DNA of 64,000 nucleotides from Azadirachta indica (Eukaryota; Streptophyta; Magnoliopsida; Sapindales; Meliaceae), in NCBI GenBank assembly GCA_022749755.1, contig CM040450.1, forward strand, positions 10,934,913 through 10,998,912, given 5' to 3'. Position 1 is the stretch's first letter; every line of letters begins with the position of its first letter. Positions 1-64,000 of the stretch are shown here, one piece after another. The position numbers and the translations under genes were made by a program. The notes beneath the pieces were generated by a model. It made no database searches. It saw nothing but the letters and a program-made list of their open reading frames with translations, and was not told the origin of the DNA.

Positions 1-305
1 CTGTGTGAATGTTCTATGATAATTGATAAATGATTGTTCTAATATAAAGACACTTTCAAGAAAAGGGGAAATTGTCATATCTCATATTACTAGTGAGAAT
101 TATATTATATTAAATTATAAATCCTTAATCTCTTTAATCGAGAAAATATATTTTGGGTTGCAAAATTCAAAAATAAGCTCGTGATAGGTTATGTGCTCAA
201 AATAAAAAATATTTACTTAATTTTAGGTCTGGGCTATTACATTATTTTTGAGTAACAATAGGTTTTAGCATATTCAAAATTAACTTATGTTAAATTTGTA
301 CTCTT

Positions 306-1018
306 AGGGGTTGTTTATTTTTTTGACCGAAATTTAAATATAATTATTTAAATATCTAACAGTCATTTGTTTCTAACTTATATTTGAATATTTATTAAAA
401 ACTTTTGAATATAATAACTTAAAAATTTTAACTTGAATATAAATAAATAAATGTCTAAGTAATTTAATATTTTTACTTTTTAAAGATATCCCTATTTTAT
501 TAATTTATTTACTAATAAAATTAAAATTTTAATTAATTATTTTTAATATATTTCTTCTCTATTGCGGTTCCCTTCTACTTGTCTTTTCAATTTTATTTTT
601 TTTTATATTTTAATTATTGTAATAAATTTGTATATTTATCTAATTACAATTATATTACAATATGACTTATTATTTTTATTTAATTTTTGTTGATATTTTT
701 ATCATCAATTAAAAGTTATTTTTAAAAAAAAACATATATCAAACAAAGAAATAATATACATACTAATAAAATTTATTAATTTTTTACCTATTATTGTCCC
801 AAAATAATCAAAATTATTATATATATAAGTGTATTATTTTAAAAGGTATATATGTCAAAATATCAATTTTCAAACTTTTTATTTTGTTAAAACAAATAAT
901 TTAATACTTATTTTCAAATATTTTAAAATAAAAAATAAACATATCATTTAAATTCAGATTATAATTAAATTTAGCTTTCAGTTATATTTAGAGTTTAGAA
1001 ATAAAAAGCAAACGCTAT
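306..1018 (-). mobile_element. MITE-A copy 1, small non-autonomous DNA transposon
   Basis: This segment of about 710 bp is, as its reverse complement, closely similar along its whole length to 9240-9948. Shared landmarks include the 15-mer TTCTACTTGTCTTCT-like core, a GTTTATTTTTT end and an AGCGTTTG end. The two ends are imperfect inverted repeats. There is no coding capacity. The related copy at 9951-10366 ends in a GGCCTGTTTGT-like terminus next to TTA, which suggests a PIF/Harbinger (Tourist) origin; that class call is inference. Ends are placed to within about 10 bp. Confidence 0.7.
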
Positions 1019-1023
1019 CTTAG

Positions 1024-1450
1024 AATCCGTTTGATATAATTTTTTAAATAAAATTTTTTAAAGTAAACTTTTTATGTGTAAAGTTTTTATAAGTAGAGTT
1101 TTTAATAAAAATTTATTATTTGTTTGGTTGTCACAAATAACTTTTAGAAAAATATTAGTAATTACTTTAATAGACAAATTTTTAATGTTTTATTTTAAAT
1201 AAATAATATAAAATTTTTAAAATAAAATAAAGGTACTTTAAAGAATTTTACTTTTTAAAAAAATGAAAAAAATTTTACTATCAAAAACTAAAAGTTTAAG
1301 TTTGAGTTTTTTTTTGTAAAACATAAATTACCTTTTTAGTTTTTAAAAATTCTTCTTCAGTATTAACCAATCGTCATCTAAAAATTTAAAAGGTATTGTT
1401 ATTATTAAAAAAAATTTTTTGACTAATGAAAAAACTAAACCTAACGGATA
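1024..1450. mobile_element. MITE-B copy 1
   Basis: An AT-rich segment of about 430 bp bounded by ATCCGTTTGAT on the left and the inverted form CTAACGGAT on the right. Internal phrases (GAGTTTTTAATAAA, a TTTGGTTGTCACAAATAAC-like stretch, TTTTTAATGTT, AAATTTTTAAAATAAAATAAA) recur in the segments at 27640, 30003, 42848 and 46438. It lies directly beside MITE-A copy 1. No ORF. The superfamily is not determined. Confidence 0.55.
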
Positions 1451-2256
1451 ATTACTCGTATACACTAGAATATTACTGTAATAGACGTGAATTGTGGTTA
1501 TAAGGATATTTTGGTTGACAAATTGGTTTTTTTAGTTAATTATAGAAAAAAGATTATGAAGGTAGTTGTTTTCATAAATTAGACCTAAATATGGGTTATA
1601 ATAAAAATATTTCTTTTTATTTGTATTTACAAGACATAAATAAAATTTTTTGATAAATTAAGTTAATTTAACTTGTAAAACAATGTTAATATTTAAAAAT
1701 TAAAATTAAAAATAAAAATGTAATATTTGGAGGTCAGTGAGCTTTTATTTACTTAAGTAAATGGAAGTAATTAATAAAATAAAAATAGAATAAATAAACA
1801 AATTAAATTATGTTTTGGGAGAATGTCTATTGGTGCTAATATTTTATTATTTTTTATATTATTTTTAACACTTTATTATTTTTTGACCTTTTTTTTTATT
1901 TTTTCTCTCAGTTAAATTAGTTTATAAGATAATAAAATTAAAAATATTTAAAATATTAAATAGTAAAATTAAAATGTAAGAGAGTGGTAGGACGTTAAAG
2001 AAAATATAAGGAGTATAAGGAGGTAATAGAGAGTGTTAGCTGCAAAGCTGGGAACCGGGAAAACGTCAAAGAGAAGGGCGTTTTGGTCATTTTACAGTAA
2101 AGCAGTCAACGTGAAAGAAAGAACAAAAGGGAAACGGAGAAAGTCACTTGGAAAGCTCATCTCCATCTTTTCACTAACCGATGCGTAATCGGATCTCATT
2201 CTTTGTAATACTTTTCGGTTGATTTTGCAGAGGCGGGCATTTCGGGAAACCAGAAA
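1451..2256. other. Intergenic DNA and hydrolase leader region
   Basis: AT-rich to about 2030 with no ORF or repeat that I recognise. From about 2035 the composition becomes clearly less AT-rich and leads into the start codon at 2257, so this part is probably promoter and 5' untranslated sequence of the hydrolase gene. A polypyrimidine/AG acceptor-like site at 2229-2230, just before the start codon, could end a 5' UTR intron, but no donor can be assigned. Confidence 0.4.
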
Positions 2257-5234
2257 ATGGCGGGAGGGGTGAACCGGAAGATATCGGCGGCGTCAGCCAG
2301 GTCTCATACAAGGAAAGCGAAACAGAGGTCTTCGTTTAAGATTCCGTCAGGTGGATTTTCTGTTTTCTGTATAGAATTTGATCTTTAATGGTGTTGATTC
2401 TTTGTTATAACTTGGTATCGCCTTGCACGCTGAAAACTATGTCGTTTTCATCATCTGGGTCGCGATTTGTGCGCTTGTTATTGGTTGCTTTAGTACTGAG
2501 AAAACAGAGAAGAGTGAAATGAGATTAATAGCTGGGATCTTGTGCAATTTATTGTTTTGGTTTACATGAAATTTGAAGACAAAGAAACCAGAATTGAACT
2601 TTTCCTTGTTTCTACTGGTTTCTAGGTTCTCAATTTAGAGTTCAAAGCTTCAAATCCTCTTGGGACCAATTGCATATTATATTGTATCCGGAATAGTAGT
2701 TCCGGTTTGCAGCTTGGTACACGTTTCAAAGAATTTCTTAGTGGAAAATTGGAGAGGGTGTCAATTTCGTAGTTAAATGATGTAGAAACAGAATAAATTT
2801 GTAGTTGGAAGTGTTTACCAGGTGTTACTTCATAATTTAGGTGTTAGTTTAATTTATTTATGTTAGTAGTTTAAACTTTTATACCCAAGGTTTTGGGATT
2901 GTTGACATCCTCTATCAGTTTTGCTGCAGTTTTTACCTCAAATTAAATGTGATAGGCGGTACAGTTTACTGCAGTGAGTTTTATGTTATGGAGTTCACTC
3001 ATGCCTTGTGCTTCAACATATAGTTTAAAATTGCTGAAACTTTCTCCAATTCAGGGCTACTTACAGCAATACTGGCAGTCTTGTTTGTGGGGATTTCGGC
3101 GTGGGTTTATCAGGCAATTCAACCTCCTCCTCCCCAGACACCTGGGTCTCCAGGTGGGCCTTCTGTAACAGCCCCAAGAATAAAGCTTAGAGATGGAAGG
3201 CATATAGCCTACAAAGAACATGGCATCACAAAAGAATTGGCCAAGTACAAGATTATCTATGTCCATGGTTTTGATTCTTGCCGACATGATTGTGTTCTTG
3301 CCTTAACTCTATCTCCGGTACTTATTTGTTGTTTCCATTTTCCATGTCCCTTCTTGGTCCCAAAGTTTGACATGCTAAAAGGTTGGTGTCTATTGATTCT
3401 GTGATGGCTCTACCAGGAGATCATTGAAGATTTAGGGATCTATATTCTGTCTTTTGACAGACCTGGCTATGGGGAAAGTGATCCTAATCCAAAACAAACA
3501 GTGAAGAGCGATGCTTTGGATGTAGAGGAGCTAGCTGATCAACTGGGACTAGGATCTAAATTCTATCTCGTTGGCTTTTCCATGGGTGGAAGGACGATTT
3601 GGAGTTGCCTTAAGTACATTCCTCACAGGTACATCTTCTGAGCTGTATAATCAATGCAAGAAGGATTATATAAGTTTATGCATGTGTATAGTGCATGATT
3701 AGTGTTTGTGTTTCTCGTCTTCATCATTTATGGATAATATTTGTAATGCCACAGGGTAGCAGGGGCAGCAATGTTAGCTCCAGTTGTTAACTACTGGTGG
3801 CCTGGTTTCCCCGCAAACTTGTCTAAAGAAGCATACTACCAACAATTACCATGGGACCAGTGGGCATATCGTGTTATTCACTATGTACCCTGGCTTACCT
3901 ACTGGTGGAACACTCAAAAGTGGTTTCCTGTTTTTAGTTCTGTAGTTCACAGTCGTGATATTCTTTCTCGTCAGGACATCGAAGTCCTACCAAAGCAGTC
4001 TGGGAGAAAGGCTTATGTGGTATGTGTCTTTCTTTACTAAAATTTCACTGCATTATTTCTTTTTCCTTGTGGAAGATAATACCATGAAAGACAATCAAGA
4101 ACCGAGAACCTATAAACTTAGTCCTCAATCTCTCTCTTTTAGTGTTGGGGCTTTCAACTCGAAACTTTTAATCAAAATTTCCCAGCTTACCATATCTTCG
4201 CCAAAGATTCATATCTTAGTGAAACAACTTATTATGGCTATAATTTAAACTTAAGATGTCCTTTTGTGGAGTCTGGGATTCATGTATCGTTCTCAACTAG
4301 TTTTAATCAGAGGCTCAATGAAGTGTCTTGTATGTTATATTTGAATGGAATTTTGCAAGATTGTTGGTTACTTTGGACAAGAATAATACAAATTCTGGTC
4401 TGTAATGTCTCTAAAATGGTGTGTTATAATGCATTTAGCTGGAGTTTGAATCTTTTCTTTTGAAAAAGTTGCTGTCAAAAAATTCAACTAATGCTGTGTT
4501 ATTTCTGTGCGTACAAGATTAATAGTCTACAACATAAATCCTGAACCTGAAGTCTTTTGGAAGATCTTACCGCCAACTATTACAGTGGCAATTAGGAAAT
4601 TGTGAGTCACATATGTACAGTATAGAAGCAGATCCTTCATGGTATTTCTTTGTTAATTATATCTTTCTTCCAATTTAGATACATTGTTTTATTAATGTTC
4701 TTTTTTTGTCAGTTCAAATATGAATTAGTATGATCCATTTCAATGTCTTATAGCTTAATCTGTCTTTCAACAATGTCAAGAAATAGGAGGAATCAACAGA
4801 TATCAAATCTCTCTCTTTTATGTTATTTCATAGTGTCTTTTGGATCTACAGGGTGATATTTTCATTCTTCGTAATTATGATTATCAGTTTCTTTTAAAAA
4901 CAATTTTGTTATTATCTTTTATTTGTGGCGTCACCAGGAACAAGTAAGACAACAAGGAGAATATGAGTCCATACATCAGGACTTGATAGTTGGTTTTGGA
5001 ACATGGGATTTTGACCCAATGGACCTGGAAAACCCATTTCCAAAAAATGAAGCTTCTATTCATGTGTGGCATGGGGACGAAGATCTTATGGTTTCAGTTA
5101 CATTGCAGCGCTATATCTCCCAGCGACTCCCTTGGATTCATTACCATGAGCTTCAGGGTTCTGGGCATATGTTTCCACTTGCCGATGGAATGTGCGACAC
5201 CATAATAAAGACACTTTTAACTGGAGATAAGTAG
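2257..5234 (+). CDS. Alpha/beta hydrolase, membrane-anchored, five exons
   Basis: Exons 2257-2350, 3055-3317, 3417-3628, 3755-4019 and 4938-5234 join in phase through GT..AG sites to 376 residues. A basic N-terminus is followed by one hydrophobic segment (about residues 33-53, LLTAILAVLFVG...), which predicts a signal anchor, then a proline-rich linker and an alpha/beta-hydrolase fold. The oxyanion region HGFDSCRHD is followed by the nucleophile elbow GFSMGG (Ser174), the acid in HGDEDLMV (probably Asp327) and the base in GSGHMF (His355), so the triad looks complete. The family is the plant group of EMB8/At5g22460-like hydrolases; the substrate is unknown. The start is the first ATG after the GC-rich leader, and no in-frame ATG lies between it and the leader. 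Intron 4 (about 920 bp) is the largest and contains only spurious ORFs. Exon calls rest on reading frame and family similarity, not on transcripts. Confidence 0.88.
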
Positions 5235-7105
5235 CATGCCTGTACATTCAAAGCTGTACTTCAAATCTGCTTATCTATGCATTTTGTTCTTGCTTGGAGA
5301 TGGAGATTAGAAACTTTTCTTCATTATTTTAATGCGTTTGATAAATTTTGTTCTGGATATTTATGCTGTTAAAAGCTAAAAGTTACTTGAATCTTGATTA
5401 TTCTTAGTGTCTAAATCATTGGGGTTTAGTAAGCCAAAAGAGAAGGATTAAACAATTGACCGTTGATTATTCTTGCTCTCTTTACGAATACATACCAAGT
5501 CCTATGCCGATATCTGGCATATGTACATAGGTCTCCGGGATGCCTGACATCACCTTCACTGCTGTAGACTCTGCTTTATCAAAATTCCTAGGACACAATA
5601 GGCTTCTCAAAGTAATTAAAATTGACAACTTTAGAAATGGGTTTTGATCAAGTTCATCGTTGGAAGTGAGCTAGATGTTGAAGATGGTCTCCAACACTTA
5701 TGTTACTTGAGTGAATGAGTAGCAACGGTTTATTTATTGTGGCATCAAATTCAAAATATATTATAGAAATGTTGAATCATGTATGTATGTATATGTGTAT
5801 GTTGGTGGGAAGTATGATGACAGATTAGCATGCGACCTCTTAATAGTTAATACCTTCGTAGTTAGCTTGCTTCACAGCTCATCCTGCTTTGAAATAATGG
5901 TACACACGCACTCTTCTTGGGCTATGCCTGTCGGCATCATCACACCCACTTTCTGTATGTTCGATGTCTCTTTCTCTTCATCATGTGAAAGTAGTATCTC
6001 ACTGTTTTGGCTTTAAGCTTGGATGCTATAGCAAATTTACTAACGATAAATGTTTATTATCAACTAAAAGTAAGTGGTTCCTAAATATTTTATTAAAATT
6101 AAATTCCGAATATAAATATCTCAATAAGGTTACTTAATTGTAATTTGAATATATCATTATAAATTTTATTTATTGCGTACTATATAGACTTTATTTAATT
6201 ATATATGTAAAAGTATCATGTGTTAAATTGGATTTAGGCAAACGTCAATGTGATGCAAATATATATTTATTTATATTACCCAAATCTATTTAAATTTCGG
6301 ATCATTTAAATTTTAGGGGGAAAAAAAACACTATCTTAATTCCAAAGTTTATTAACTTGTTCTTTTTCTTTAAATCTCAATTATATTTGGAAATTAATCA
6401 TAAATTACATGATATTTATTAAGTGAATGGTAAAGTTTCACAATTTTTTTTTCCGTATTATCTCATTACTCATTTGAGTAATGACACAAAACTTGAAATA
6501 TGGTAATTTGAGGCAATATTTATAATATGTAGCATAACTTTTTGGACTATATATTCCAGTATTTCGCTATTTTCTCCTTGGACAAATTAGTCTCCACTCA
6601 ATTAATATCAATAAAATTTATTACACAAAAATTAAAATATTTAACACTAAATTTAAAATTTTAGTTAAAATAAACATAAAAGTTGAAATATAACACAAAA
6701 TTTAAAATATCTAATATAACTTAAAATATTTAACTCAAATTGTAAAATATTTAAGGTATTTTAACCTTGCATCACTTGTAAGGCAGTAAATACATAGTGA
6801 TTCAGAGGTAAAATTTTAATAGTATTTTTGTTGGTCAAGATCTTAAGACAGAAAATTTTATAAAAATAAAAACAATAGAAAAAGGGATAAAATTAAAAGG
6901 ACATGGGCCTTGACTTGAAGAGAAGAGTAGGCAATTTGGAGAGAATATCATAATATCCAAATAACATTTTCGTATATTCCCTGTAAAAAACTCACACCTT
7001 AATTTTAATATTATCTATTATTTAATTAAACCATGAAAATTCTTTTCCACAATCAACATACTAGACAGATCACATAACACAATCAAGGCTTCACAATCTT
7101 TCACT
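5235..7105. other. Intergenic region, hydrolase 3' flank to germin 3' flank
   Basis: The first 150 bp or so are probably hydrolase 3' UTR. The rest is convergent intergenic sequence, moderately AT-rich to about 6020 and very AT-rich after that. A 77-codon ORF at 5783-6016 has no recognisable motif. I see no gene, RNA or clear repeat. Confidence 0.5.
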
Positions 7106-7771
7106 TCACTGTTTTGGATCAAATCTTCTCCTCATTGTTCCAATCTGCTTAGGACTCAATCCAAAAGCCTTCACCAGAAGCTCCTCGTCGATTCCAGATC
7201 CAAAAATGGCAGCTGGGATTTTCTGGTTTCCAGGATTTTGGCTGTTAAAACTTCCGAATACTGTTGCAGGTTTATCATCAACATTCATCTGGAAATGCAC
7301 CAATCCTCGAGGGAAAATCATGACCTCTCCTTGCTCAATAACCCTTGCAAACACTCGGTTGCTTGAATCGACAAATCCTGAGTACACACTTCCTTGAACC
7401 ACATACGTAATTTCTGTAGCTCTTGGATGAAAATGGGGAGGATTGATCGCCCCAACTTTGAGATCAGCTCGTACGAATGACATGCCTAGTGTGTTGATCC
7501 CTGGAAACACTATTGGATTCACAGGAATTGTTGCCAAGCCTGTTTCAGTGAAGTTTCCAGCCGATTTTAAGCCAGAAAACACGAAATCATCAGTGGTTAC
7601 TTCAGAAGAATTTTTGCATGGAAGAATACTGAGATGTGCTGCTGCTGCTTTTAGTGAACCAAATTTAGGGTTTGGTATGCAAAAATCCTGAATAGGATCT
7701 GGGTCTGAAGCCATGGAGATATGGCCTTGCAGAACAAAAGCAATCAATAAAACAAGCAATTTTACAGCCAT
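7106..7771 (-). CDS. Germin-like protein (secreted cupin), intronless
   Basis: A single exon of 221 residues, the usual length for germin-like proteins. A hydrophobic signal peptide (about residues 1-21, MAVKLLVLLIAFVLQGHISMA) is followed by SDPDPIQDFC, where the first conserved cysteine sits; a second cysteine follows in ILPCKNSS. The cupin box 1 GAINPPHFHPRATE carries two histidines and the glutamate, and box 2 GLVHFQMN carries the third histidine, so all four manganese ligands are present. Two N-glycosylation sequons (NSS, NFT) fit an apoplastic glycoprotein. Family members act in the cell wall as oxalate oxidases or superoxide dismutases, or have no proven activity; which applies here cannot be read off. 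The start is the only upstream ATG and lies 50 bp downstream of a TATA box. It is convergent with the hydrolase and shares no operon-like context. Confidence 0.93.
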   Translation of the reverse strand: MAVKLLVLLIAFVLQGHISMASDPDPIQDFCIPNPKFGSLKAAAAHLSILPCKNSSEVTTDDFVFSGLKSAGNFTETGLATIPVNPIVFPGINTLGMSFVRADLKVGAINPPHFHPRATEITYVVQGSVYSGFVDSSNRVFARVIEQGEVMIFPRGLVHFQMNVDDKPATVFGSFNSQNPGNQKIPAAIFGSGIDEELLVKAFGLSPKQIGTMRRRFDPKQ

Positions 7772-7822
7772 ACTTTCTTCTTTCTACTAGAAAACCCTAA
7801 CCTCTAGAGAAAATTTAGATGG

Positions 7823-7832
7823 GTTTATATAG
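7823..7832 (-). promoter_or_regulatory. TATA box of the germin-like gene
   Basis: On the minus strand the sequence reads CTATATAAAC, an optimal plant TATA element, about 52 bp upstream of the start codon. That leaves a short 5' UTR of 20-25 nt if transcription starts about 30 bp downstream. Confidence 0.7.
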
Positions 7833-9239
7833 AACAAAATTATACAGTACTGTAAAATTACAAGTAGCTACGCTCCTTTCATTATGATAATACAAAAAGT
7901 CACAAAAAATCTATTACAGAATCAAAGGCATGTATTATGCAAATGTGTAAGCCATTTTCATCAACTGTAGGGCCTTGCTAAATATAATTATCAATAATTA
8001 GGGTTTAATAATTAAACTTTTTTGTTGTTTCATCTAATTTGATTCCTACAATGGGAGATAATTATTAATAATTAGGGTTTAATGTTGTGGATAGCTAGGA
8101 ATCGGCGTGCACCAAATATTGAATTACATGTGGATGAAAAAACAATATTTAGTGCTATGAATATAAGTCTACTGTTTATAGTGTAAGTATGGGCGATTTG
8201 GTGAATTTAGTCTTTGCTTGGGAGTGAAGGGAAAAGGCAGGTTTGAATGATGATTATATCTCTACAGATTGGTGATGTGATGATTGTGATTTTGTATTTA
8301 ATTGAGAGTATAGGATGAGTGGGAGTCATACTCAAAAAGAGAGAAGAGGAAAAAGAAAGATAATATATAGTTCTTAGTTTAGGAAGTTATATATACAAGT
8401 ACATTTTAATTGAATTAAAAATGTTTTCTTGACAAGGGTTTAGCTCAATTTATTTTGTTAATAAATTTTTATCCTATTAAAAAGATTCTTGGATAAAATT
8501 AAGAAGTTTATTGCCATATTATTGTTAATCTAATGAATTCTAATCACATACATATTTATTTTAAAATTCACTTATTATAAGAGTGATAATTATAATGAGA
8601 GATAAAATTTAAAACACATGACATATTTTTATTAAATAATTATATTGAAATCCTTCTACTTAAGTTTTTATTATAATGTTAGAATTTTATAATTAAAATT
8701 TATTTTTTTAATTGTACATTATATCTTATTAATAGTTAATGGGTACAAAATTTTGATATTAAATTAAGAGGAAATACTTAATCTTTTATAAATATTTGTT
8801 CATTCTTTGAAAAATCAATGTTCATGAGTAATAATATTTTTATATTTTTTGAAACTAGTTTAAAACTTTAAGCTAAAACTTTTATTGATTTTATTGTAAA
8901 CAGAATTCAACCCTAAATCTTTTATAACAGCCCAAAAAATAAAGCTTCCAATATTTCTTATGAAACATATATAATGCATGTTTTTTTAAAAATGTTGTAA
9001 CAGCATTTTATTTTCTTTAATTTGTTTTCTATTAAATATAATTTGGTCGACTTTTTTTTTATTTTCTTTCCTTTGTCCTTTTAAAATAGATTAGATAACC
9101 GTTTTGGATTCATACAACTTTTGCTTTTACTCAAGTAGGAATTATTATACAATGCAATAATATTTAGAAATAGTTTGCCTATATTTCTTCGTCGATTATT
9201 TCTAAGAGAGTCATATTTGTTATCGGGCATTTTTTTTTT
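7833..9239. other. Intergenic region upstream of the germin-like gene
   Basis: AT-rich divergent spacer with germin promoter sequence at its left end. There is a short direct repeat of the phrase AATAATTAGGGTTTAAT at about 7993 and 8069. Nothing coding; no further element recognised. Confidence 0.4.
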
Positions 9240-9948
9240 CAAGTTAGGTAACATTTTTTTTTTACTGAATTCTAAATATGACAGAAATTTGAATTTAAAT
9301 GAAATCTAAATTTAAATGATATGTTTATTTTTTATTTTAAAATATATGCAAATAAGTATTAAGTTGTTAGTTTTAACAAAATAAAAAATTTGAAAATTAA
9401 TATTTTAACATATATACCCTTTTAAAAAATATACTTAAATGTGTAATAAATTTGATTATATTAATACAATAATAGATAAAAAAATTAATTAATTATATTA
9501 GTATATACATTATTTATTTGTTTGATATATATTTTTTAAAAAAATAATTTCTAATTGACGATGTAAAAATCAATAAAAATTAAATAAAAATAATAGTCAT
9601 ATTATAATATAATTGTAATTATATAAATATACAAATTTATTATAATAATTAAAATATAAAATAAGTAGCATTTAGAAGACAAGTAGAAGAAACCTATAAT
9701 AAAGAAAAGATACGTCAAAAATAGTTAATTAGGGTTTTAATTTTGTTAGTAAATAAATTATAAAATAGAGATATTTTTTGAAAAATAAAAATATTTAATT
9801 ATTCAGATATTTGTTCATTTATATTTAAGTCAAAAATTTTAACTTATTTACATTCAAATATTTTTAACAAATATTTAAACAGAAATAAATTCTTGTACAT
9901 CTGAATAATTATATTCAGACTTCAAATAGAAAAAATAAACAATCCCTT
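9240..9948 (+). mobile_element. MITE-A copy 2
   Basis: Collinear with the reverse complement of 306-1018 over about 700 bp with only small indels, so the same element sits in the opposite orientation about 9 kb away. It has no ORF. It abuts a shorter relative (9951-10366) in the same orientation with only the TTA of CCCTTAATTAGCG between them, which fits insertion of one element beside another at a TTA/TAA target. Confidence 0.7.
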
Positions 9949-9950
9949 AA

Positions 9951-10366
9951 TTAGCGTTTATCTTTTTGTCAAAAATCTAAATATGATTAAAATTTGAATT
10001 TGATTAAAATTTAAATCTAATTGATATATTTGTTTTTTTATTTTAAATGTTTCAATATAAATGTTAAATTATTTATTTGTTAAACATAAAAAATTGAAAT
10101 GATATGTTAACATAAATGTTCTAAAAAGTCTTAAACTAATGTGTTAATTTATTAACATACACAAATATTAAATAATAAATTAAAGGTATTATTAATAAAT
10201 AAAATATTTAAAATATTTAGACATTTATTCATTTAAATTTAAGTTAAAATTTTTAATTTAATTGTATTCGAATATTTTTAACAAATATTCGATATAAATT
10301 AAAAAATAAGACTTTAAATATCTTAAAAATTATATTAAAACTTTGGCTAAAAAGACAAACAGGCCC
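9951..10366 (+). mobile_element. MITE-A copy 3, short form
   Basis: Starts with the AGCGTTTATCTTTTTG terminus, shares the TTTAAATCTAATTGATATATTTGTTTTTTT and GTTAACATAAATGTTC-type blocks of MITE-A, lacks its central part, and ends in AAAAAGACAAACAGGCCC followed by TTA. It is an internally deleted relative of about 415 bp. The GGCCTGTTTGT-like end with a TTA flank is typical of PIF/Harbinger MITEs. Confidence 0.6.
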
Positions 10367-11404
10367 TTAATCTCAAAAATACCATTTTAGGATAGGATAA
10401 TTTTAATCAGCACCCATTTTTATTTCAGTAAAGAAAATTTAAGCTATTCGATATATAGTAACTCAACTTTAGGTATTTAAAAGCAAGTTTTTAAAGTCAC
10501 AATGTTATCCTTATTTATTGATTAAGTAAATATGTTGAATATGTCTAGATTTAATACTAATCTAAATTTTTAGATTTATAAATATGTGTGATAGATAATT
10601 AATAAACGATAATCTAAAAAGAAAATAAATTTTAATCATGTAAGCTTTTTATTTTAATTTGAATAATTATACAATTTTTTTAAAAATATTACATTATTAC
10701 ATATATAATTTAACGATATTATAATAATTTATCAAAATTATAGTTAAACATTTAATGATAATTAAGATAAATGCAACTATGATATTATTTACAGAAGTCT
10801 ACCCTTAATTTGAGCAAAACCTGTCCCCATTTAGAGAAAATCTAATCAAACATTATTGTGGAGACTTAAAACATAACAATTTTATTATACTATATTTAAT
10901 AAACAATCTATCTTAATATTATTGTAATTACTCAAATCCCTTATCTTTTGAAAAGAGAAACACTTATCAACGCAGCACTAGTAAATGACTTAGTAATCAT
11001 ACAAATTTAAATCCACATTGAGTAATGATTCTCCCAAAAGTCAAATCCGTAAATTCAGCATAAAAAGCCGAAGGACGACCCTAAAAACCGCAAAAAACTA
11101 GTGTGGAAAATAATTAAAAATATTAAATTTTAAAATATAAAATTGGTTTCTAAAAATTTCCCATATTAAGGCTTCCAGCCCAACAGGCCCATTTGAACAG
11201 AACCGGGCCTACGTCACTATAACACTAAAGAAGCAATACGCTTTGCCGAATAAGTTTTCATCAAATCTTTCGTCAGCCCATTACTTGAAGGCACATGAAG
11301 ACAATTTTTTTTTTAAGAACAGATATCTCCGAACGGCATAGGCTAAATTTAATTAATTTTTAATTTTTTAATAATATTAATAAATTATTATATTTATGTG
11401 TAAT
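10367..11404. other. Intergenic DNA
   Basis: AT-rich, without ORFs. Around 11160-11290 it carries plant promoter-like words (GGCCCATT, GGGCCT) on a slightly higher-GC background, but no gene follows on either strand within the window, so they remain unassigned. Confidence 0.35.
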
Positions 11405-11690
11405 ATTAAAAATTGAAACAAAACTCTCCTAATAAGGGCAAAATCGCAAATAACGTTTTTGTACAAAGCAAAGAGCACGGGCAAGCCAACACCGTGCACG
11501 TACGTAGCATTACGTACATCTTCGCAGACAATCCCACGTTCCATCCGCCACTATTTATGTGCCACGTGGACCCTTCTGTGCTCTTTGCATCGATAATACG
11601 GCACCGCATTATGGCAATCACAAAATCTTTTTCTTTGTTCAGATGAAGCCGCGGCCTTTCCGTCTCCAATGGGCATTGAATTAAAGATTT
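11405..11690. other. Less AT-rich island with a G-box, unassigned
   Basis: About 285 bp stand out from the AT-rich surroundings by their higher GC. They contain a perfect G-box core (CACGTG at 11563-11568, in GCCACGTGGAC), the words CACGTACGTAG and TTACGTAC, and a CCCACGTT. ORFs of 77 and 101 codons on opposite strands cover it but have no recognisable protein features. It may be a distal regulatory block or a gene or transposon remnant. Confidence 0.35.
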
Positions 11691-12302
11691 AGGGTCGTTT
11701 GGCCTTATCATAAAATATTTTTCAAAATTAAAATTTTATGTTGTATTTGTAAAAAATAAAAAAATTTATAAATGCGTTTTTGTCGAAATATTCTTCAAAA
11801 ACTATAATTTTAGTTACAAAAAATATTATATATCAGTTAATAATTTAAATTAATTTACTAACTGTGTTTATTAAAAAATTAAATTTTGTTGTTTTATTTC
11901 TCAATTTTTTTTTATTTTTTAAAATTGATCTTAATTTAACATTTGTTAAATAACGTCATTCATAACTATTGGTCTATTATTTATACATGGGTCACCAACT
12001 TTTCATAATATGAATCGTTAACTTAATATGAAAATAACACGAAATTATGAGATATAAGATTAGTTAAAAAATGACGTGATTTTTAAATAACTAACACAAT
12101 TAAATTTTAATAATCATGATCGGCAACTATTTAGAGTTATGAATATGTGAATTTATTTATGACTCAATTAACCATTCGAATAATTATATCGTATTAACTC
12201 ATATGTGATTTAATATCTTCGTTTTATATTTTTCATATTTAAAAAAAAATTAGTTATTTTATTATATTTTTAAAAATATTTAATAATATTTAAAATAAAA
12301 TA

Positions 12303-13602
12303 AAAAATTGACATATATTCCTCTAATAATTGAAAAAAATAAACACATAATCTCATGATGTTTGAAAAAAATAAAAATGCTCCCTTCAATTTTGGACAAA
12401 TGAACAGATATATCATTGAGTTTTATTTCTGTCAGCTAACTAATTAAATTTAAATATTATTTATATCCCTAAACTTTTAAATATTATTAACCTAAAATAA
12501 ATTATGTTAATTATAACAATTTAATCTTCATTTTAGTATTTCTTGCGATATATTTTTTTAATTATAATAATTTAATCTTTATTTTAATATTTTTCATAAT
12601 ATATTAAATATTAAATAATTTTAATTTATTATTTCAAAAATCATTAAAAAAATATTTTTATTAAAAAAATTTTAACAATAAATTGGATCAAACTCATACA
12701 CTAAAATAATTTTAATTTTTTCTTCTACTTTTTCAATAATAATTTAATATTTAATTATCAAAAAAATTTAAATAAAATATTTTTTAACGTTTTATTTTTA
12801 TATATATTATATCTATTTAAAAAAATAATGTTAAATTTATTATATTTTCTTTAAAAAATTATGAAAAAGAAATAAAAAATAAAAAAATAAATGCATTTTA
12901 CATATATATATGTATATGTATATTCTCTTCTTTTCTTTACATTTTAATTAAATTAAAGTTTATCATTAACAATAATGTAAAATATATTTAATTATTAATT
13001 CTATTAACAAATGACATTAAATTATCTTATTCTTTTATATTTTTACTTATATGTTCATAATAAATATAATGAACTCAATATAATCTTTTAAATAAATATA
13101 ATGAATATAAAAATAAAATATTAAAAAATATTTTCATAATTTTTTTAACAATTAAATATCAAATTATTATTAAGAAAGTAAAATAATAGGGTTAAAAATA
13201 TTAGCATATAGGTTTGGTCTACCTTATTATTAGTTTTTTTTTTTATAATAATTTTTTAAAACTTTTTATTGATATAATAAATTAAAAAATATTTAGCCTT
13301 AATATATTATAAAAAATATTAAATATGAACTAAATTATTATAATTAAAAAAATGTATTATAAAAAAAAATATTAAAAGAGGGACTAAATGATTATAATTA
13401 AAATAATTATTTTTTGATTAATAGTTATTTAAAAAATTAGAGATATAAATTATATTAATATAATTATCAATTAACAAAAATAAAAGTTGAAGAAGTATGT
13501 ATCTATTTGTTCAAACTTGAACAAATATTTATTATTTTTTTAAACATTAAAGAAATATGTGTTTAATTTTCAAATATTAGGGAGTATATGTCAATTTTTT
13601 CA
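12303..13602. mobile_element. Long foldback element (about 1.3 kb, arms about 520 bp)
   Basis: The left arm (12303-12825) is similar to the reverse complement of the right arm (13085-13602), with a spacer of about 260 bp. Matching landmarks are AAATTGACATATATTCC at the left end against its inverted partner near 13590, TAATAATTTAATATTTAATT against AATTAAATATCAAATTATTATTA, and the TTATTTTTATATATATTATAT inner end. No ORF. Structure fits a foldback or long-TIR non-autonomous transposon. Confidence 0.65.
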
Positions 13603-14120
13603 AAATTAATTAATAATTAAATAGATAGTATTATAAAATTTTAAAAAATATTAAAATATAAAAATAAAATATGTTAAGCAATTGACATGCGTACAACTCG
13701 CTTAATCCATTTAATAATTATGTTAAGTTATTATTTTTAATTTTAACATAATTATTAAATTAATTCAGATTACATTGATTTTAAATATTTTTAACTTTAT
13801 TTAATAGGAGACAAATATTATATATTAATTTAAATTAGCAATATTAACAAATAGTCCCTTAATTTTTAGTGTTTCACTACCTAATATTTTAAAGCTAAAA
13901 TATCATCAAAACGTAATTAAATTGTTTAAACTTTAGACAAAATTTAATGATGCTACTAAATTTGATTTTTTATATTTTAAATATTATATAAACATAAATT
14001 AACTCTACGCTAAGAACAAAAAATTTAAAATGTAAATCTTAACTGAAAATAACAAAGGTTTTTAATCATAAAAATGTCAACTTAATTAATAATATCAATA
14101 ATTAAACAGCAAAAAGAAAT
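13603..14120. other. Intergenic DNA, distal bZIP promoter
   Basis: Very AT-rich sequence between the foldback element and the G-box pair. I see no coding or structured feature in it. Confidence 0.3.
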
Positions 14121-14126
14121 CATTAA

Positions 14127-14190
14127 GGACACGTGTTAGCTTTAGAACAGCAGAGCGAGCGCTAGGAAGCCACATGTCGGACACGTGTCG
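14127..14190 (+). promoter_or_regulatory. Paired G-box/ABRE motifs upstream of the bZIP gene
   Basis: Two copies of GGACACGTGT, with CACGTG cores at 14130-14135 and 14182-14187, lie 52 bp apart. Perfect ACACGTGT is the abscisic-acid response element bound by ABF/ABI5-class bZIP proteins. They lie about 270-320 bp upstream of the likely start of the leader exon of an ABI5-like gene, which suggests ABA induction and possible autoregulation. The motifs are directly visible; the function is inferred. Confidence 0.6.
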
Positions 14191-14439
14191 AGAAAATTAA
14201 GCCCATACCTTTTGGCAGAGGAATACTAAATTTTATTAAGAATTGTGTTAATTGATGGAATTGACTGCACGCTACCTTTGGGTCCCACATCGCCAGTAAG
14301 TTAATAATCTGCTCAGAAAATTCAAGGCCTCCGTTAGAACTCAAATACAATAGCCACTGTTGCATCATTTTAAAAATAAAGAAAATTTAAAATATATAAA
14401 TAATAATAATTTATATAAAAAACTAAATCACTTTCTTTG

Positions 14440-15875
14440 GAATCGTTTCTTCTCAATCTCGTTTCTGCTATAAGGCAGCTTACCTGAATCGATAAGCTCC
14501 TTAATGTTTGCTTTAGATCTGCGCTAGAGAGAAAAGCACTTCTTGCTTTAAAGCACTTTCAGTTATAATTCTTTCTTGTTAATCCTCAGCCTAGCTCTTC
14601 GAATTCGGTTCAATACATCTCCAGGTATCTTCTGTTCTTCCAGTTTTGTATGCGATTGTATTCAATGAATATATCGAATGTTTTCTTTTTCATAATTTTC
14701 CATGAACTGCGAGTGACCTGATGCATGTCGACTATTTTGGTTTCTTTTTTTTTTTTTTTTCATAAAAAATTAGTTAGACGGCATCATGATGTGTAGAAAA
14801 CGTTTTCTGAAAACAGTTAGTTGGTTTTGAAAAAGTAGGAATCAAACAGATTGGAAAATTTCTTTATGATAGAGCATGGAAATGGTTGTTTTTTTGAAGC
14901 AATAATAGGTTTCCGATAACGGAAACATTTTCTTTGCTTTCGCTTTCTAATCCGTCTCTACCTAACATTCCTGTTTTTGGAAATACTTTAATTATTATAT
15001 TAAATATTACAGATTTGACGTTTCTTGTGGCAAATCTAGGGTTTTGTTAACTGTATAAACTATTTTTATTATTTGCAATTTATTACAATATGATATTTAA
15101 AATTATAAGGTTTTTTTTAGTACATTATACTAAAATTTTACTGAGAATTTAGATAATCATTTGCCACGTAGACCAAGGCCTGGGTGATAATTGTAATTAT
15201 AAGTTTAATTTGATGTTTTAAATTATGAAAATATCCTATTAATTAATTATAATATTGTAATAATTTTAAGATTTAATTAAAATTAATTAATAAAAAAATT
15301 ATCTAATAATCATGTGTCGTTTTCACGGGTGCGACCAAGGAGTTATGGTGATCCATGCCGTACGTACAGTTGTGCCGTTTATCATGTAATGATGATTAAA
15401 AAAAATTTGATTGCTCTAAATTATGAATTATTTGGATAATAGTATTTTCATTCTTAAATTTTTTAAAAATAATAAATATGGAAATAATTTTCTTTTTTTT
15501 TATTTATAATTTTATTCCTAATTAGGAGACTTGCGTGAATTAAGAAGTCACTGAAGTTTCCAGGTGAAGCTTTCAAGTTGGGGACTGATTTGCTAAATTT
15601 ATTCAAATATGTGCTAATTTGTTATTTCAAAAACGTAGAGGACGTTAAGAAAAGGTTGGACCCCACGTGTGATATTCATTTGGGTAGGTGTGTCATTCAG
15701 TTACAAAATGACACGGGTGGTGACGATAAGCTGCATAAATTTTCTTGTTTATTCCTCAAATTGCGTCTCTTTCTATTGAATTAACACTCAAGACACTCTC
15801 TTTATTGCTTGTTTTTGTACCGCGTTGAAAATACGGCACTGCCTGGAAATAAATTTTGGAATTTGCAGAGCAGAA
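14440..15875 (+). other. Inferred 5' leader exon and leader intron of the bZIP gene
   Basis: Composition changes at about 14440. A leader exon probably ends at CATCTCCAG followed by GTATCTTC (donor at 14624), and an acceptor ATTTGCAG at 15861-15868 lies 7 bp before the start codon. The intervening sequence of about 1.25 kb is intron-like (T-rich, no long ORF) and contains a further G-box CACGTG at 15664-15669. A leader intron is common in ABI5/ABF genes. Alternative acceptors such as TTTCCAG near 15562 are possible. Confidence 0.45.
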
Positions 15876-17501
15876 ATGGTGATTCCGGAAGCCGAAACGC
15901 TATCTCAAGGCGAGGTGGAACCGGCAGTACATTCAGAACAGCAGCAGAAGAACCATTTGTTCTCTTCACTGGGAAGACAATCTTCGATTTACGCACTCAC
16001 CCTCGATGAGTTTCAGCACACGCTATCTGAGAGCGGCAAGAACTTCGGGTCCATGAACATGGATGAATTCCTCACCAGCATCTGGAACGCAGAAGAAAAT
16101 CAAGCCATTAACTCCACCACCAACGTTAATAGCAGCAATGCTATGACCAATCACCAAACACAACTTACTTTAAATGATGCATCGAGTCATAGAGGTATAG
16201 TCAAGCAACCGAGCTTGGCTAGGCAAAGCTCGCTTACCCTCCCGGCGCCGTTGTGTAGGAAGACTGTTGACGAAGTTTGGTCTGAAATACACGAGCAAGA
16301 TCAGCAGCAGAATAATAACAGTAATCAGAGCCACGGTAATAATGCGCAGAATCTGGAAACGACGCAACGGCAACCCACTTTTGGGGAGATGACATTGGAG
16401 GATTTCTTGATTAAAGCTGGGATAGTGAGAGAGCAGCAACACACATCAGCAGCACAGCCTACGCAACCTCAGCAGCATTTTGGGATGTATCCAACTAATA
16501 ACAACCCTGTGATGAGTCCTGCTTTTGGTAGGCCTCTTATGGGAATGACTGGGATTAGTGGTGGCGGCAGAAACACTGCCGGCATCGGTACTACATTTCA
16601 ACAGATGCCTCCAGGTTGCAGCGTTGTTGGAACAGAATCATCAACGTACATTGGAAGTGAGAAAAGAAACGGCGGATATTCAGTTACGCAGCTGCAGCAG
16701 CAGCCACCGCCTGCACAGCAAGTTATTTATAGTGGGAGAGTAGGGAATGGAGGTGGATATGCATCGGGACAGATAGGGGTGGTGTCGTCGATGAGTCCGG
16801 TGTCGTCAGAAGCAATGTGCAACAATCAGCAGGTTGATAGTTCAGGGAGTCAATATGGAATGGATCAAATGGGTAGCATAAGAAAGAAGAGGATAATAGA
16901 TGGACCAGTGGAGAAGGTTGTGGAGAGGAGGCAAAGGAGGATGATAAAGAATAGGGAGTCTGCTGCAAGGTCTAGAGCTAGAAAACAGGTAAAACATTGT
17001 ACAAATACAATTATAATTCATTATAAGGTACACTATCTGTTGAAGTAATTAAATGCATAGTAACATAGGGTTGTAACCAAGTTTCTTTTGCCTATGCAGG
17101 CATACACTGTTGAGCTAGAAGCAGAACTGAACCAACTAAAGGAAGAGAACAATCACCTTAAGCAGGATCTGGTAACAATAATCCTCTTCTTGTTATGTAC
17201 AGCTCGCTCAACTGGCTTTATGATTTACGACAACTAACTTTACTTTCATTGTTTTTGTACTTGGAACAGGGTGAGATTGAGAGGAAGAGAAAGCAACAGG
17301 TATTTTCTACATCTATATATAAACCGATTCCATGAACTGAATTTATCATCGAACTGACTACGTAGAGGCGTCGATTATATATAAGATTTTCTTGATTTTT
17401 CGCAGTATTTTGAGGATTTAAAAATGAAAGCTTATACAAAGGCTCAAAAAGCTAAAGAGAAACTGAGAATAATGAGGAGGAATTTGAGTTGCCCATTGTA
17501 G
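15876..17501 (+). CDS. ABI5: ABI5-like group A bZIP transcription factor
   Basis: Exons 15876-16988, 17100-17171, 17270-17299 and 17406-17501 join in phase to 436 residues, close to the 442 of Arabidopsis ABI5. N-terminal conserved regions are visible in order: SLGRQSSIYALTLDEFQHTL, SMNMDEFLTSIW, LCRKTVDEVWSEI and TFGEMTLEDFLIKAG, each with casein/SnRK2-type serine contexts (RQSS). The basic region has the invariant Asn359 and Arg367 (NRESAARSR), and Leu377, Leu384 and Leu391 follow at the exact heptad spacing, with Ile398 next. The C-terminus RRNLSCPL is the ABI5/DPBF tail. The middle is rich in Gln and Asn. It should bind ABREs in the nucleus and mediate ABA responses in seeds and seedlings. 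The start is the first ATG after the leader acceptor. A DPBF paralogue rather than the strict ABI5 orthologue is possible. Confidence 0.9.
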
Positions 17502-18160
17502 AGCAAAGTTTCATATATACGATAAGGCATTGCTCTGTATTTCATTTCATTTCATTTGTTTGCGTATTTAATTTATTTAGTTTGTTTTTCATTTCATTTG
17601 ATTGGTAAAATGATATGCAGAATGTTGGAAGCATTGATTGTGAAAGCTCTGATAATTAAAGCTAAGGAGAAATTGGCGAGGGTGAGTACGTATCAAAAAT
17701 TAATAGTACTGCTTCTTCTTCTTCTTTGTCTATGTCTTCTGAAGTTTGATCAGTTGTTCGTGATAAAGAAATTTGTAGGCATAATCCGTTGGTCCATGAT
17801 CTAAGATGATCGGAGAACTCTGTCTCAAAACTATGATTTCAAATAGTATGTGTAAATGATAAAATATTATACACATATAACTTACGTTATGTAAGTTGTG
17901 CTTGCTCTAATATTAATCGTACTTGTATTGTATGTACTTTTATATCTCAATTTTTTTTTTTCTAAACAAGTTGGGAAACTTTTTTGGGGATTACTACTCT
18001 AGCATTTGAAAATTTTTGCTCACAAAAAGTTTGATTTATATTTATAATATTGAATTTATAATCTAAAGCATATGTTTTTCATATATTAATTATTAAAATG
18101 TAGATCTCAATATATGCTTGTTCAACCTTAATTTTTTTAGTTTTTATTTTCTATTATTAT
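17502..18160 (+). other. bZIP 3' flank with a possible terminal-exon echo
   Basis: Probably contains the 3' UTR. At about 17618-17690, after an AG acceptor-like site, one frame encodes a Lys/Ala-rich stretch ending KAKEKLARV, which resembles the real last exon (KAKEKLRIM). It is out of phase with exon 3 and runs into no conserved ending, so it may be a decayed exon duplicate or chance. Confidence 0.3.
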
Positions 18161-18166
18161 TTGATA

Positions 18167-18325
18167 TTTAATATTTTTATCTCGTAAAAATTATGATCAT
18201 AAAATTTATTTATTGATCCATTCAATTAATAAATAAAATAATTATTAAGTTGTCGATATTGGATATTTTATTTTTTTTTAAATTTTAGTTATTAAATAAA
18301 AATTTTTGTATAAAATTAAGGGAGT
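18167..18325. repeat. Direct repeat copy 1 (about 155 bp)
   Basis: Shares ATCTCGTAAAA, AATTATTAAGTTGTC, ATATTGGAT and TTTTTGTATAAAATTAA, in the same order and orientation, with 19317-19465. The copies are about 1.15 kb apart. No ORF lies in or between them. They could be the two ends of a small element or a dispersed repeat inserted twice. Confidence 0.5.
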
Positions 18326-19316
18326 AATTTTATTTTTCTCTTTAATATTTTAAGAATTTATTTTGATAAATATATTTTACATATTAAATAAAAAAATTTA
18401 ACTTTATTAAAAATTATCACTTAATTTTAAATTATATTTTTTTAATTAAGTCTCTTGATAAACTTATGTTATTTTTTACTCGTTAGTTATTAATATTTTT
18501 TTAATTTAACCTAAAATTTATAAATTATTATATTACTCTTACATGTTAGCTCTTATCTTTATAATAAAAAAATGAAATTATAATTTTATAAATTTGAATT
18601 AATAAAAAATAATTTTTTTCCTTATCTTCTTCTGTTTATTTTTTTCCTTCTTCTTTCATTGTTTTTTTTTTGATTTTTTTATTTAGAACAAATTGAAATT
18701 ACAATTAGACTTTGTTTATAGAGAGAAGATTTCTTAATTTTAGTTTTTTTGGTTAGTTTTAGTTATTTGATTTAATTGTTAAGATTATAAATCTATTTGT
18801 ATTTATAAGATTATGAAATCAGTTTGGTTTGAATAAATTAATTCTATTATGTAATAATTTTTTTGTTTAAATTAAGAATATTAAATAATTAATTTTAATT
18901 TTATTGTAATTTCTTTTTACATAAAAGAAGAGGAGAGAAAAGATGGAGAATAAAAAGAAGCAAGAGACGAAAGAAATCAAGAAAGAAGAAGAAGAAAAAA
19001 TATAAAATTAATTAATTAATTTTTTTAAAAAATATAACTTTTATCTTTTTAGTTGTTAAAAATAAAAATGAGAGTTAATATGTGAAAGTTATATCATGAT
19101 TTTATATAAATTTTAAGATTGAATTGAAATTTATTAGAACTAGGTGAGGTACATTGAAAATTATTTTACCTCATTAACAGTTAAAAAATAATAGAAGTTT
19201 GATCACGGGACCTAAACAATTTGAATTTAAGTGATGATTTTCAATAAAATTAAGATTTTTTATGAAATATGATTATTTTTGAAAAGTTAAAGACTAAAAT
19301 AAAATATTCAAATGTT

Positions 19317-19465
19317 AATATTTTATCTCGTAAAAGTTGTGATTTATTAATCAATTCAATTTAATAAACGAGGTAATTATTAAGTTGTCAATATTGGATG
19401 TCTTATTTTTTATTTTTAAATTTTAGTTATCAACTAAAAGTTTTTGTATAAAATTAAAGTAAAAA
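19317..19465. repeat. Direct repeat copy 2
   Basis: Second copy of the sequence at 18167-18325, in the same orientation with scattered substitutions and short indels. The sequence between the two copies (18326-19316) is AT-rich and non-coding. Confidence 0.5.
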
Positions 19466-19526
19466 AATTAATTATTGTGCATATTTTTCTATAGTTCTTT
19501 TATTTATATATGAATAAAAGATTTAT

Positions 19527-20021
19527 AAGTTCTTAAGATTTAGCCTACTAAACTAATTAGTTTTAATAATTTTAAAAATACCTATAAAAGTTTTAATTTA
19601 TTTTAAAAAACAAATATACTTCTACATAATAATAATTATTTATTGAAAATAATTATTAAACTTTTAACATTTGATCAAATATAAAATATTTATGTAAAAT
19701 ATACCAATAAATTTAAATAATAATATTATTTTATAGCACTTCAATACTATAATATTTTATTAATTATAACTTTATGTATTTTATAGATAATATATTTTAT
19801 TTTTATTATGTTTTATATTATATGCATAACTATTTAATTATCAATATGTTATAAAATAATACTCATAATTCTTTATTTACTTTTAATTAAGAATTTAAAA
19901 ATAATTTCTTCTGATACATATATTTAAATAAAGGTATGTTCGTTATTTTAAAATAAATTAGGACATTTATTAATATTTTTAAAATTATTGACGGCTAAAC
20001 TTTGGATGCCCTTAAGTTCTT
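19527..20021. mobile_element. Small foldback element
   Basis: The left end reads AAGTTCTTAAGATTTAGCC and then AATAATTTTAAAAATA...TAATTTATTTTAAAA; the reverse complement of the right end gives AGAACTTAAGGGCATCC...AATAATTTTAAAAATA...TAATTTATTTTAAAA. Inverted arms of roughly 90-100 bp therefore enclose about 300 bp of non-coding AT-rich sequence. It is probably a MITE; the family is not determined. Confidence 0.5.
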
Positions 20022-20754
20022 TTTCCTATACCTTATATTTAGTCACGAGTAATTATTAAAATATTATGAAAATAGTAAGAGCAATATTCAGATGCCAATT
20101 TGCTAAAATATTATGATTGATCTTGATTTATGAGACAAATAGTTCAAAAAAGCTTTGAAAAAGAGTTAAATTGAATGCATATTGTATACAAATTCATTTT
20201 GTGTCTCTAGCTATAATTCAAAAACTTTACGATTAATTGAAAAGGATTAAATAATAAACACAAATGATATGATTAATTGTTAGAAAAATTTATGGTAAAT
20301 TAGTTGTTGATGTCTAGGCAATGTCAGATTAGACTTGATCATAGTTTCCGATTTTTGATAAATTTTTAATATAATATTACTAAATTGTATATATAATATT
20401 TAAAAAAAAAAGAGAAGTATTGAAATTTGTTCAAAATAAGATGCCAAGATTTCCAGTCATTTTCTTATCATTAATTTCACATAATTTAATGTTTAGGGAA
20501 TGGGTTTGAATTTTACAAATGATAAGGTTCCTTCTATCTTACATGAAGGTAAATATCATCTCATAACGTGGGCCATCATAATATCGATTATCTAAATTCT
20601 TAGTTTCATTTTAATTGTTATATGACATTATTGTTTAAAAGAAAAAGATGTTAGAAGTTTAAAGAACCTAATCTCTTAAAATTTTAATATAATTTTTTGT
20701 CAATATTTATATTTTAATAACTAATCTAAATATATAAATAAAATTTATTAGGAT
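20022..20754. other. Intergenic DNA
   Basis: AT-rich spacer between the small foldback element and MITE-A copy 4. I see no ORF, RNA or repeat in it. Confidence 0.3.
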
Positions 20755-21119
20755 AATTGTTTGTTTTAGGGAATATTTTATTTTTTTGCTTAGATGACTG
20801 AAATATGAATTTGGCTGAAATTTGAATTTAATTGATATGTTTACTTTTTTTTTTTTTTTATCTTAAACGTTTAATTTTTTGTTTTTATAAAAATAAAAAA
20901 CTATATTAACATATATGCCTTAAAAAATTTAAAACTAATATATTAAGTTGTTAATATATATAAGTGTTACGTAATAAAGTAAAAGTATTTTTAACAAATA
21001 AAATATTTGATTTATTTAGATATTTGATTATATAAATTTAAATTTAAATTTAATTTAATTACATTCAAACATTTTTAACAAGTTTTTAAATATAGGTTAA
21101 AAAAATAAATAACTCTTAA
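20755..21119 (+). mobile_element. MITE-A copy 4, short form
   Basis: Shares with MITE-A the blocks TTTGAATTTAATTGATATGTTTACTTTTTT, ACTATATTAACATATATGCC and ACATTCAAACATTTTTAACAAG, in the same order as copies 2 and 3. It is about 365 bp long and lacks the middle of the long copies. No coding capacity. Confidence 0.55.
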
Positions 21120-22240
21120 ACATGATTTAAATAAAATTATTTAAACTTAAATTTAAAAAAAAAGCCTTTACTTAAATTATTCTAGTTTATTAAAAATAAG
21201 AATAATTTTAGTTCCATCAAACTCACTTCAAGACTTTGATGTCATATAAAGTTGTAACACCATACCTTTTGAATTAAAAATTCAAACTCAATGCTCGTTT
21301 AATTTTGATTTGGAAACCTAGTTGCATACTCAAAATTACAATATATATCATACTTCTTGGGCATTAAAATTTTAGAGGAGTGGTGAATATGACTTGTCGA
21401 ATTTAAAATATAGTGACATATATTTACCATACACATAACTTGATCAATACTAAAAATAATTTAGAGTGTTTCATTAATATTATCATTTTTCTTAGAATTT
21501 GTACATCAATAAATAAATTTTTTGCACGCAACATTGTGAATGAGAATTTTTTTATCCGCATCAATGAAATCAAATTTTTATCATAATTTATAATATTATA
21601 TTATATATAATACCATCCATCTCTACAACAATCAAAAAATAAAAAAGAATTAGTTTTTATATTCAATAAAAATGACTAAAAATTTCTTGTTAGTGTTAAA
21701 AAATAAACACGTTTAATCACCTAAATTAGTTAATTTAGCTACATTAATTTAAAATATGTATCTAATAAACTTTTGATCCTTATTAAAGAATAAAGTGGGC
21801 AAATTTCTCTTATACAATTAAGTCTTGCTTATTATAATAGTAAAATATAGTAATGCAACATTAAAGAATATTACAACTATTGTAGTAGGGAATAAGGACC
21901 TATTTGATACAAATAAAAATATATTTTATATTTATGAAAACTTAAACAATTAGGAACCTGGGTGTTATTATTTCATTTCTTATTTGTCGTCGGTATGATA
22001 TGCCAAAAGAACGCAGACACGCCATTGGGCCACGTAATCGCGTATATTTCTTTGGCGTAAAGAAGTCTCTAGAAGAACCAACACTTTCATCGCAACGCAC
22101 CGTTTTGACTATTTTGGAGCGTTGGCGTCGCGATAAAATGGCGTCGGCTGTTTAGGCCTTCGAGCAATTCATCTTCTTCTGTCCAAACGATAAAAGGAAA
22201 CAACGAGGAAGTAAAGTTGCGGGCATTTCGGATATGATTA
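21120..22240. other. Intergenic DNA and promoter of the IscA-like gene
   Basis: AT-rich and featureless to about 21960. The last 280 bp are clearly less AT-rich and contain a site II element TGGGCC at 22026-22031, within CATTGGGCCACGT, a motif enriched in promoters of mitochondrial and housekeeping genes. No TATA box is obvious, which fits a housekeeping promoter. Confidence 0.5.
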
Positions 22241-25200
22241 ATGGCTTCGTTTCTGGCGGCAGCAGCTGAGAAAATCGGACCGGCCATCAGGCGGCAGGCC
22301 GTAACCTTAACGGATAGCGCCGCCGCTAGAATACGTCACCTGCTCCAGCAACGCCAGAGACCTTACCTTAAGCTCGGCGTCAAGGCTCGCGGCTGCAACG
22401 GCTTGTCGTACACTCTCAATTACGCCGGTAAATCTCCTTGTAGTTCAATTTGTTAAGGTTCTCATTTGACGAATGATGAATCTCTGTTTTCTATTGATTA
22501 GAAATACTGAATTTGTTGTTAGTGAATGCGACTTTTTGCAACATTTTTGGGATGTTAATCTAGAAACAGCTAAAAGAATTGTTTTTGTTGATTTTTATAT
22601 GATTTGATTCAAGTTCTATCCTAATCTTGTAATTGTTTCCTATATTTTGTGATAGCTGTTGGAGATGATGCGCTTTTAATTGTTTCCTATATTTTGTGAT
22701 AGCTGTGGGAGATTATGTGCTTATATCTTACAATAGTTGTAGAAAATCAGAGTGCAATTTAAGTATGCTAATTTGTTTACTACTAATGAGAAATAGAAAT
22801 GTCTTTGATATGGGTCTGCCACCCCTTTGAGTAGCCATTTCTGTATTTGTGTGTCATAATAGTTTAGTTAGGAGGCAAGAGATCAATAGAATGACAGGTC
22901 ATCCCAGGCATTTAAAGAGTACAATCTGATTAAAGTGTCCATTGATTCAAATAAGTGAAGCCTAATGGTGTATCTTAATGGCTTAATGCGGTAAATATTG
23001 AATGCCTCTTGAATAACTGGATTATATGAGCAACAAAGCTTGGTCAGTTCAGACAAGGTAGACAGTAACCAATTAGGTGACATATGGGTTCACCTTCCCA
23101 AATTAGTTCCAGGGTGTAAGCAAGTGCTTTATTGTTCCTTTCCTGATTCTTTTTCGGATATTTATAGATATTTTTTTCATTTGAACTGCAGTTTGGTAAT
23201 GTAAAATTACCAAGGGCATTACTGTGGATAATAGATTTCCTGTTATTTCAACTTCCTGGTCAAACATGGGTCACAACTGGCTTGTGAAGTATGTGAATTC
23301 CCTTGGTGAATAATTTTCCATGCAATTTTCTTCTAAACATATTATCAGAAATTTGAAGAGGGAGGTGAAGAATATTGTTTTAGTGGATTGTTGAGGAAAA
23401 TAAAATTATATTGAATCTCTCTTAAATAATAAGCTAAGTATGTAGACATGCCTTCATATAGGCTAAACTAATAAAGTAACTTAAACTTAAGCATACTTAA
23501 CAAACTAGGGAAAAACTTAATAGTAGTTTAACTATATTTAATAAGACTAAACCTAGTAAAACTAAATAAGTCTAATTTTAATTCTAACATGGATAATATC
23601 CTTGTTCATTAATTGTGGAATGATTTTTACTTGAGGGCTTGTCATGTTGGTTCTTGTATCTAACATGTATGTGCACAAGCTAGAAGCAGCATAATAATAA
23701 CTTGTCTGTCACATATTTTAATTATTACAGCAGACATGAAAATAGTAGGAGTTCCTAAAATGGTTTATAGGTACAAATATAGAAACAATAAATAATTATT
23801 TTGGCTGTTTCCTGTGAGATTTTATCTAAAAATTACTTCCATTATATTGTACTTGGTGAATTATTTTGAACAGCGGTTCAAACTTTCTATTAGGCCTTCT
23901 GTAGAGATAGTGTGTGTATACTTTTAGAAGGGACTTGGTTCATAGTCTGAAAGAGTTTTCCAATATTAGAGTACAATTTTATGGAAGTCTGTTAATCCTT
24001 TTTTGTTATTATAGAAGTAGAAATCCATTGTTTGCATTTATTGGTAATAATCACAATTTAACGAAAGCATATCTCCTGTATGGATTTGCTGCCTCTTTGA
24101 GTAGCCATATGCATAAGAATGTATCATAATGGTTTAGTTAGGATGCAAAGATAAGTAGACGATGTCATTGGTCTACGCAGGCTCATTCAGAGGATAATCT
24201 TATTCTGTTATTGAATTGTCTTCCAAGTGGCTTTGAACATTTTATTCAAACAGTAGTCATGTGTCTTAGATAAGTTTCAATTGTCTCTAGAATAACTGGA
24301 TTATGGAACAACAAAGCCTGTCCAGGTCAGACAGAGGCAGAAAGTAAGCGGATTGATGGTTTATGAGTTTGCCCTCCCGAATTAGTTCCAGGGTGGGAAC
24401 AAGTTGCCTTGTTGTTCCTTCCCCGATTCTTTCGGATATTCGTGTTTTAAACTTTAACAGTTAAAATAGGTAGCATAAACATTGCTAAGGTCATTGATGC
24501 TAAAAATAAATTTTCTTTTATTTCATTCGCAACTGCCATGTCTAGTATCTGAAGTGCTGGATTAAGTTTTCTCGCGATTCTGATGAAAAGCACATGTTTT
24601 AAGAGTCATTATCAGGAATTTGAAGTGGAGAGGAATAAAAGCAAGTGTTTGGTGGACAATTACCCTTGATTATTGATTTCAGAATGACATTTATTTTTGG
24701 GCTTGTTTTTTGCCTCTTACATCAAACTATCAAACAAACTGTTTGTATTTTTGACAAGATGGAAGTTGTACAATGGTAACTTGTCTGTCGTATACTCTTG
24801 GTTCTTACAAGTAGGATAATGATAATGAGATTTTTCGAAAAAACCTTGGATGCAAATCTAGAAATTTTTCCTGTGTTGAGAGGATTTGTTCCTTTCGTAT
24901 AGTAAATCAAACTCTCTCCTGGGTCTTTGATAGAGATGATGTGCATATTACTTAAAGGAGGCAATTGGTTCATTATTTGAAAACAGGTTCCAAAAGTTAG
25001 AGTACAATGTAGTGAAAACCTGTATAATGAGAATTATAAATACACTCTCCACGTCTGATAATAGATCATTATGCATAATGATGTATCATGATGGCTTAGT
25101 TAAGAGAGAGAAATCAGTAGATAATTTTCGGTTTTCCTATTCCTTTCACTGCCTCTTTGAGTAGCCATATGCTTAATGATGTATCATAATGGCTTAGTTA

Positions 25201-26865
25201 GGAGGCAGAAATCTATAGATCATATCAGTCTTCCTAGGTCTTTGGAGGTGACAATTAAATTTTTTATTGAATTGTCCTCCAAATGGCTTTGGATATTCCA
25301 TTTGAATTGGTTGTCTTATATACACGCAAATTGCCTCTCGAATAACTGGATTATGGACTAACAGAGCCTGTCCAGTTTGGACAGAGGCAGAGACTAAGAA
25401 GTTATATGGCTTATGGGCTAAAGTTCTCGAATTAGTTCCAGGGAGGGAACAACTGAACAAGTTGTTTTCCTGTTACTTCCCTGATTTCTTTGGATATCTA
25501 GATTTTTGATTTTTACAGTAACTTTGATAGCATAAAAATTGCTATAGTCATTGACGTGGACAATAGATTTTGGCTTCTTAGTCACAACTGCTTGTCAAAC
25601 ATGTGAAGTCCTTTTGAAGAGTAATTTTTCTTCTAATGGGACAAAAATCCTTTTTAGTTCTAAAAATCTTCATCAGATATTTGATGCGTACTGAAGCTAG
25701 AATTTTTGTAGTCAATAATTACCTTGTCCATTGGTGCTGGAATATATATCTTTCTTAGTTGTATCAATATGTTGACTTTTGAGGGCTGTGGTTTTCTTTT
25801 TGGATAAAATTGATAATGGATGTTTTACCAGCTAGAAGTAGCATAATGATAATTTGTTTGATATATATGCTTGGTTCTTATAGTAGCGTTCCTTTGAATT
25901 GCTTCATTTGGTACTTGCTATAATATATTTGTTGGTACTTGATATACTATATAAGTAATTTGTTGTAACAAGGATTTTTTTTTTTCTTGTTTTCATGATT
26001 TATATAATAGATGAGAAAGGGAAGTTTGACGAGCTGGTTGAGGATAAAGGTGTAAAGATGCTGATAGATCCAAAGGCTCTCATGCATGTTATTGGGACCA
26101 AGATGGATTTTGTAGATGATAAACTCAGGTAAACAAATCTTTTTTGCACATTCTTTCTCTAAATATTTTATTTTATTTTATTTAATTTTTGACATAAGGA
26201 GATATGTTAAATAAGGGGCTACACTTAACCACCCCTGAAGTTAATAGATGCTAGTGTGTGTTTAACGATGTGGTTACGCTTTACCCTGGTTCCTCTTCAA
26301 CATCTAGTGGCAAGATTTTGCACCACTGTCAGTCGTCATTGTAGCAACTATTTCTGTCAACATCTTACAGTTACATGCTGCTACTACTGCTGCATATTCT
26401 TTTTAATTTTTACTTTTGACCTCTTTAGACAAACTATAAACATTTCTTATCCTGAACTTTGAAATGTTAAAAGAGTTGGATGCAAAATGAATCTGGACAG
26501 CACAATCTAGGTTAGAGAGAGTTCATAGTTCCAACACATCAAATATCTCCAATTCTGACCCATTTACAGCATTGCTGCTGAATAGACACACGTGTATAAT
26601 AGGTTTGCTTCTCTTAAACATATCTATTGTGCCAAATATTCCCAAAGGGCTTGTAAGCTCTCTCCTCTACTTTGTTCTTTCCACCTCTTATGGCCAAGTA
26701 GTTGATTGCTTCCCCACCATGATTATATTTAAATTTATATTTCATTTTTTTGCGGGCAGGTCTGAGTTCATATTCGTTAATCCAAACTCTAAAGGGCAGT
26801 GTGGGTGCGGTGAATCTTTTATGACAACAACCAGTGTCGGAGCTGCTAAGCAGGGTGGTAGCTAA
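22241..26865 (+). CDS. Iron-sulfur assembly protein IscA-like, mitochondrial type
   Basis: Exons 22241-22427, 26011-26128 and 26760-26865 join in phase to 136 residues, the size of the plant mitochondrial IscA-like 1 proteins. A short Ala/Arg-rich N-terminus ([20 protein letters not shown]) could serve as a targeting sequence. The A-type carrier fold follows: [15 protein letters not shown], the first cysteine in ARGCNGLSY, and the CGC pair in GQCGCGESF, so all three cysteines that bind the iron or cluster are present. It should accept Fe-S clusters and pass them to apo-enzymes. Intron 1 is about 3.6 kb and repeat-filled; intron 2 is 631 bp. The start is the first ATG after the GC-richer leader and gives the expected length. 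No other Fe-S gene is nearby. Confidence 0.93.
22630..22723 (+). repeat. 47-bp tandem duplication in IscA intron 1
   Basis: Two adjacent copies (22630-22676 and 22677-22723) starting TAATTGTTTCCTATATTTTG and continuing through GATAGCTG, with few mismatches near the ends. It is a recent local duplication at the left edge of the larger intronic repeats. Confidence 0.75.
22690..23890 (+). repeat. Intronic tandem repeat unit 1
   Basis: First of three diverged units in IscA intron 1. Landmarks are TTTGAGTAGCCAT (about 22827), TAGTTTAGTTAGGAGGCAAG, CTCTTGAATAACTGGATTAT, AATTAGTTCCAGGGTG and a later GGGCATTACTGTGGATAATAG block, all of which recur in order in units 2 and 3. Boundaries are approximate. 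It includes extra sequence between about 23380 and 23880 compared with the other units. Confidence 0.65.
23900..24920 (+). repeat. Intronic tandem repeat unit 2
   Basis: Second unit. GGTTCATAGTCTGAAAG and TTAGAGTACAATTTTATG are followed by TTTGAGTAGCCATATGC, TAATGGTTTAGTTAGGATGC, CTAGAATAACTGGATTATGG, AATTAGTTCCAGGGTGGGAA and GGTAGCATAAACATTGC. The order and orientation are the same as in units 1 and 3. Confidence 0.65.
24925..25960 (+). repeat. Intronic tandem repeat unit 3
   Basis: Third unit: GGTTCATTATTTGAAAAC, TTAGAGTACAATGTAG, TTTGAGTAGCCATATGC, ATGGCTTAGTTAGGAGGCAG, CTCGAATAACTGGATTATGG, AATTAGTTCCAGGGAGGGAA, then TTGATAGCATAAAAATTGC. A partial extra copy of the GTAGCC/TTAGTTA block lies at about 25070-25110. 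The unit ends just before exon 2. Confidence 0.65.
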
Positions 26866-27639
26866 GAATTACAGCAGATGTGAATACATAAAGAATAAAC
26901 TTAGCCGATTCTTTTGCCTGCCTGGTCAACCACTTGCATATTGTCAGCCGGAGACAAGACAAGTGAGGGATGGAAGCTTAGCTTAGACATGCTTGGTGAG
27001 TTTTCATGGCAGTCAGGGGCAACAGGGACTTGTAAATTCATATTTTTCTACGAAGTTAGATGCTGTTTCAACGACTACAAACTAACATACTTTAAACCCA
27101 TTGTAATTTGATTACCCGATTGTTATTGTAATTTGGTTCATTTCAAAAAGTGCAGAAGCAGAACCGTCTGCGATAATAGATATAAAACATTCATTCTTTC
27201 TAATGAAGTTGCAATTTTTGGCATAAAAAGGGAATTTTTCCTTACTACTGTGGATATTCTTTAATGTGTATTTAAAGTTAAGATATTATTTTAATTAATA
27301 AATGTTGTGTAATAAAATTATTAGTTGGAATAACTAGCTGGTAAGTGTGAGTTGGTGGTAGCATAAAAAGAACATTTATTGCATGCTTAAATTATTAGTT
27401 ATTAAACTAAGAGGATTACATATTTAATCGTTAAACTTTTGCATTTTCAGAATAATATATTTATAATAATGATTAAATTGAGTTGTATTAATTCTAAACA
27501 GTTCCTTAACCAACTTATTAGTGTCTATTTGAATTGTTTCTTATTACTTATTAACTTTTGCATTGTGAGAATTATATTTGTTTAAAATAGTAAATTGATT
27601 ATTAATTTTAAAGAAATTTCTTAACTTTCTAAGTAAAGT
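26866..27639. other. IscA 3' flank and intergenic DNA
   Basis: The first 300 bp or so are probably 3' UTR (moderate GC, ending near 27200). The remainder is AT-rich. A 65-codon ORF at 26914-27111 lies in the UTR and shows no conserved motif. Confidence 0.45.
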
Positions 27640-27911
27640 TTTATTTGATATAATTTTTCAAGTAAAATTTTTGAGAATAAATTTTTCTATTGAAACTCTT
27701 ATAAGCAGAGTTTTTAATAAATATTTATTAATTATTTGATTATTATAAATAATTTTTTAAAAATTTTAAATAATTATTTTAATAGGTAATTTTTTAATAT
27801 TCTATTTTACAAAAGAAACATAAAATTTTTAAATAAAATAAAAATATTTTAAATAAAAATACTTTAATTAAATGATATAAAAAATTTTTATCGTTAAAAA
27901 GTTCTTTTACT
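27640..27911. mobile_element. MITE-B copy 2, right end missing
   Basis: Begins TTTGATATAATTTTTCAAGTAAAATTTTT and follows MITE-B copy 1 through GCAGAGTTTTTAATAAA, TTATTTGATTATTATAAATAA, TTTTTAATATTCTATTTTA and AAATTTTTAAATAAAATAAA. It then stops without the CTAACGGAT-like right end, where the CACTA-like fragment begins. Confidence 0.5.
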
Positions 27912-28031
27912 TTTTGCTGACGTGACTTATTACAGCTAATAGAATTTGGCCACTAAAAATGATTTTGTGGCTGAATATGTATTATTTGCGGCTAAAATTT
28001 TCAGCCACAAAACACAGTTTTTCTTGTAGTG
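27912..28031 (-). mobile_element. CACTA transposon terminus, truncated
   Basis: The right edge reads TTTTTCTTGTAGTG, the exact inverse of the CACTA-superfamily terminus CACTACAAGAAAAA. The sequence inside it (TTTTGTGGCTGAAAA... and GCGGCTAAAATTTTCAGCCAC on the given strand) forms the short palindromic subterminal repeats usual for such elements. No matching CACTACAAG end exists further left, so this is a single end about 120 bp long. It touches the leader of the first DUF247 gene. Confidence 0.65.
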
Positions 28032-28101
28032 AATACTGACTAAGGAAGAACGGTGCTAGATCTCAACCACAAGTGCATTTCCTTCATGCCAAAATATTCA
28101 G

Positions 28102-28197
28102 GTAAACCAGCACTTATTTCATTTCATCATTTCAGATCGTAAGCTTGTTTTGTTTATTCAATCTTTTTTAATGGTAATCGATGTTTGCTTTTGTTAG
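28102..28197 (+). other. Leader intron of the first DUF247 gene (inferred)
   Basis: Donor after AAATATTCAG (GTAAACC) and acceptor TTTTGTTAG enclose 96 bp in the 5' UTR. The same arrangement is conserved in the copies at about 40950-41043 and 44190-44288, which supports a real intron. It ends 16 bp before the start codon. Confidence 0.5.
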
Positions 28198-28213
28198 GTG
28201 GTAGAACTTTCAG

Positions 28214-29329
28214 ATGGGAAACATCAACTCGATAACATTCGATTCTATTAAAGAACAGAAAGAGACGAGAATTGATGTTGCTGAAACGCTGGAGCTCCAT
28301 CGCCAATGTTGTATTTACAGGGTTCCGAAAAGATTCCGCGAGGCAAAAGAAGAAGCCTACACTCCTAAGGTAATTTCAATAGGCCCTTTTCATCACGGTA
28401 AAGAAGAATTAGGAGCTATGGAAAAGCAGAAAGTAAGATATCAAAGAGAATTTAGTAAACGAATCTCTTCAGATACATGGGAGAAACTCATTAGCTTCAT
28501 AGAAAAATATGAAAATCGTATTCGTAATTGTTATGAAGAGAAGTGTCAGCTTCAAAAACTTGAGTACATAACAATGATTTTGTATGATGCTGTCTTTATC
28601 ATTGAGCTCTTTTTGAAAAATGCCCAAGATCGTATATCCGATTTTTTGTTAGTTAAACCACAAATAAAATATGCTATTCAGATGGATTTGCTACTGCTAG
28701 AAAATCAACTTCCATTCCTTGTCCTCAACGGATTATACATGTTAGCCTTCCCCTACCCTAACCCTGATGGAGAGATTCATCCTTCATTCTTTCAACTTTC
28801 TTGTAAGTTCTTCAGGGATACTATGTTCAATGGAATATCTGAAGAGTTTAGTGTGAAACATTTCTTAGATTTCAGAAGAAGTCTCCTGACAAAAACATAC
28901 CCAACTTCAAAGTCACGAGAATGTATTTCAGATTTACCTTGTGCTGTAAAATTGAACGAGTCCGGAGTGAAGTTTAAAGAACGGACTGACGGAGAATGCT
29001 TACTTGACATTAGATATGAAAAGAGAAAGAGACGAATCCCTTGCTTGAAATTACAAGTCCCCTACTTCTTCAAAGTACATGAGATGAAAATTCCTCGCAT
29101 CGACGTGTTTGATGATACAGAATGCTTCATTCGGAACATAATGGCCTGGGAGCAATGTCATTGTCCGTGGGAAACCCACGTTTGCAATTACATTGATTTC
29201 ATGGATTATCTTATCGACACTAAAGAAGATGTAAACTTGCTTGTTGAAGCAGGAATTATATCTAACGGTGTGGGCGACACTGAAACAGTGGCAAACATGT
29301 TTAATAAACTTGGCCGACAAATTTTCTAA
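28214..29329 (+). CDS. DUF247 (UPF0481) protein, C-terminus lost by frameshift
   Basis: 371 residues, nearly identical to the first 370 of the intact 436-residue copy at 41060-42370. The DUF247 blocks are present: CCIYRVPKRFRE, AYTPKVISIGPFHHG, MEKQKVRY, MILYDAVFIIELF, LLLENQLPF and MAWEQCHCP. At about 29321-29327 one nucleotide is missing compared with the intact copy (CAAATTTTCTAAG against CAAATTCTTCTAAG), so the frame ends at LGRQIF. The next 65 codons, including the C-terminal transmembrane helix, survive in another frame up to 29523. If translated, the product would lack the membrane anchor typical of the family. It could be an early pseudogene or a soluble variant. DUF247 proteins are plant-specific and mostly of unknown function. 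Confidence 0.8.
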   Translation: MGNINSITFDSIKEQKETRIDVAETLELHRQCCIYRVPKRFREAKEEAYTPKVISIGPFHHGKEELGAMEKQKVRYQREFSKRISSDTWEKLISFIEKYENRIRNCYEEKCQLQKLEYITMILYDAVFIIELFLKNAQDRISDFLLVKPQIKYAIQMDLLLLENQLPFLVLNGLYMLAFPYPNPDGEIHPSFFQLSCKFFRDTMFNGISEEFSVKHFLDFRRSLLTKTYPTSKSRECISDLPCAVKLNESGVKFKERTDGECLLDIRYEKRKRRIPCLKLQVPYFFKVHEMKIPRIDVFDDTECFIRNIMAWEQCHCPWETHVCNYIDFMDYLIDTKEDVNLLVEAGIISNGVGDTETVANMFNKLGRQIF

Positions 29330-29523
29330 GTAGCTCCTGTTTCTATGACACTGCTATGGATCTGAAAAGACATTACAACAATCCCTGGAATCATGCAAAG
29401 GCAACATTAATAACGGCTTATTTTACCAATCTGTGGAGAGGCACTGGGACTATTGCTGCAATTGTGCTACTACTGCTCACTTTGGTACAAACTGTATTTT
29501 CCATTTTGGAGGTTGTGTTGTAA
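29330..29523 (+). pseudogene. Detached C-terminal part of the first DUF247 gene
   Basis: In the shifted frame this encodes the family tail: SSCFYDTAMDLKRHYNNPW, then TNLWRGTGTIAAIVLLLLTL and a stop at 29521-29523. It matches the end of the copy at 41060 with few changes (for example LIRVYF has become LITAYF). It is not reachable from the upstream frame without a frameshift or unusual splicing. Confidence 0.75.
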
Positions 29524-30002
29524 TTGTTTTGGTAACATTGGTAATAATATGTAATTTTGCTTTTGATATAAGCTTGTTATTATGATAAATTCTGTTTGAT
29601 CTATACAACATTTTATCAAATATGCATGTGTTCATTAACTTCTTACTTTCAAGAATTTTGCAGGGGCAATGGCCTTTATCCCTTCCATCTGGAGGAATTT
29701 AAGGAAGTAAAGTAATTAAAAATCTTTACATTTGATAATTGAGAAATTATTTAAAGAAAAATGTCCAAAATAAAAAAAATAAAAAAATATTTTGTATTAT
29801 AATAAGACCCCACGTGTAATACTTGGCTTTTATATGGACCTTTATGAATTGGCCCGTCTTGCCGGTAGATTTTTTATTGACATCTGTACCTCAGGACCTC
29901 CACCAGTTGTTCCATACCTGGTTATGTTCTCAGCTGCCAACTAATACATTTATTTATTTTTCTATTGAGAATCAACTGTTAATTTACTTCAACTCTTTGA
30001 GG
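29524..30002. other. DUF247 copy 1 3' flank
   Basis: Untranslated and intergenic sequence shared almost base for base with 42371-42847 behind the intact copy. A 62-codon ORF at 29823-30011 is not conserved in frame between the copies and is rejected. Confidence 0.5.
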
Positions 30003-30440
30003 GTCGTTTGATAAAATCCTTTCAAAAAATAATTCTTTTTCTAATAAAAGTAAAATAAATTTTTGAATTCTCTAACTTATTCTCTAGTCACAGCCAAGTA
30101 ACCAAAAAGAAAAACAAAATTAAAATACACTGATATTAGGTAACTTTACCATTTGATTATTACAAATAACTTTTAAAAAAATTTGAGAATTATTATAATA
30201 GGTAGTTTTTTAATGTTCTGTTTTAAGAAAGAAATATGAAATTTTTAAATAAAATAAAAGTATTTTAAATAATTTCACTTTTCAAAAAAATAGAAAATTT
30301 TTTTTGTTAAAAGCACAAAGTTTACATTTTTTTTTTAATTGAATGAAACTCTTTTTCAATGCTAATTAAATGATATAAAAAAATTTTTATCATTAAAAAT
30401 CTCTTTTAATTAATAAAAAAGTTAAACAAAACGGACACTT
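30003..30440. mobile_element. MITE-B copy 3
   Basis: Starts GGGTCGTTTGATAAAATCC and ends AAACAAAACGGACAC, an imperfect inverted pair around CGTTT/AAACG. Internal MITE-B phrases are TTTGATTATTACAAATAAC, TTTTTTAATGTTCTG and AAATTTTTAAATAAAATAAAAG. The left 110 bp are shared with the equivalent positions behind the DUF247 copies at 41060 and 44300. Confidence 0.5.
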
Positions 30441-31034
30441 ATATTAATTTAAAGTGTTTATTTGTTGAATGTATTTCACTACTAAAAGGCTTGTTTTGTT
30501 TATTTCTTTTAGCGCAAGAAAAAAATTAAAGAATTGTATCAATATCAAATTGACTGGATTGAATTATTTGATGTAGTTTAGTTTTAGTGTTCCTTGTGAT
30601 TAAAATTTTAAAATTTTGTTGTTTTATATAAAATTGTTGTTTCTTTATAAGTAATTATATTATGATTTGATTCACAATTATTTTTAATCTTTCATAATTT
30701 TTTTATTTAAGTAATTATATTATATTTTTGTTCAGATTATATTACATTTGCAGCGTACAATCACTAAATCCACGTGGCCCACTGACATTTGCCGGTGCCT
30801 CTACTACATCACCTCCATGCAAACTAATCATTACTCTTGTAACGATAACGGCCTAACTGACTACTACCGGCCTCGCTCACTGGAGACAAATATAGTTTGC
30901 TATCATTCACACAGAGAGGCAATTTCTAAGCACAAATCAAACCGTCTATTCATCACATCACAATTTGATTAACATCTTTATAAGATCCAACGGTCCAGAT
31001 TCTCTCGAGGAAAACATATGCATAACAACCTTCC
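30441..31034. other. Intergenic DNA and TM9SF-like promoter
   Basis: AT-rich to about 30750, then a less AT-rich stretch (30750-31060) that probably holds the proximal promoter of the TM9SF-like gene. The 74-codon ORF at 30748-30972 lies within it and has no recognisable similarity. Confidence 0.4.
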
Positions 31035-31043
31035 CTATAAATA
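31035..31043 (+). promoter_or_regulatory. TATA box of the TM9SF-like gene
   Basis: CTATAAATA, a consensus TATA element, lies 95 bp upstream of the start codon and predicts transcription start near 31065-31070. Its preservation argues that the gene has been transcribed until recently. Confidence 0.6.
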
Positions 31044-31129
31044 CCGCAACCTGATTGACTAACAGAATTTCCCTCCATTTCGAAACCATTCAAAACTTCT
31101 CCCTCTCTTTACTTAGTGTCCGTACAACA

Positions 31130-34100
31130 ATGGCTGTGGATCGAACAGGGTGCTTCTTTCTCACATTGATAACAGCTCTGTTGCTTTGGGGGATGTGTAT
31201 TCATAATCCTGAGCTCTTTACACGCGAGCTTCCGTTGAAAGAAGGAGATCTCATTCCTTTGTTCACTAATCGTTTCATTCGCTGTTTCAGCTGGTAATCT
31301 CTTAACTAGCAGTTCATGGTTCGGTTACGCATTAATGATTTTGTTTCCGGATATATGTCTGTTTGGTTACCGAGAAAATGGCGGAAAAGAAAAGAAAAGG
31401 TTAAATCTTTAGGAGTTCTATAGTTTCTGTTAATTAATTTTGTATAAGAAAGATTACAAGAAGTAATTAACTCAATGATTTGCAGTTCTTCAATTTGTGC
31501 TCTCAGCGGTTTTTCAGCACTTTGTTCAGTACAAAGCTTCTCTTTTGGTGTGCTTTCTCAGTGTTTTGCATTTGTTATTTCTGTTTCTACATTAATTAAT
31601 AGGCTTTATCAATAAATTTTGTACCAAATATCTTGTTTGCTCGCCAAGAATTTACAGGAAAAGAAAAAGAAGAGAAATCTTGTATTGTGTTGTGTGTTGA
31701 AGAGGTTAGACAAAGCCACTCAATGACTTGGTGATTGCCTGTGTTGATTGATTTCAGTATGATTTGTTGTTATTATTTTTATTATATATTTTTCTAATTT
31801 TGATTCAAATCTTCTGTTTGGTTGAAGGAAATTGAGAGCTCGTGAAGTTGTCTGTTTTCTGTTAAATTTTGTATTAAGAAGATTGTAAAGAGTGATTCAA
31901 CGAATTTTCTTGTTCTTTTATTTTGATATCAATTTATTAGTTAAGTTCTTGCAAATGTTTTGTTTGGTTGATGAGAAAATGAAGGAAAAGAAAAGAAAAA
32001 CGAAACCTTGAGGAGTCTTTTTGTCCTTTGTTAATTGATGTTTGTTAATAATTATAAAATATAATTCTGTGATTGTAGTTGATTATAGTCGTTTGACTCT
32101 GTGTTTTTCAGGCCTTGAATGATTACATATTCTGAATCAGCTTATGATTCCTCATATTTTTCTTACATTTTCGAGAGTGTCCACTAGAGCGTGAAAAAAT
32201 TTCTGTTTTGGATGTTTTTTTAACTTTAGAAGGCCTATAAACGCTAAGCTTTGAATATTCAGAGTTTGTATATTCCGTAACCTGACGTTGTGTTTGACTC
32301 CCAAGAAAATGAAGGAAGAAGGAAACAAACGAAATTTTGATCAGCTCTCTGGTTTTTGTTGCTAGAAAATGAAAAGATCAAAATATTCTGAGTTCATATA
32401 TTCTGCATGTTGACATTGTGTTTGATTCCCGAGAAAATGAAGGACGCAGGAAACAAACAAAATCTTGACCAGTTCTGTAGCTTTTGTTGCTAGAAAACAG
32501 AAAAATCAACTCTCTGAGACTTGTAGTTTGTTATGTCTAGCACACAGAAGTTTTAACTCACTGATCATTTTTCATCTGAAAAATAAGATAATTGTGCGCT
32601 TCAACTTGTTATTTGATTCGAGTCTTTCCTACTGGCAGTTCGAAGAACCACTCGTATGAGTTGCCATTCTGCGCTGCTGGAGGTGAAGGTTTATTTTTAA
32701 TTTATGATATAATGCTTTGTCATATATATTATGCAGGGGCACCATTTTTACTTCTGCTTTTACTGGGATAAAGCTTAAGAATAATTATTACAAATGCTGT
32801 GTCCCGCTGAAAACAGTGATTAGCTTGCTATTAATTTGGGAGATCCTATCAAATTAAAATGTACATAGACAACAAAGGATTTTCTCTTTATTTCTTGACT
32901 AGGTAATTATTATCATCTCCATGCACTGTACCAAACATGTAATAACTTGGAATTTCCATGGATTACAGACCCAATACCCATCAGGAAGAAATCCCTGGGA
33001 GAAATTGTAGCCGGTGATTGCTTTACTAGGACTCAGTATGAGCTGAAATTCAAAGTAGGAACAGTTGGGAAGATCCTTTGTGAGAAAACCCTGACAAAAG
33101 CTGAAGTAGAAACGTTTTAGGCTAGCAGTCATCGAAAAGCCCAGTACTGGATGAGCTTTAACAACATTCTCTTTCTCACAAATGTGGGGTTTGTGGATCC
33201 CATTAATTTTCCTCAAGATTTAGGGCCCCGGTATTATCTTGTTAAACACATTGACTTTTATCTCCTGTACAATGAGAACCAAGTGGTGGACATAAAATCT
33301 ATCAGTGACTTACATTCTGCGGTAAATATAACTGAAGATGCTGAAATCACTGTCAACTTTACCTATTCCGTCTTCTGGAAAAATTCTACAATCAAAAGCA
33401 GAAAGTCTATCTCTCGGACTGGAGCTGCAATCAAGATAGAGTGGTGGAATTCAGAAGAGAAAAGCGGGAAAATTACGTTCAAACCAGTGGTATTTTGGGT
33501 ACTCAACTTGTTCTTAGGGTTTTCGTTTCTTGCTGTGCTAATTTTTAAGTATCTCACACCTAAGATCAGGTATGTAATCTGTCATTTTTCATTTCCTCAA
33601 GAAAGAATGGCACCTTAATGTCATTTCTTTATCTTAATATCTGTCACCTGCAGCAACATTTCCTGTTCAGGGCCCGAATCCAGCCAACCTGCAGGCTTGC
33701 ATGTTCCTGCATACCGATGGTTGCTTGGTGCCATTCTGGGCTTTGGAACTCAGCACTTGATAATGTAATTATTTTGTAAATAACTCTGCTGTTCAATGTA
33801 TTGCATGCTTCTGACTTCATTAAAGTTAGAATTTTTGTGCTTATTCTGTACATAAATCTGGGATCAGCATACTTCTTAATTCTCCTAATTACCCATGCAG
33901 GATCTGTTTCGCCTTTATATTCGGCTTTCATGATGTTTTTTATCGCTTGGTTCTTGGCCCGAGGACTACAGTTTTGCTTGTCTTCAGCCTCCTATTTTCA
34001 TATTTAGCCTACGATGTTGCTTCATGTCATAGAAAACAGATTCTAAACAGAAACAATGGCCTGGTAAATCAGCATATCTCTTGTATGGTACTTCTTCTTT

Positions 34101-34977
34101 TAACCTTCAGATCGTATGGTAGTAGCTCATGCCTTTTTCATCATAAGGTGAATGATTTTTCTTGCAGGCATATAACCTTCCAAACATTGGGATTGGAAAA
34201 TATATCGTGATGATGTTCCTAACGATTGTGGGTGTTGACCAATTGGCCAAGTGGGCTTTTGGGTCTAATAATATGATCAAAACGATTGCAGTTACTGTTG
34301 TAGTCGCAGCTGCGAGTTTATGGTCATGGTTAATGGGTGCTAGAATGGCATATTCCCTCAACTATCAACATCCAAAACCTAAAATAGCCAGAAAACTTAA
34401 AATGGTGATCCCTTTGTGGCAAAAAAGGCTAATGACTACACCTGCTCAGATGTTTCTTGGAGGCCTCATGCCTTTCCTTGCAATCTTCACAAGAATGGAT
34501 GAAATTTATGCAAGCTTGTTGTCTCTGAAATTTTGCGGGGCCTCTCGTGCTATGCTTTTACCTTTCCTTGCAGTCATCACACTAACTCTAGTGCTGGGAG
34601 CAGGTTTCACAGTTTTTCAACTGAAGAAGAGGGATTTCATTTGGTGGTGGAGGTATTAGCTTTTCTTTAACACATTTTATGATTTTACTCCTTATTATCG
34701 TATATAATAGATAGATAGATGTGCTTAATTTTCTTGTATCTGTCATTGCAGATCTGTGTTACGAGGTGGATCAACTGCCATTTTCATCTTTGCCTACGGC
34801 ATCTACTTCCACTGCAGAGTTGACCAAGACAGTTTTGCCAATCTGTACATATTTTTGGTGTACAATATTTGCTTATGCTGTATTTTCTTTGCAGTTCTTG
34901 GGGCAACAGGTTTCTATGCTTCATTGGTTACGTATTTTCTCTATAATAATCTGCCTGAGCACGGGCGTCAACGATGA
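31130..34977 (+). pseudogene. TM9SF/nonaspanin-like gene with one in-frame stop
   Basis: Seven exons (31130-31293, 32639-32682, 32969-33569, 33654-33764, 33901-34063, 34168-34652, 34752-34977) are phase-compatible and give 597 codons, the normal size of plant transmembrane-9 proteins. Family landmarks are a signal peptide, KEGDLIPLFTN, YELPFC, KKSLGEIVAGD, the luminal part ending with TYSVFW, LLGAILGFGTQH, and a C-terminal multi-pass domain with FQLKKRDFIWWWRS, GGSTAIFIFAYGIYF and GATGFYASL. The only lesion is TAG at 33118-33120, where the family usually has Arg in a TxxEVxxF-R context. Excising the 66-nt GT..AG stretch 33055-33120 would restore the frame but delete a conserved segment. The usual C-terminal KXD/E Golgi-retention signal is absent (ends EHGRQR). 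TM9SF proteins act in the Golgi/endosomal membrane. A working allele with a read error or polymorphism is possible. Confidence 0.75.
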
Positions 34978-35919
34978 TTCTCTTCTTTCTCGTGTGTGAA
35001 ACAATGAGAATTGGCCCATACATGTTTTGGGAGTTCTGTAAATTTTCGATATGAATTGTCAGTACGTAGTGAAATTGTTAGCCACCTCAAACATTAAAGA
35101 AACTGTTGTGTTTTCCTTTCCATGTAAATTGGGAGGTACAGTTACATGTACATATATACTTGCAAATTGCAATAAACACATGCATATATGCTGATTCAGT
35201 ACTTTGATTCTTTAGACTTTTATCCTGCATGCATGCATGCATGATTTTGATAAATCTAATTTCTTTTGAATGATTCAGCCCTTTATTACGGGGCTCTTTT
35301 CATTTTCATGTGCTATGATTTAGCGCACGTTTGAGATATTTCTGCTGATGATTTGTTGATAGTTAAAACATTTTAAAAAAATAGTTATTAATTAATAAAT
35401 GATGTATAATGGCCAAATTTTATAAATGTATTCAAGTGTAAACTTATCGGATTAATTACTAGCGAAACTCTTAAAAATTGGTGAAATATACACTTTAATC
35501 CCACTGATTTTAAGGAGATCATGACAAGAGTGGCATTAATTTCCTAATTAAGGCTAAAATTTACTGTATTTTTCTTCATTAAATACTAAAAGGCATATTC
35601 TTTTAATGACTTAAACTACATGACTTTCATCTTCACGCAAATTTCAGCTTGATAACAAAAAACAACCTTCAAATGCCGGTAATAAATAAATAAATAAATC
35701 TATAAAAAGAAAGCGTCCACGGCTGATGTAGATAATAAAACTCTCATGACTATTTTCTTTTCTACATTTATCTTGATCAACTTGCATTGTACTTTGATTT
35801 CTTTAATTCTTATTATTTAAATAATTCTATTTAAATAACAAAAGCATTGATTGCACAATTAATGACATCTCAGTAATAAAGCAGTATTCGCCTTCTTATA
35901 ATATAGCTATGAAAATTAA
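34978..35919. other. Intergenic region between convergent TM9SF-like and DUF247 genes
   Basis: Holds the 3' UTR of the TM9SF-like gene (to about 35210) and AT-rich spacer. A short TGCA run lies at about 35228-35243. No gene seen. Confidence 0.45.
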
Positions 35920-37179
35920 TCACACAACTTGCAGGATAGAACACACGGCTTGTATCAAAGTGAGCAATAGGAGCACAATCGCAGCAACAGTTGCGGTGCC
36001 TCTCCAAAGATTGCTAAAATAAACCCTTTTCAAGGTTGCCTTAGCATGGTTCCAAGGATTGTCATAGTGTGCTTTCAAATCTTTGATAATTTCATGGTAA
36101 TGTGTATGAGACACAGCAATTTGCATGCACAGTTTATTGAACATTTCTGCTACTCTAGCATTTTCACCCACATGATTGGATATAACTCCCCCTTCAACAA
36201 GTAAGCTTACATCTTCTTCAGTGTTGATGAGTGCATCCATTAGATCAATATAACTGCATACAAGCGACTGACGTGGATAATGACACTGCTCTAAGGCCAT
36301 CACATTTCGAATTAAGCATTCGGTCTCGTCGTATATTTCAATGTGTGGGATTTGCAGCTCATGTACTTCGAACCATGGGATATTGCGTAGCTTTTTCTTT
36401 TCAAATTTCATGTCAACTAAGCATTTTCCTTCAAAACGCTTAAAACTCACTCCTGACTCGTGCAGTTTATGTGCAGAAGGTAAGCATATAGTTGATTTGG
36501 TTGACTCTGTTTGCAGGTGCATCTTTATCATAGAATATCTTTTGAAATCGGTAAAATGTTTAATATCTAGCCCTGCAGGCATTTCATTGAAGAAACCAGG
36601 CCATAAGAATGCACAAGAGAGGGAAAAGAAGGAAGAATAAGGAAAGGCTAGATTATATAATTCATCAAGGACGAAGTATGGAAGCTGATTTTCAAGTAAT
36701 TGCAAATCCAACCAAATAGAAATTCTTGTTTGTGGGTTACTGATAAAAAAGTCAAGTTCATATTTGTTGTAATGTCTCAAAAAAAATTCGATGATAAAGA
36801 TGGCATCATACAGAATCATTGCTACAAATTCAAGTTTTTGAAACTTTGGCATCTCCTGATAACAACTACGAATACGTGGTTCTTGTTTTTCAACGAAGGT
36901 TATCATTTCTTGCCATGTTTGTGGAGTGATTCGTTTACGAAAATCTCCTTTGTATCTTACTTTTTGTTTTTCCATACTAATTAATTCTTCTTTACCATGA
37001 TGGAAAGGGCCTATAGAAATTACCCGAGGAGTGTAGGCTTCTTCATTTATTTTGCGGAGAATTTTAGGAACTCTGTAAATACAACACTCGGCTTGAGGCT
37101 CCAAGTTTTTCTCCATGTCAATCTCCTTGTATTCTTCAATGGAAGCAATTGAGATGAAGTTATTATTTTCCATCTCCAA
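35920..37179 (-). CDS. DUF247 (UPF0481) protein, intact
   Basis: One uninterrupted exon of 419 residues, full length for the family. After the acidic N-terminus come CCIYRVPKILRK, EEAYTPRVISIGPFHHG, MEKQKVRY, MILYDAIFIIEFF, LQLLENQLPYFVL, KLHESGVSF, NVMALEQCHYP, an NTEEDVSLLVEGGVI block, NPWNHAKATLKRVYF and the C-terminal helix in WRGTATVAAIVLLLL, which predicts a single-pass tail anchor. It faces the TM9SF-like gene tail to tail. The start could be Met1 or Met3 (MEMENN); the first gives only two more residues. It is divergent from the 41060 type and more similar in wording to the minus-strand genes at 59 and 63 kb. Molecular function unknown. Confidence 0.92.
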   Translation of the reverse strand: MEMENNNFISIASIEEYKEIDMEKNLEPQAECCIYRVPKILRKINEEAYTPRVISIGPFHHGKEELISMEKQKVRYKGDFRKRITPQTWQEMITFVEKQEPRIRSCYQEMPKFQKLEFVAMILYDAIFIIEFFLRHYNKYELDFFISNPQTRISIWLDLQLLENQLPYFVLDELYNLAFPYSSFFSLSCAFLWPGFFNEMPAGLDIKHFTDFKRYSMIKMHLQTESTKSTICLPSAHKLHESGVSFKRFEGKCLVDMKFEKKKLRNIPWFEVHELQIPHIEIYDETECLIRNVMALEQCHYPRQSLVCSYIDLMDALINTEEDVSLLVEGGVISNHVGENARVAEMFNKLCMQIAVSHTHYHEIIKDLKAHYDNPWNHAKATLKRVYFSNLWRGTATVAAIVLLLLTLIQAVCSILQVV

Positions 37180-38700
37180 ATTGAGTCCTATCCCAGCAAC
37201 AAACCATTATTAATAATAATTAACAAGGGTAGAATCAACCGTTTAAAAAAAAAAAAAAATATCATTTTCGAGGGTGCATGTAATTTCAGTTCTCTTTCTT
37301 TAATTTTTTATTTCCTATCGGTCGTTTGATTGACTTCAAATAACTGGAAAATGAGAATTCAAAGCAATTTAGTAAATAAGTATTATAATATGCAACCTAC
37401 CATACATTGCAAAACTTAATTAGGTGTCATTTTGGTGTGCATTAATGAATTTAGATAATATATATTATCTTTTCAATATAATCTCAACTACCATACGTGA
37501 ATAGATTTAATGACTCACAATTTGTAGGAAAATTAATGACAAATAACATTATATCCTTGAGGCTTAGTCTATTGAATTGATTATATAATTTTAAAATACT
37601 CACAAACATTTTAGTTTATTAGCCGAGACTTACTAATTTTAATGATTTTGAAAATATTTATAAATATTTTAGTTTATTAGTAAATTGTATTAATTTAGGT
37701 AAAAATTGGTACAATTTATATTATACGCAGTTATTATATCCATCATTGTTCCTGATTACGTAAATATACAATATTAACCAATTTTCTTTAATCAAAACCA
37801 ATATTTTTAAAACCAACAGGATTTATGGGACTAAATAAATCAAACCTTATAAAGTGTTTTTTCACCAATAAATTAAGATAAAGTATTCGGGATTAAATTT
37901 AATACACACGAAAAAATATCCACAAAAAAATTCTCATATGAACTCAAATTAAAAGAAGATCCCAAAATCATAAAAAGAAAAAACATGAAGGTTCAAAATT
38001 AATATATATTTTTCATTTTGAAACTCAGAATTTGGGATTACAATCACAGGACTAGACTAGACTAATCCATCTTATCTATTAATCTGCTTAAAGTGGATGG
38101 AACTCAGGAGTGATAAATAAAAGTGGAGACTGAATATTATCTCTATAAACAAATTAAGTAAAACTAAACAAGTGCCAAGTGAATCTGAACCTGAACCGTT
38201 TTCCTGGAGGAAATTAATAGTCGAGTGGTTGGGAGCTGCTGCCTCGGATCCAGATTTCTTCCTCACACGCTTATGCTTCCTCTCTCCCTGCTCTCTCTTT
38301 GTTAATCTGTTCCCATCTTCTTCATTCCACAATGTGTATATATCTATAATTGTTATATATAGTTCACTAGTTAACAAAAATTTAATTAAAGAAAGACTAA
38401 ATTAGGTCAACGTTATGCAATTGGGTTCTTTTGTTAAAAGAAAATAGAAATATAATTGTGATCTAGAAAGATTGAATCACATTCAATGTGAACAATGGAA
38501 ATAAGCATAAGAATCTAAGGCCGGCTTCAATAAAGTCAACCGATAATTAATCACCTCTGAAGCAAGCAAATTTATCTTCCTCATCGTCAACCAAAGTAGT
38601 TATATGTCAATTTCCTTTGGTAGACAAAGTCATACTAGAAAATATATAAGAAATGAGAATTGTTAAAATTTCAAGGTTGCTGTTTCTCCAATAATTCAAA
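37180..38700. other. Intergenic region upstream of DUF247 gene 2
   Basis: Contains the promoter side of the minus-strand gene. At about 37590-37685 there is an imperfect tandem repeat (ACTCACAAACATTTTAGTTTATTAG against ATTTATAAATATTTTAGTTTATTAG). ORFs at 38072-38405 on both strands overlap each other, have no motifs, and are not supported. Confidence 0.4.
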
Positions 38701-38721
38701 GAGTATTTGTACTGTGCTTTC

Positions 38722-38852
38722 AGACCCTCGAGACTGTATATGCTGGTTCCCTCCATATTTGTCCTTGGGCTTTATGGGCATTGGAATTCAGAAGTTGATA
38801 ACGTAATCCCTTTTTTCATTTTGTTGCATGCTTGTAACTTCGACAAAGTTAT
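38722..38852 (+). pseudogene. Relic of one TM9SF-like exon
   Basis: A frame through 38741-38802 reads CWFPPYLSLGFMGIGIQKLI, which parallels RWLLGAILGFGTQHLI of the exon at 33654-33764. The relic also keeps the exon's GT donor context (ATAACGTAAT against ATAATGTAAT) and intron sequence TTGCATGCTT...ACTTC..AAAGTT. No other TM9SF exon survives nearby, so this is a decayed fragment of a second TM9SF-like gene. Confidence 0.6.
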
Positions 38853-39157
38853 TATTTGGTAAGTTATATAGGAATTCTTTATTTCGTTTCCACTTAAAAT
38901 CAATTAAAATAATATTGTATTATTAAATGGGTTAATGGGTTGACACGATCCATTTATTCGAATAATAATCATGTAATTAAATGGGTTGGTAGATTGAAAA
39001 TGTCAAATTTGAACACGACTCAATTAATAAACAGTGATACAAATTCTACACGATTATTAATTATATCGACTTACCTCAATTTAAAATCAAAATTTTTATG
39101 TCGAATTTAAAATTACCACCACTACTTAAAATAAATCTTTTGCAGATATGTGGTATG

Positions 39158-39392
39158 AATTGATGAGTACATCCATTAGGTCAATACATATAATTTCATA
39201 CAAGTGTGTGGTGTAGATAATGGCACTGCTAGCTCCAACGCCATCACATTTCAAATCAAGCATTTTGTCTCAGATGTATATTTCAACGTGTGCAATTTGA
39301 TTCATGTACTTCGAACCATGGGATCCATAACTTTTCCTCTTTGCAGAAGGTAAGTATATAGTTGACCTTGTTAACTGTGTTTGCAGGTGCTT

Positions 39393-39395
<3 letters not shown>
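39158..39395 (-). pseudogene. DUF247 relic fragment
   Basis: Clearly similar to 36225-36530 inside the intact minus-strand gene: ACATCCATTAGGTCAATA, GATAATGGCACTGCT, CATCACATTTC, GTACTTCGAACCATGGGAT, GCAGAAGGTAAG and TGTTTGCAGGTGC. It is internally deleted and has no open frame. It lies 0.3 kb behind the TM9SF relic in the same relative order as the intact pair. Confidence 0.7.

Positions 39396-39424
<29 letters not shown>
39394..39424. repeat. (AT)n microsatellite
   Basis: About 15 uninterrupted AT dinucleotides at the edge of the DUF247 relic. It is likely to be length-variable. Confidence 0.9.
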
Positions 39425-39426
<2 letters not shown>

Positions 39427-40368
39427 TTTTTAAAAGGACATATTATCATTCTATTAATACTAGAATAATTTATCGATGAATCATAAGTAAATTTTGATGG
39501 CAACATGTCGATTAGATTACATACAAATTCTTACTGGAAACATTTAGTAAATATTATTCGGGTGTTTGTGGATGTTTTTAAAATTACTAGATTAATTAGT
39601 TCAATAACAAATGTTAGGGTTAAAGTGCCTTATACCTTTTAATTTAGAGTGACTCTATTTGCACCTTGATATTTATTGTCCAAATTTTTTTTTACACACC
39701 CATCCAAAAAATTTAAAAATTAAGGTTTACTTTAGACACCTTGAAACTATCTAAACAATCCTTAGTTATTATTATTATTTTTTTTGGGTTATGATATTAT
39801 GTATCTTAATTGTTTGCTATACACTCATAAAATCAATATTCATCACACCCAAATTCTTTTTATTTTTAAAATAAAAAATATCAATATTATTTAAAATTAA
39901 AAAAATTTAATATTTTCTTTTTAAATATTACAAATATATGAACAATCTACAAATGATATTAGATTAAAAATTTACTAAGAATGGAGAGTCAAAAATATGT
40001 AAATTTTGTACTTAATTTACCTGAAATCTGCCCCCATTTAAGAAAATTTGGAATATTCACTTACACATAAACATGTTTCAATAGAAAGAATACTAAAAAA
40101 ATATTAACTTAATTGGTCAATAATATTGTAATAAATAAGATGAAAATATTTCAAAAAGAAAAGCAAACCTCGGTTAATAGTAGATATTGAATTAAAAAAT
40201 ATTCTTAAAAAAAAAAATCTATGTCAATTGTCGTCTCATAACGAATTATAAACTTTAAACCCATCTAATTCTCCGCAATTGTTGGATCCCTGTCATCTCA
40301 ACTTATTAATTAAAGCTGATATTTCAATTTTCTCCATCTTTTTCAGATTTTATATATATGTTCAAAGC
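39425..40368. other. Intergenic DNA
   Basis: AT-rich sequence without ORFs or recognised elements up to about 40178, where the segmental duplication unit begins. Confidence 0.35.

Positions 40369-40370
<2 letters not shown>

Positions 40371-40412
<42 letters not shown>
40371..40412. repeat. (CA)n microsatellite
   Basis: About 21 perfect CA dinucleotides. It is absent from the paralogous position in the second duplication unit (about 43695), so it expanded after the duplication. Confidence 0.95.
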
Positions 40413-40415
<3 letters not shown>

Positions 40416-41059
40416 TTAATAATATTGTATTTCAATGTTGACTTATAGTACGTACGTAGTTAGTGACCTGATCAATTGTTTATAATGCTAATTTGATTCA
40501 CAATATTAACCAGTCTTTCCGGAATTGTTCATAGATTATAAGGACGAATATTTTGTATTAGGTGTACCACCTGCCAACCAATAATGGAAATAAAAATATT
40601 GGTGATTATATTCACACCTTAATCTTACTCAAATTCTCTAAAGTGGTCTTTTTAAATTTACTAAAGCTGACCTTGGATTGGTAACCAATTTCATTTGTTC
40701 ACATGGCATTTGATTAGATCTATGTATACAATAATTGTAATTATCTTATTCAGTAAACCCAACTTGATTATTTAATTTAAGCTGACCTAACAGAGTCTTT
40801 CTTTAATCTCTTGAACTGAATTTTCCTTTTTAGTTTTTACAGAAAAAGAAATGCATAAGCAGATCAAAGAGAACATAAATATTGACCAAGGAAGAACGGT
40901 GCTAGATCTCAACCACAAGTGCATTTCCTTCATGCCAAAATATTTAGGTAAACCAGCACTTATTTCATTTCATCATTTCATATCGTAAGTTCGTTTTGTT
41001 TATTCAATCTTTTTTAATAGTAATCGCTGTTTGTTTTTGTTAGGTGGCAGGACTTTCAG

Positions 41060-42370
41060 ATGGGAAACATCAACTCGATAACATTCGATTCTATTAAAGA
41101 ACAGAAAGAGACGCGAATTGATGTTGCTGAAACGCTGGAGCTCCATCGCCGATGTTGTATTTATAGGGTTCCAAAAAGACTCCGCGAGGCAAAAGAAGAA
41201 GCCTACACCCCCAAGGTAATCTCAATGGGCCCTTTTCATCACGGTAAAGAAGAACTAGGAGCTATGGAAAAGCAGAAAATAAGATATCAAAGAGAATTTA
41301 GTAAACGAATCTCTTCAGATACATGGGAGAAACTCATTAGCTTCATAGAAAAATATGAAAATCGTATTCGTCATTGTTATGAAGAGAAGTGTCAGCTTCA
41401 AAAACTTGAGTACATAACAATGATTTTGTATGATGCTGTCTTTATCATTGAGCTCTTTCTGAAAAATGCCCAAGATCGTATATCCGATTTTTTGTTAGTT
41501 AAACCACAAATAAAATATGCTATTCGGATGGATTTGCTACTGCTTGAAAATCAACTTCCATTCTTTGTCCTCAACGGATTATACATGTTAGCCTTCCCCT
41601 ACCCTAACCCTGATGGAGAGATTCATCCTTCATTCTTTCAACTTTCTTGTAAGTTCTTCAAGGATAATATGTTCAATGGAATATCTGAAGAGTTTGGTGT
41701 GAAACATTTCTTAGATTTCAGAAGAAGTCTCCTGACAAAAACATACCCAACATCACAGTCACGAGAATGTATTTCAGATTTACCTTGTGCTGTAAAATTG
41801 AGCGAGTCCGGAGTGAAGTTTAAGGAAGGGACTGATGGAGAATGCTTGCTTGACATTAGATATGAAAAGAGAAAGAGACGAATCCCTTGCTTGAAATTAC
41901 AATTCCCCTACATCTTCAAAGTACATGAGCTGAAAATTCCTCGCATTGACGTGTTTGATGATACAGAATGCTTCATTAGGAACATAATGGCCTGGGAGCA
42001 ATGTCATTGTCCGTGGGAAACCCACGTTTGCAATTACATTGATTTCATGGATTATCTTATCGACACTAAAGAAGATGTAAACTTGCTTGTTGAAGCAGGA
42101 ATTATATCTAACGGTGTGGGCGACGCTGAAACAGTGGCAAACATGTTTAATAAACTTGGCCGACAAATTCTTCTAAGTAGCTCCTGTTTCTATGACACTG
42201 CTATGGATCTGAAAAGACATTACAACAATCCCTGGAATCATGCTAAGGCAACATTAATAAGGGTTTATTTTACCAATATGTGGAGGGGCACTGGGACTTT
42301 TGCTGCAGTTGTGCTACTACTGCTCACTTTGGTACAAACTGTATTTTCCATTTTGCAGGTTGTATTGTAA
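41060..42370 (+). CDS. DUF247 (UPF0481) protein, intact
   Basis: A single coding exon of 436 residues. The order is CCIYRVPKRLRE (residues 32-43), EEAYTPKVISMGPFHHG, MEKQKIRYQREF, MILYDAVFIIELFL, MDLLLLENQLPFFVL, AFPYPNPDGEIHPSFF, KLSESGVKF, MAWEQCHCPWETHVCNYI, DTKEDVNLLVEAG, NPWNHAKATLIRVYF and the terminal helix TFAAVVLLLLTLVQTVFSIL (about 410-434). One single-pass C-terminal anchor is predicted. The start codon follows a conserved leader intron (donor about 40948, acceptor about 41043) shared with the copies at 28214 and 44300. It is the intact reference for judging the broken copies. The biochemical role is unknown; in grasses some DUF247 genes lie at the S and Z self-incompatibility loci. 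Confidence 0.93.
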   Translation: MGNINSITFDSIKEQKETRIDVAETLELHRRCCIYRVPKRLREAKEEAYTPKVISMGPFHHGKEELGAMEKQKIRYQREFSKRISSDTWEKLISFIEKYENRIRHCYEEKCQLQKLEYITMILYDAVFIIELFLKNAQDRISDFLLVKPQIKYAIRMDLLLLENQLPFFVLNGLYMLAFPYPNPDGEIHPSFFQLSCKFFKDNMFNGISEEFGVKHFLDFRRSLLTKTYPTSQSRECISDLPCAVKLSESGVKFKEGTDGECLLDIRYEKRKRRIPCLKLQFPYIFKVHELKIPRIDVFDDTECFIRNIMAWEQCHCPWETHVCNYIDFMDYLIDTKEDVNLLVEAGIISNGVGDAETVANMFNKLGRQILLSSSCFYDTAMDLKRHYNNPWNHAKATLIRVYFTNMWRGTGTFAAVVLLLLTLVQTVFSILQVVL

Positions 42371-42847
42371 TTGTTTTGGTAACATTGGTAATAATATGTA
42401 ATTTTGCTTTTGATATAAGCTTGTTATTATGATAAATTATGTTTGATTTATATAACATTTTATCAAATATGCATGTGTTCATTAACTTCTTACTTTCAAG
42501 AATTTTGCGGGGGCAATGGCCTTTATCCCTTCCATATTGATGAATTTAAGGAAGTAAATAATTAAAAAGCTTTACATTTGATAATGAGAAATTATTTAAA
42601 TAAAAATGTCCAAAATAAAAAAAATAAAAAATATTTTGTATTATTATAAGACCCCACATGTAATACTTGCTTTATATTGACCTTAATGAATTAGCCCGTC
42701 TTGCGGTAATTTTTTATTGGCATCTGTACCTCAGGACCTCCACCAGTGGTTCCATACCTGGTTATGTTCTCAGCTGCCAACTAATACATTTATTTATTTA
42801 TTTATTTATTTATTGAGAATCAACTGTTAATTTATTTCAACTCTTTG

Positions 42848-43270
42848 AGAGTCTTTTGATAAAATCCTTTCAAAAAATAATTCTTTTTTTAATAAAAGTA
42901 AAATAAATTTTTTAATTCTCTAACTTATTCTCTAATAACAGTCAAATAACTAAAAAAAAATAATTAAAAAACACTTTGAATAATGAGGTAAACTCTTTTA
43001 ACCAATAGAGAAGTTGTTAAATCTATTTGATTTAACTTTTTTAGAAAAACTTCTTAGATTAAATCTTTTACAAGTAAAATTTTTATAATTAAAGTTTTTA
43101 ACCAAAAAAATTACTGATTGTTGGACTGTTCCAACTATTCTCTAACTAAAATTTTTAATTATATTAATAAATATGGTTTTTAAAGTTATATTATAAGTAA
43201 AATGAATTAAAAATTTTAAAATAAAAGTATTTTAGACAATTTAACTATTTAATTGAAAAAGCTCAAAGTT
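42848..43270. mobile_element. MITE-B copy 4
   Basis: Starts GAGAGTCTTTTGATAAAATCC, at exactly the position of copy 3 behind the paralogous gene, and continues with AATTCTTTTTTTAATAAAAG and TTTTTATAATTAAAGTTTTTAAC. It shares a longer stretch with 46438-46860. No ORF. Confidence 0.5.
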
Positions 43271-43397
43271 TATTAAACACGTCTGCTATTCTATCACTGT
43301 CGCCCACTACACCACTAATTACAATTCCAGCTTCAGCAAGCAAATTTACATCTTCTTCGTTGCTGATAAGATACTTCATGAAGTTAATGTTGCTACT
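43271..43397 (-). pseudogene. DUF247 3'-end relic at a duplication junction
   Basis: About 127 bp match 47527-47653 inside the minus-strand gene at 47308-48625 (ATTCTATCACTGTCGCCCAC, CACCACTAATTACAATTCCA, AAATTTACATCTTCTTCGTT). Similarity ends abruptly on the right. It corresponds to part of the C-terminal third of the protein only, with no N-terminal counterpart nearby. Confidence 0.75.
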
Positions 43398-44299
43398 AAA
43401 AAGATATGTACATATACCTTACATGTGTTGATCTACAATGTCTAACTAATCTCTAAATTCACAACGCGAGTCCTAGATGGCTATTGGTAGATACTGAATT
43501 AAAAAATATTCTTCCAAAAGAGAATCCCTGTCAATTATTCATTTCTCAACGTGTTAATCTTTAATCCCTGGATCAATTTTCCGCAATCGTTGGATCCCTG
43601 TCGTCTCAAATTACGAATTAAAACCCTGATCAACAGCTAATTTTTGAATTTCCTCGATCAATTTAATTAAAATATTGTATTTAAGATTTTATTAGATGCT
43701 CAAAGCTTCATATTTAACAATATTTTATTTCAGTGTTGACTTATACTCGTTTGTGGCATGATCAATTTTTTATAATTCTAATTTGATTCACCCAAACCAG
43801 TCTTTCAGGAATTGTTGATATTATAAGGATGAATATTTTGTATTAATTGTACAACGTGCCAACTAATAATGGAAATTAATAAAAATATTATCGATTATAT
43901 ATGAAACCTGAATCTTCCCGATCATTTTTAAGGTGGTCTTTTAAATTTATTAAAGCTGACCTCGGATTTGTAACCAATTTCAACTGTTCACATGGCATTT
44001 GATTAAATTAATCTTTGTAAACAATAATTAGATTTATTTTATTCAACAACACCCTACTTGATCATTTAATTTAATTTGACCTCATATAGGCTTTATGTAA
44101 TCTCTTGAACGCAGAAAAGAACATGAATATTGACTGAGGAGGAACGGTGCTGGATCTCAACCAGACATTTCCTTCGGATAAAAAAATAAAGGTAAACCGG
44201 CACTTTTTTCATTTCATCATTTCAGATCGCAAGTTTTGTTTCGTTTATTCAATCTTTATTAATAGTAATTGTTGTTTCTTTTGGCTAGGCTGATTTCAT

Positions 44300-45596
44300 A
44301 TGGAAAACAACAAGTCAATAACATTTGAATCTGTTAAACGATTGAAAGAGGGAGAGCCAATTGATGTTGATGAAACGCTCGAGCTCAATCCCCAGTTTTA
44401 TATTTACAGGGTTCCGAAAAGACTCCGAGAGACAAAAGAAGAAGTCTACACTCCTAAGGTAATCTCAATAGGTCCTTTTCATCATGGTAAAAAAGAATTA
44501 GCTGCTATGGAAAAGCAGAAAATAAGATATCCAAGAGAGTTTAGTAAACGAATTTCTTCAGATACGTGGGAGAGCCTCCTTAGCTTCATAAGAGATTATG
44601 AAACTCCTATTCGTCAATGTTATGAAGAGAATTGTGAGCTTAAACAACTTGAGTACGTAACAATGATTTTGTATGATGCTATCTTTATCATCGAGCTCTT
44701 TTTAGAGCATTCCCATGATTCGACAACTGATTTTTTGTTAGTTAAACCACAAATAAAATTTGCTATTCGGATGGACTTGCTACTGCTTGAAAATCAACTT
44801 CCATTCTTTGTCCTCGACAGATTATACACGTTAGCCTTCCCCTACCCTAACCCTGATGGAAGGTTTCATCCTTCATTCTTTCAACTTTCTTGTAAGTTCT
44901 TCGGTATTATGATCAGTGGAATGTCTGATGTGTTTAGTGTAAAACATTTCTTAGATATCGAAAGAAGTCACATGACAAAAACATCAGTCAAGAGGATGTA
45001 TTGCAGGCTTACCTTGTGCCGTAAAATTGCATGAGTCGGGAGTGCAGTTGAAGCCTCGGATTGATGGAGAAAGCTTGCTTGACATTAAATGTGAGAAGAG
45101 AAAGAGACGAATCCCGTGCTTGAAATTACAAGTCCCCTATATCTTCAAAGCACAGGAGCTGAAAATTCCTCATATTGAGGTGTTTGATGATACAGAATGT
45201 TTCTTTCGGAACATAATGGCCTGGGAACAATGTCATTGTCCGCGGGAAACCCACGTTTGCAATTACATTGATTTCATGGATTATCTTATCGACACTAAAG
45301 AAGATGTAAACTTGCTTGTTGATGCAGGAATTATAACTAACAGTGTGGGCGACACTGCTAGAGTCGCAGACATGTTTAATAAGCTTGGCCGACACATTAT
45401 TCGAAGTAGCTCCTGTTTCTATGAGACTGCTATGGATCTGCAAAGACACTATAACGATCCTTGGAATCATGTTAAGGCAACACTGATAAGGGTTTATTTT
45501 ACTAATCTGTGGAGAGGCACGGGGACTATTGCTGCAATTGTTCTACTACTTCTCACTTTGATACAAACTGTATTTTCCATTTTGCAGGTTGTTTGA
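44300..45596 (+). pseudogene. DUF247 gene broken by an 11-nt deletion
   Basis: The first frame (44300-45034, 244 codons) holds the family blocks MENNKSITFESV, FYIYRVPKRLRE, EEVYTPKVISIGPFHHG, MILYDAIFIIELFL and LLLENQLPFFVL. The second (45027-45596, 189 codons) holds HESGVQLKP, MAWEQCHCPRETHVCNYI, DTKEDVNLLVDAG and the C-terminal helix TIAAIVLLLLTL. Compared with the intact copy, 11 nt are missing at about 44984 (ACAAAAACATCAGTCA against ACAAAAACAT plus 13 nt before GTCACG), which shifts the frame. Everything else is full length, so the loss is recent. The CC pair of the signature is FY here, an additional change. Two short proteins could in theory be made, but the downstream part has no promoter. 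Confidence 0.85.
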
Positions 45597-45889
45597 TTTA
45601 TATAATTGTTTTGGTAGCATTGCTAATGATATACAATTTTGCTTTTAATGTAAGCTTGTTATTTTGATAACTTATGTGTGATCTATATAACATTTTATCA
45701 AATATGCATGTGTTCGTTAACTTTATTACTTTCAAGAATTTTGTAGGGGCAAATAGCCTTTATTCCTTCCATATTAAGCCCCTGTTTTAAGGAAGTAAAG
45801 AAATTGAAAAGGCTATATATTTGACAGTTAGAAAGAAAATTATTTAAATAAAAGTGTCCAAAATAAAAAATAAAAAAAGTATTTTGTAT

Positions 45890-46320
45890 TAAGACATGAC
45901 CATAAAGTATTATTCTTTCTTTTTCGCTTGCTGCATCCAAGTAATGTCACTCTGCTGCTGTTACTTCTTCTCAAGCAAAGACCATCTAATTGGAAGTTTG
46001 CTGCTGGGAAGCAGCTGTTTTTGCTGTTTTTATGGTTGCTGTCTGCTGTTGCTGTCCTTGGTTGCTGATTTGCTGATGGGCAACTGCTGTTGATGCTGCA
46101 ATTTTCTGCAATTTTATTTGCTGTTTTTTAAGCCTATGTGTTGCTGCAGTTATTTATAATTGCTGCAGCTTTTTTCGTTATGATTTTGCACGATATTTTC
46201 TTTCTTTGTGCACTAAACCTTATGTTTTTGCTCTTGTACCCTCCTTTACTCTTTCTTTTTTTTTTTTTTTTTTTTTTCAGCAATACATTATTCTTCATTT
46301 TTTTTTTTTTAAAAAAAGAA
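45890..46320. other. GCTG/GCTGTT-rich inserted segment with poly(T)
   Basis: This replaces sequence found behind the other two copies. It is dominated by imperfect TTGCTGCTGTTGCTG words (45930-46170), then a T run at 46255-46278 and a further T-rich stretch. ORFs across it are low-complexity and are not supported. The poly(T)/poly(A) tracts could mark a retroposed piece, but no target-site duplication is evident. Confidence 0.4.
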
Positions 46321-46437
46321 AGAGTCACGACCTGCACCAGTTGTTCCATAGCTGGTTATGTTCTTAGCTGCCAACTAATACATTTATTCATTTATATATT
46401 AATTGAGAATCAGCTGTTAATTTATTGAAACTGTTTG

Positions 46438-46860
46438 AGGCTAGTTTGATAAAAATCTTTCAAGACTAAATCTTTTTCTACTAAAAATAAAACAAGTTTT
46501 TTAGTTCTTTTAAATTATTCTTTTGTGAAAAGTAAAAAATTTGAAAAACACTTTTGACAATTAAGTAAACTCTCTTGACCAATAAAAAAGTCATACTAAA
46601 TGGCATTTAAAATCTATTTAGTTTAACTTTTGCTTAAATTTTTGGAATAAATTTTTATTACTAGAACTTTTATAATTAAAGCTTTAAAAAAAATACTAAT
46701 TGTTTGACTGTCAAAAATATTTTTTAATAAAAATTATTTAATTATTTTAATAAATAAAATTTTTATAATTATATTATAAGAGAAATGAATTGAAAAATTT
46801 TAAAATAAAATAAATATGTTAGACAATTTAACTATTTAATTAAAAAGGTCAAAAAATTTA
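46438..46860. mobile_element. MITE-B copy 5 and adjoining fragment
   Basis: Starts GAGGCTAGTTTGATAAAAATC, in register with copies 3 and 4, with TTAACTTTTGCTTAAATTTTTGG, TTTATAATTAAAGCTTT and AAATTTTAAAATAAAATAAA. A further partial repetition of its left part (TTTTGGTAAAAGTAAAACAAG) follows at 46878-46985. Confidence 0.45.
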
Positions 46861-47307
46861 AATCCAAAATTTGAATTTTTTGGTAAAAGTAAAACAAGTT
46901 TTTTAATCTTTAAAAGCTTTTTCCTAGTGACAATCAATCGACGCAAAAAAAAAAAATATTTGAAAAGCTTTTTTAACATTAAAAAAAATTTGGCCAAGAG
47001 AAAAGCGTTAGCAAATGGATACTTGGCTACTAAATATGGTTTCTCAGTCTTTGCTTAATTATTAATGCTACTAACAAATTGTTGATCTATCTCAATTATT
47101 ATAAGTATTCTGCTACTAAAAAGTAACCTTAATCTTTAAGGCTACCAAGAGAATTAATATACATTACTGTTCTCTCGTACGAAAAAAGAATTGAATGTCT
47201 CAATGATTAAAAAAAATAAAGGTAAAACTAAATTATCATAATGACAAGCATCAAATGCAAAATCACACATTACTATTGCAAAATACCCCTTCTAATATAT
47301 GGTACAG

Positions 47308-48625
47308 TTATACAAATCGCACAACTAGGAAAACAGAACATACAGTCTGTACCAAAATGAGCAATAAGAGCATAATTGCAGCAAATGTTGCGGTTCCTCT
47401 CCACAGATTCCTGAAATAAACCTTCATCAAGGTTGCCTTAGTGTTGTTCCAAGGATTGCTAGAGTTTGCTTTCAGCATCTCAACAACATCGTAGAAGCAG
47501 GAGCTACCAGCATAAATTTGAAGGCAAAGTTTATTAAACATGTCTGCTATTCTAGCACTATCCCCTACTACACCACTAGTTGTAATTCCAGCTTCAGCAA
47601 GCAAATTTACGTCTTCTTCATTGTTGATAAGATACTCAATGAAGTTAATGTAATTGCAGACGTGGGTTTCCGATGGATAATGACACTGCTCCCAGACCAT
47701 TACGTTTCGAAACAAGCTTTCTGTCTCATAATTGACTTCAGTGGGAGGAATATGAAGCTCATGTGCTTTGAAGAAGTACGGTGCTTGTAATTTGAAGCAT
47801 GGGATTCGTCGCTTTCTCTTTTCATATCTAATGTCAAGTAAGCACTGTCCTTTACTACTCCTAAACTTTACTTCAGACTCATGCAGTTTTACAGCACAAG
47901 GTAAACCTGTAATACATTTTTTTGACTCCACTTTCGGAGACATTTTTGTTATAACATTTCTTCTCAAATCTACAAAATGTTTAATTCTATTAATCTCATC
48001 AGGTGTTTCGTTGGATTTGATCATACTATCCTGAAAGAATCTACAAGAAAGTGAAAAGAATGATGGCTGGTTATAGCCATCAGGGTTAGGGTAGGGGAAG
48101 GCTAACATGTATGTGAGGACAAAGAATGGAAGCTGATTTTCAAGCAATTGCAAATCCGATCGAATAGCAGATCTAATTTGTGGTTTAGATAACAAAAAAT
48201 CACTCATGGGATGATGGGAATTTTTCAAAAAGAGCTCGATGATAAAGATAGCATCATACAAAATCATTGTTAGGAACTCAAGTTTGAAGCTTGGACATCT
48301 CATCATAACACTTTCGAATACGTTCTTCATGTCTTTCTATGAAGCTAATAAGTTCTTTCCATGTATCCAATCTGATTCTTTTATTAAAATCTCTTTGGTA
48401 TCTTATTTTGTGCTTCTCCATTCGAAGTAATTCTTGTTTACCATAATGAAGAGGGCCTACTGATATTACCTGAGGAGTGTAGGCTTCTTCATTTATTTTA
48501 CGAAGATTCTTAGGAACTCGATAGATACAGCACTCATGTTGAGGCTCCAAAATTTCCCCGAGTTCAATTAGCGTCTCTTTTTGTTTCTCAATGGAAGTTA
48601 TTGTTATCAAGTCATTGCTTTCCAT
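47308..48625 (-). pseudogene. DUF247 gene broken by a 2-nt deletion
   Basis: Reading right to left, the first frame (48278-48625, 115 codons) gives MESNDLITITSIEK, CCIYRVPKNLRK, EEAYTPQVISVGPLHYG and MEKHKIRYQRDF. The frame is lost at about 48281-48287, where CAAACTTGAG stands for the family's CAAAAACTTGAG. The second frame (47308-48330) holds LEFLTMILYDAIFIIELF, LQLLENQLPFFVL, AVKLHESEVKF, VWEQCHYPSETHVCNYI, NNEEDVNLLAEAG and the tail helix TFAAIMLLLLILVQTVCS, ending VVRFV. One lesion separates two otherwise full-length halves. The segment 47527-47653 is duplicated as the relic at 43271. Confidence 0.87.
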
Positions 48626-50180
48626 CTGAAAGTTTCAGAGCCTAACAACTAATAACAGATAAGTGTCAATAATAATAGCAAAGATTGAATCAACCCTCAA
48701 AATGAAATCATATACAGCTTTCATGCATCACTAAAAACAAACTCGTTAATTGAAAATGTAATTGGTGAAAATTAGCAGTAATTTACAGAAAAAGAAGTTG
48801 CAATTTTGACATTCAAAAGAGGATTTGGTATTCAATGTTAATTATTATTGACACTTTCTTTTTGCAATACTTTTGAAATTTGGGTTTCAATTTTATTTTT
48901 GTGTTTTCTCATCATAAATTATTTCATAGCAAAGATTAGCAAGGAAATTGGGGACGGATAACTTTTAAACAAGATTGCCTTTCAATCAGGATCGCAAAAC
49001 TCTCACGAGTTTAAGGCCCATGGGATTCATCCCTAATGGAATAAAATTGAGATGATGTGATAGACGAAGATTAATTAATTTCTATATTGTAGATGGGCTG
49101 GAGAACAATAGAGTACTTCCTTCTCCATCCTATCAAATAGTTAAATTCATATGTTTAATATACTTATTGCATATGAATGATATAATATGTTAATAACATT
49201 TTTTAATTAGTATATAATATAAATAAATAAAAAAATAAGAAAAATAAATGAGAATGATAATTCACTCTCTTATATAGAAATTCTCTATCCTTATTTTATT
49301 AAATTTATTAGAGAATGTGGTGAAAAATGAGAATAAAATAAAAATGCTCTATTGCCACCTCTACTTTTGAAACATACTTAAATTAGTATACAAGATTTTT
49401 TTTTAAAGAAAAAAAGAACATATTTTAAAACTATAACTTAGTTGGATTCTTTAGTGAGATTTTGAGATGTCAATTTAGAAATCATTTTAAATTTTAAAAT
49501 AAAAAGCAAAAATATTTGCAAGCAAGAGGAAAACAATAAATATAAATGTAGTAACAAATTCTTTTTTTAAATATTTTATATTATATGTATAATTGATTAA
49601 TATTATATTAAAAGTTTATTCAGAATTTAGATAAATATTGTTACGATAACTCTAGAAATCTATTTATATATAATTGTGTGAGATATCTAAATGACTTTTG
49701 AGCCTCAAGATAGAAACAACTAATGTGAACAGTAAATAATTAATCGCCTGCTCTAATGCTAGCCGACCTACCAAATTATTAAAGTGTTTTTGATTCTTTA
49801 AATTGTCCAACTGATTCCCATACACTTACATGAATAAATAATATTGTTATGCTGTCAATTTGCCAGCTAATAACTATGCTAATCTCTTTATGGTTTTTCA
49901 GTCACTGTGCAGTCAACATGGAAGTCTTTCTTAACTGGCCTTGGATTAATTGAATTCTTCACATGGCTTTTGATTCTTTCTAGACGATGTCCATATTTAT
50001 ATTCAGTTAATTAATTAATTAATTAACCCCACTTGATTAACGTTCATAGTCTTTATTTAATATTTCCAATTGACTTTGTTCAAAAAGAATTATGTAAATC
50101 ATCAAGGAGAACACATGAAATATATATATGTAGTTGAAGCTGAAGAGAATTCATTCTCAAAGAGCAGAGCAGAGGGAAAT
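48626..50180. other. Intergenic DNA between divergent DUF247 loci
   Basis: AT-rich with no element I recognise beyond simple TTAATTAATTAATTAA runs near 50008. It should contain the promoters of the minus-strand locus on the left and the plus-strand locus on the right. Confidence 0.4.
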
Positions 50181-50191
50181 AAAGAGGAACT

Positions 50192-50247
50192 ATGGCACGC
50201 AGGCGCTCTCGGCCTCACCTTCATTTTCTTCCGGCCAAAGTATCAAG
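50192..50247 (+). other. Leader exon of DUF247 locus 6, with an in-frame ATG
   Basis: ATG at 50192 opens MARRRSRPHLHFLPAKVS and runs to AGTATCAAG before GT at 50248. Splicing to the acceptor CTCTAG at 50951-50952 gives an in-frame join (AG plus G, then ACC CAA AAC) with the DUF247 frame. Part of the exon (CTCTC..CTTC..TTTTCTTCCGGCCAAA) is shared with 55830-55870 before locus 7, where it has no ATG, so it was probably a 5' UTR exon originally. Confidence 0.45.
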
Positions 50248-50952
50248 GTTTGTTCTATACTTGTTTCCTTTTACTTTATTAATTTATGTTTTTTTGATAA
50301 TCTCTATGATATATTTTTGTCCATACTAGTTTTTATAATATCAACAATAACCTTTTTTTAATTTAGACTCGTATGTTTTGAATATTTATTTAAATTTAAT
50401 AACTTGTACCTAGATTTATTTTCTAAAAATGCATGCTTTTATATTGTTATTAGCAATCTAATGTTAAATAACTGTGTTATATGAATCTATTAACAGTATT
50501 AGTACTATATTTGTGTCAATAAAAATGGATTGACATTATAACATGTATTTATCAATAGTAGGAATATAAATTTCTATACCCAATTCTCGTATATAAACTA
50601 AGATGGCAGTTAGGTAGTACAATTACACTATTGTCGTCACACATATCCTCTATATTTTATTTTATTCTTGAGAATTTGTTTCTACTATCATAGAAAATGA
50701 TATACTATAATGATATTTTGTATGATTAAATTTGTATACATAACAATATTGATATGCATCATTGTTAGCTATAATCCATACGTATAATTGAGGCACAAAG
50801 AATGATGGACAATAATTGGTCGTATTCAACATATTTTATTTATAGATGTGCACAATGTATACTGAATCTTGAGTGATTATATAATTACCAAATTGCTTGG
50901 AGTCTTTTTCTTTCTAGTTTTGTCATTAAGTCTGTTTTATGTTACTCTCTAG

Positions 50953-52269
50953 GACCCAAAACGTGGAGAAGGAAAAGAATAACTTAATAACAATTGCTTC
51001 AGTTGAAGAACGCAAAGAACTACTAATTCACAAGGATGAAATTTTGGAGCCTCAGCCTGAATGTTGCATTTACAGGGTCCCGAAAGATCTCCGCAATATA
51101 AATAAAGCAGCCTACACACCTAAAGTAATTTCAATAGGTCCTCTTCATCATGGTAAAAAAGAATTAGCTGATATGGAAAAGCAAAAAATGAGATTTAAAA
51201 GAGAATTCAGCAAACGAATCTCTGTGGAGAAATGGCAAGAATTTATAACTTTTGTAGAAAGGCATGAGAAACGTATCCGTAATTGTTACGAAGAGAAGCC
51301 TAAGTTTCAGAAAATAGAGTTGATAACAATGATTTTATACGACGCTATCTTTATCAACGAACTCTTTTTGAGGAATTTTTATATCATTCAAAGTGAATTT
51401 TTGCTTCTTAAACCGCGACTTAGAGCTGCTATTCGTTTGGATTTGCAACTGCTCGAAAACCAGCTTCCCTACTTTCTCCTCAAGGGATTATACACATTAG
51501 CTTTTCGAGAGCCTAACCCTAAGGCAGAACGCTAACCTCCTTTCTTTTTGCTTGCCTGTTTATTCTTCCAAGATGGTATGTTCAATGGGATACCTGAAGA
51601 GGTAGAAGTTAAACATTTCACTGATCTGAGGAGATATATTCTAACAAGAATTTATCCGAAGCGATCTTTCGGATTTCCTGGAAATTTACCTTGTGCTCAC
51701 AGGCTGCAAGAGTCAGGAGTGAAGTTTAAAGGTGTTGCAACACAGTGCTTACTTGATCTGAAATTTGAAAAGAAAATGCTACGAATTCCATACTTCAATT
51801 TTTTCAAGATCCCAATCTGGAAAGTCTGTGAGCTGCAAATCCCACGATTTCAAATTGTTGATGGGACAGAATGCTTGATTCGAAATGTGATGGCTTTGGA
51901 GAAGTGTCACTACCCATTGCAACCCACGTATGCAATTATATTCATCTACTAGATATTCTTATTGACACTGAAGAAGATGTTGAATGTCTCGTTGAAACAG
52001 GAGTCATATCAAATTATATGGGCGACAGTAAAACAGTGGCAAATATTATTAATAAACTTTGCCTACAAATCAGCGCAAGTCCTTCCTGTTACTTCGAGAT
52101 TATAAAGGGTCTGAAATCACACTATGACAACTCTTGGAACCATGCTGAGGCAACTTTGAGAAGTGTTTATTTCAGCAATCTTTGGAGAGGGACAGCAACT
52201 TTTGCTGCAATCATGCTTCTTTTTCTTACTTTGATACAAACAATATGTTCCATTCTGCAAGTTGTTTGA
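50953..52269 (+). pseudogene. DUF247 gene with a nonsense codon and a frameshift
   Basis: The conserved start (GAG-ATG-GAA-AAG at locus 7) reads GAG-AAG-GAA-AAG here, so the usual Met is gone. The frame is open from 50939 through CCIYRVPKDLRN, AYTPKVISIGPLHHG, MEKQKMRFKREF, MILYDAIFINELFL and LQLLENQLPYFLL to a TAA at 51533-51535, where relatives have a sense codon before PSFF. The same frame continues through FFQDGMFNGIPEE and VKHFTDLRRY to about 51921, where one nucleotide is missing in CAACCCACG and the frame moves. The last part (to 52269) keeps NYIHLLDILIDTEEDVECLV and the helix TFAAIMLLFLTLIQTICS. Two lesions plus a lost start make it a pseudogene. Confidence 0.85.
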
Positions 52270-52560
52270 TTTTAATTTCATAATTGTATTAGAAAGTGTA
52301 CTTTGCAATACTAGTATGTATTTTTCCTTAATTTGATGCTTGTCATTTGTTTGATATTTCTATGAGATTGATGGCTTGTCATCAGCTATTTCAAATAGGT
52401 ATTAAATTTACCCAATCATGAAAAATAGTTCACAATCAACATTCATGAGTTCAATAATCAATAAACATACTCAAATATTCACAACTAAATTTATTATGAT
52501 AAAATAAGATAAGAGTCGAGAGAAAACTTAGAATGGAAGACTTTTCTTCAGGAGTTCCCC
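52270..52560. other. 3' flank of DUF247 locus 6
   Basis: AT-rich untranslated or intergenic sequence. No feature seen. Confidence 0.3.
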
Positions 52561-53060
52561 TTGTTGCTTGCTTTTCAATCCAATCTCTCTTTCTAGCTTC
52601 TCTCTATCTCTCCTCTTTTCTTTTCTTCTAAGTTATTCTCTTTCAAAAAGTGGCTGCTCTCTTCCCCAACCTCTTAAAATAAATAACCTTAGGTTTTTCT
52701 AAATCAAGTTATCCAAAAATTATCCAGGGACCCAAATTTATCCATAGAAAATGTTAAAAAAAAGACCAATGAGCGCAGGGGCACCAAAACGGTGTAGCGA
52801 CACGAGGGGACCAGCATGGATGGCGCTTTTTGTCCCGGGTTAGAGGGCTTGGCATGGCTGCACCATCAATTCTGCCTTGGGGTAGAATCTCCTTTAGCTA
52901 TCCAATGTTGGCATTTAGGTCCCTAATGCTTTGCACTTTGGCCCTCGGTTATCTTGCTTTTTAACTCACGAATATTTCGCAATTTAACTCTTGAATATCT
53001 TCCTTTTCGAGCCCAATTTACCTTAAATTGCTAATTCTATCATTTTCTGCATAAAACCTT
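52561..53060. other. GC-richer non-coding segment, possible transposon relic
   Basis: Pyrimidine-rich to 52680, then about 200 bp of unusually high GC for this window (52760-52950, with GGGGCACCAAAACGG, GTCCCGGGTTAGAGG and GCATGGCTGCACC). There is no ORF. The contrast with its surroundings suggests inserted DNA such as a solo LTR or other retroelement piece. I cannot identify repeats or terminal dinucleotides with confidence. Confidence 0.3.
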
Positions 53061-54018
53061 AAAACACATTAAATATTAATAAAACTTAAACATTAAACAA
53101 ACAATTCAAATTTAAAAGTAAATAGTAAGATAATGTTTTATGCACTTATTATATATTTTATTTCAATAAAAAATTTATATATTTCTCTTTTCATAGCATT
53201 AAGAATCTTTGGACTGTTATGTAATACAAGAAAATTAATTGTAAGATCTATTAATGTTGTGAGGAAAGAAACAAGAACACATTAGTGACGAAATCACAAT
53301 CCTTTATATGGAACAGAAAGTATAGATATATTTAATATAATTAGCACCTAATTTTACAATAATAGTATATATACAGGGCAAATAATAATTGGACTCGTAA
53401 GTATAGCCCACATGGCAATAAGATTCTCCCGTTGAACACAATTGTTAACAAACCCCTTTTGTTACTTTTTTTTTTCTTGCTCTGACCATATATTTACATA
53501 AATATTCTTAGCTTTTTGTCTTTGACCTGTGTTTACTAGTGCAATGCTATAAATATCTCTGTTACTTTTATTGACCAATACAATGTCTTTACATATTTAT
53601 TTTAATATACTAGTCAACATAGATTAGGGGTAAAAAAAAAATGAAAAAAGTAATAAAAAAAGTTTTGTTGACAATTATTTTCAACTCAAAAGTTCTGTTG
53701 TCATACAGATACTTTAAGGTCCAGCAGTCATTACTATAAATTATCTATATTATCAACATCAATAAAGGAGAATGCACAGTACAAATTTATTAAATTGGTC
53801 CACAAAATAAAAGTGTATTAATAGTATATTTTAAAATGGGGTTATCATCAAATTCTTTCTTTGAGGTTTAAGATTGTATCAATTGAATAAAAAATTTGAG
53901 AAATATATCAAAAACCTCGTTTTGACCATTGTTAACTAACCTCAAATAACACTTTTACTTAAATTCATTTAATGTTTAAGTTTCATATTACTGAATTAAT
54001 TTCAAAAGTCTTTTAGTC
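53061..54018. other. Intergenic DNA
   Basis: AT-rich spacer without ORFs or recognised repeats, up to the foldback element. Confidence 0.3.
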
Positions 54019-54757
54019 CCAAAGATTTGGTTTAATACTCTTAGAAATCCTACTATTTTAAAAAATATTCCTATAATTCTCAATAAAATAATAATTATAC
54101 TCCTATATAATAATTATTATTTAGGAAAAATTAATAAATATCTAAAATTTAACAAAATATAATATATTTATATAAAATAACAATCTATTTAATAATATAT
54201 TAATAAAATAATTGTATTACAATTATTTATAATAAAAATAAATTACACATTAAAAAAAATGTTAGAAATTAAATAAAAATAAAATAGAAATAAATATTAA
54301 TGTTTAGATTTATAAATTTTATTTATTTTATAACATATTTACAGTAAATATTTATGACTATATTGTAATTTAAATAATATATATTTAAAATTTAAATAAA
54401 ATAATAAAAATAAATAACAATGAAAATGAATAAATTTATAATACATTAATTAAATATTTATATTATTATATACTGTATTTTATTAAATTTTAAAAATTTA
54501 ATAGTTATTTTTCTTAAATAATTGTATAAGGGTAAAATACAAGATATTTATGTAAAATATATTAATAAAATATTATTTGAATAGTGTATTAATAAAATAA
54601 TTATTTAAGAAAAATAATTAATAAATCTTTAATTAAAGTAATATTGTTAAATAATTATTATTATGTAAGGGCACAATTATCATTTTATAATAATTGAAAT
54701 TTTTAAGAGTATTTTGAAATTACTAGAACTTATAAGGGTGTTAAACCAAATCTTTGA
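54019..54757. mobile_element. Foldback/MITE element (about 740 bp)
   Basis: The left end CCAAAGATTTGGTTTAATACTCTTAG pairs with the right end TTATAAGGGTGTTAAACCAAATCTTTG. Further in, TAATAATTATTATTTAGG...AATTAATAAAT and TATTAATAAAATAATT recur inverted on the right arm. Arms are roughly 220 bp with an AT-rich loop. No ORF. Confidence 0.6.
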
Positions 54758-55814
54758 ATTAAAATAGTTTTTACAATTAATTAATTAATATAAAACTTAA
54801 AGATTGACTGCATTTAAGTAAATATGTCATTTAGTATTAGTTGACTAACGGTCAAGGGTAGGTTTTTGATGCATTTGTCAAAATTTCTATTTAGTTGATA
54901 TAACCTCACATCTCATAAGAGAAATTTGATAATTTGATAATAGCCCTTTAAAATGCAAATAGACCAACCTAATTTTTATGCTAAAAAATTTTGTATTAGG
55001 ATAAAAAACCTTTACTTTTGAAATAAATTTTCATATATTTTTAAGTTTTCATTAATTGTATTGCATTAATAGAATATTAATTACGCTTTAATATTGATTT
55101 CAATTTTTGAAAATACATTAAATATGCTCTCTTAAAAAATATGGCATACAGATCTAGCCTCTCATTTGTTTTAAATTACTGACAAAATCTTCAAATAACT
55201 TTTATTCTATAATTTTTATAAATGAAAACACATACGAATTAGGTAGCTTTTTTCAAAAAATTGATGGACTTTGCAATTATTAGTGGGAATTTTTATATTT
55301 TTCGAGAACATTCTACATCATTAATTATCTATTTATTCTATCTAAAAAGCTTTGCTGTTTTGAAATTAATTAATAGGAGGGGTTTTGTTGCCATGTGTGA
55401 TACAAAAAAAAAGACATATATGATCTATGTTGTCAGAAAAAGCAACAAGACGTTAGTTGTGAACTTCGACCTCAAGTTTAGCTAAAATAAAGAAAGTGTT
55501 TTTTTATTTTCCATGTAAAATCATAATACAAATTAATTTAAATCATTAATAATACTGAAACATTATATTAAAACAAATATACTATATTTTTGTTCACATC
55601 TTATAGTACAAAATTTTAAATCCATGTATTATTGAGAATCAAATCTTAGTATATCTAGCCAACAGAAACCCTCTAATAAGTCGGCCAAGAATAATGCTTG
55701 GTTTCTTTGTTAATACCGCTCCTGAATTCATACAAAATCTATTTGATCGGTGGAAATGGTAATTTGGCTGAGTCTTTTGATATTTATATTTAATCGATAT
55801 ACTTGTGACAAGAA
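54758..55814. other. Intergenic DNA upstream of DUF247 locus 7
   Basis: AT-rich. A 74-codon ORF at 55261-55485 has no recognisable family features. Nothing else seen. Confidence 0.35.
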
Positions 55815-55879
55815 ACTCCAGGACTCCAGAGCTCTCAACTTCGCCCCAGTTTCTTTTTCGGCCAAAATTAATATTCAGG
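55815..55879 (+). other. Probable leader exon of DUF247 locus 7
   Basis: GAGCTCTCAACTTCGCCCCAG and TTTCTTTTTCGGCCAAAA resemble the leader exon of locus 6, and it ends TTAATATTCAG before GTACTCC, like the TATTCAG|GTAAACC donor of the 28 and 41 kb genes. The likely acceptor is TTTTGACACAG at about 56042, 10 bp before the start codon. Confidence 0.45.
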
Positions 55880-56051
55880 TACTCCACAACTTTATTTAGT
55901 TGTAATTTATGCTGTGATGTTCTGAATCTCTTGTATTTAAATTCCTATATGAGTAATAATTCATACTGCCGAGAATTTTTAAAGAATTCAATACACCCCA
56001 TTTTGATTGATGTGATTGATGTTTCCTTTGGTTTTGACACAGAACTTGGAG

Positions 56052-57322
56052 ATGGAAAAGAATAACTTAATAACCATTGCTACTATTGAAGAATACAAGG
56101 AGTTGCAAATAGACATCAAGAATATCGTGGAGCCTCAACCAGAGTGTTGTATCTACAGAGTTCCTACAAAACTCCGTGAAATAAATGAAGAAGCATACAC
56201 CCGTAAGGTAATTCAATAGGTCCAATTCATCACGCTAAAAAAGAATTAGCTGATATGGAAGGCAAAAAATAAGATTGAAAAAAGAATTTAGGAAACTAAT
56301 TACTACAGAAATATGGCAAGAACTTATAATATTCATAGAAAGAAATGAACAGAGTATCCGTAATTGTTATGAAGAATTGTGTCATCTTGAAAACTAGAGT
56401 TTATTGTAAGGATTTTATATGATGCTATCTTTATCATTGAACTCTTTTTGAGATATTACCATAAAAACAAAAGTGATTTTTTGCTAAAGAAACCTCGAGT
56501 GAGTGTAGCAATTTGGTTACTCTTGCAATTGCTAGAAAATCAACTTCCATACTTTGTCCTAAAGGGATTATACATGTTAGCTTTCCCGGACCATAACCCT
56601 AGTGGAGGGAACTATCCTTCTTTCTTTTTACTCTCTTGTAAATTCTTCCATGACACCATGTTCAGTGAAATTCCTACTGAGGTTGCAGTTAAACATTTCG
56701 TCGATTTAAGAAGATATGCCATAATAGCGATGTGCTTCAAAACAAAGTCAAAAGGTTCAAATATAGATTTACCTTGTGCGGTCAAATTGCATAAGTCTGG
56801 AATGAAGTTTAAGCATGTATTGAAGGAGAATGCTTGCTTAAAGTAAGATTTGAAAAAAAGCCATGCATCCCACGCATTACAATAAATGATGAGACTGAAT
56901 GCTCGATCAGAAATGTGATGGCCTTTGAACAGTGTCACTATCCATGTGAAATACATCTGTGCAATTATATTGCTTTAATGGGGTATCTCATCAACAAAGA
57001 AGAAGATGTGAATTTGCTGATTGAAGCAGGAGTTAAATCCTATCATGTGGGCGACAATGCTGCAATAGCAAAGATGTTTAACAGACTGTGCTAACATATT
57101 AGTTTAAGTCATTCTCGTTCTTATGATATTATCAGAGATTTGAAATCATACTATGATAATCCTTGGAACCATAGTAAGGCAATGTTGAGAAGTGTTTACT
57201 TCAATAATTTTTGGAGAAGCACTGGAACTATTGCTGCAATTGTGCTCCTATTGCTCACTTCTATACAAACCATATGTTCTATTTTTGCTCACTTCTATTT
57301 TTGGAGATGTACTTTGCAGTAA
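56052..57322 (+). pseudogene. DUF247 gene, heavily degraded
   Basis: Starts normally (MEKNNLITIATIEEYKE, CCIYRVPTKLRE, EEAYT) but loses the frame at about 56211 (GTAATTCAATAG for GTAATTTCAATAG), again at about 56262 (GGAAGGCAAAA) and at about 56392 (CTTGAAAACTAG). The frame from 56448 gives LLQLLENQLPYFVL, FFLLSCKFFHDTMF and VKHFVDLRRY, breaks near 56838, and resumes with NDETECSIRNVMAFEQCHYP and NKEEDVNLLIEAG. TAA at 57092-57094 replaces a family Gln. The final helix TIAAIVLLLLTSIQTICS is still readable but its end is altered by a local repeat of GCTCACTTCTAT. At least four indels and one nonsense codon make it the oldest of the gene-length pseudogenes here. Confidence 0.87.
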
Positions 57323-58678
57323 TAATATATATGTAATTTACATTTGTTCATAGAGATGAAAAAAAACAAGAAATTGTGAACAAGAACAACTGCAAAAAGG
57401 AATAGAGAGAAAACAATAGTAGGGTCCGAGAGAGTTGCAGAAGCAGAGTCCAAGAAGACAGAAATAGCTAAGTTGCTTGTAGCATTTCAGCGCTAAGTAA
57501 GCCCAAAAATGTGGAAATATCTGGAAATTTTTGTTTTAGGCATAAGCAGGTTTTGTTTAGGCCATTTTTTCTGTGTCGTGTGTTCTGTTTTGTTGATAAA
57601 ATGAAATAGCTGGAAAGGAACAAAAATCTTGTGCAAAATAAATAAAGGAGCTAGGATTTGGCGAAATCACAGGCAGATAGAGTTATATAGAAAATAACAC
57701 CCTTGGAGCTAACAGTAAAGTGCAATGAAAGTTTTAAAATGCCTTCCGTTTCATTAAAGTTGTAACCACACAAAATGCAATACGAGTATAGAGAAAGTTA
57801 CTTTCTTATCATGATTGTTGCCAAAAAAATCAATAATAAAAAAATAGTAATTAATATATAACTCCCTTAACTTGGAGAAAGAAAAAATATTTTTTTTTTA
57901 CTTGATTCCACTTTCTAGTTTTGATATCTTCATTTTTGTTACATAATTATACTTAATTTATCCATCATTAAGTAACATATTTGACATTAATTATTGTTTA
58001 ATTCATTTTGAATATTTATTTTTCTTTTTAAACATTTTAGTTTTATTTTATAGGTGTTAAGTGTTTTAACATGAAAGAATTGAAAACAGAGCATAAAAAC
58101 GTTCGCTAGCCATTTATGAATATCGAGCAGTGGGTGTCAAAGGAAAATCACAAAGCTTTATTCTCAGGAAACAAAATGCAAGAAAATAGAGACTAGATGG
58201 CAAGAGCATCAAAATAAGGATCAAAATATAAACTAATCAAAGTAAGAAGAACCTAGTTGTAATTGGGTGCCATGCTACACTTATTTTTTAATAATTAAAA
58301 AAAATACTAGTAATTTCATATTTATATAAATTATAGGATAATTTTTAATTAAGTAATTTAAAATAAAAATTATAAACAAAATAATAAAATAAGATTACAG
58401 AAATATTTAATATTATTCTAAAATATTGTTACTTAATTTTCTTCTTTATTCTTTGAGACTTGTTGTTTGCTTTGATTATTGCATGATTGGATTTTGATGG
58501 ACAGTAAAAATACGAAGCACATGCCTTCTCTAATGTTAAAAGTTGTATTAAATTGGTCTTTTTGATCTTTAATTTTGGACAAACTTGGTTTTGTTGCATG
58601 ACATTTGGATGTTTTTTCCACACTTTTTTGTTTACTACGAAAGTATCTAATACTCAATATTTCCTATTTAACGCTTTA
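57323..58678. other. Intergenic DNA
   Basis: Mixed AT-rich sequence. Overlapping minus-strand ORFs at 58429-58657 lack conserved features. No element recognised. Confidence 0.35.
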
Positions 58679-58679
58679 C

Positions 58680-60470
58680 AATAAAAAAATTAATTCAATC
58701 TTTATCATCTACTAAACTTGAATTTTTCAAAATTGGAAGTCAAACATTGATTAAGGTAATCTTATTAATTTGGTGAGAGTAATAGTTTGTTTAATTGAAG
58801 GATTTTTTGTTTCTTGGTCGTGTATAAGATGTGAAGCCTGAAGGTCTCCACACTAAGCTATATTTTATTCAAAAACATCATTTATAAAACGTGCGATGAA
58901 CTAATCAATTCTGCGAATAATATTTTAAAAACAACTGAAATTAATTTAATTACTCTTTTGAGAATTGATAATTATAATTTATAATCAAAGATCAAATTGA
59001 ATAAAAGAAAAACATATCAATTTTTATCAAATCGAGGTGAAGAATGGATACACTGCAAATGATTAAACATTTTTGGACATTGAAATGATATAATGAGCAA
59101 ACCAGAATTATTACAACCACAAGCACGAATTACAAAAGTAGAACCAACTACAGAAATTAATCACACGACTTGAGAAATAGAACATATAGTTTGAATAAAA
59201 GTGAACAATAATAGCATAATTGCAGAAATAGTTCCGGTGCCTCTCCAATAATTGCTAAAATAAACCCTTTTCAAAGTTGCCATAGCATGATTCCAAGGAT
59301 TTTCGTAGCGTGCTTTCAATTCATTGACAATATCTCTGTGACAGGAAGGACTTGAACTTATTTGTAAGCCAAGTTCATTAAACATCTTGACTACTCTAGC
59401 ATTGTCGCCCACATGATTGGATATAATTCCAACTTCAACAAGCAAAATTACATCTTCTTCAATGTTGATAAGATAATCCGTTAGAGCATTATAATTGCGA
59501 AAGAGAGTTTCCGATGGATAGTGGCATTGCTCCAAGGCCATCATGTTCCAAATCAAGTACTCTGTCCTATCGATTACTGTAAGGCATGGTGTTTGCAACT
59601 CATTATGAACTTGCAGCCATGGGATCCTTCCTGTTTTCTTTTCAAATTTGACGTCAAGCAAACCTTGTCCTTTAATACTCCTGAACTTCACAGCAGACTC
59701 TTGCAATTTGAGTACGCAAGGGAAGTCTATTGGTAATTCGCTTGAGTGTGATTGAGGGTACGTCTTTGTTAAAATACATCTTCTCAAATCAACAAAGTGC
59801 TTAACTTCTATCTCCTTAGGTCTTCCGTTGAACATATTATTGTAGATGAACAGACAAGAAAGTGAAAAGAAAGAAGGATAGCTTTTTCCTTTAGGGTTCG
59901 GTTTCGGAAGGGCTAACATGTATAATCCATCAAGGATGAAGTATGGAAGCTGATTTTCCAGTAATTGCAAGTCTCAACGGATATAGCTCTTAGTCGTGCA
60001 TTTGTAAGCAAGAAGTCACTTTTTCTCTTGCGGCGTCTCAAAAACAACTCAATAATAAAGATAGAATCATATAAAATCATTCTTACAAAATCAAGCTTTT
60101 GAAATTTAGGCATATGATTGTAACAATTACGGATGTATTGTTCGTGCATTTCTGCAAAATCTATAAGTTCCTGTCATTTCTCTGGAGTAATTCGTTTAAT
60201 AAACTCTTTTTTTAATCTTATTTTCTGCTTTTCCATGTCACCTAATTCCTTTTTACCATGATAAAGAGGGCCTATGGAGATTATCTGAGGAGTGTAAGCC
60301 TCCTCTTTTGTTTTGCGGAGATCCTTAGGCACCTTATAAATACAACGTTCTGATTGCGGTTCCAAATTTTCCTCGATGTCAATCAGCCACACTTCGTGCT
60401 CTTCAATTGAATCAATTGTTATGAAGTCATTCTTTTCCATCTCTTACGGTCCTATTCATAGAAGCAAAGG
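58680..60470 (-). repeat. Segmental duplicate, copy 1 (pairs with 62720 onward)
   Basis: The 3' flank and gene share order and sequence with 62720-64000: AATTAATTCAATC, CATCTACTAAA, TCGAGGTGAAGAATGGATAC, ATATAATGAGCAAACCA, then the DUF247 C-terminus. The offset is about 4.05 kb. The duplicate continues beyond the right edge of the window. Confidence 0.65.
59161..60440 (-). pseudogene. DUF247 gene with a nonsense codon and a frameshift
   Basis: From the right: MEKNDFITIDSIEEHE, CIYKVPKDLRK, EEAYTPQIISIGPLYHG and MEKQKIRLKKEF, then TGA (60174-60176) where relatives have Trp in a TPEKWQEL context. The same frame continues (MHEQYIRNCY, FVRMILYDSIFIIELFL, LLTNARLRA) until a one-base change in length at about 59970-59985. 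The remainder (59161-59970) reads LLENQLPYFILDGLYMLAL, VKHFVDLRRC, MALEQCHYPSETLF, NIEEDVILLVEVG and the helix TISAIMLLLFTFIQTICS. It is close to the gene at 63194. Two lesions in an otherwise full-length gene. Confidence 0.85.
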
Positions 60471-62719
60471 TCACTAATTAATTATGAAAATCGAATAGAC
60501 CCTCAAAATGATATAATTCAATGTGCTTTTTTTCAAGTTATGTTTTCTTTTAGTTTCTTACCTCATTGCTTATTTACTAAGCTAATAATAAACCAATGAG
60601 AGAGGTAAGTCAAAGCAATTTAGAATATGTTATGGAGTATTGTGTCATGATTTTCATAACTATTAAATAAAATTAAAGGTGATGTCAAAACACATTCTCT
60701 TTAATTATCCTATTGAAATATATTAAAATTTTAAAAAAATCTTATAATCCTATTAATTTAAAAAATTGACCTGGATTGCCTTACATAAATTCTAATTTTC
60801 AAACTTTTTTAGTTAATAAAATGATAATCCAAGACTACAGTAAAAAAAGAAAGATCTTTGAAAAGAGAACATTTTAGTAATAATAAGTTTGTTTTCTTTA
60901 CTTTTCAATTCTTATACATTTATAACCAATGCAGCAATTAAGTATAAAAAATAGTTAGAAAGAACATCTCAAAACAAGTGCTGAGTTTACCTGAAAACTT
61001 TTCTTCAGAAAAAAAAATAGTGGAATGATTGAGATCACCAAATCTGTAATTTTGGATCGAATATATATTTTTCTTTCTCCCTCTCTAAGTCTCTCTTTGA
61101 CAATATTTTTGCTTCGATTCCACCCTAATTTATAGAAAGAATTTAATGTCACTCACTGTTTCTCTAGTTTATAATTTAATCACATATTGGTCTACATATT
61201 ATTGAAAATATACAAATACCACCTCAATACTCCTATTGATCATTTAAAAAGAATGCATCAAAATTAAAATAACCCAATAAAAGAAATATAAAATTATATT
61301 ATTCACTTAGTATCATTTCTACTAATCAATTTTAAAATAAAAATAATAATCGCTCGCTTCATTTTCAACAACTGAGTTCTTTCTTGATTTGCCCATCATT
61401 GTAAACAACATTGTATTGACTATTTTTATGTTTTTCTAAAAAATTTAGTTAAACTAAATGTTACAGAATTTGTAGTAATATTATCCTCAATGTATTTAGT
61501 GTTTTTGTATTTTTTTTTGAATAGAAATGATCAAGTTTATTTGTATTAGTTGTTACAAGTTATACAATAATCTTATTTTATAAATTTATTTATTATTAAA
61601 AGCTTAGAAAATAATTGTATTTTAGTATATTAGAAATTTTAACAATTTTTAGGTGATAATTGTATATTATTAAAAAATTTAGGTAATATTTTTATATTTA
61701 TTAAAAATATTTTGATCAAGGTGTAATTACATAGACTTAAAAAGAAAAAATAAAATTATTTTTTGATGTATAAAAAGGTGGTCCTCTCAATAATTCAACT
61801 CTGTTTACCTCATTAATTGAATACCAAAATGCCATGTGCAGAGACTGGCAATTCAAGTACCACGCAACATTAAAAGAGGTAATTAAAAAAAAAAAAGGAA
61901 AAATGAAAAATGAAAAATGAAAAAAGTGGAGTAGTTGACACGTACTCTTTGATGGACAGCAAGCCTTTTTATTCTGAGTAATACGAATTCATGATTTTTG
62001 TATAATTTTTAAATTTTTTTAAAAGTTATGATATTAGTTATTAACAGTGAATCATTATCTGACTTTTAAATAAAATAATAATATTTTAATAAAAAAATAT
62101 TAAAAAAAATATTTAATAATTATTTTTAAAGTGAATATAAATATTATTTATGCAATAAAATAAAGGTTGAGATGTTATTACCTTCGAGGATGAGCGAAGA
62201 TTTAGATGATTTAGGCAATTAAAAAAATTGCAGTGAGAGAGGGAAAGCTACATAGCAGAAGAGACAAAGGGGATGTATGAGTTGACTGGAGGACGTACTT
62301 GTTGTCTCATTTAATCGTCTAAGGACAATTTAATAAAAGCATACAAAAAAGTTTATTTTCCATCTCTGAGTGATGGACTTCGCGGATAATTGTTCAAATC
62401 ATCCGTTAAAGGAAATAATAGGGTATTGTAAAAGCCTTAGGGGTAATCAAGGATTTGCTCTAAAATAAAAAAAGATCCCAAAATTTTAACTATTTTTAAA
62501 ATTTTTCAAAGAAGCCGGAAAAGAAAAGGGTTCAATGGCAACAAAAATATTCACATTGTGTTCATACCCGGAAATAATTTTTCTCCAAGTATCTAATTTT
62601 TCATATGAGCAAAGCTTTTAAACAGAATGCAAGGGTTCGAAAATGAGTTTCAACAAAGGGGTAGGCTATAATTAAAGGGTTTAAAAAATGATTTTCAAGT
62701 ATTTAACCTGCAGGGATAA
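60441..62719. other. Intergenic region between DUF247 loci 8 and 9
   Basis: Promoter side of locus 8, then AT-rich DNA. A short tandem GAAAAATGAAAAATGAAAAA run lies at about 61899-61927. A 65-codon ORF at 60955-61152 is not supported. No gene seen. Confidence 0.4.
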
Positions 62720-64000
62720 ACTGTCGCTCTAAACAAATTAATTCAATTCTTTCATCTACTAAAAACTTGGAATTTTCAAAATAAAAAGTCAAACGTTAAC
62801 TAAGATAATCTATTAATTTTCAGTGAGTCACAATTTTTCAATTGAAGGGATTTGTCCTTTTCTTTTTTCTTTTTTAGTGTATAAGAACTGAAGTTTGAAC
62901 CTCCCTCGCAATTTTATATAATTTTATCCAAAACATCATGTATAAAATGTTAAATGAACTAAAGAATTTTGTGAATAAAGAAACTGAAATAAATTTAATC
63001 ACTCTCGTAAGAATTTATTATTAAAAACATAACTAAAAAGAAAAAAAATATAAAAAAAAATGAGAACATAATAATAATCATATCCAGTCGAGGTGAAGAA
63101 TGGATACACTGCAGAAGATTCAACATATTTCGGCATTGAAATTATATAATGAGCAAACCAAATTTATCACAAATAGAAGGATATACAAATTAATCACTCA
63201 TTTACAACTTGCATGATAGAACATAGGGCTTGTATGAGAGTAAGGAATAAGAGCATAAGTGCAGCAATAGTTCCAGTGACTCTCCAATTCCTAAAATAAA
63301 CCCTTTTTATATTTACAATAGCACGATGCCAAGGATTTTTGTAATGTTCTTGCAGATCCTTGACAATGTCATTGTAACATGAAGGCCAACTTAAATAATT
63401 ATTTAGGCGAAGTTCATTAAACATCTTGACTATTCTAGCATTGTCGCCCTTATAATTGGATATAATTCCAGCTTCAACAAGCAAATTTACATCTTCTTCA
63501 GTGTTGATAAGATAATCCATCAGAGCAATATAATTACAAACGTGGGTTTCCGACGGATAGTGGCATTGCTCCAAGGCCGTCACGTTTCGAATCAAGCACT
63601 CTGTCGTATCGCCTACTTTCAGTTCTGGCATTTTCAACTCTTTATGGACTGGCAGCCATGGGATCCTTAGCTTTTTCTTTTCAAATTCAACATCAAGTAA
63701 CCCGTGTCCTCTAATACACCTAAACTTTACACCATACTCTTGCAATTTTAGTACAGAGGGTAATTCTATTGGAAATCCTTTGCGGTACGATTGAGGGAGC
63801 CTCTTTGTTAAAACACATCTTCTCAAATCAACAAAATGTTTAACTTCCATCTCCTTAGGAGGGCTTCCACGGAACATACTATCATAGAAGAACATATAAG
63901 AAAGTGAAAAAAAGGAAGGGTGGCTTTGCCCACGAGGTTCAGGTTTTGGAAAGGCTAAGATGTATAATTTGTTAAGAATGAAGTATGGAAGTTGATTTTC
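62720..64000 (-). repeat. Segmental duplicate, copy 2 (cut by window edge)
   Basis: Homologous to 58680-60000 in the same orientation, including about 450 bp of 3' flank and the 3' part of a DUF247 gene. Confidence 0.65.
63194..64000 (-). CDS. DUF247 (UPF0481) protein, C-terminal part, runs off the window
   Basis: The frame is open from the stop at 63194-63196 to the last base of the window (269 codons, without a stop). It starts inside the conserved ENQLPYFIL block and continues with AFPKPEPRG, PSFFSLSYMFF, VKHFVDLRRC, LKLQEYGVKF, NVTALEQCHYPSETHVCNYI, NTEEDVNLLVEAG and the terminal helix TGTIAALMLLFLTLIQALCS, ending MQVVNE. A complete gene would add about 170-190 residues beyond the edge. 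An internal oddity is LRLNNYLSWPSC where relatives have LGLQISSSPSC, a small insertion or change. Unlike its close relative at 59161 it shows no lesion in the visible part, but the unseen N-terminal part could be broken. Confidence 0.85.
   Translation of the reverse strand, partial: ENQLPYFILNKLYILAFPKPEPRGQSHPSFFSLSYMFFYDSMFRGSPPKEMEVKHFVDLRRCVLTKRLPQSYRKGFPIELPSVLKLQEYGVKFRCIRGHGLLDVEFEKKKLRIPWLPVHKELKMPELKVGDTTECLIRNVTALEQCHYPSETHVCNYIALMDYLINTEEDVNLLVEAGIISNYKGDNARIVKMFNELRLNNYLSWPSCYNDIVKDLQEHYKNPWHRAIVNIKRVYFRNWRVTGTIAALMLLFLTLIQALCSIMQVVNE

What the first reader, a model, noticed from the sequence alone, without database searches (positions are those of the whole stretch)
28032..64000. 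DUF247 birth-and-death cluster: nine gene-length loci and two relics in 36 kb
Seen: eleven DUF247-derived loci on both strands, of which only two are intact and one is open to the edge; the others show all stages from a single 1-nt deletion to multiple indels. Known: DUF247 genes at the grass S and Z loci are tied to self-incompatibility, and DUF247 families elsewhere are variable between accessions. Inference: this is a rapidly turning-over locus, likely presence/absence polymorphic, possibly under diversifying selection.
Basis: partly seen in the sequence, partly recalled or inferred. Interest (0 to 1): 0.75.

Follow-up and report, generated by a model that had tools for sequence, protein, structure and literature searches.

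The report
Fast-changing DUF247 gene cluster, probably neem
A tree, most likely neem, carries a long row of related membrane-protein genes of unknown function, about half of them broken, and two assembled copies of part of the row differ in which genes they hold; rows like this are already known from other trees, and nothing found here shows that it controls self-fertilisation.

Summary
In detail: window 28032-64000 holds nine gene-length DUF247 copies and two relics. Two copies are intact, six are broken (1 to 5 lesions each), and the one cut by the edge is intact beyond it (429 aa). In the window's own genome (280.8 Mb, probably neem) the array runs about 233 kb, with 24 gene-length copies, 11 open. 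Nine lineages have Melia orthologues, so old lineages are mixed with young copies.

A second block on the same contig is colinear with 11.046-11.201 Mb (53 mismatches in 28,117 compared columns). Best read as the other haplotype, it lacks two open copies and holds two others in duplicate, so gene content probably segregates there. The window's own copies have no second block to compare with.

Diversifying selection is not established: standard site tests are very strong (2dlnL 54.9), but the signal mostly vanishes once site-rate variation is allowed (3.3, p = 0.19).

Nothing ties the cluster to self-incompatibility. The proteins have no N-terminal hydrophobic segment and a membrane segment at the extreme C-terminus, which suggests tail anchoring with the main domain in the cytosol (inferred). 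Similar arrays are published in oak.

The parts
28214..29520 (+). c1, DUF247 copy, broken by one 1-nt deletion near 29322; open frame to 29329 encodes 371 aa without the C-terminal membrane segment
28032..30131 (+). duplication unit around c1, 95.1% identical to 40878-42975
31139..34926 (+). TM9SF/EMP70-like gene in pieces, inside the DUF247 array, in-frame stop at 33118-33120; similar neighbourhood in Citrus (by gene names)
35920..37173 (-). c2, intact DUF247, 417 aa
39179..39348 (-). DUF247 relic; overlapping stretch 79% to c2 DNA over 167 columns
41060..42370 (+). c3, intact DUF247, 436 aa; used for the structure models
40878..42975 (+). duplication unit around c3
43257..43523 (-). DUF247 relic
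44300..45593 (+). c5, DUF247 copy broken by an 11-nt deletion near 44984; sister to Melia 22017
47320..48625 (-). c6, DUF247 copy broken by a 2-nt deletion near 48286
50192..50248 (+). possible first exon of c7 (19 aa, three matched pieces from homologues, best Melia 22013)
50945..52266 (+). c7, DUF247 copy with an in-frame stop at 51533-51535 and a 1-nt deletion near 51921; orthologue of Melia 22013
56037..57283 (+). c8, DUF247 copy with four frameshifts and a stop
59164..60440 (-). c9, DUF247 copy with a stop near 60174 and a frameshift near 59974
63194..64000 (-). c10, DUF247 copy open to the window edge; intact (429 aa) when read in the genome to C11:10999395

Best explanation
This is the left end of a roughly 233-kb tandem array of DUF247 genes evolving by birth and death in a Meliaceae tree, most likely neem. 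Copies arise by local duplication, survive for long under purifying selection, then are broken or deleted.

Shown: copy number, lesions, orthology with Melia, and different gene content in two assembled blocks. Inferred: that the two blocks are the two haplotypes, so that content segregates in the population.

Most likely way of working (inferred): each intact gene makes a protein of about 420-440 residues without a signal peptide, inserted after translation by one C-terminal membrane segment, probably at the plasma membrane, with its large conserved domain facing the cytosol. Variable loops around c3 residues 137-141, 181-189, 201-212 and 228-239 would carry specificity for partners that differ between copies. 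Redundancy among copies lets single genes die.
For: Array and census: 24 gene-length copies, 11 open over their aligned length, in C11:10.963-11.196 Mb. Duplicated units at 95% (c1/c3) and 94% (c20/c21). Orthologous Melia partners, all with starred support, for c5, c7, c12, c15, c23, c24, c26, c27 and the c17/c20/c21 group. Whole-gene dN/dS 0.43 for 9 window copies and 0.52 for 13 open copies.

Terminal branches of the six broken window copies are not elevated (0.39 against 0.49 for the rest, p = 0.13), so those genes probably worked for most of their life. Stops (c7, c8, c9) and an 11-nt deletion (c5) are not single-base read errors in runs. Noncoding c1-c3 flanks show 7 indels to 46 substitutions, no indel excess in the window.

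Block B against A: 53 mismatches in 28,117 columns over 14 pieces; c21 and c24 absent from B.

Topology: 118 of 120 proteins have a C-terminal hydrophobic segment, 0 of 120 one in the first 40 residues. Arabidopsis SR3G sits at the plasma membrane, and fragments without its C-terminal segment go to nucleus and cytosol (PMC11952752, passages).

Variability: 28 of the 41 most variable residues within 31-400 lie in loops, against 147 of 370 overall (p = 9e-5).
Against: Block B could be a recent segmental duplication instead of the other haplotype; read depth was not available, and flow cytometry gives 385 Mb, larger than the assembly. Small indels between A and B are about as many as substitutions, so lesions seen in one block only (c14, c17, one in c18) may be assembly errors, and the single small indels in c1 and c6 cannot be excluded as errors. 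Whether the doubled c16-c17 stretch in B is real is unsettled: the variant sites are mixed. Positive selection is not established, and its candidate sites are not enriched in loops (9 of 19, p = 0.32). 63 of 120 proteins show a further hydrophobic stretch at a threshold of 1.6; the model places it as a helix at 115-137, but a second membrane pass is not excluded. A published InterProScan prediction for grass DUF247 names a non-cytoplasmic domain and a small cytoplasmic one (PMC9825253, passages). No expression data.
Confidence: 0.7

Rival explanations
1. Part of the apparent decay is assembly error: residual long-read indels break intact genes on paper.
For: The neem assembly that fits this genome used PacBio RSII, Canu, Racon and Pilon (PMC9069239, passages). 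Between A and B there are 10 indels to 12 substitutions in two pieces, and in the c17 trio small indels outnumber substitutions. c14 and c17 are broken in A only, by small indels, and open in B.
Against: In the window the c1-c3 noncoding ratio is 7 indels to 46 substitutions. c7, c8 and c9 carry stops and c5 an 11-nt deletion. c15, c16 and c26 share all lesions in both blocks, and five copies are open in both.
Confidence: 0.25
2. The array is part of a self-incompatibility locus like the grass S and Z loci, as proposed for oak, with DUF247 copies as pollen determinants.
For: DUF247 genes are the male determinants in grasses (PMC13033167, PMC9623065, passages). Oak authors proposed a non-self recognition role for a large DUF247 block (PMC9018854, passages). 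Variable loops exist here too.
Against: No small secreted single-exon ORF with four cysteines in the window or in 263 kb, and with two cysteines 3 found against 1-4 in 10 simulated sets; grass sS/sZ genes have one intron and would be missed. Proteins are 417-437 aa in the four measured, against 508-559 aa in grass SI-DUF247. Rutaceae, in the same order (placement recalled), use S-RNase (PMC12403065, passages). Counterparts in A and B differ little: 53 of 28,117 columns, 27 of these in two pieces.
Confidence: 0.06
3. Block B is a recent segmental duplication elsewhere on the chromosome, not the other haplotype; then gene content differs between loci, not between chromosomes of a population.
For: The assembly paper reads its Ks peak near 0.01 as recent duplication, and flow cytometry gives 385 Mb. 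Both blocks lie on one contig, about 11 Mb apart.
Against: That assembly is 281 Mb against a k-mer estimate of 165 Mb with 0.896% heterozygosity, which retained haplotigs would give. Equal-scoring pairs of places recur within contigs. The first 3,000 bases of the contig read N, which fits a contig placed at a scaffold end but may also be masking.
Confidence: 0.2
4. The copies are mutually redundant and nearly expendable; turnover is neutral after relaxation and content differences have no phenotype.
For: 42-45% of codons fit omega 1 in M1a. 13 of 24 copies are broken. No robust positive selection.
Against: 48-58% of codons are at omega 0.13-0.18, 11 copies have stayed open, and many positions are conserved across 109 aligned sequences.
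Confidence: 0.3

Closest known systems
Quercus lobata DUF247 block (PMC9018854, passages seen)
   Same: Large local tandem block of complete and partial DUF247 genes, mostly high divergence between copies, general conservation of blocks with a related species
   Different: Oak block has 34 complete and 22 partial genes; here a Meliaceae array with an explicit lesion census, a second assembled block with different gene content, and a TM9SF gene inside
Grass S and Z locus SI-DUF247 (PMC13033167, PMC9623065, PMC9825253, passages seen)
   Same: Pfam PF03140, membrane segment (C-terminal in PMC9623065), variable loops, broken copies in some species
   Different: 417-437 aa in four measured copies against 508-559; many copies instead of a pair; no linked secreted peptide found by a weak scan; no link to pollen or stigma shown
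Arabidopsis SR3G At3g50160 (PMC11952752, passages seen)
   Same: DUF247 gene in a locus with other DUF247 genes, C-terminal membrane segment; plasma membrane when full length
   Different: Negative regulator of root suberisation and salt resilience; not shown for any gene here
Asparagus SOFF (PMC5665984, passages seen)
   Same: DUF247 family, arose by duplication
   Different: Single Y-linked female suppressor; no sex linkage tested here

Membership tests
DUF247 (PF03140) | Match above Pfam gathering score over most of the profile | tested here: met
   c1, c2, c3: 299-354 bits against 24.8; c10 317 bits
DUF247 (PF03140) | C-terminal membrane segment | tested here: met
   118 of 120 proteins, including all 13 open copies of this array
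Tandem DUF247 array of the oak kind | Local block of many complete and partial copies | tested here: met
   24 gene-length copies plus pieces in 233 kb
Grass-type SI-DUF247 locus | Two DUF247 genes with a small secreted stigma peptide gene | tested here: inconclusive
   No single-exon candidate above chance; the grass gene has one intron, so the scan would miss it
Grass-type SI-DUF247 locus | Protein of 508-559 aa | tested here: not met
   417, 436, 429 and 437 aa for c2, c3, c10, c11; range
Grass-type SI-DUF247 locus | Hypervariable alleles co-segregating with incompatibility | not testable with these tools
   Only two blocks; counterparts differ at 53 of 28,117 columns
Grass-type SI-DUF247 locus | Pollen expression | not testable with these tools
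   No expression data held
Tail-anchored membrane proteins | No N-terminal signal, single membrane segment near the C-terminus | tested here: inconclusive
   0 of 120 with an N-terminal hydrophobic segment, 118 of 120 with a C-terminal one, median 10 residues after it, but 63 of 120 pass the threshold at another place
Tail-anchored membrane proteins | Large domain in the cytosol | not testable with these tools
   Default topology inferred; SR3G localisation agrees but does not prove it
Pseudogene (six window copies) | Disabling lesions in the DNA itself | tested here: met
   Stops in c7, c8, c9 and an 11-nt deletion in c5; c1 and c6 rest on one small indel each and are less sure

The most novel reading that the evidence does not exclude
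DUF247 arrays in trees are a membrane-tethered, cytosol-facing recognition family with haplotype-specific gene content, closer in style to plant immune-receptor clusters than to a surface receptor for self-pollen. Broken copies that lose only the anchor, such as c1, could be released to cytosol and nucleus as decoys.
Probability: 0.12. Interest if true: 0.75.

Novelty: new member of a known kind. Interest (0 to 1): 0.4.

Why it matters
DUF247 is a large plant family without a known biochemical role, and in grasses it decides which pollen is rejected. A tree array with a census of live, dying and absent copies, orthologues in Melia and a probable second haplotype gives a place to test whether such arrays behave as recognition loci. 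It also shows a trap: strong site-model evidence for diversifying selection mostly disappeared when site-rate variation was allowed, which may affect other claims for this family. The topology question (cytosolic or extracellular domain) bears directly on the grass receptor model.

Tried and rejected
1. A recent burst of gene death: considered when only the window was known, because its six broken copies carry few lesions. Dropped after the full census, where counts run 1, 1, 1, 1, 2, 2, 2, 4, 5, 11, 12 over 11 broken copies (c14 and c17, broken in A only, were left out).

2. Positive selection: M2a and M8 strongly preferred, checked against 60 null simulations with a reduced fit, significant in each third of the protein with its own tree and with gap flanks dropped, yet not robust to gamma rate variation (M1a+G to M2a+G 3.3, p = 0.19; M8a to M8 with G 4.7, p = 0.03; M7 to M8 with G 20.6, p = 3e-5, branch-length ratios held fixed). 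The 9-copy window set alone was not significant (4.35, p = 0.11). No sliding window over 8 of the 9 window copies (c1 left out) reached dN/dS 1 (0 of 86). Candidate sites are not enriched in loops (9 of 19, p = 0.32).

3. c10 as relaxed or diversifying: the least-squares branch value of 1.01 (95% 0.48-3.02) fell to about 0.56 by likelihood, not different from the rest (p = 0.30); the test against 1 in that call failed numerically (nan). c5 alone is higher (0.71, p = 0.03), one of several comparisons, uncorrected.

5. Linked secreted peptide: 0 single-exon candidates with four cysteines in the window or in 263 kb; 3 with two cysteines in 263 kb against 1-4 in 10 simulated sets.

6. TM9SF search of the own genome: unanswered four times and dropped.

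7. Literature: no paper with DUF247 and Sapindales or with neem, Meliaceae and self-incompatib in this library; none of the 12 rows listed contains DUF247. PMC10221614 and PMC11184719 were seen in a search listing only.

8. Two 10-kb DNA searches were swamped by repeats and did not list their own place; shorter queries were used instead.

9. B's doubled c16-c17 stretch as a proven tandem duplication: not claimed. At three variant sites the B copies agree against A, at others A agrees with one of them, so haplotypes assembled in series remain possible.
Full report
What is there. tblastn with two window proteins and with 120 homologues, plus a frameshift-aware alignment, gives nine gene-length DUF247 copies and two relics in 28032-64000. 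Pfam PF03140 matches the three copies tested at 299 to 354 bits against a cut-off of 24.8. c2 (417 aa) and c3 (436 aa) are open from ATG to stop; c1, c5, c6, c7, c8 and c9 are broken; c10 runs off the edge.

Where it is. The closest named proteins are Melia azedarach genes of one numbered series (OWV82_022013 to 022035; 11 of the 120 listed hits). The window lies at C11:10934913-10998912 of a 280.8-Mb genome in 21 contigs. The published neem assembly is 281 Mb on 14 chromosomes, from PacBio RSII reads polished with Illumina, with 0.896% heterozygosity, a k-mer size of 165 Mb and a flow-cytometry size of 385 Mb (PMC9069239, passages).

Whole array. The genome search lists 105 DUF247 matches (103 of 278 first-look candidates scored, so a lower bound). 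200 kb to the right, overlapping the last 912 window bases, were fetched. Together with the window they hold 24 gene-length copies and several pieces from 10.963 to 11.196 Mb. In this block, called A, 11 are open over their aligned length without stop or frameshift (c2, c3, c10, c11, c20, c21, c22, c23, c24, c25, c27) and 13 are broken; ATG-to-stop frames were checked for c2, c3, c10 and c11 among the open ones. c10, open in the window, is intact over 429 aa.

Second block. C11:28-191 kb is colinear with 11.046-11.2008 Mb. Over 14 compared pieces there are 53 mismatches in 28,117 columns, 27 of them in two pieces. Of 13 gene-length A copies in this stretch, 11 have a B counterpart and two (c21, c24) have none; direct DNA searches found there at best 94% (the counterpart of c20) and 77%. 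Of the 11 pairs, five are open in both, four are broken in both (c15, c16 and c26 with all lesions shared, c18 with one of A's two), and two (c14, c17) are broken in A only, by small indels. B carries c16 and c17 twice, 31.4 kb apart; at three variant sites the two B copies agree against A, at others A agrees with one of them, so a true tandem duplication is not proven. c24 has a Melia orthologue, so its absence from B is best read as a loss. The retained-haplotype reading is favoured by the assembly's excess over the k-mer size and by recurrent equal-scoring pairs within contigs, weakened by the larger flow-cytometry size, and not proven.

Error control. Between A and B small indels are about as frequent as substitutions (10 to 12 in two pieces), which may mark residual long-read error, so small lesions seen in one block only are doubtful. 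In the window the comparison of c1 and c3 flanks gives 7 indels to 46 substitutions, no such excess. Stops in c7, c8 and c9 and the 11-nt deletion in c5 stand; c1 and c6 each rest on one small indel.

History. In a tree of 52 proteins the copies fall into several old lineages. c7 pairs with Melia 22013, c12 with 22014, c5 with 22017, c15 with 22019, c23 with 22035, c24 with 22023, c26 with 22028/22020, c27 with 06765, and c17/c20/c21 with 22018, all with starred support. c2, c6, c8 and others have no close Melia partner among the 12 Melia proteins used. c1 and c3 are a young pair (dS 0.066). With 0.15 indels per substitution, about 2.2 disabling lesions are expected per 0.01 neutral substitutions per site. 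So 11 broken copies (c14 and c17 left out) have been dead for about 0.004 to 0.054, the six in the window for 0.004 to 0.022, against terminal-branch dS of 0.025 to 0.48 for the window copies. This rests on one calibration. The broken copies' terminal branches are not faster in dN/dS than the rest (0.39 against 0.49, p = 0.13).

A TM9SF (EMP70) gene in pieces, with a stop at 33118, lies between c1 and c2. In Citrus sinensis the predicted protein KPL70_018550 joins a DUF247 N-terminus to a TM9SF part and is numbered next to DUF247 gene KPL70_018551. In Ulmus minor a TM9SF gene and ABI5 are numbered four apart. So the array may sit in an old neighbourhood; this rests on gene names, not on DNA.

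Selection. M0 omega is 0.43 for the 9 window copies and 0.52 for 13 copies open in at least one block (11 from A, two from B). On the 13, M2a beats M1a by 54.9 with 8.9% of codons at omega 2.7; 60 null simulations with a reduced fit gave at most 7.0 against 54.2 for the data. It holds in each third of the protein, with gap flanks dropped, in 11 broken copies (20.6) and in all 24 (85.4; B versions for c14 and c17). But with gamma rate variation among sites the null model alone gains 40 log units and the difference falls to 3.3 (p = 0.19); M8a to M8 keeps 4.7 (p = 0.03) and M7 to M8 20.6 (p = 3e-5). I conclude that site rates are uneven and that positive selection is not established. The codon-model code was written here.

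Protein. AlphaFold2 gives a confident model (pLDDT 89.0, pTM 0.85; residues 30-400 alone 91.8 and 0.89): a mostly helical domain with a small sheet and a C-terminal helix 407-435. 118 of 120 proteins (107 homologues and 13 open copies) have a C-terminal hydrophobic segment and none one in the first 40 residues; 63 also pass the threshold elsewhere, in most listed cases near the core helix 116-134. By general knowledge of membrane insertion (recalled), a protein with no signal sequence and one segment at the extreme end is tail-anchored with its domain in the cytosol. SR3G behaves accordingly (PMC11952752, passages). A grass paper predicts a non-cytoplasmic domain by InterProScan (PMC9825253, passages). 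The open frame of c1 ends after 371 residues, without the anchor.

Self-incompatibility. Grass S and Z loci pair two DUF247 genes with a secreted stigma peptide (PMC13033167, PMC9623065, passages). No single-exon candidate above chance was found here; since the grass peptide gene has one intron the test is weak. Citrus, in the same order (placement recalled), uses S-RNase (PMC12403065, passages). Oak authors have already proposed a recognition role for a DUF247 block (PMC9018854, passages), so the idea is not new.

Verdict. Birth and death is well supported, content polymorphism is probable for the neighbouring part, diversifying selection is not established, and a self-incompatibility role is unsupported. 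It is a well-documented new member of a known kind of gene array.

Noticed in passing
C11:1-200000 and C11:11.046-11.201 Mb (outside the window); C2 16.60-16.69 and 24.53-24.63 Mb: The held genome contains near-identical or equal-scoring pairs of stretches within contigs, best read as retained second haplotypes; the published Ks peak near 0.01 may partly be this.
   Followed up: partly
31139-34926: TM9SF/EMP70-like gene inside the DUF247 array, with an in-frame stop; in Citrus a predicted gene fuses a DUF247 start to a TM9SF part.
   Followed up: partly
15873-17045: ABI5-like bZIP exon, open and single copy in the genome; in Ulmus ABI5 and a TM9SF gene are four gene numbers apart, which suggests an old neighbourhood.
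   Followed up: partly
7109-7768: Germin-like cupin gene on the minus strand, one open frame.
   Followed up: no
306-1007 and 9256-9947; 24089-24558 and 25149-25612: Dispersed repeats at 72-82% identity, the first pair inverted; probably transposable elements. One copy of the first pair lies in a stretch of 22% GC.
   Followed up: no
32254-32509: Two-copy 128-bp tandem repeat between pieces of the TM9SF gene.
   Followed up: no
50192-50248: Nineteen-residue match to the start of a Melia protein (three matched pieces in all), 0.7 kb before c7: some DUF247 genes of this group may have a short first coding exon.
   Followed up: no
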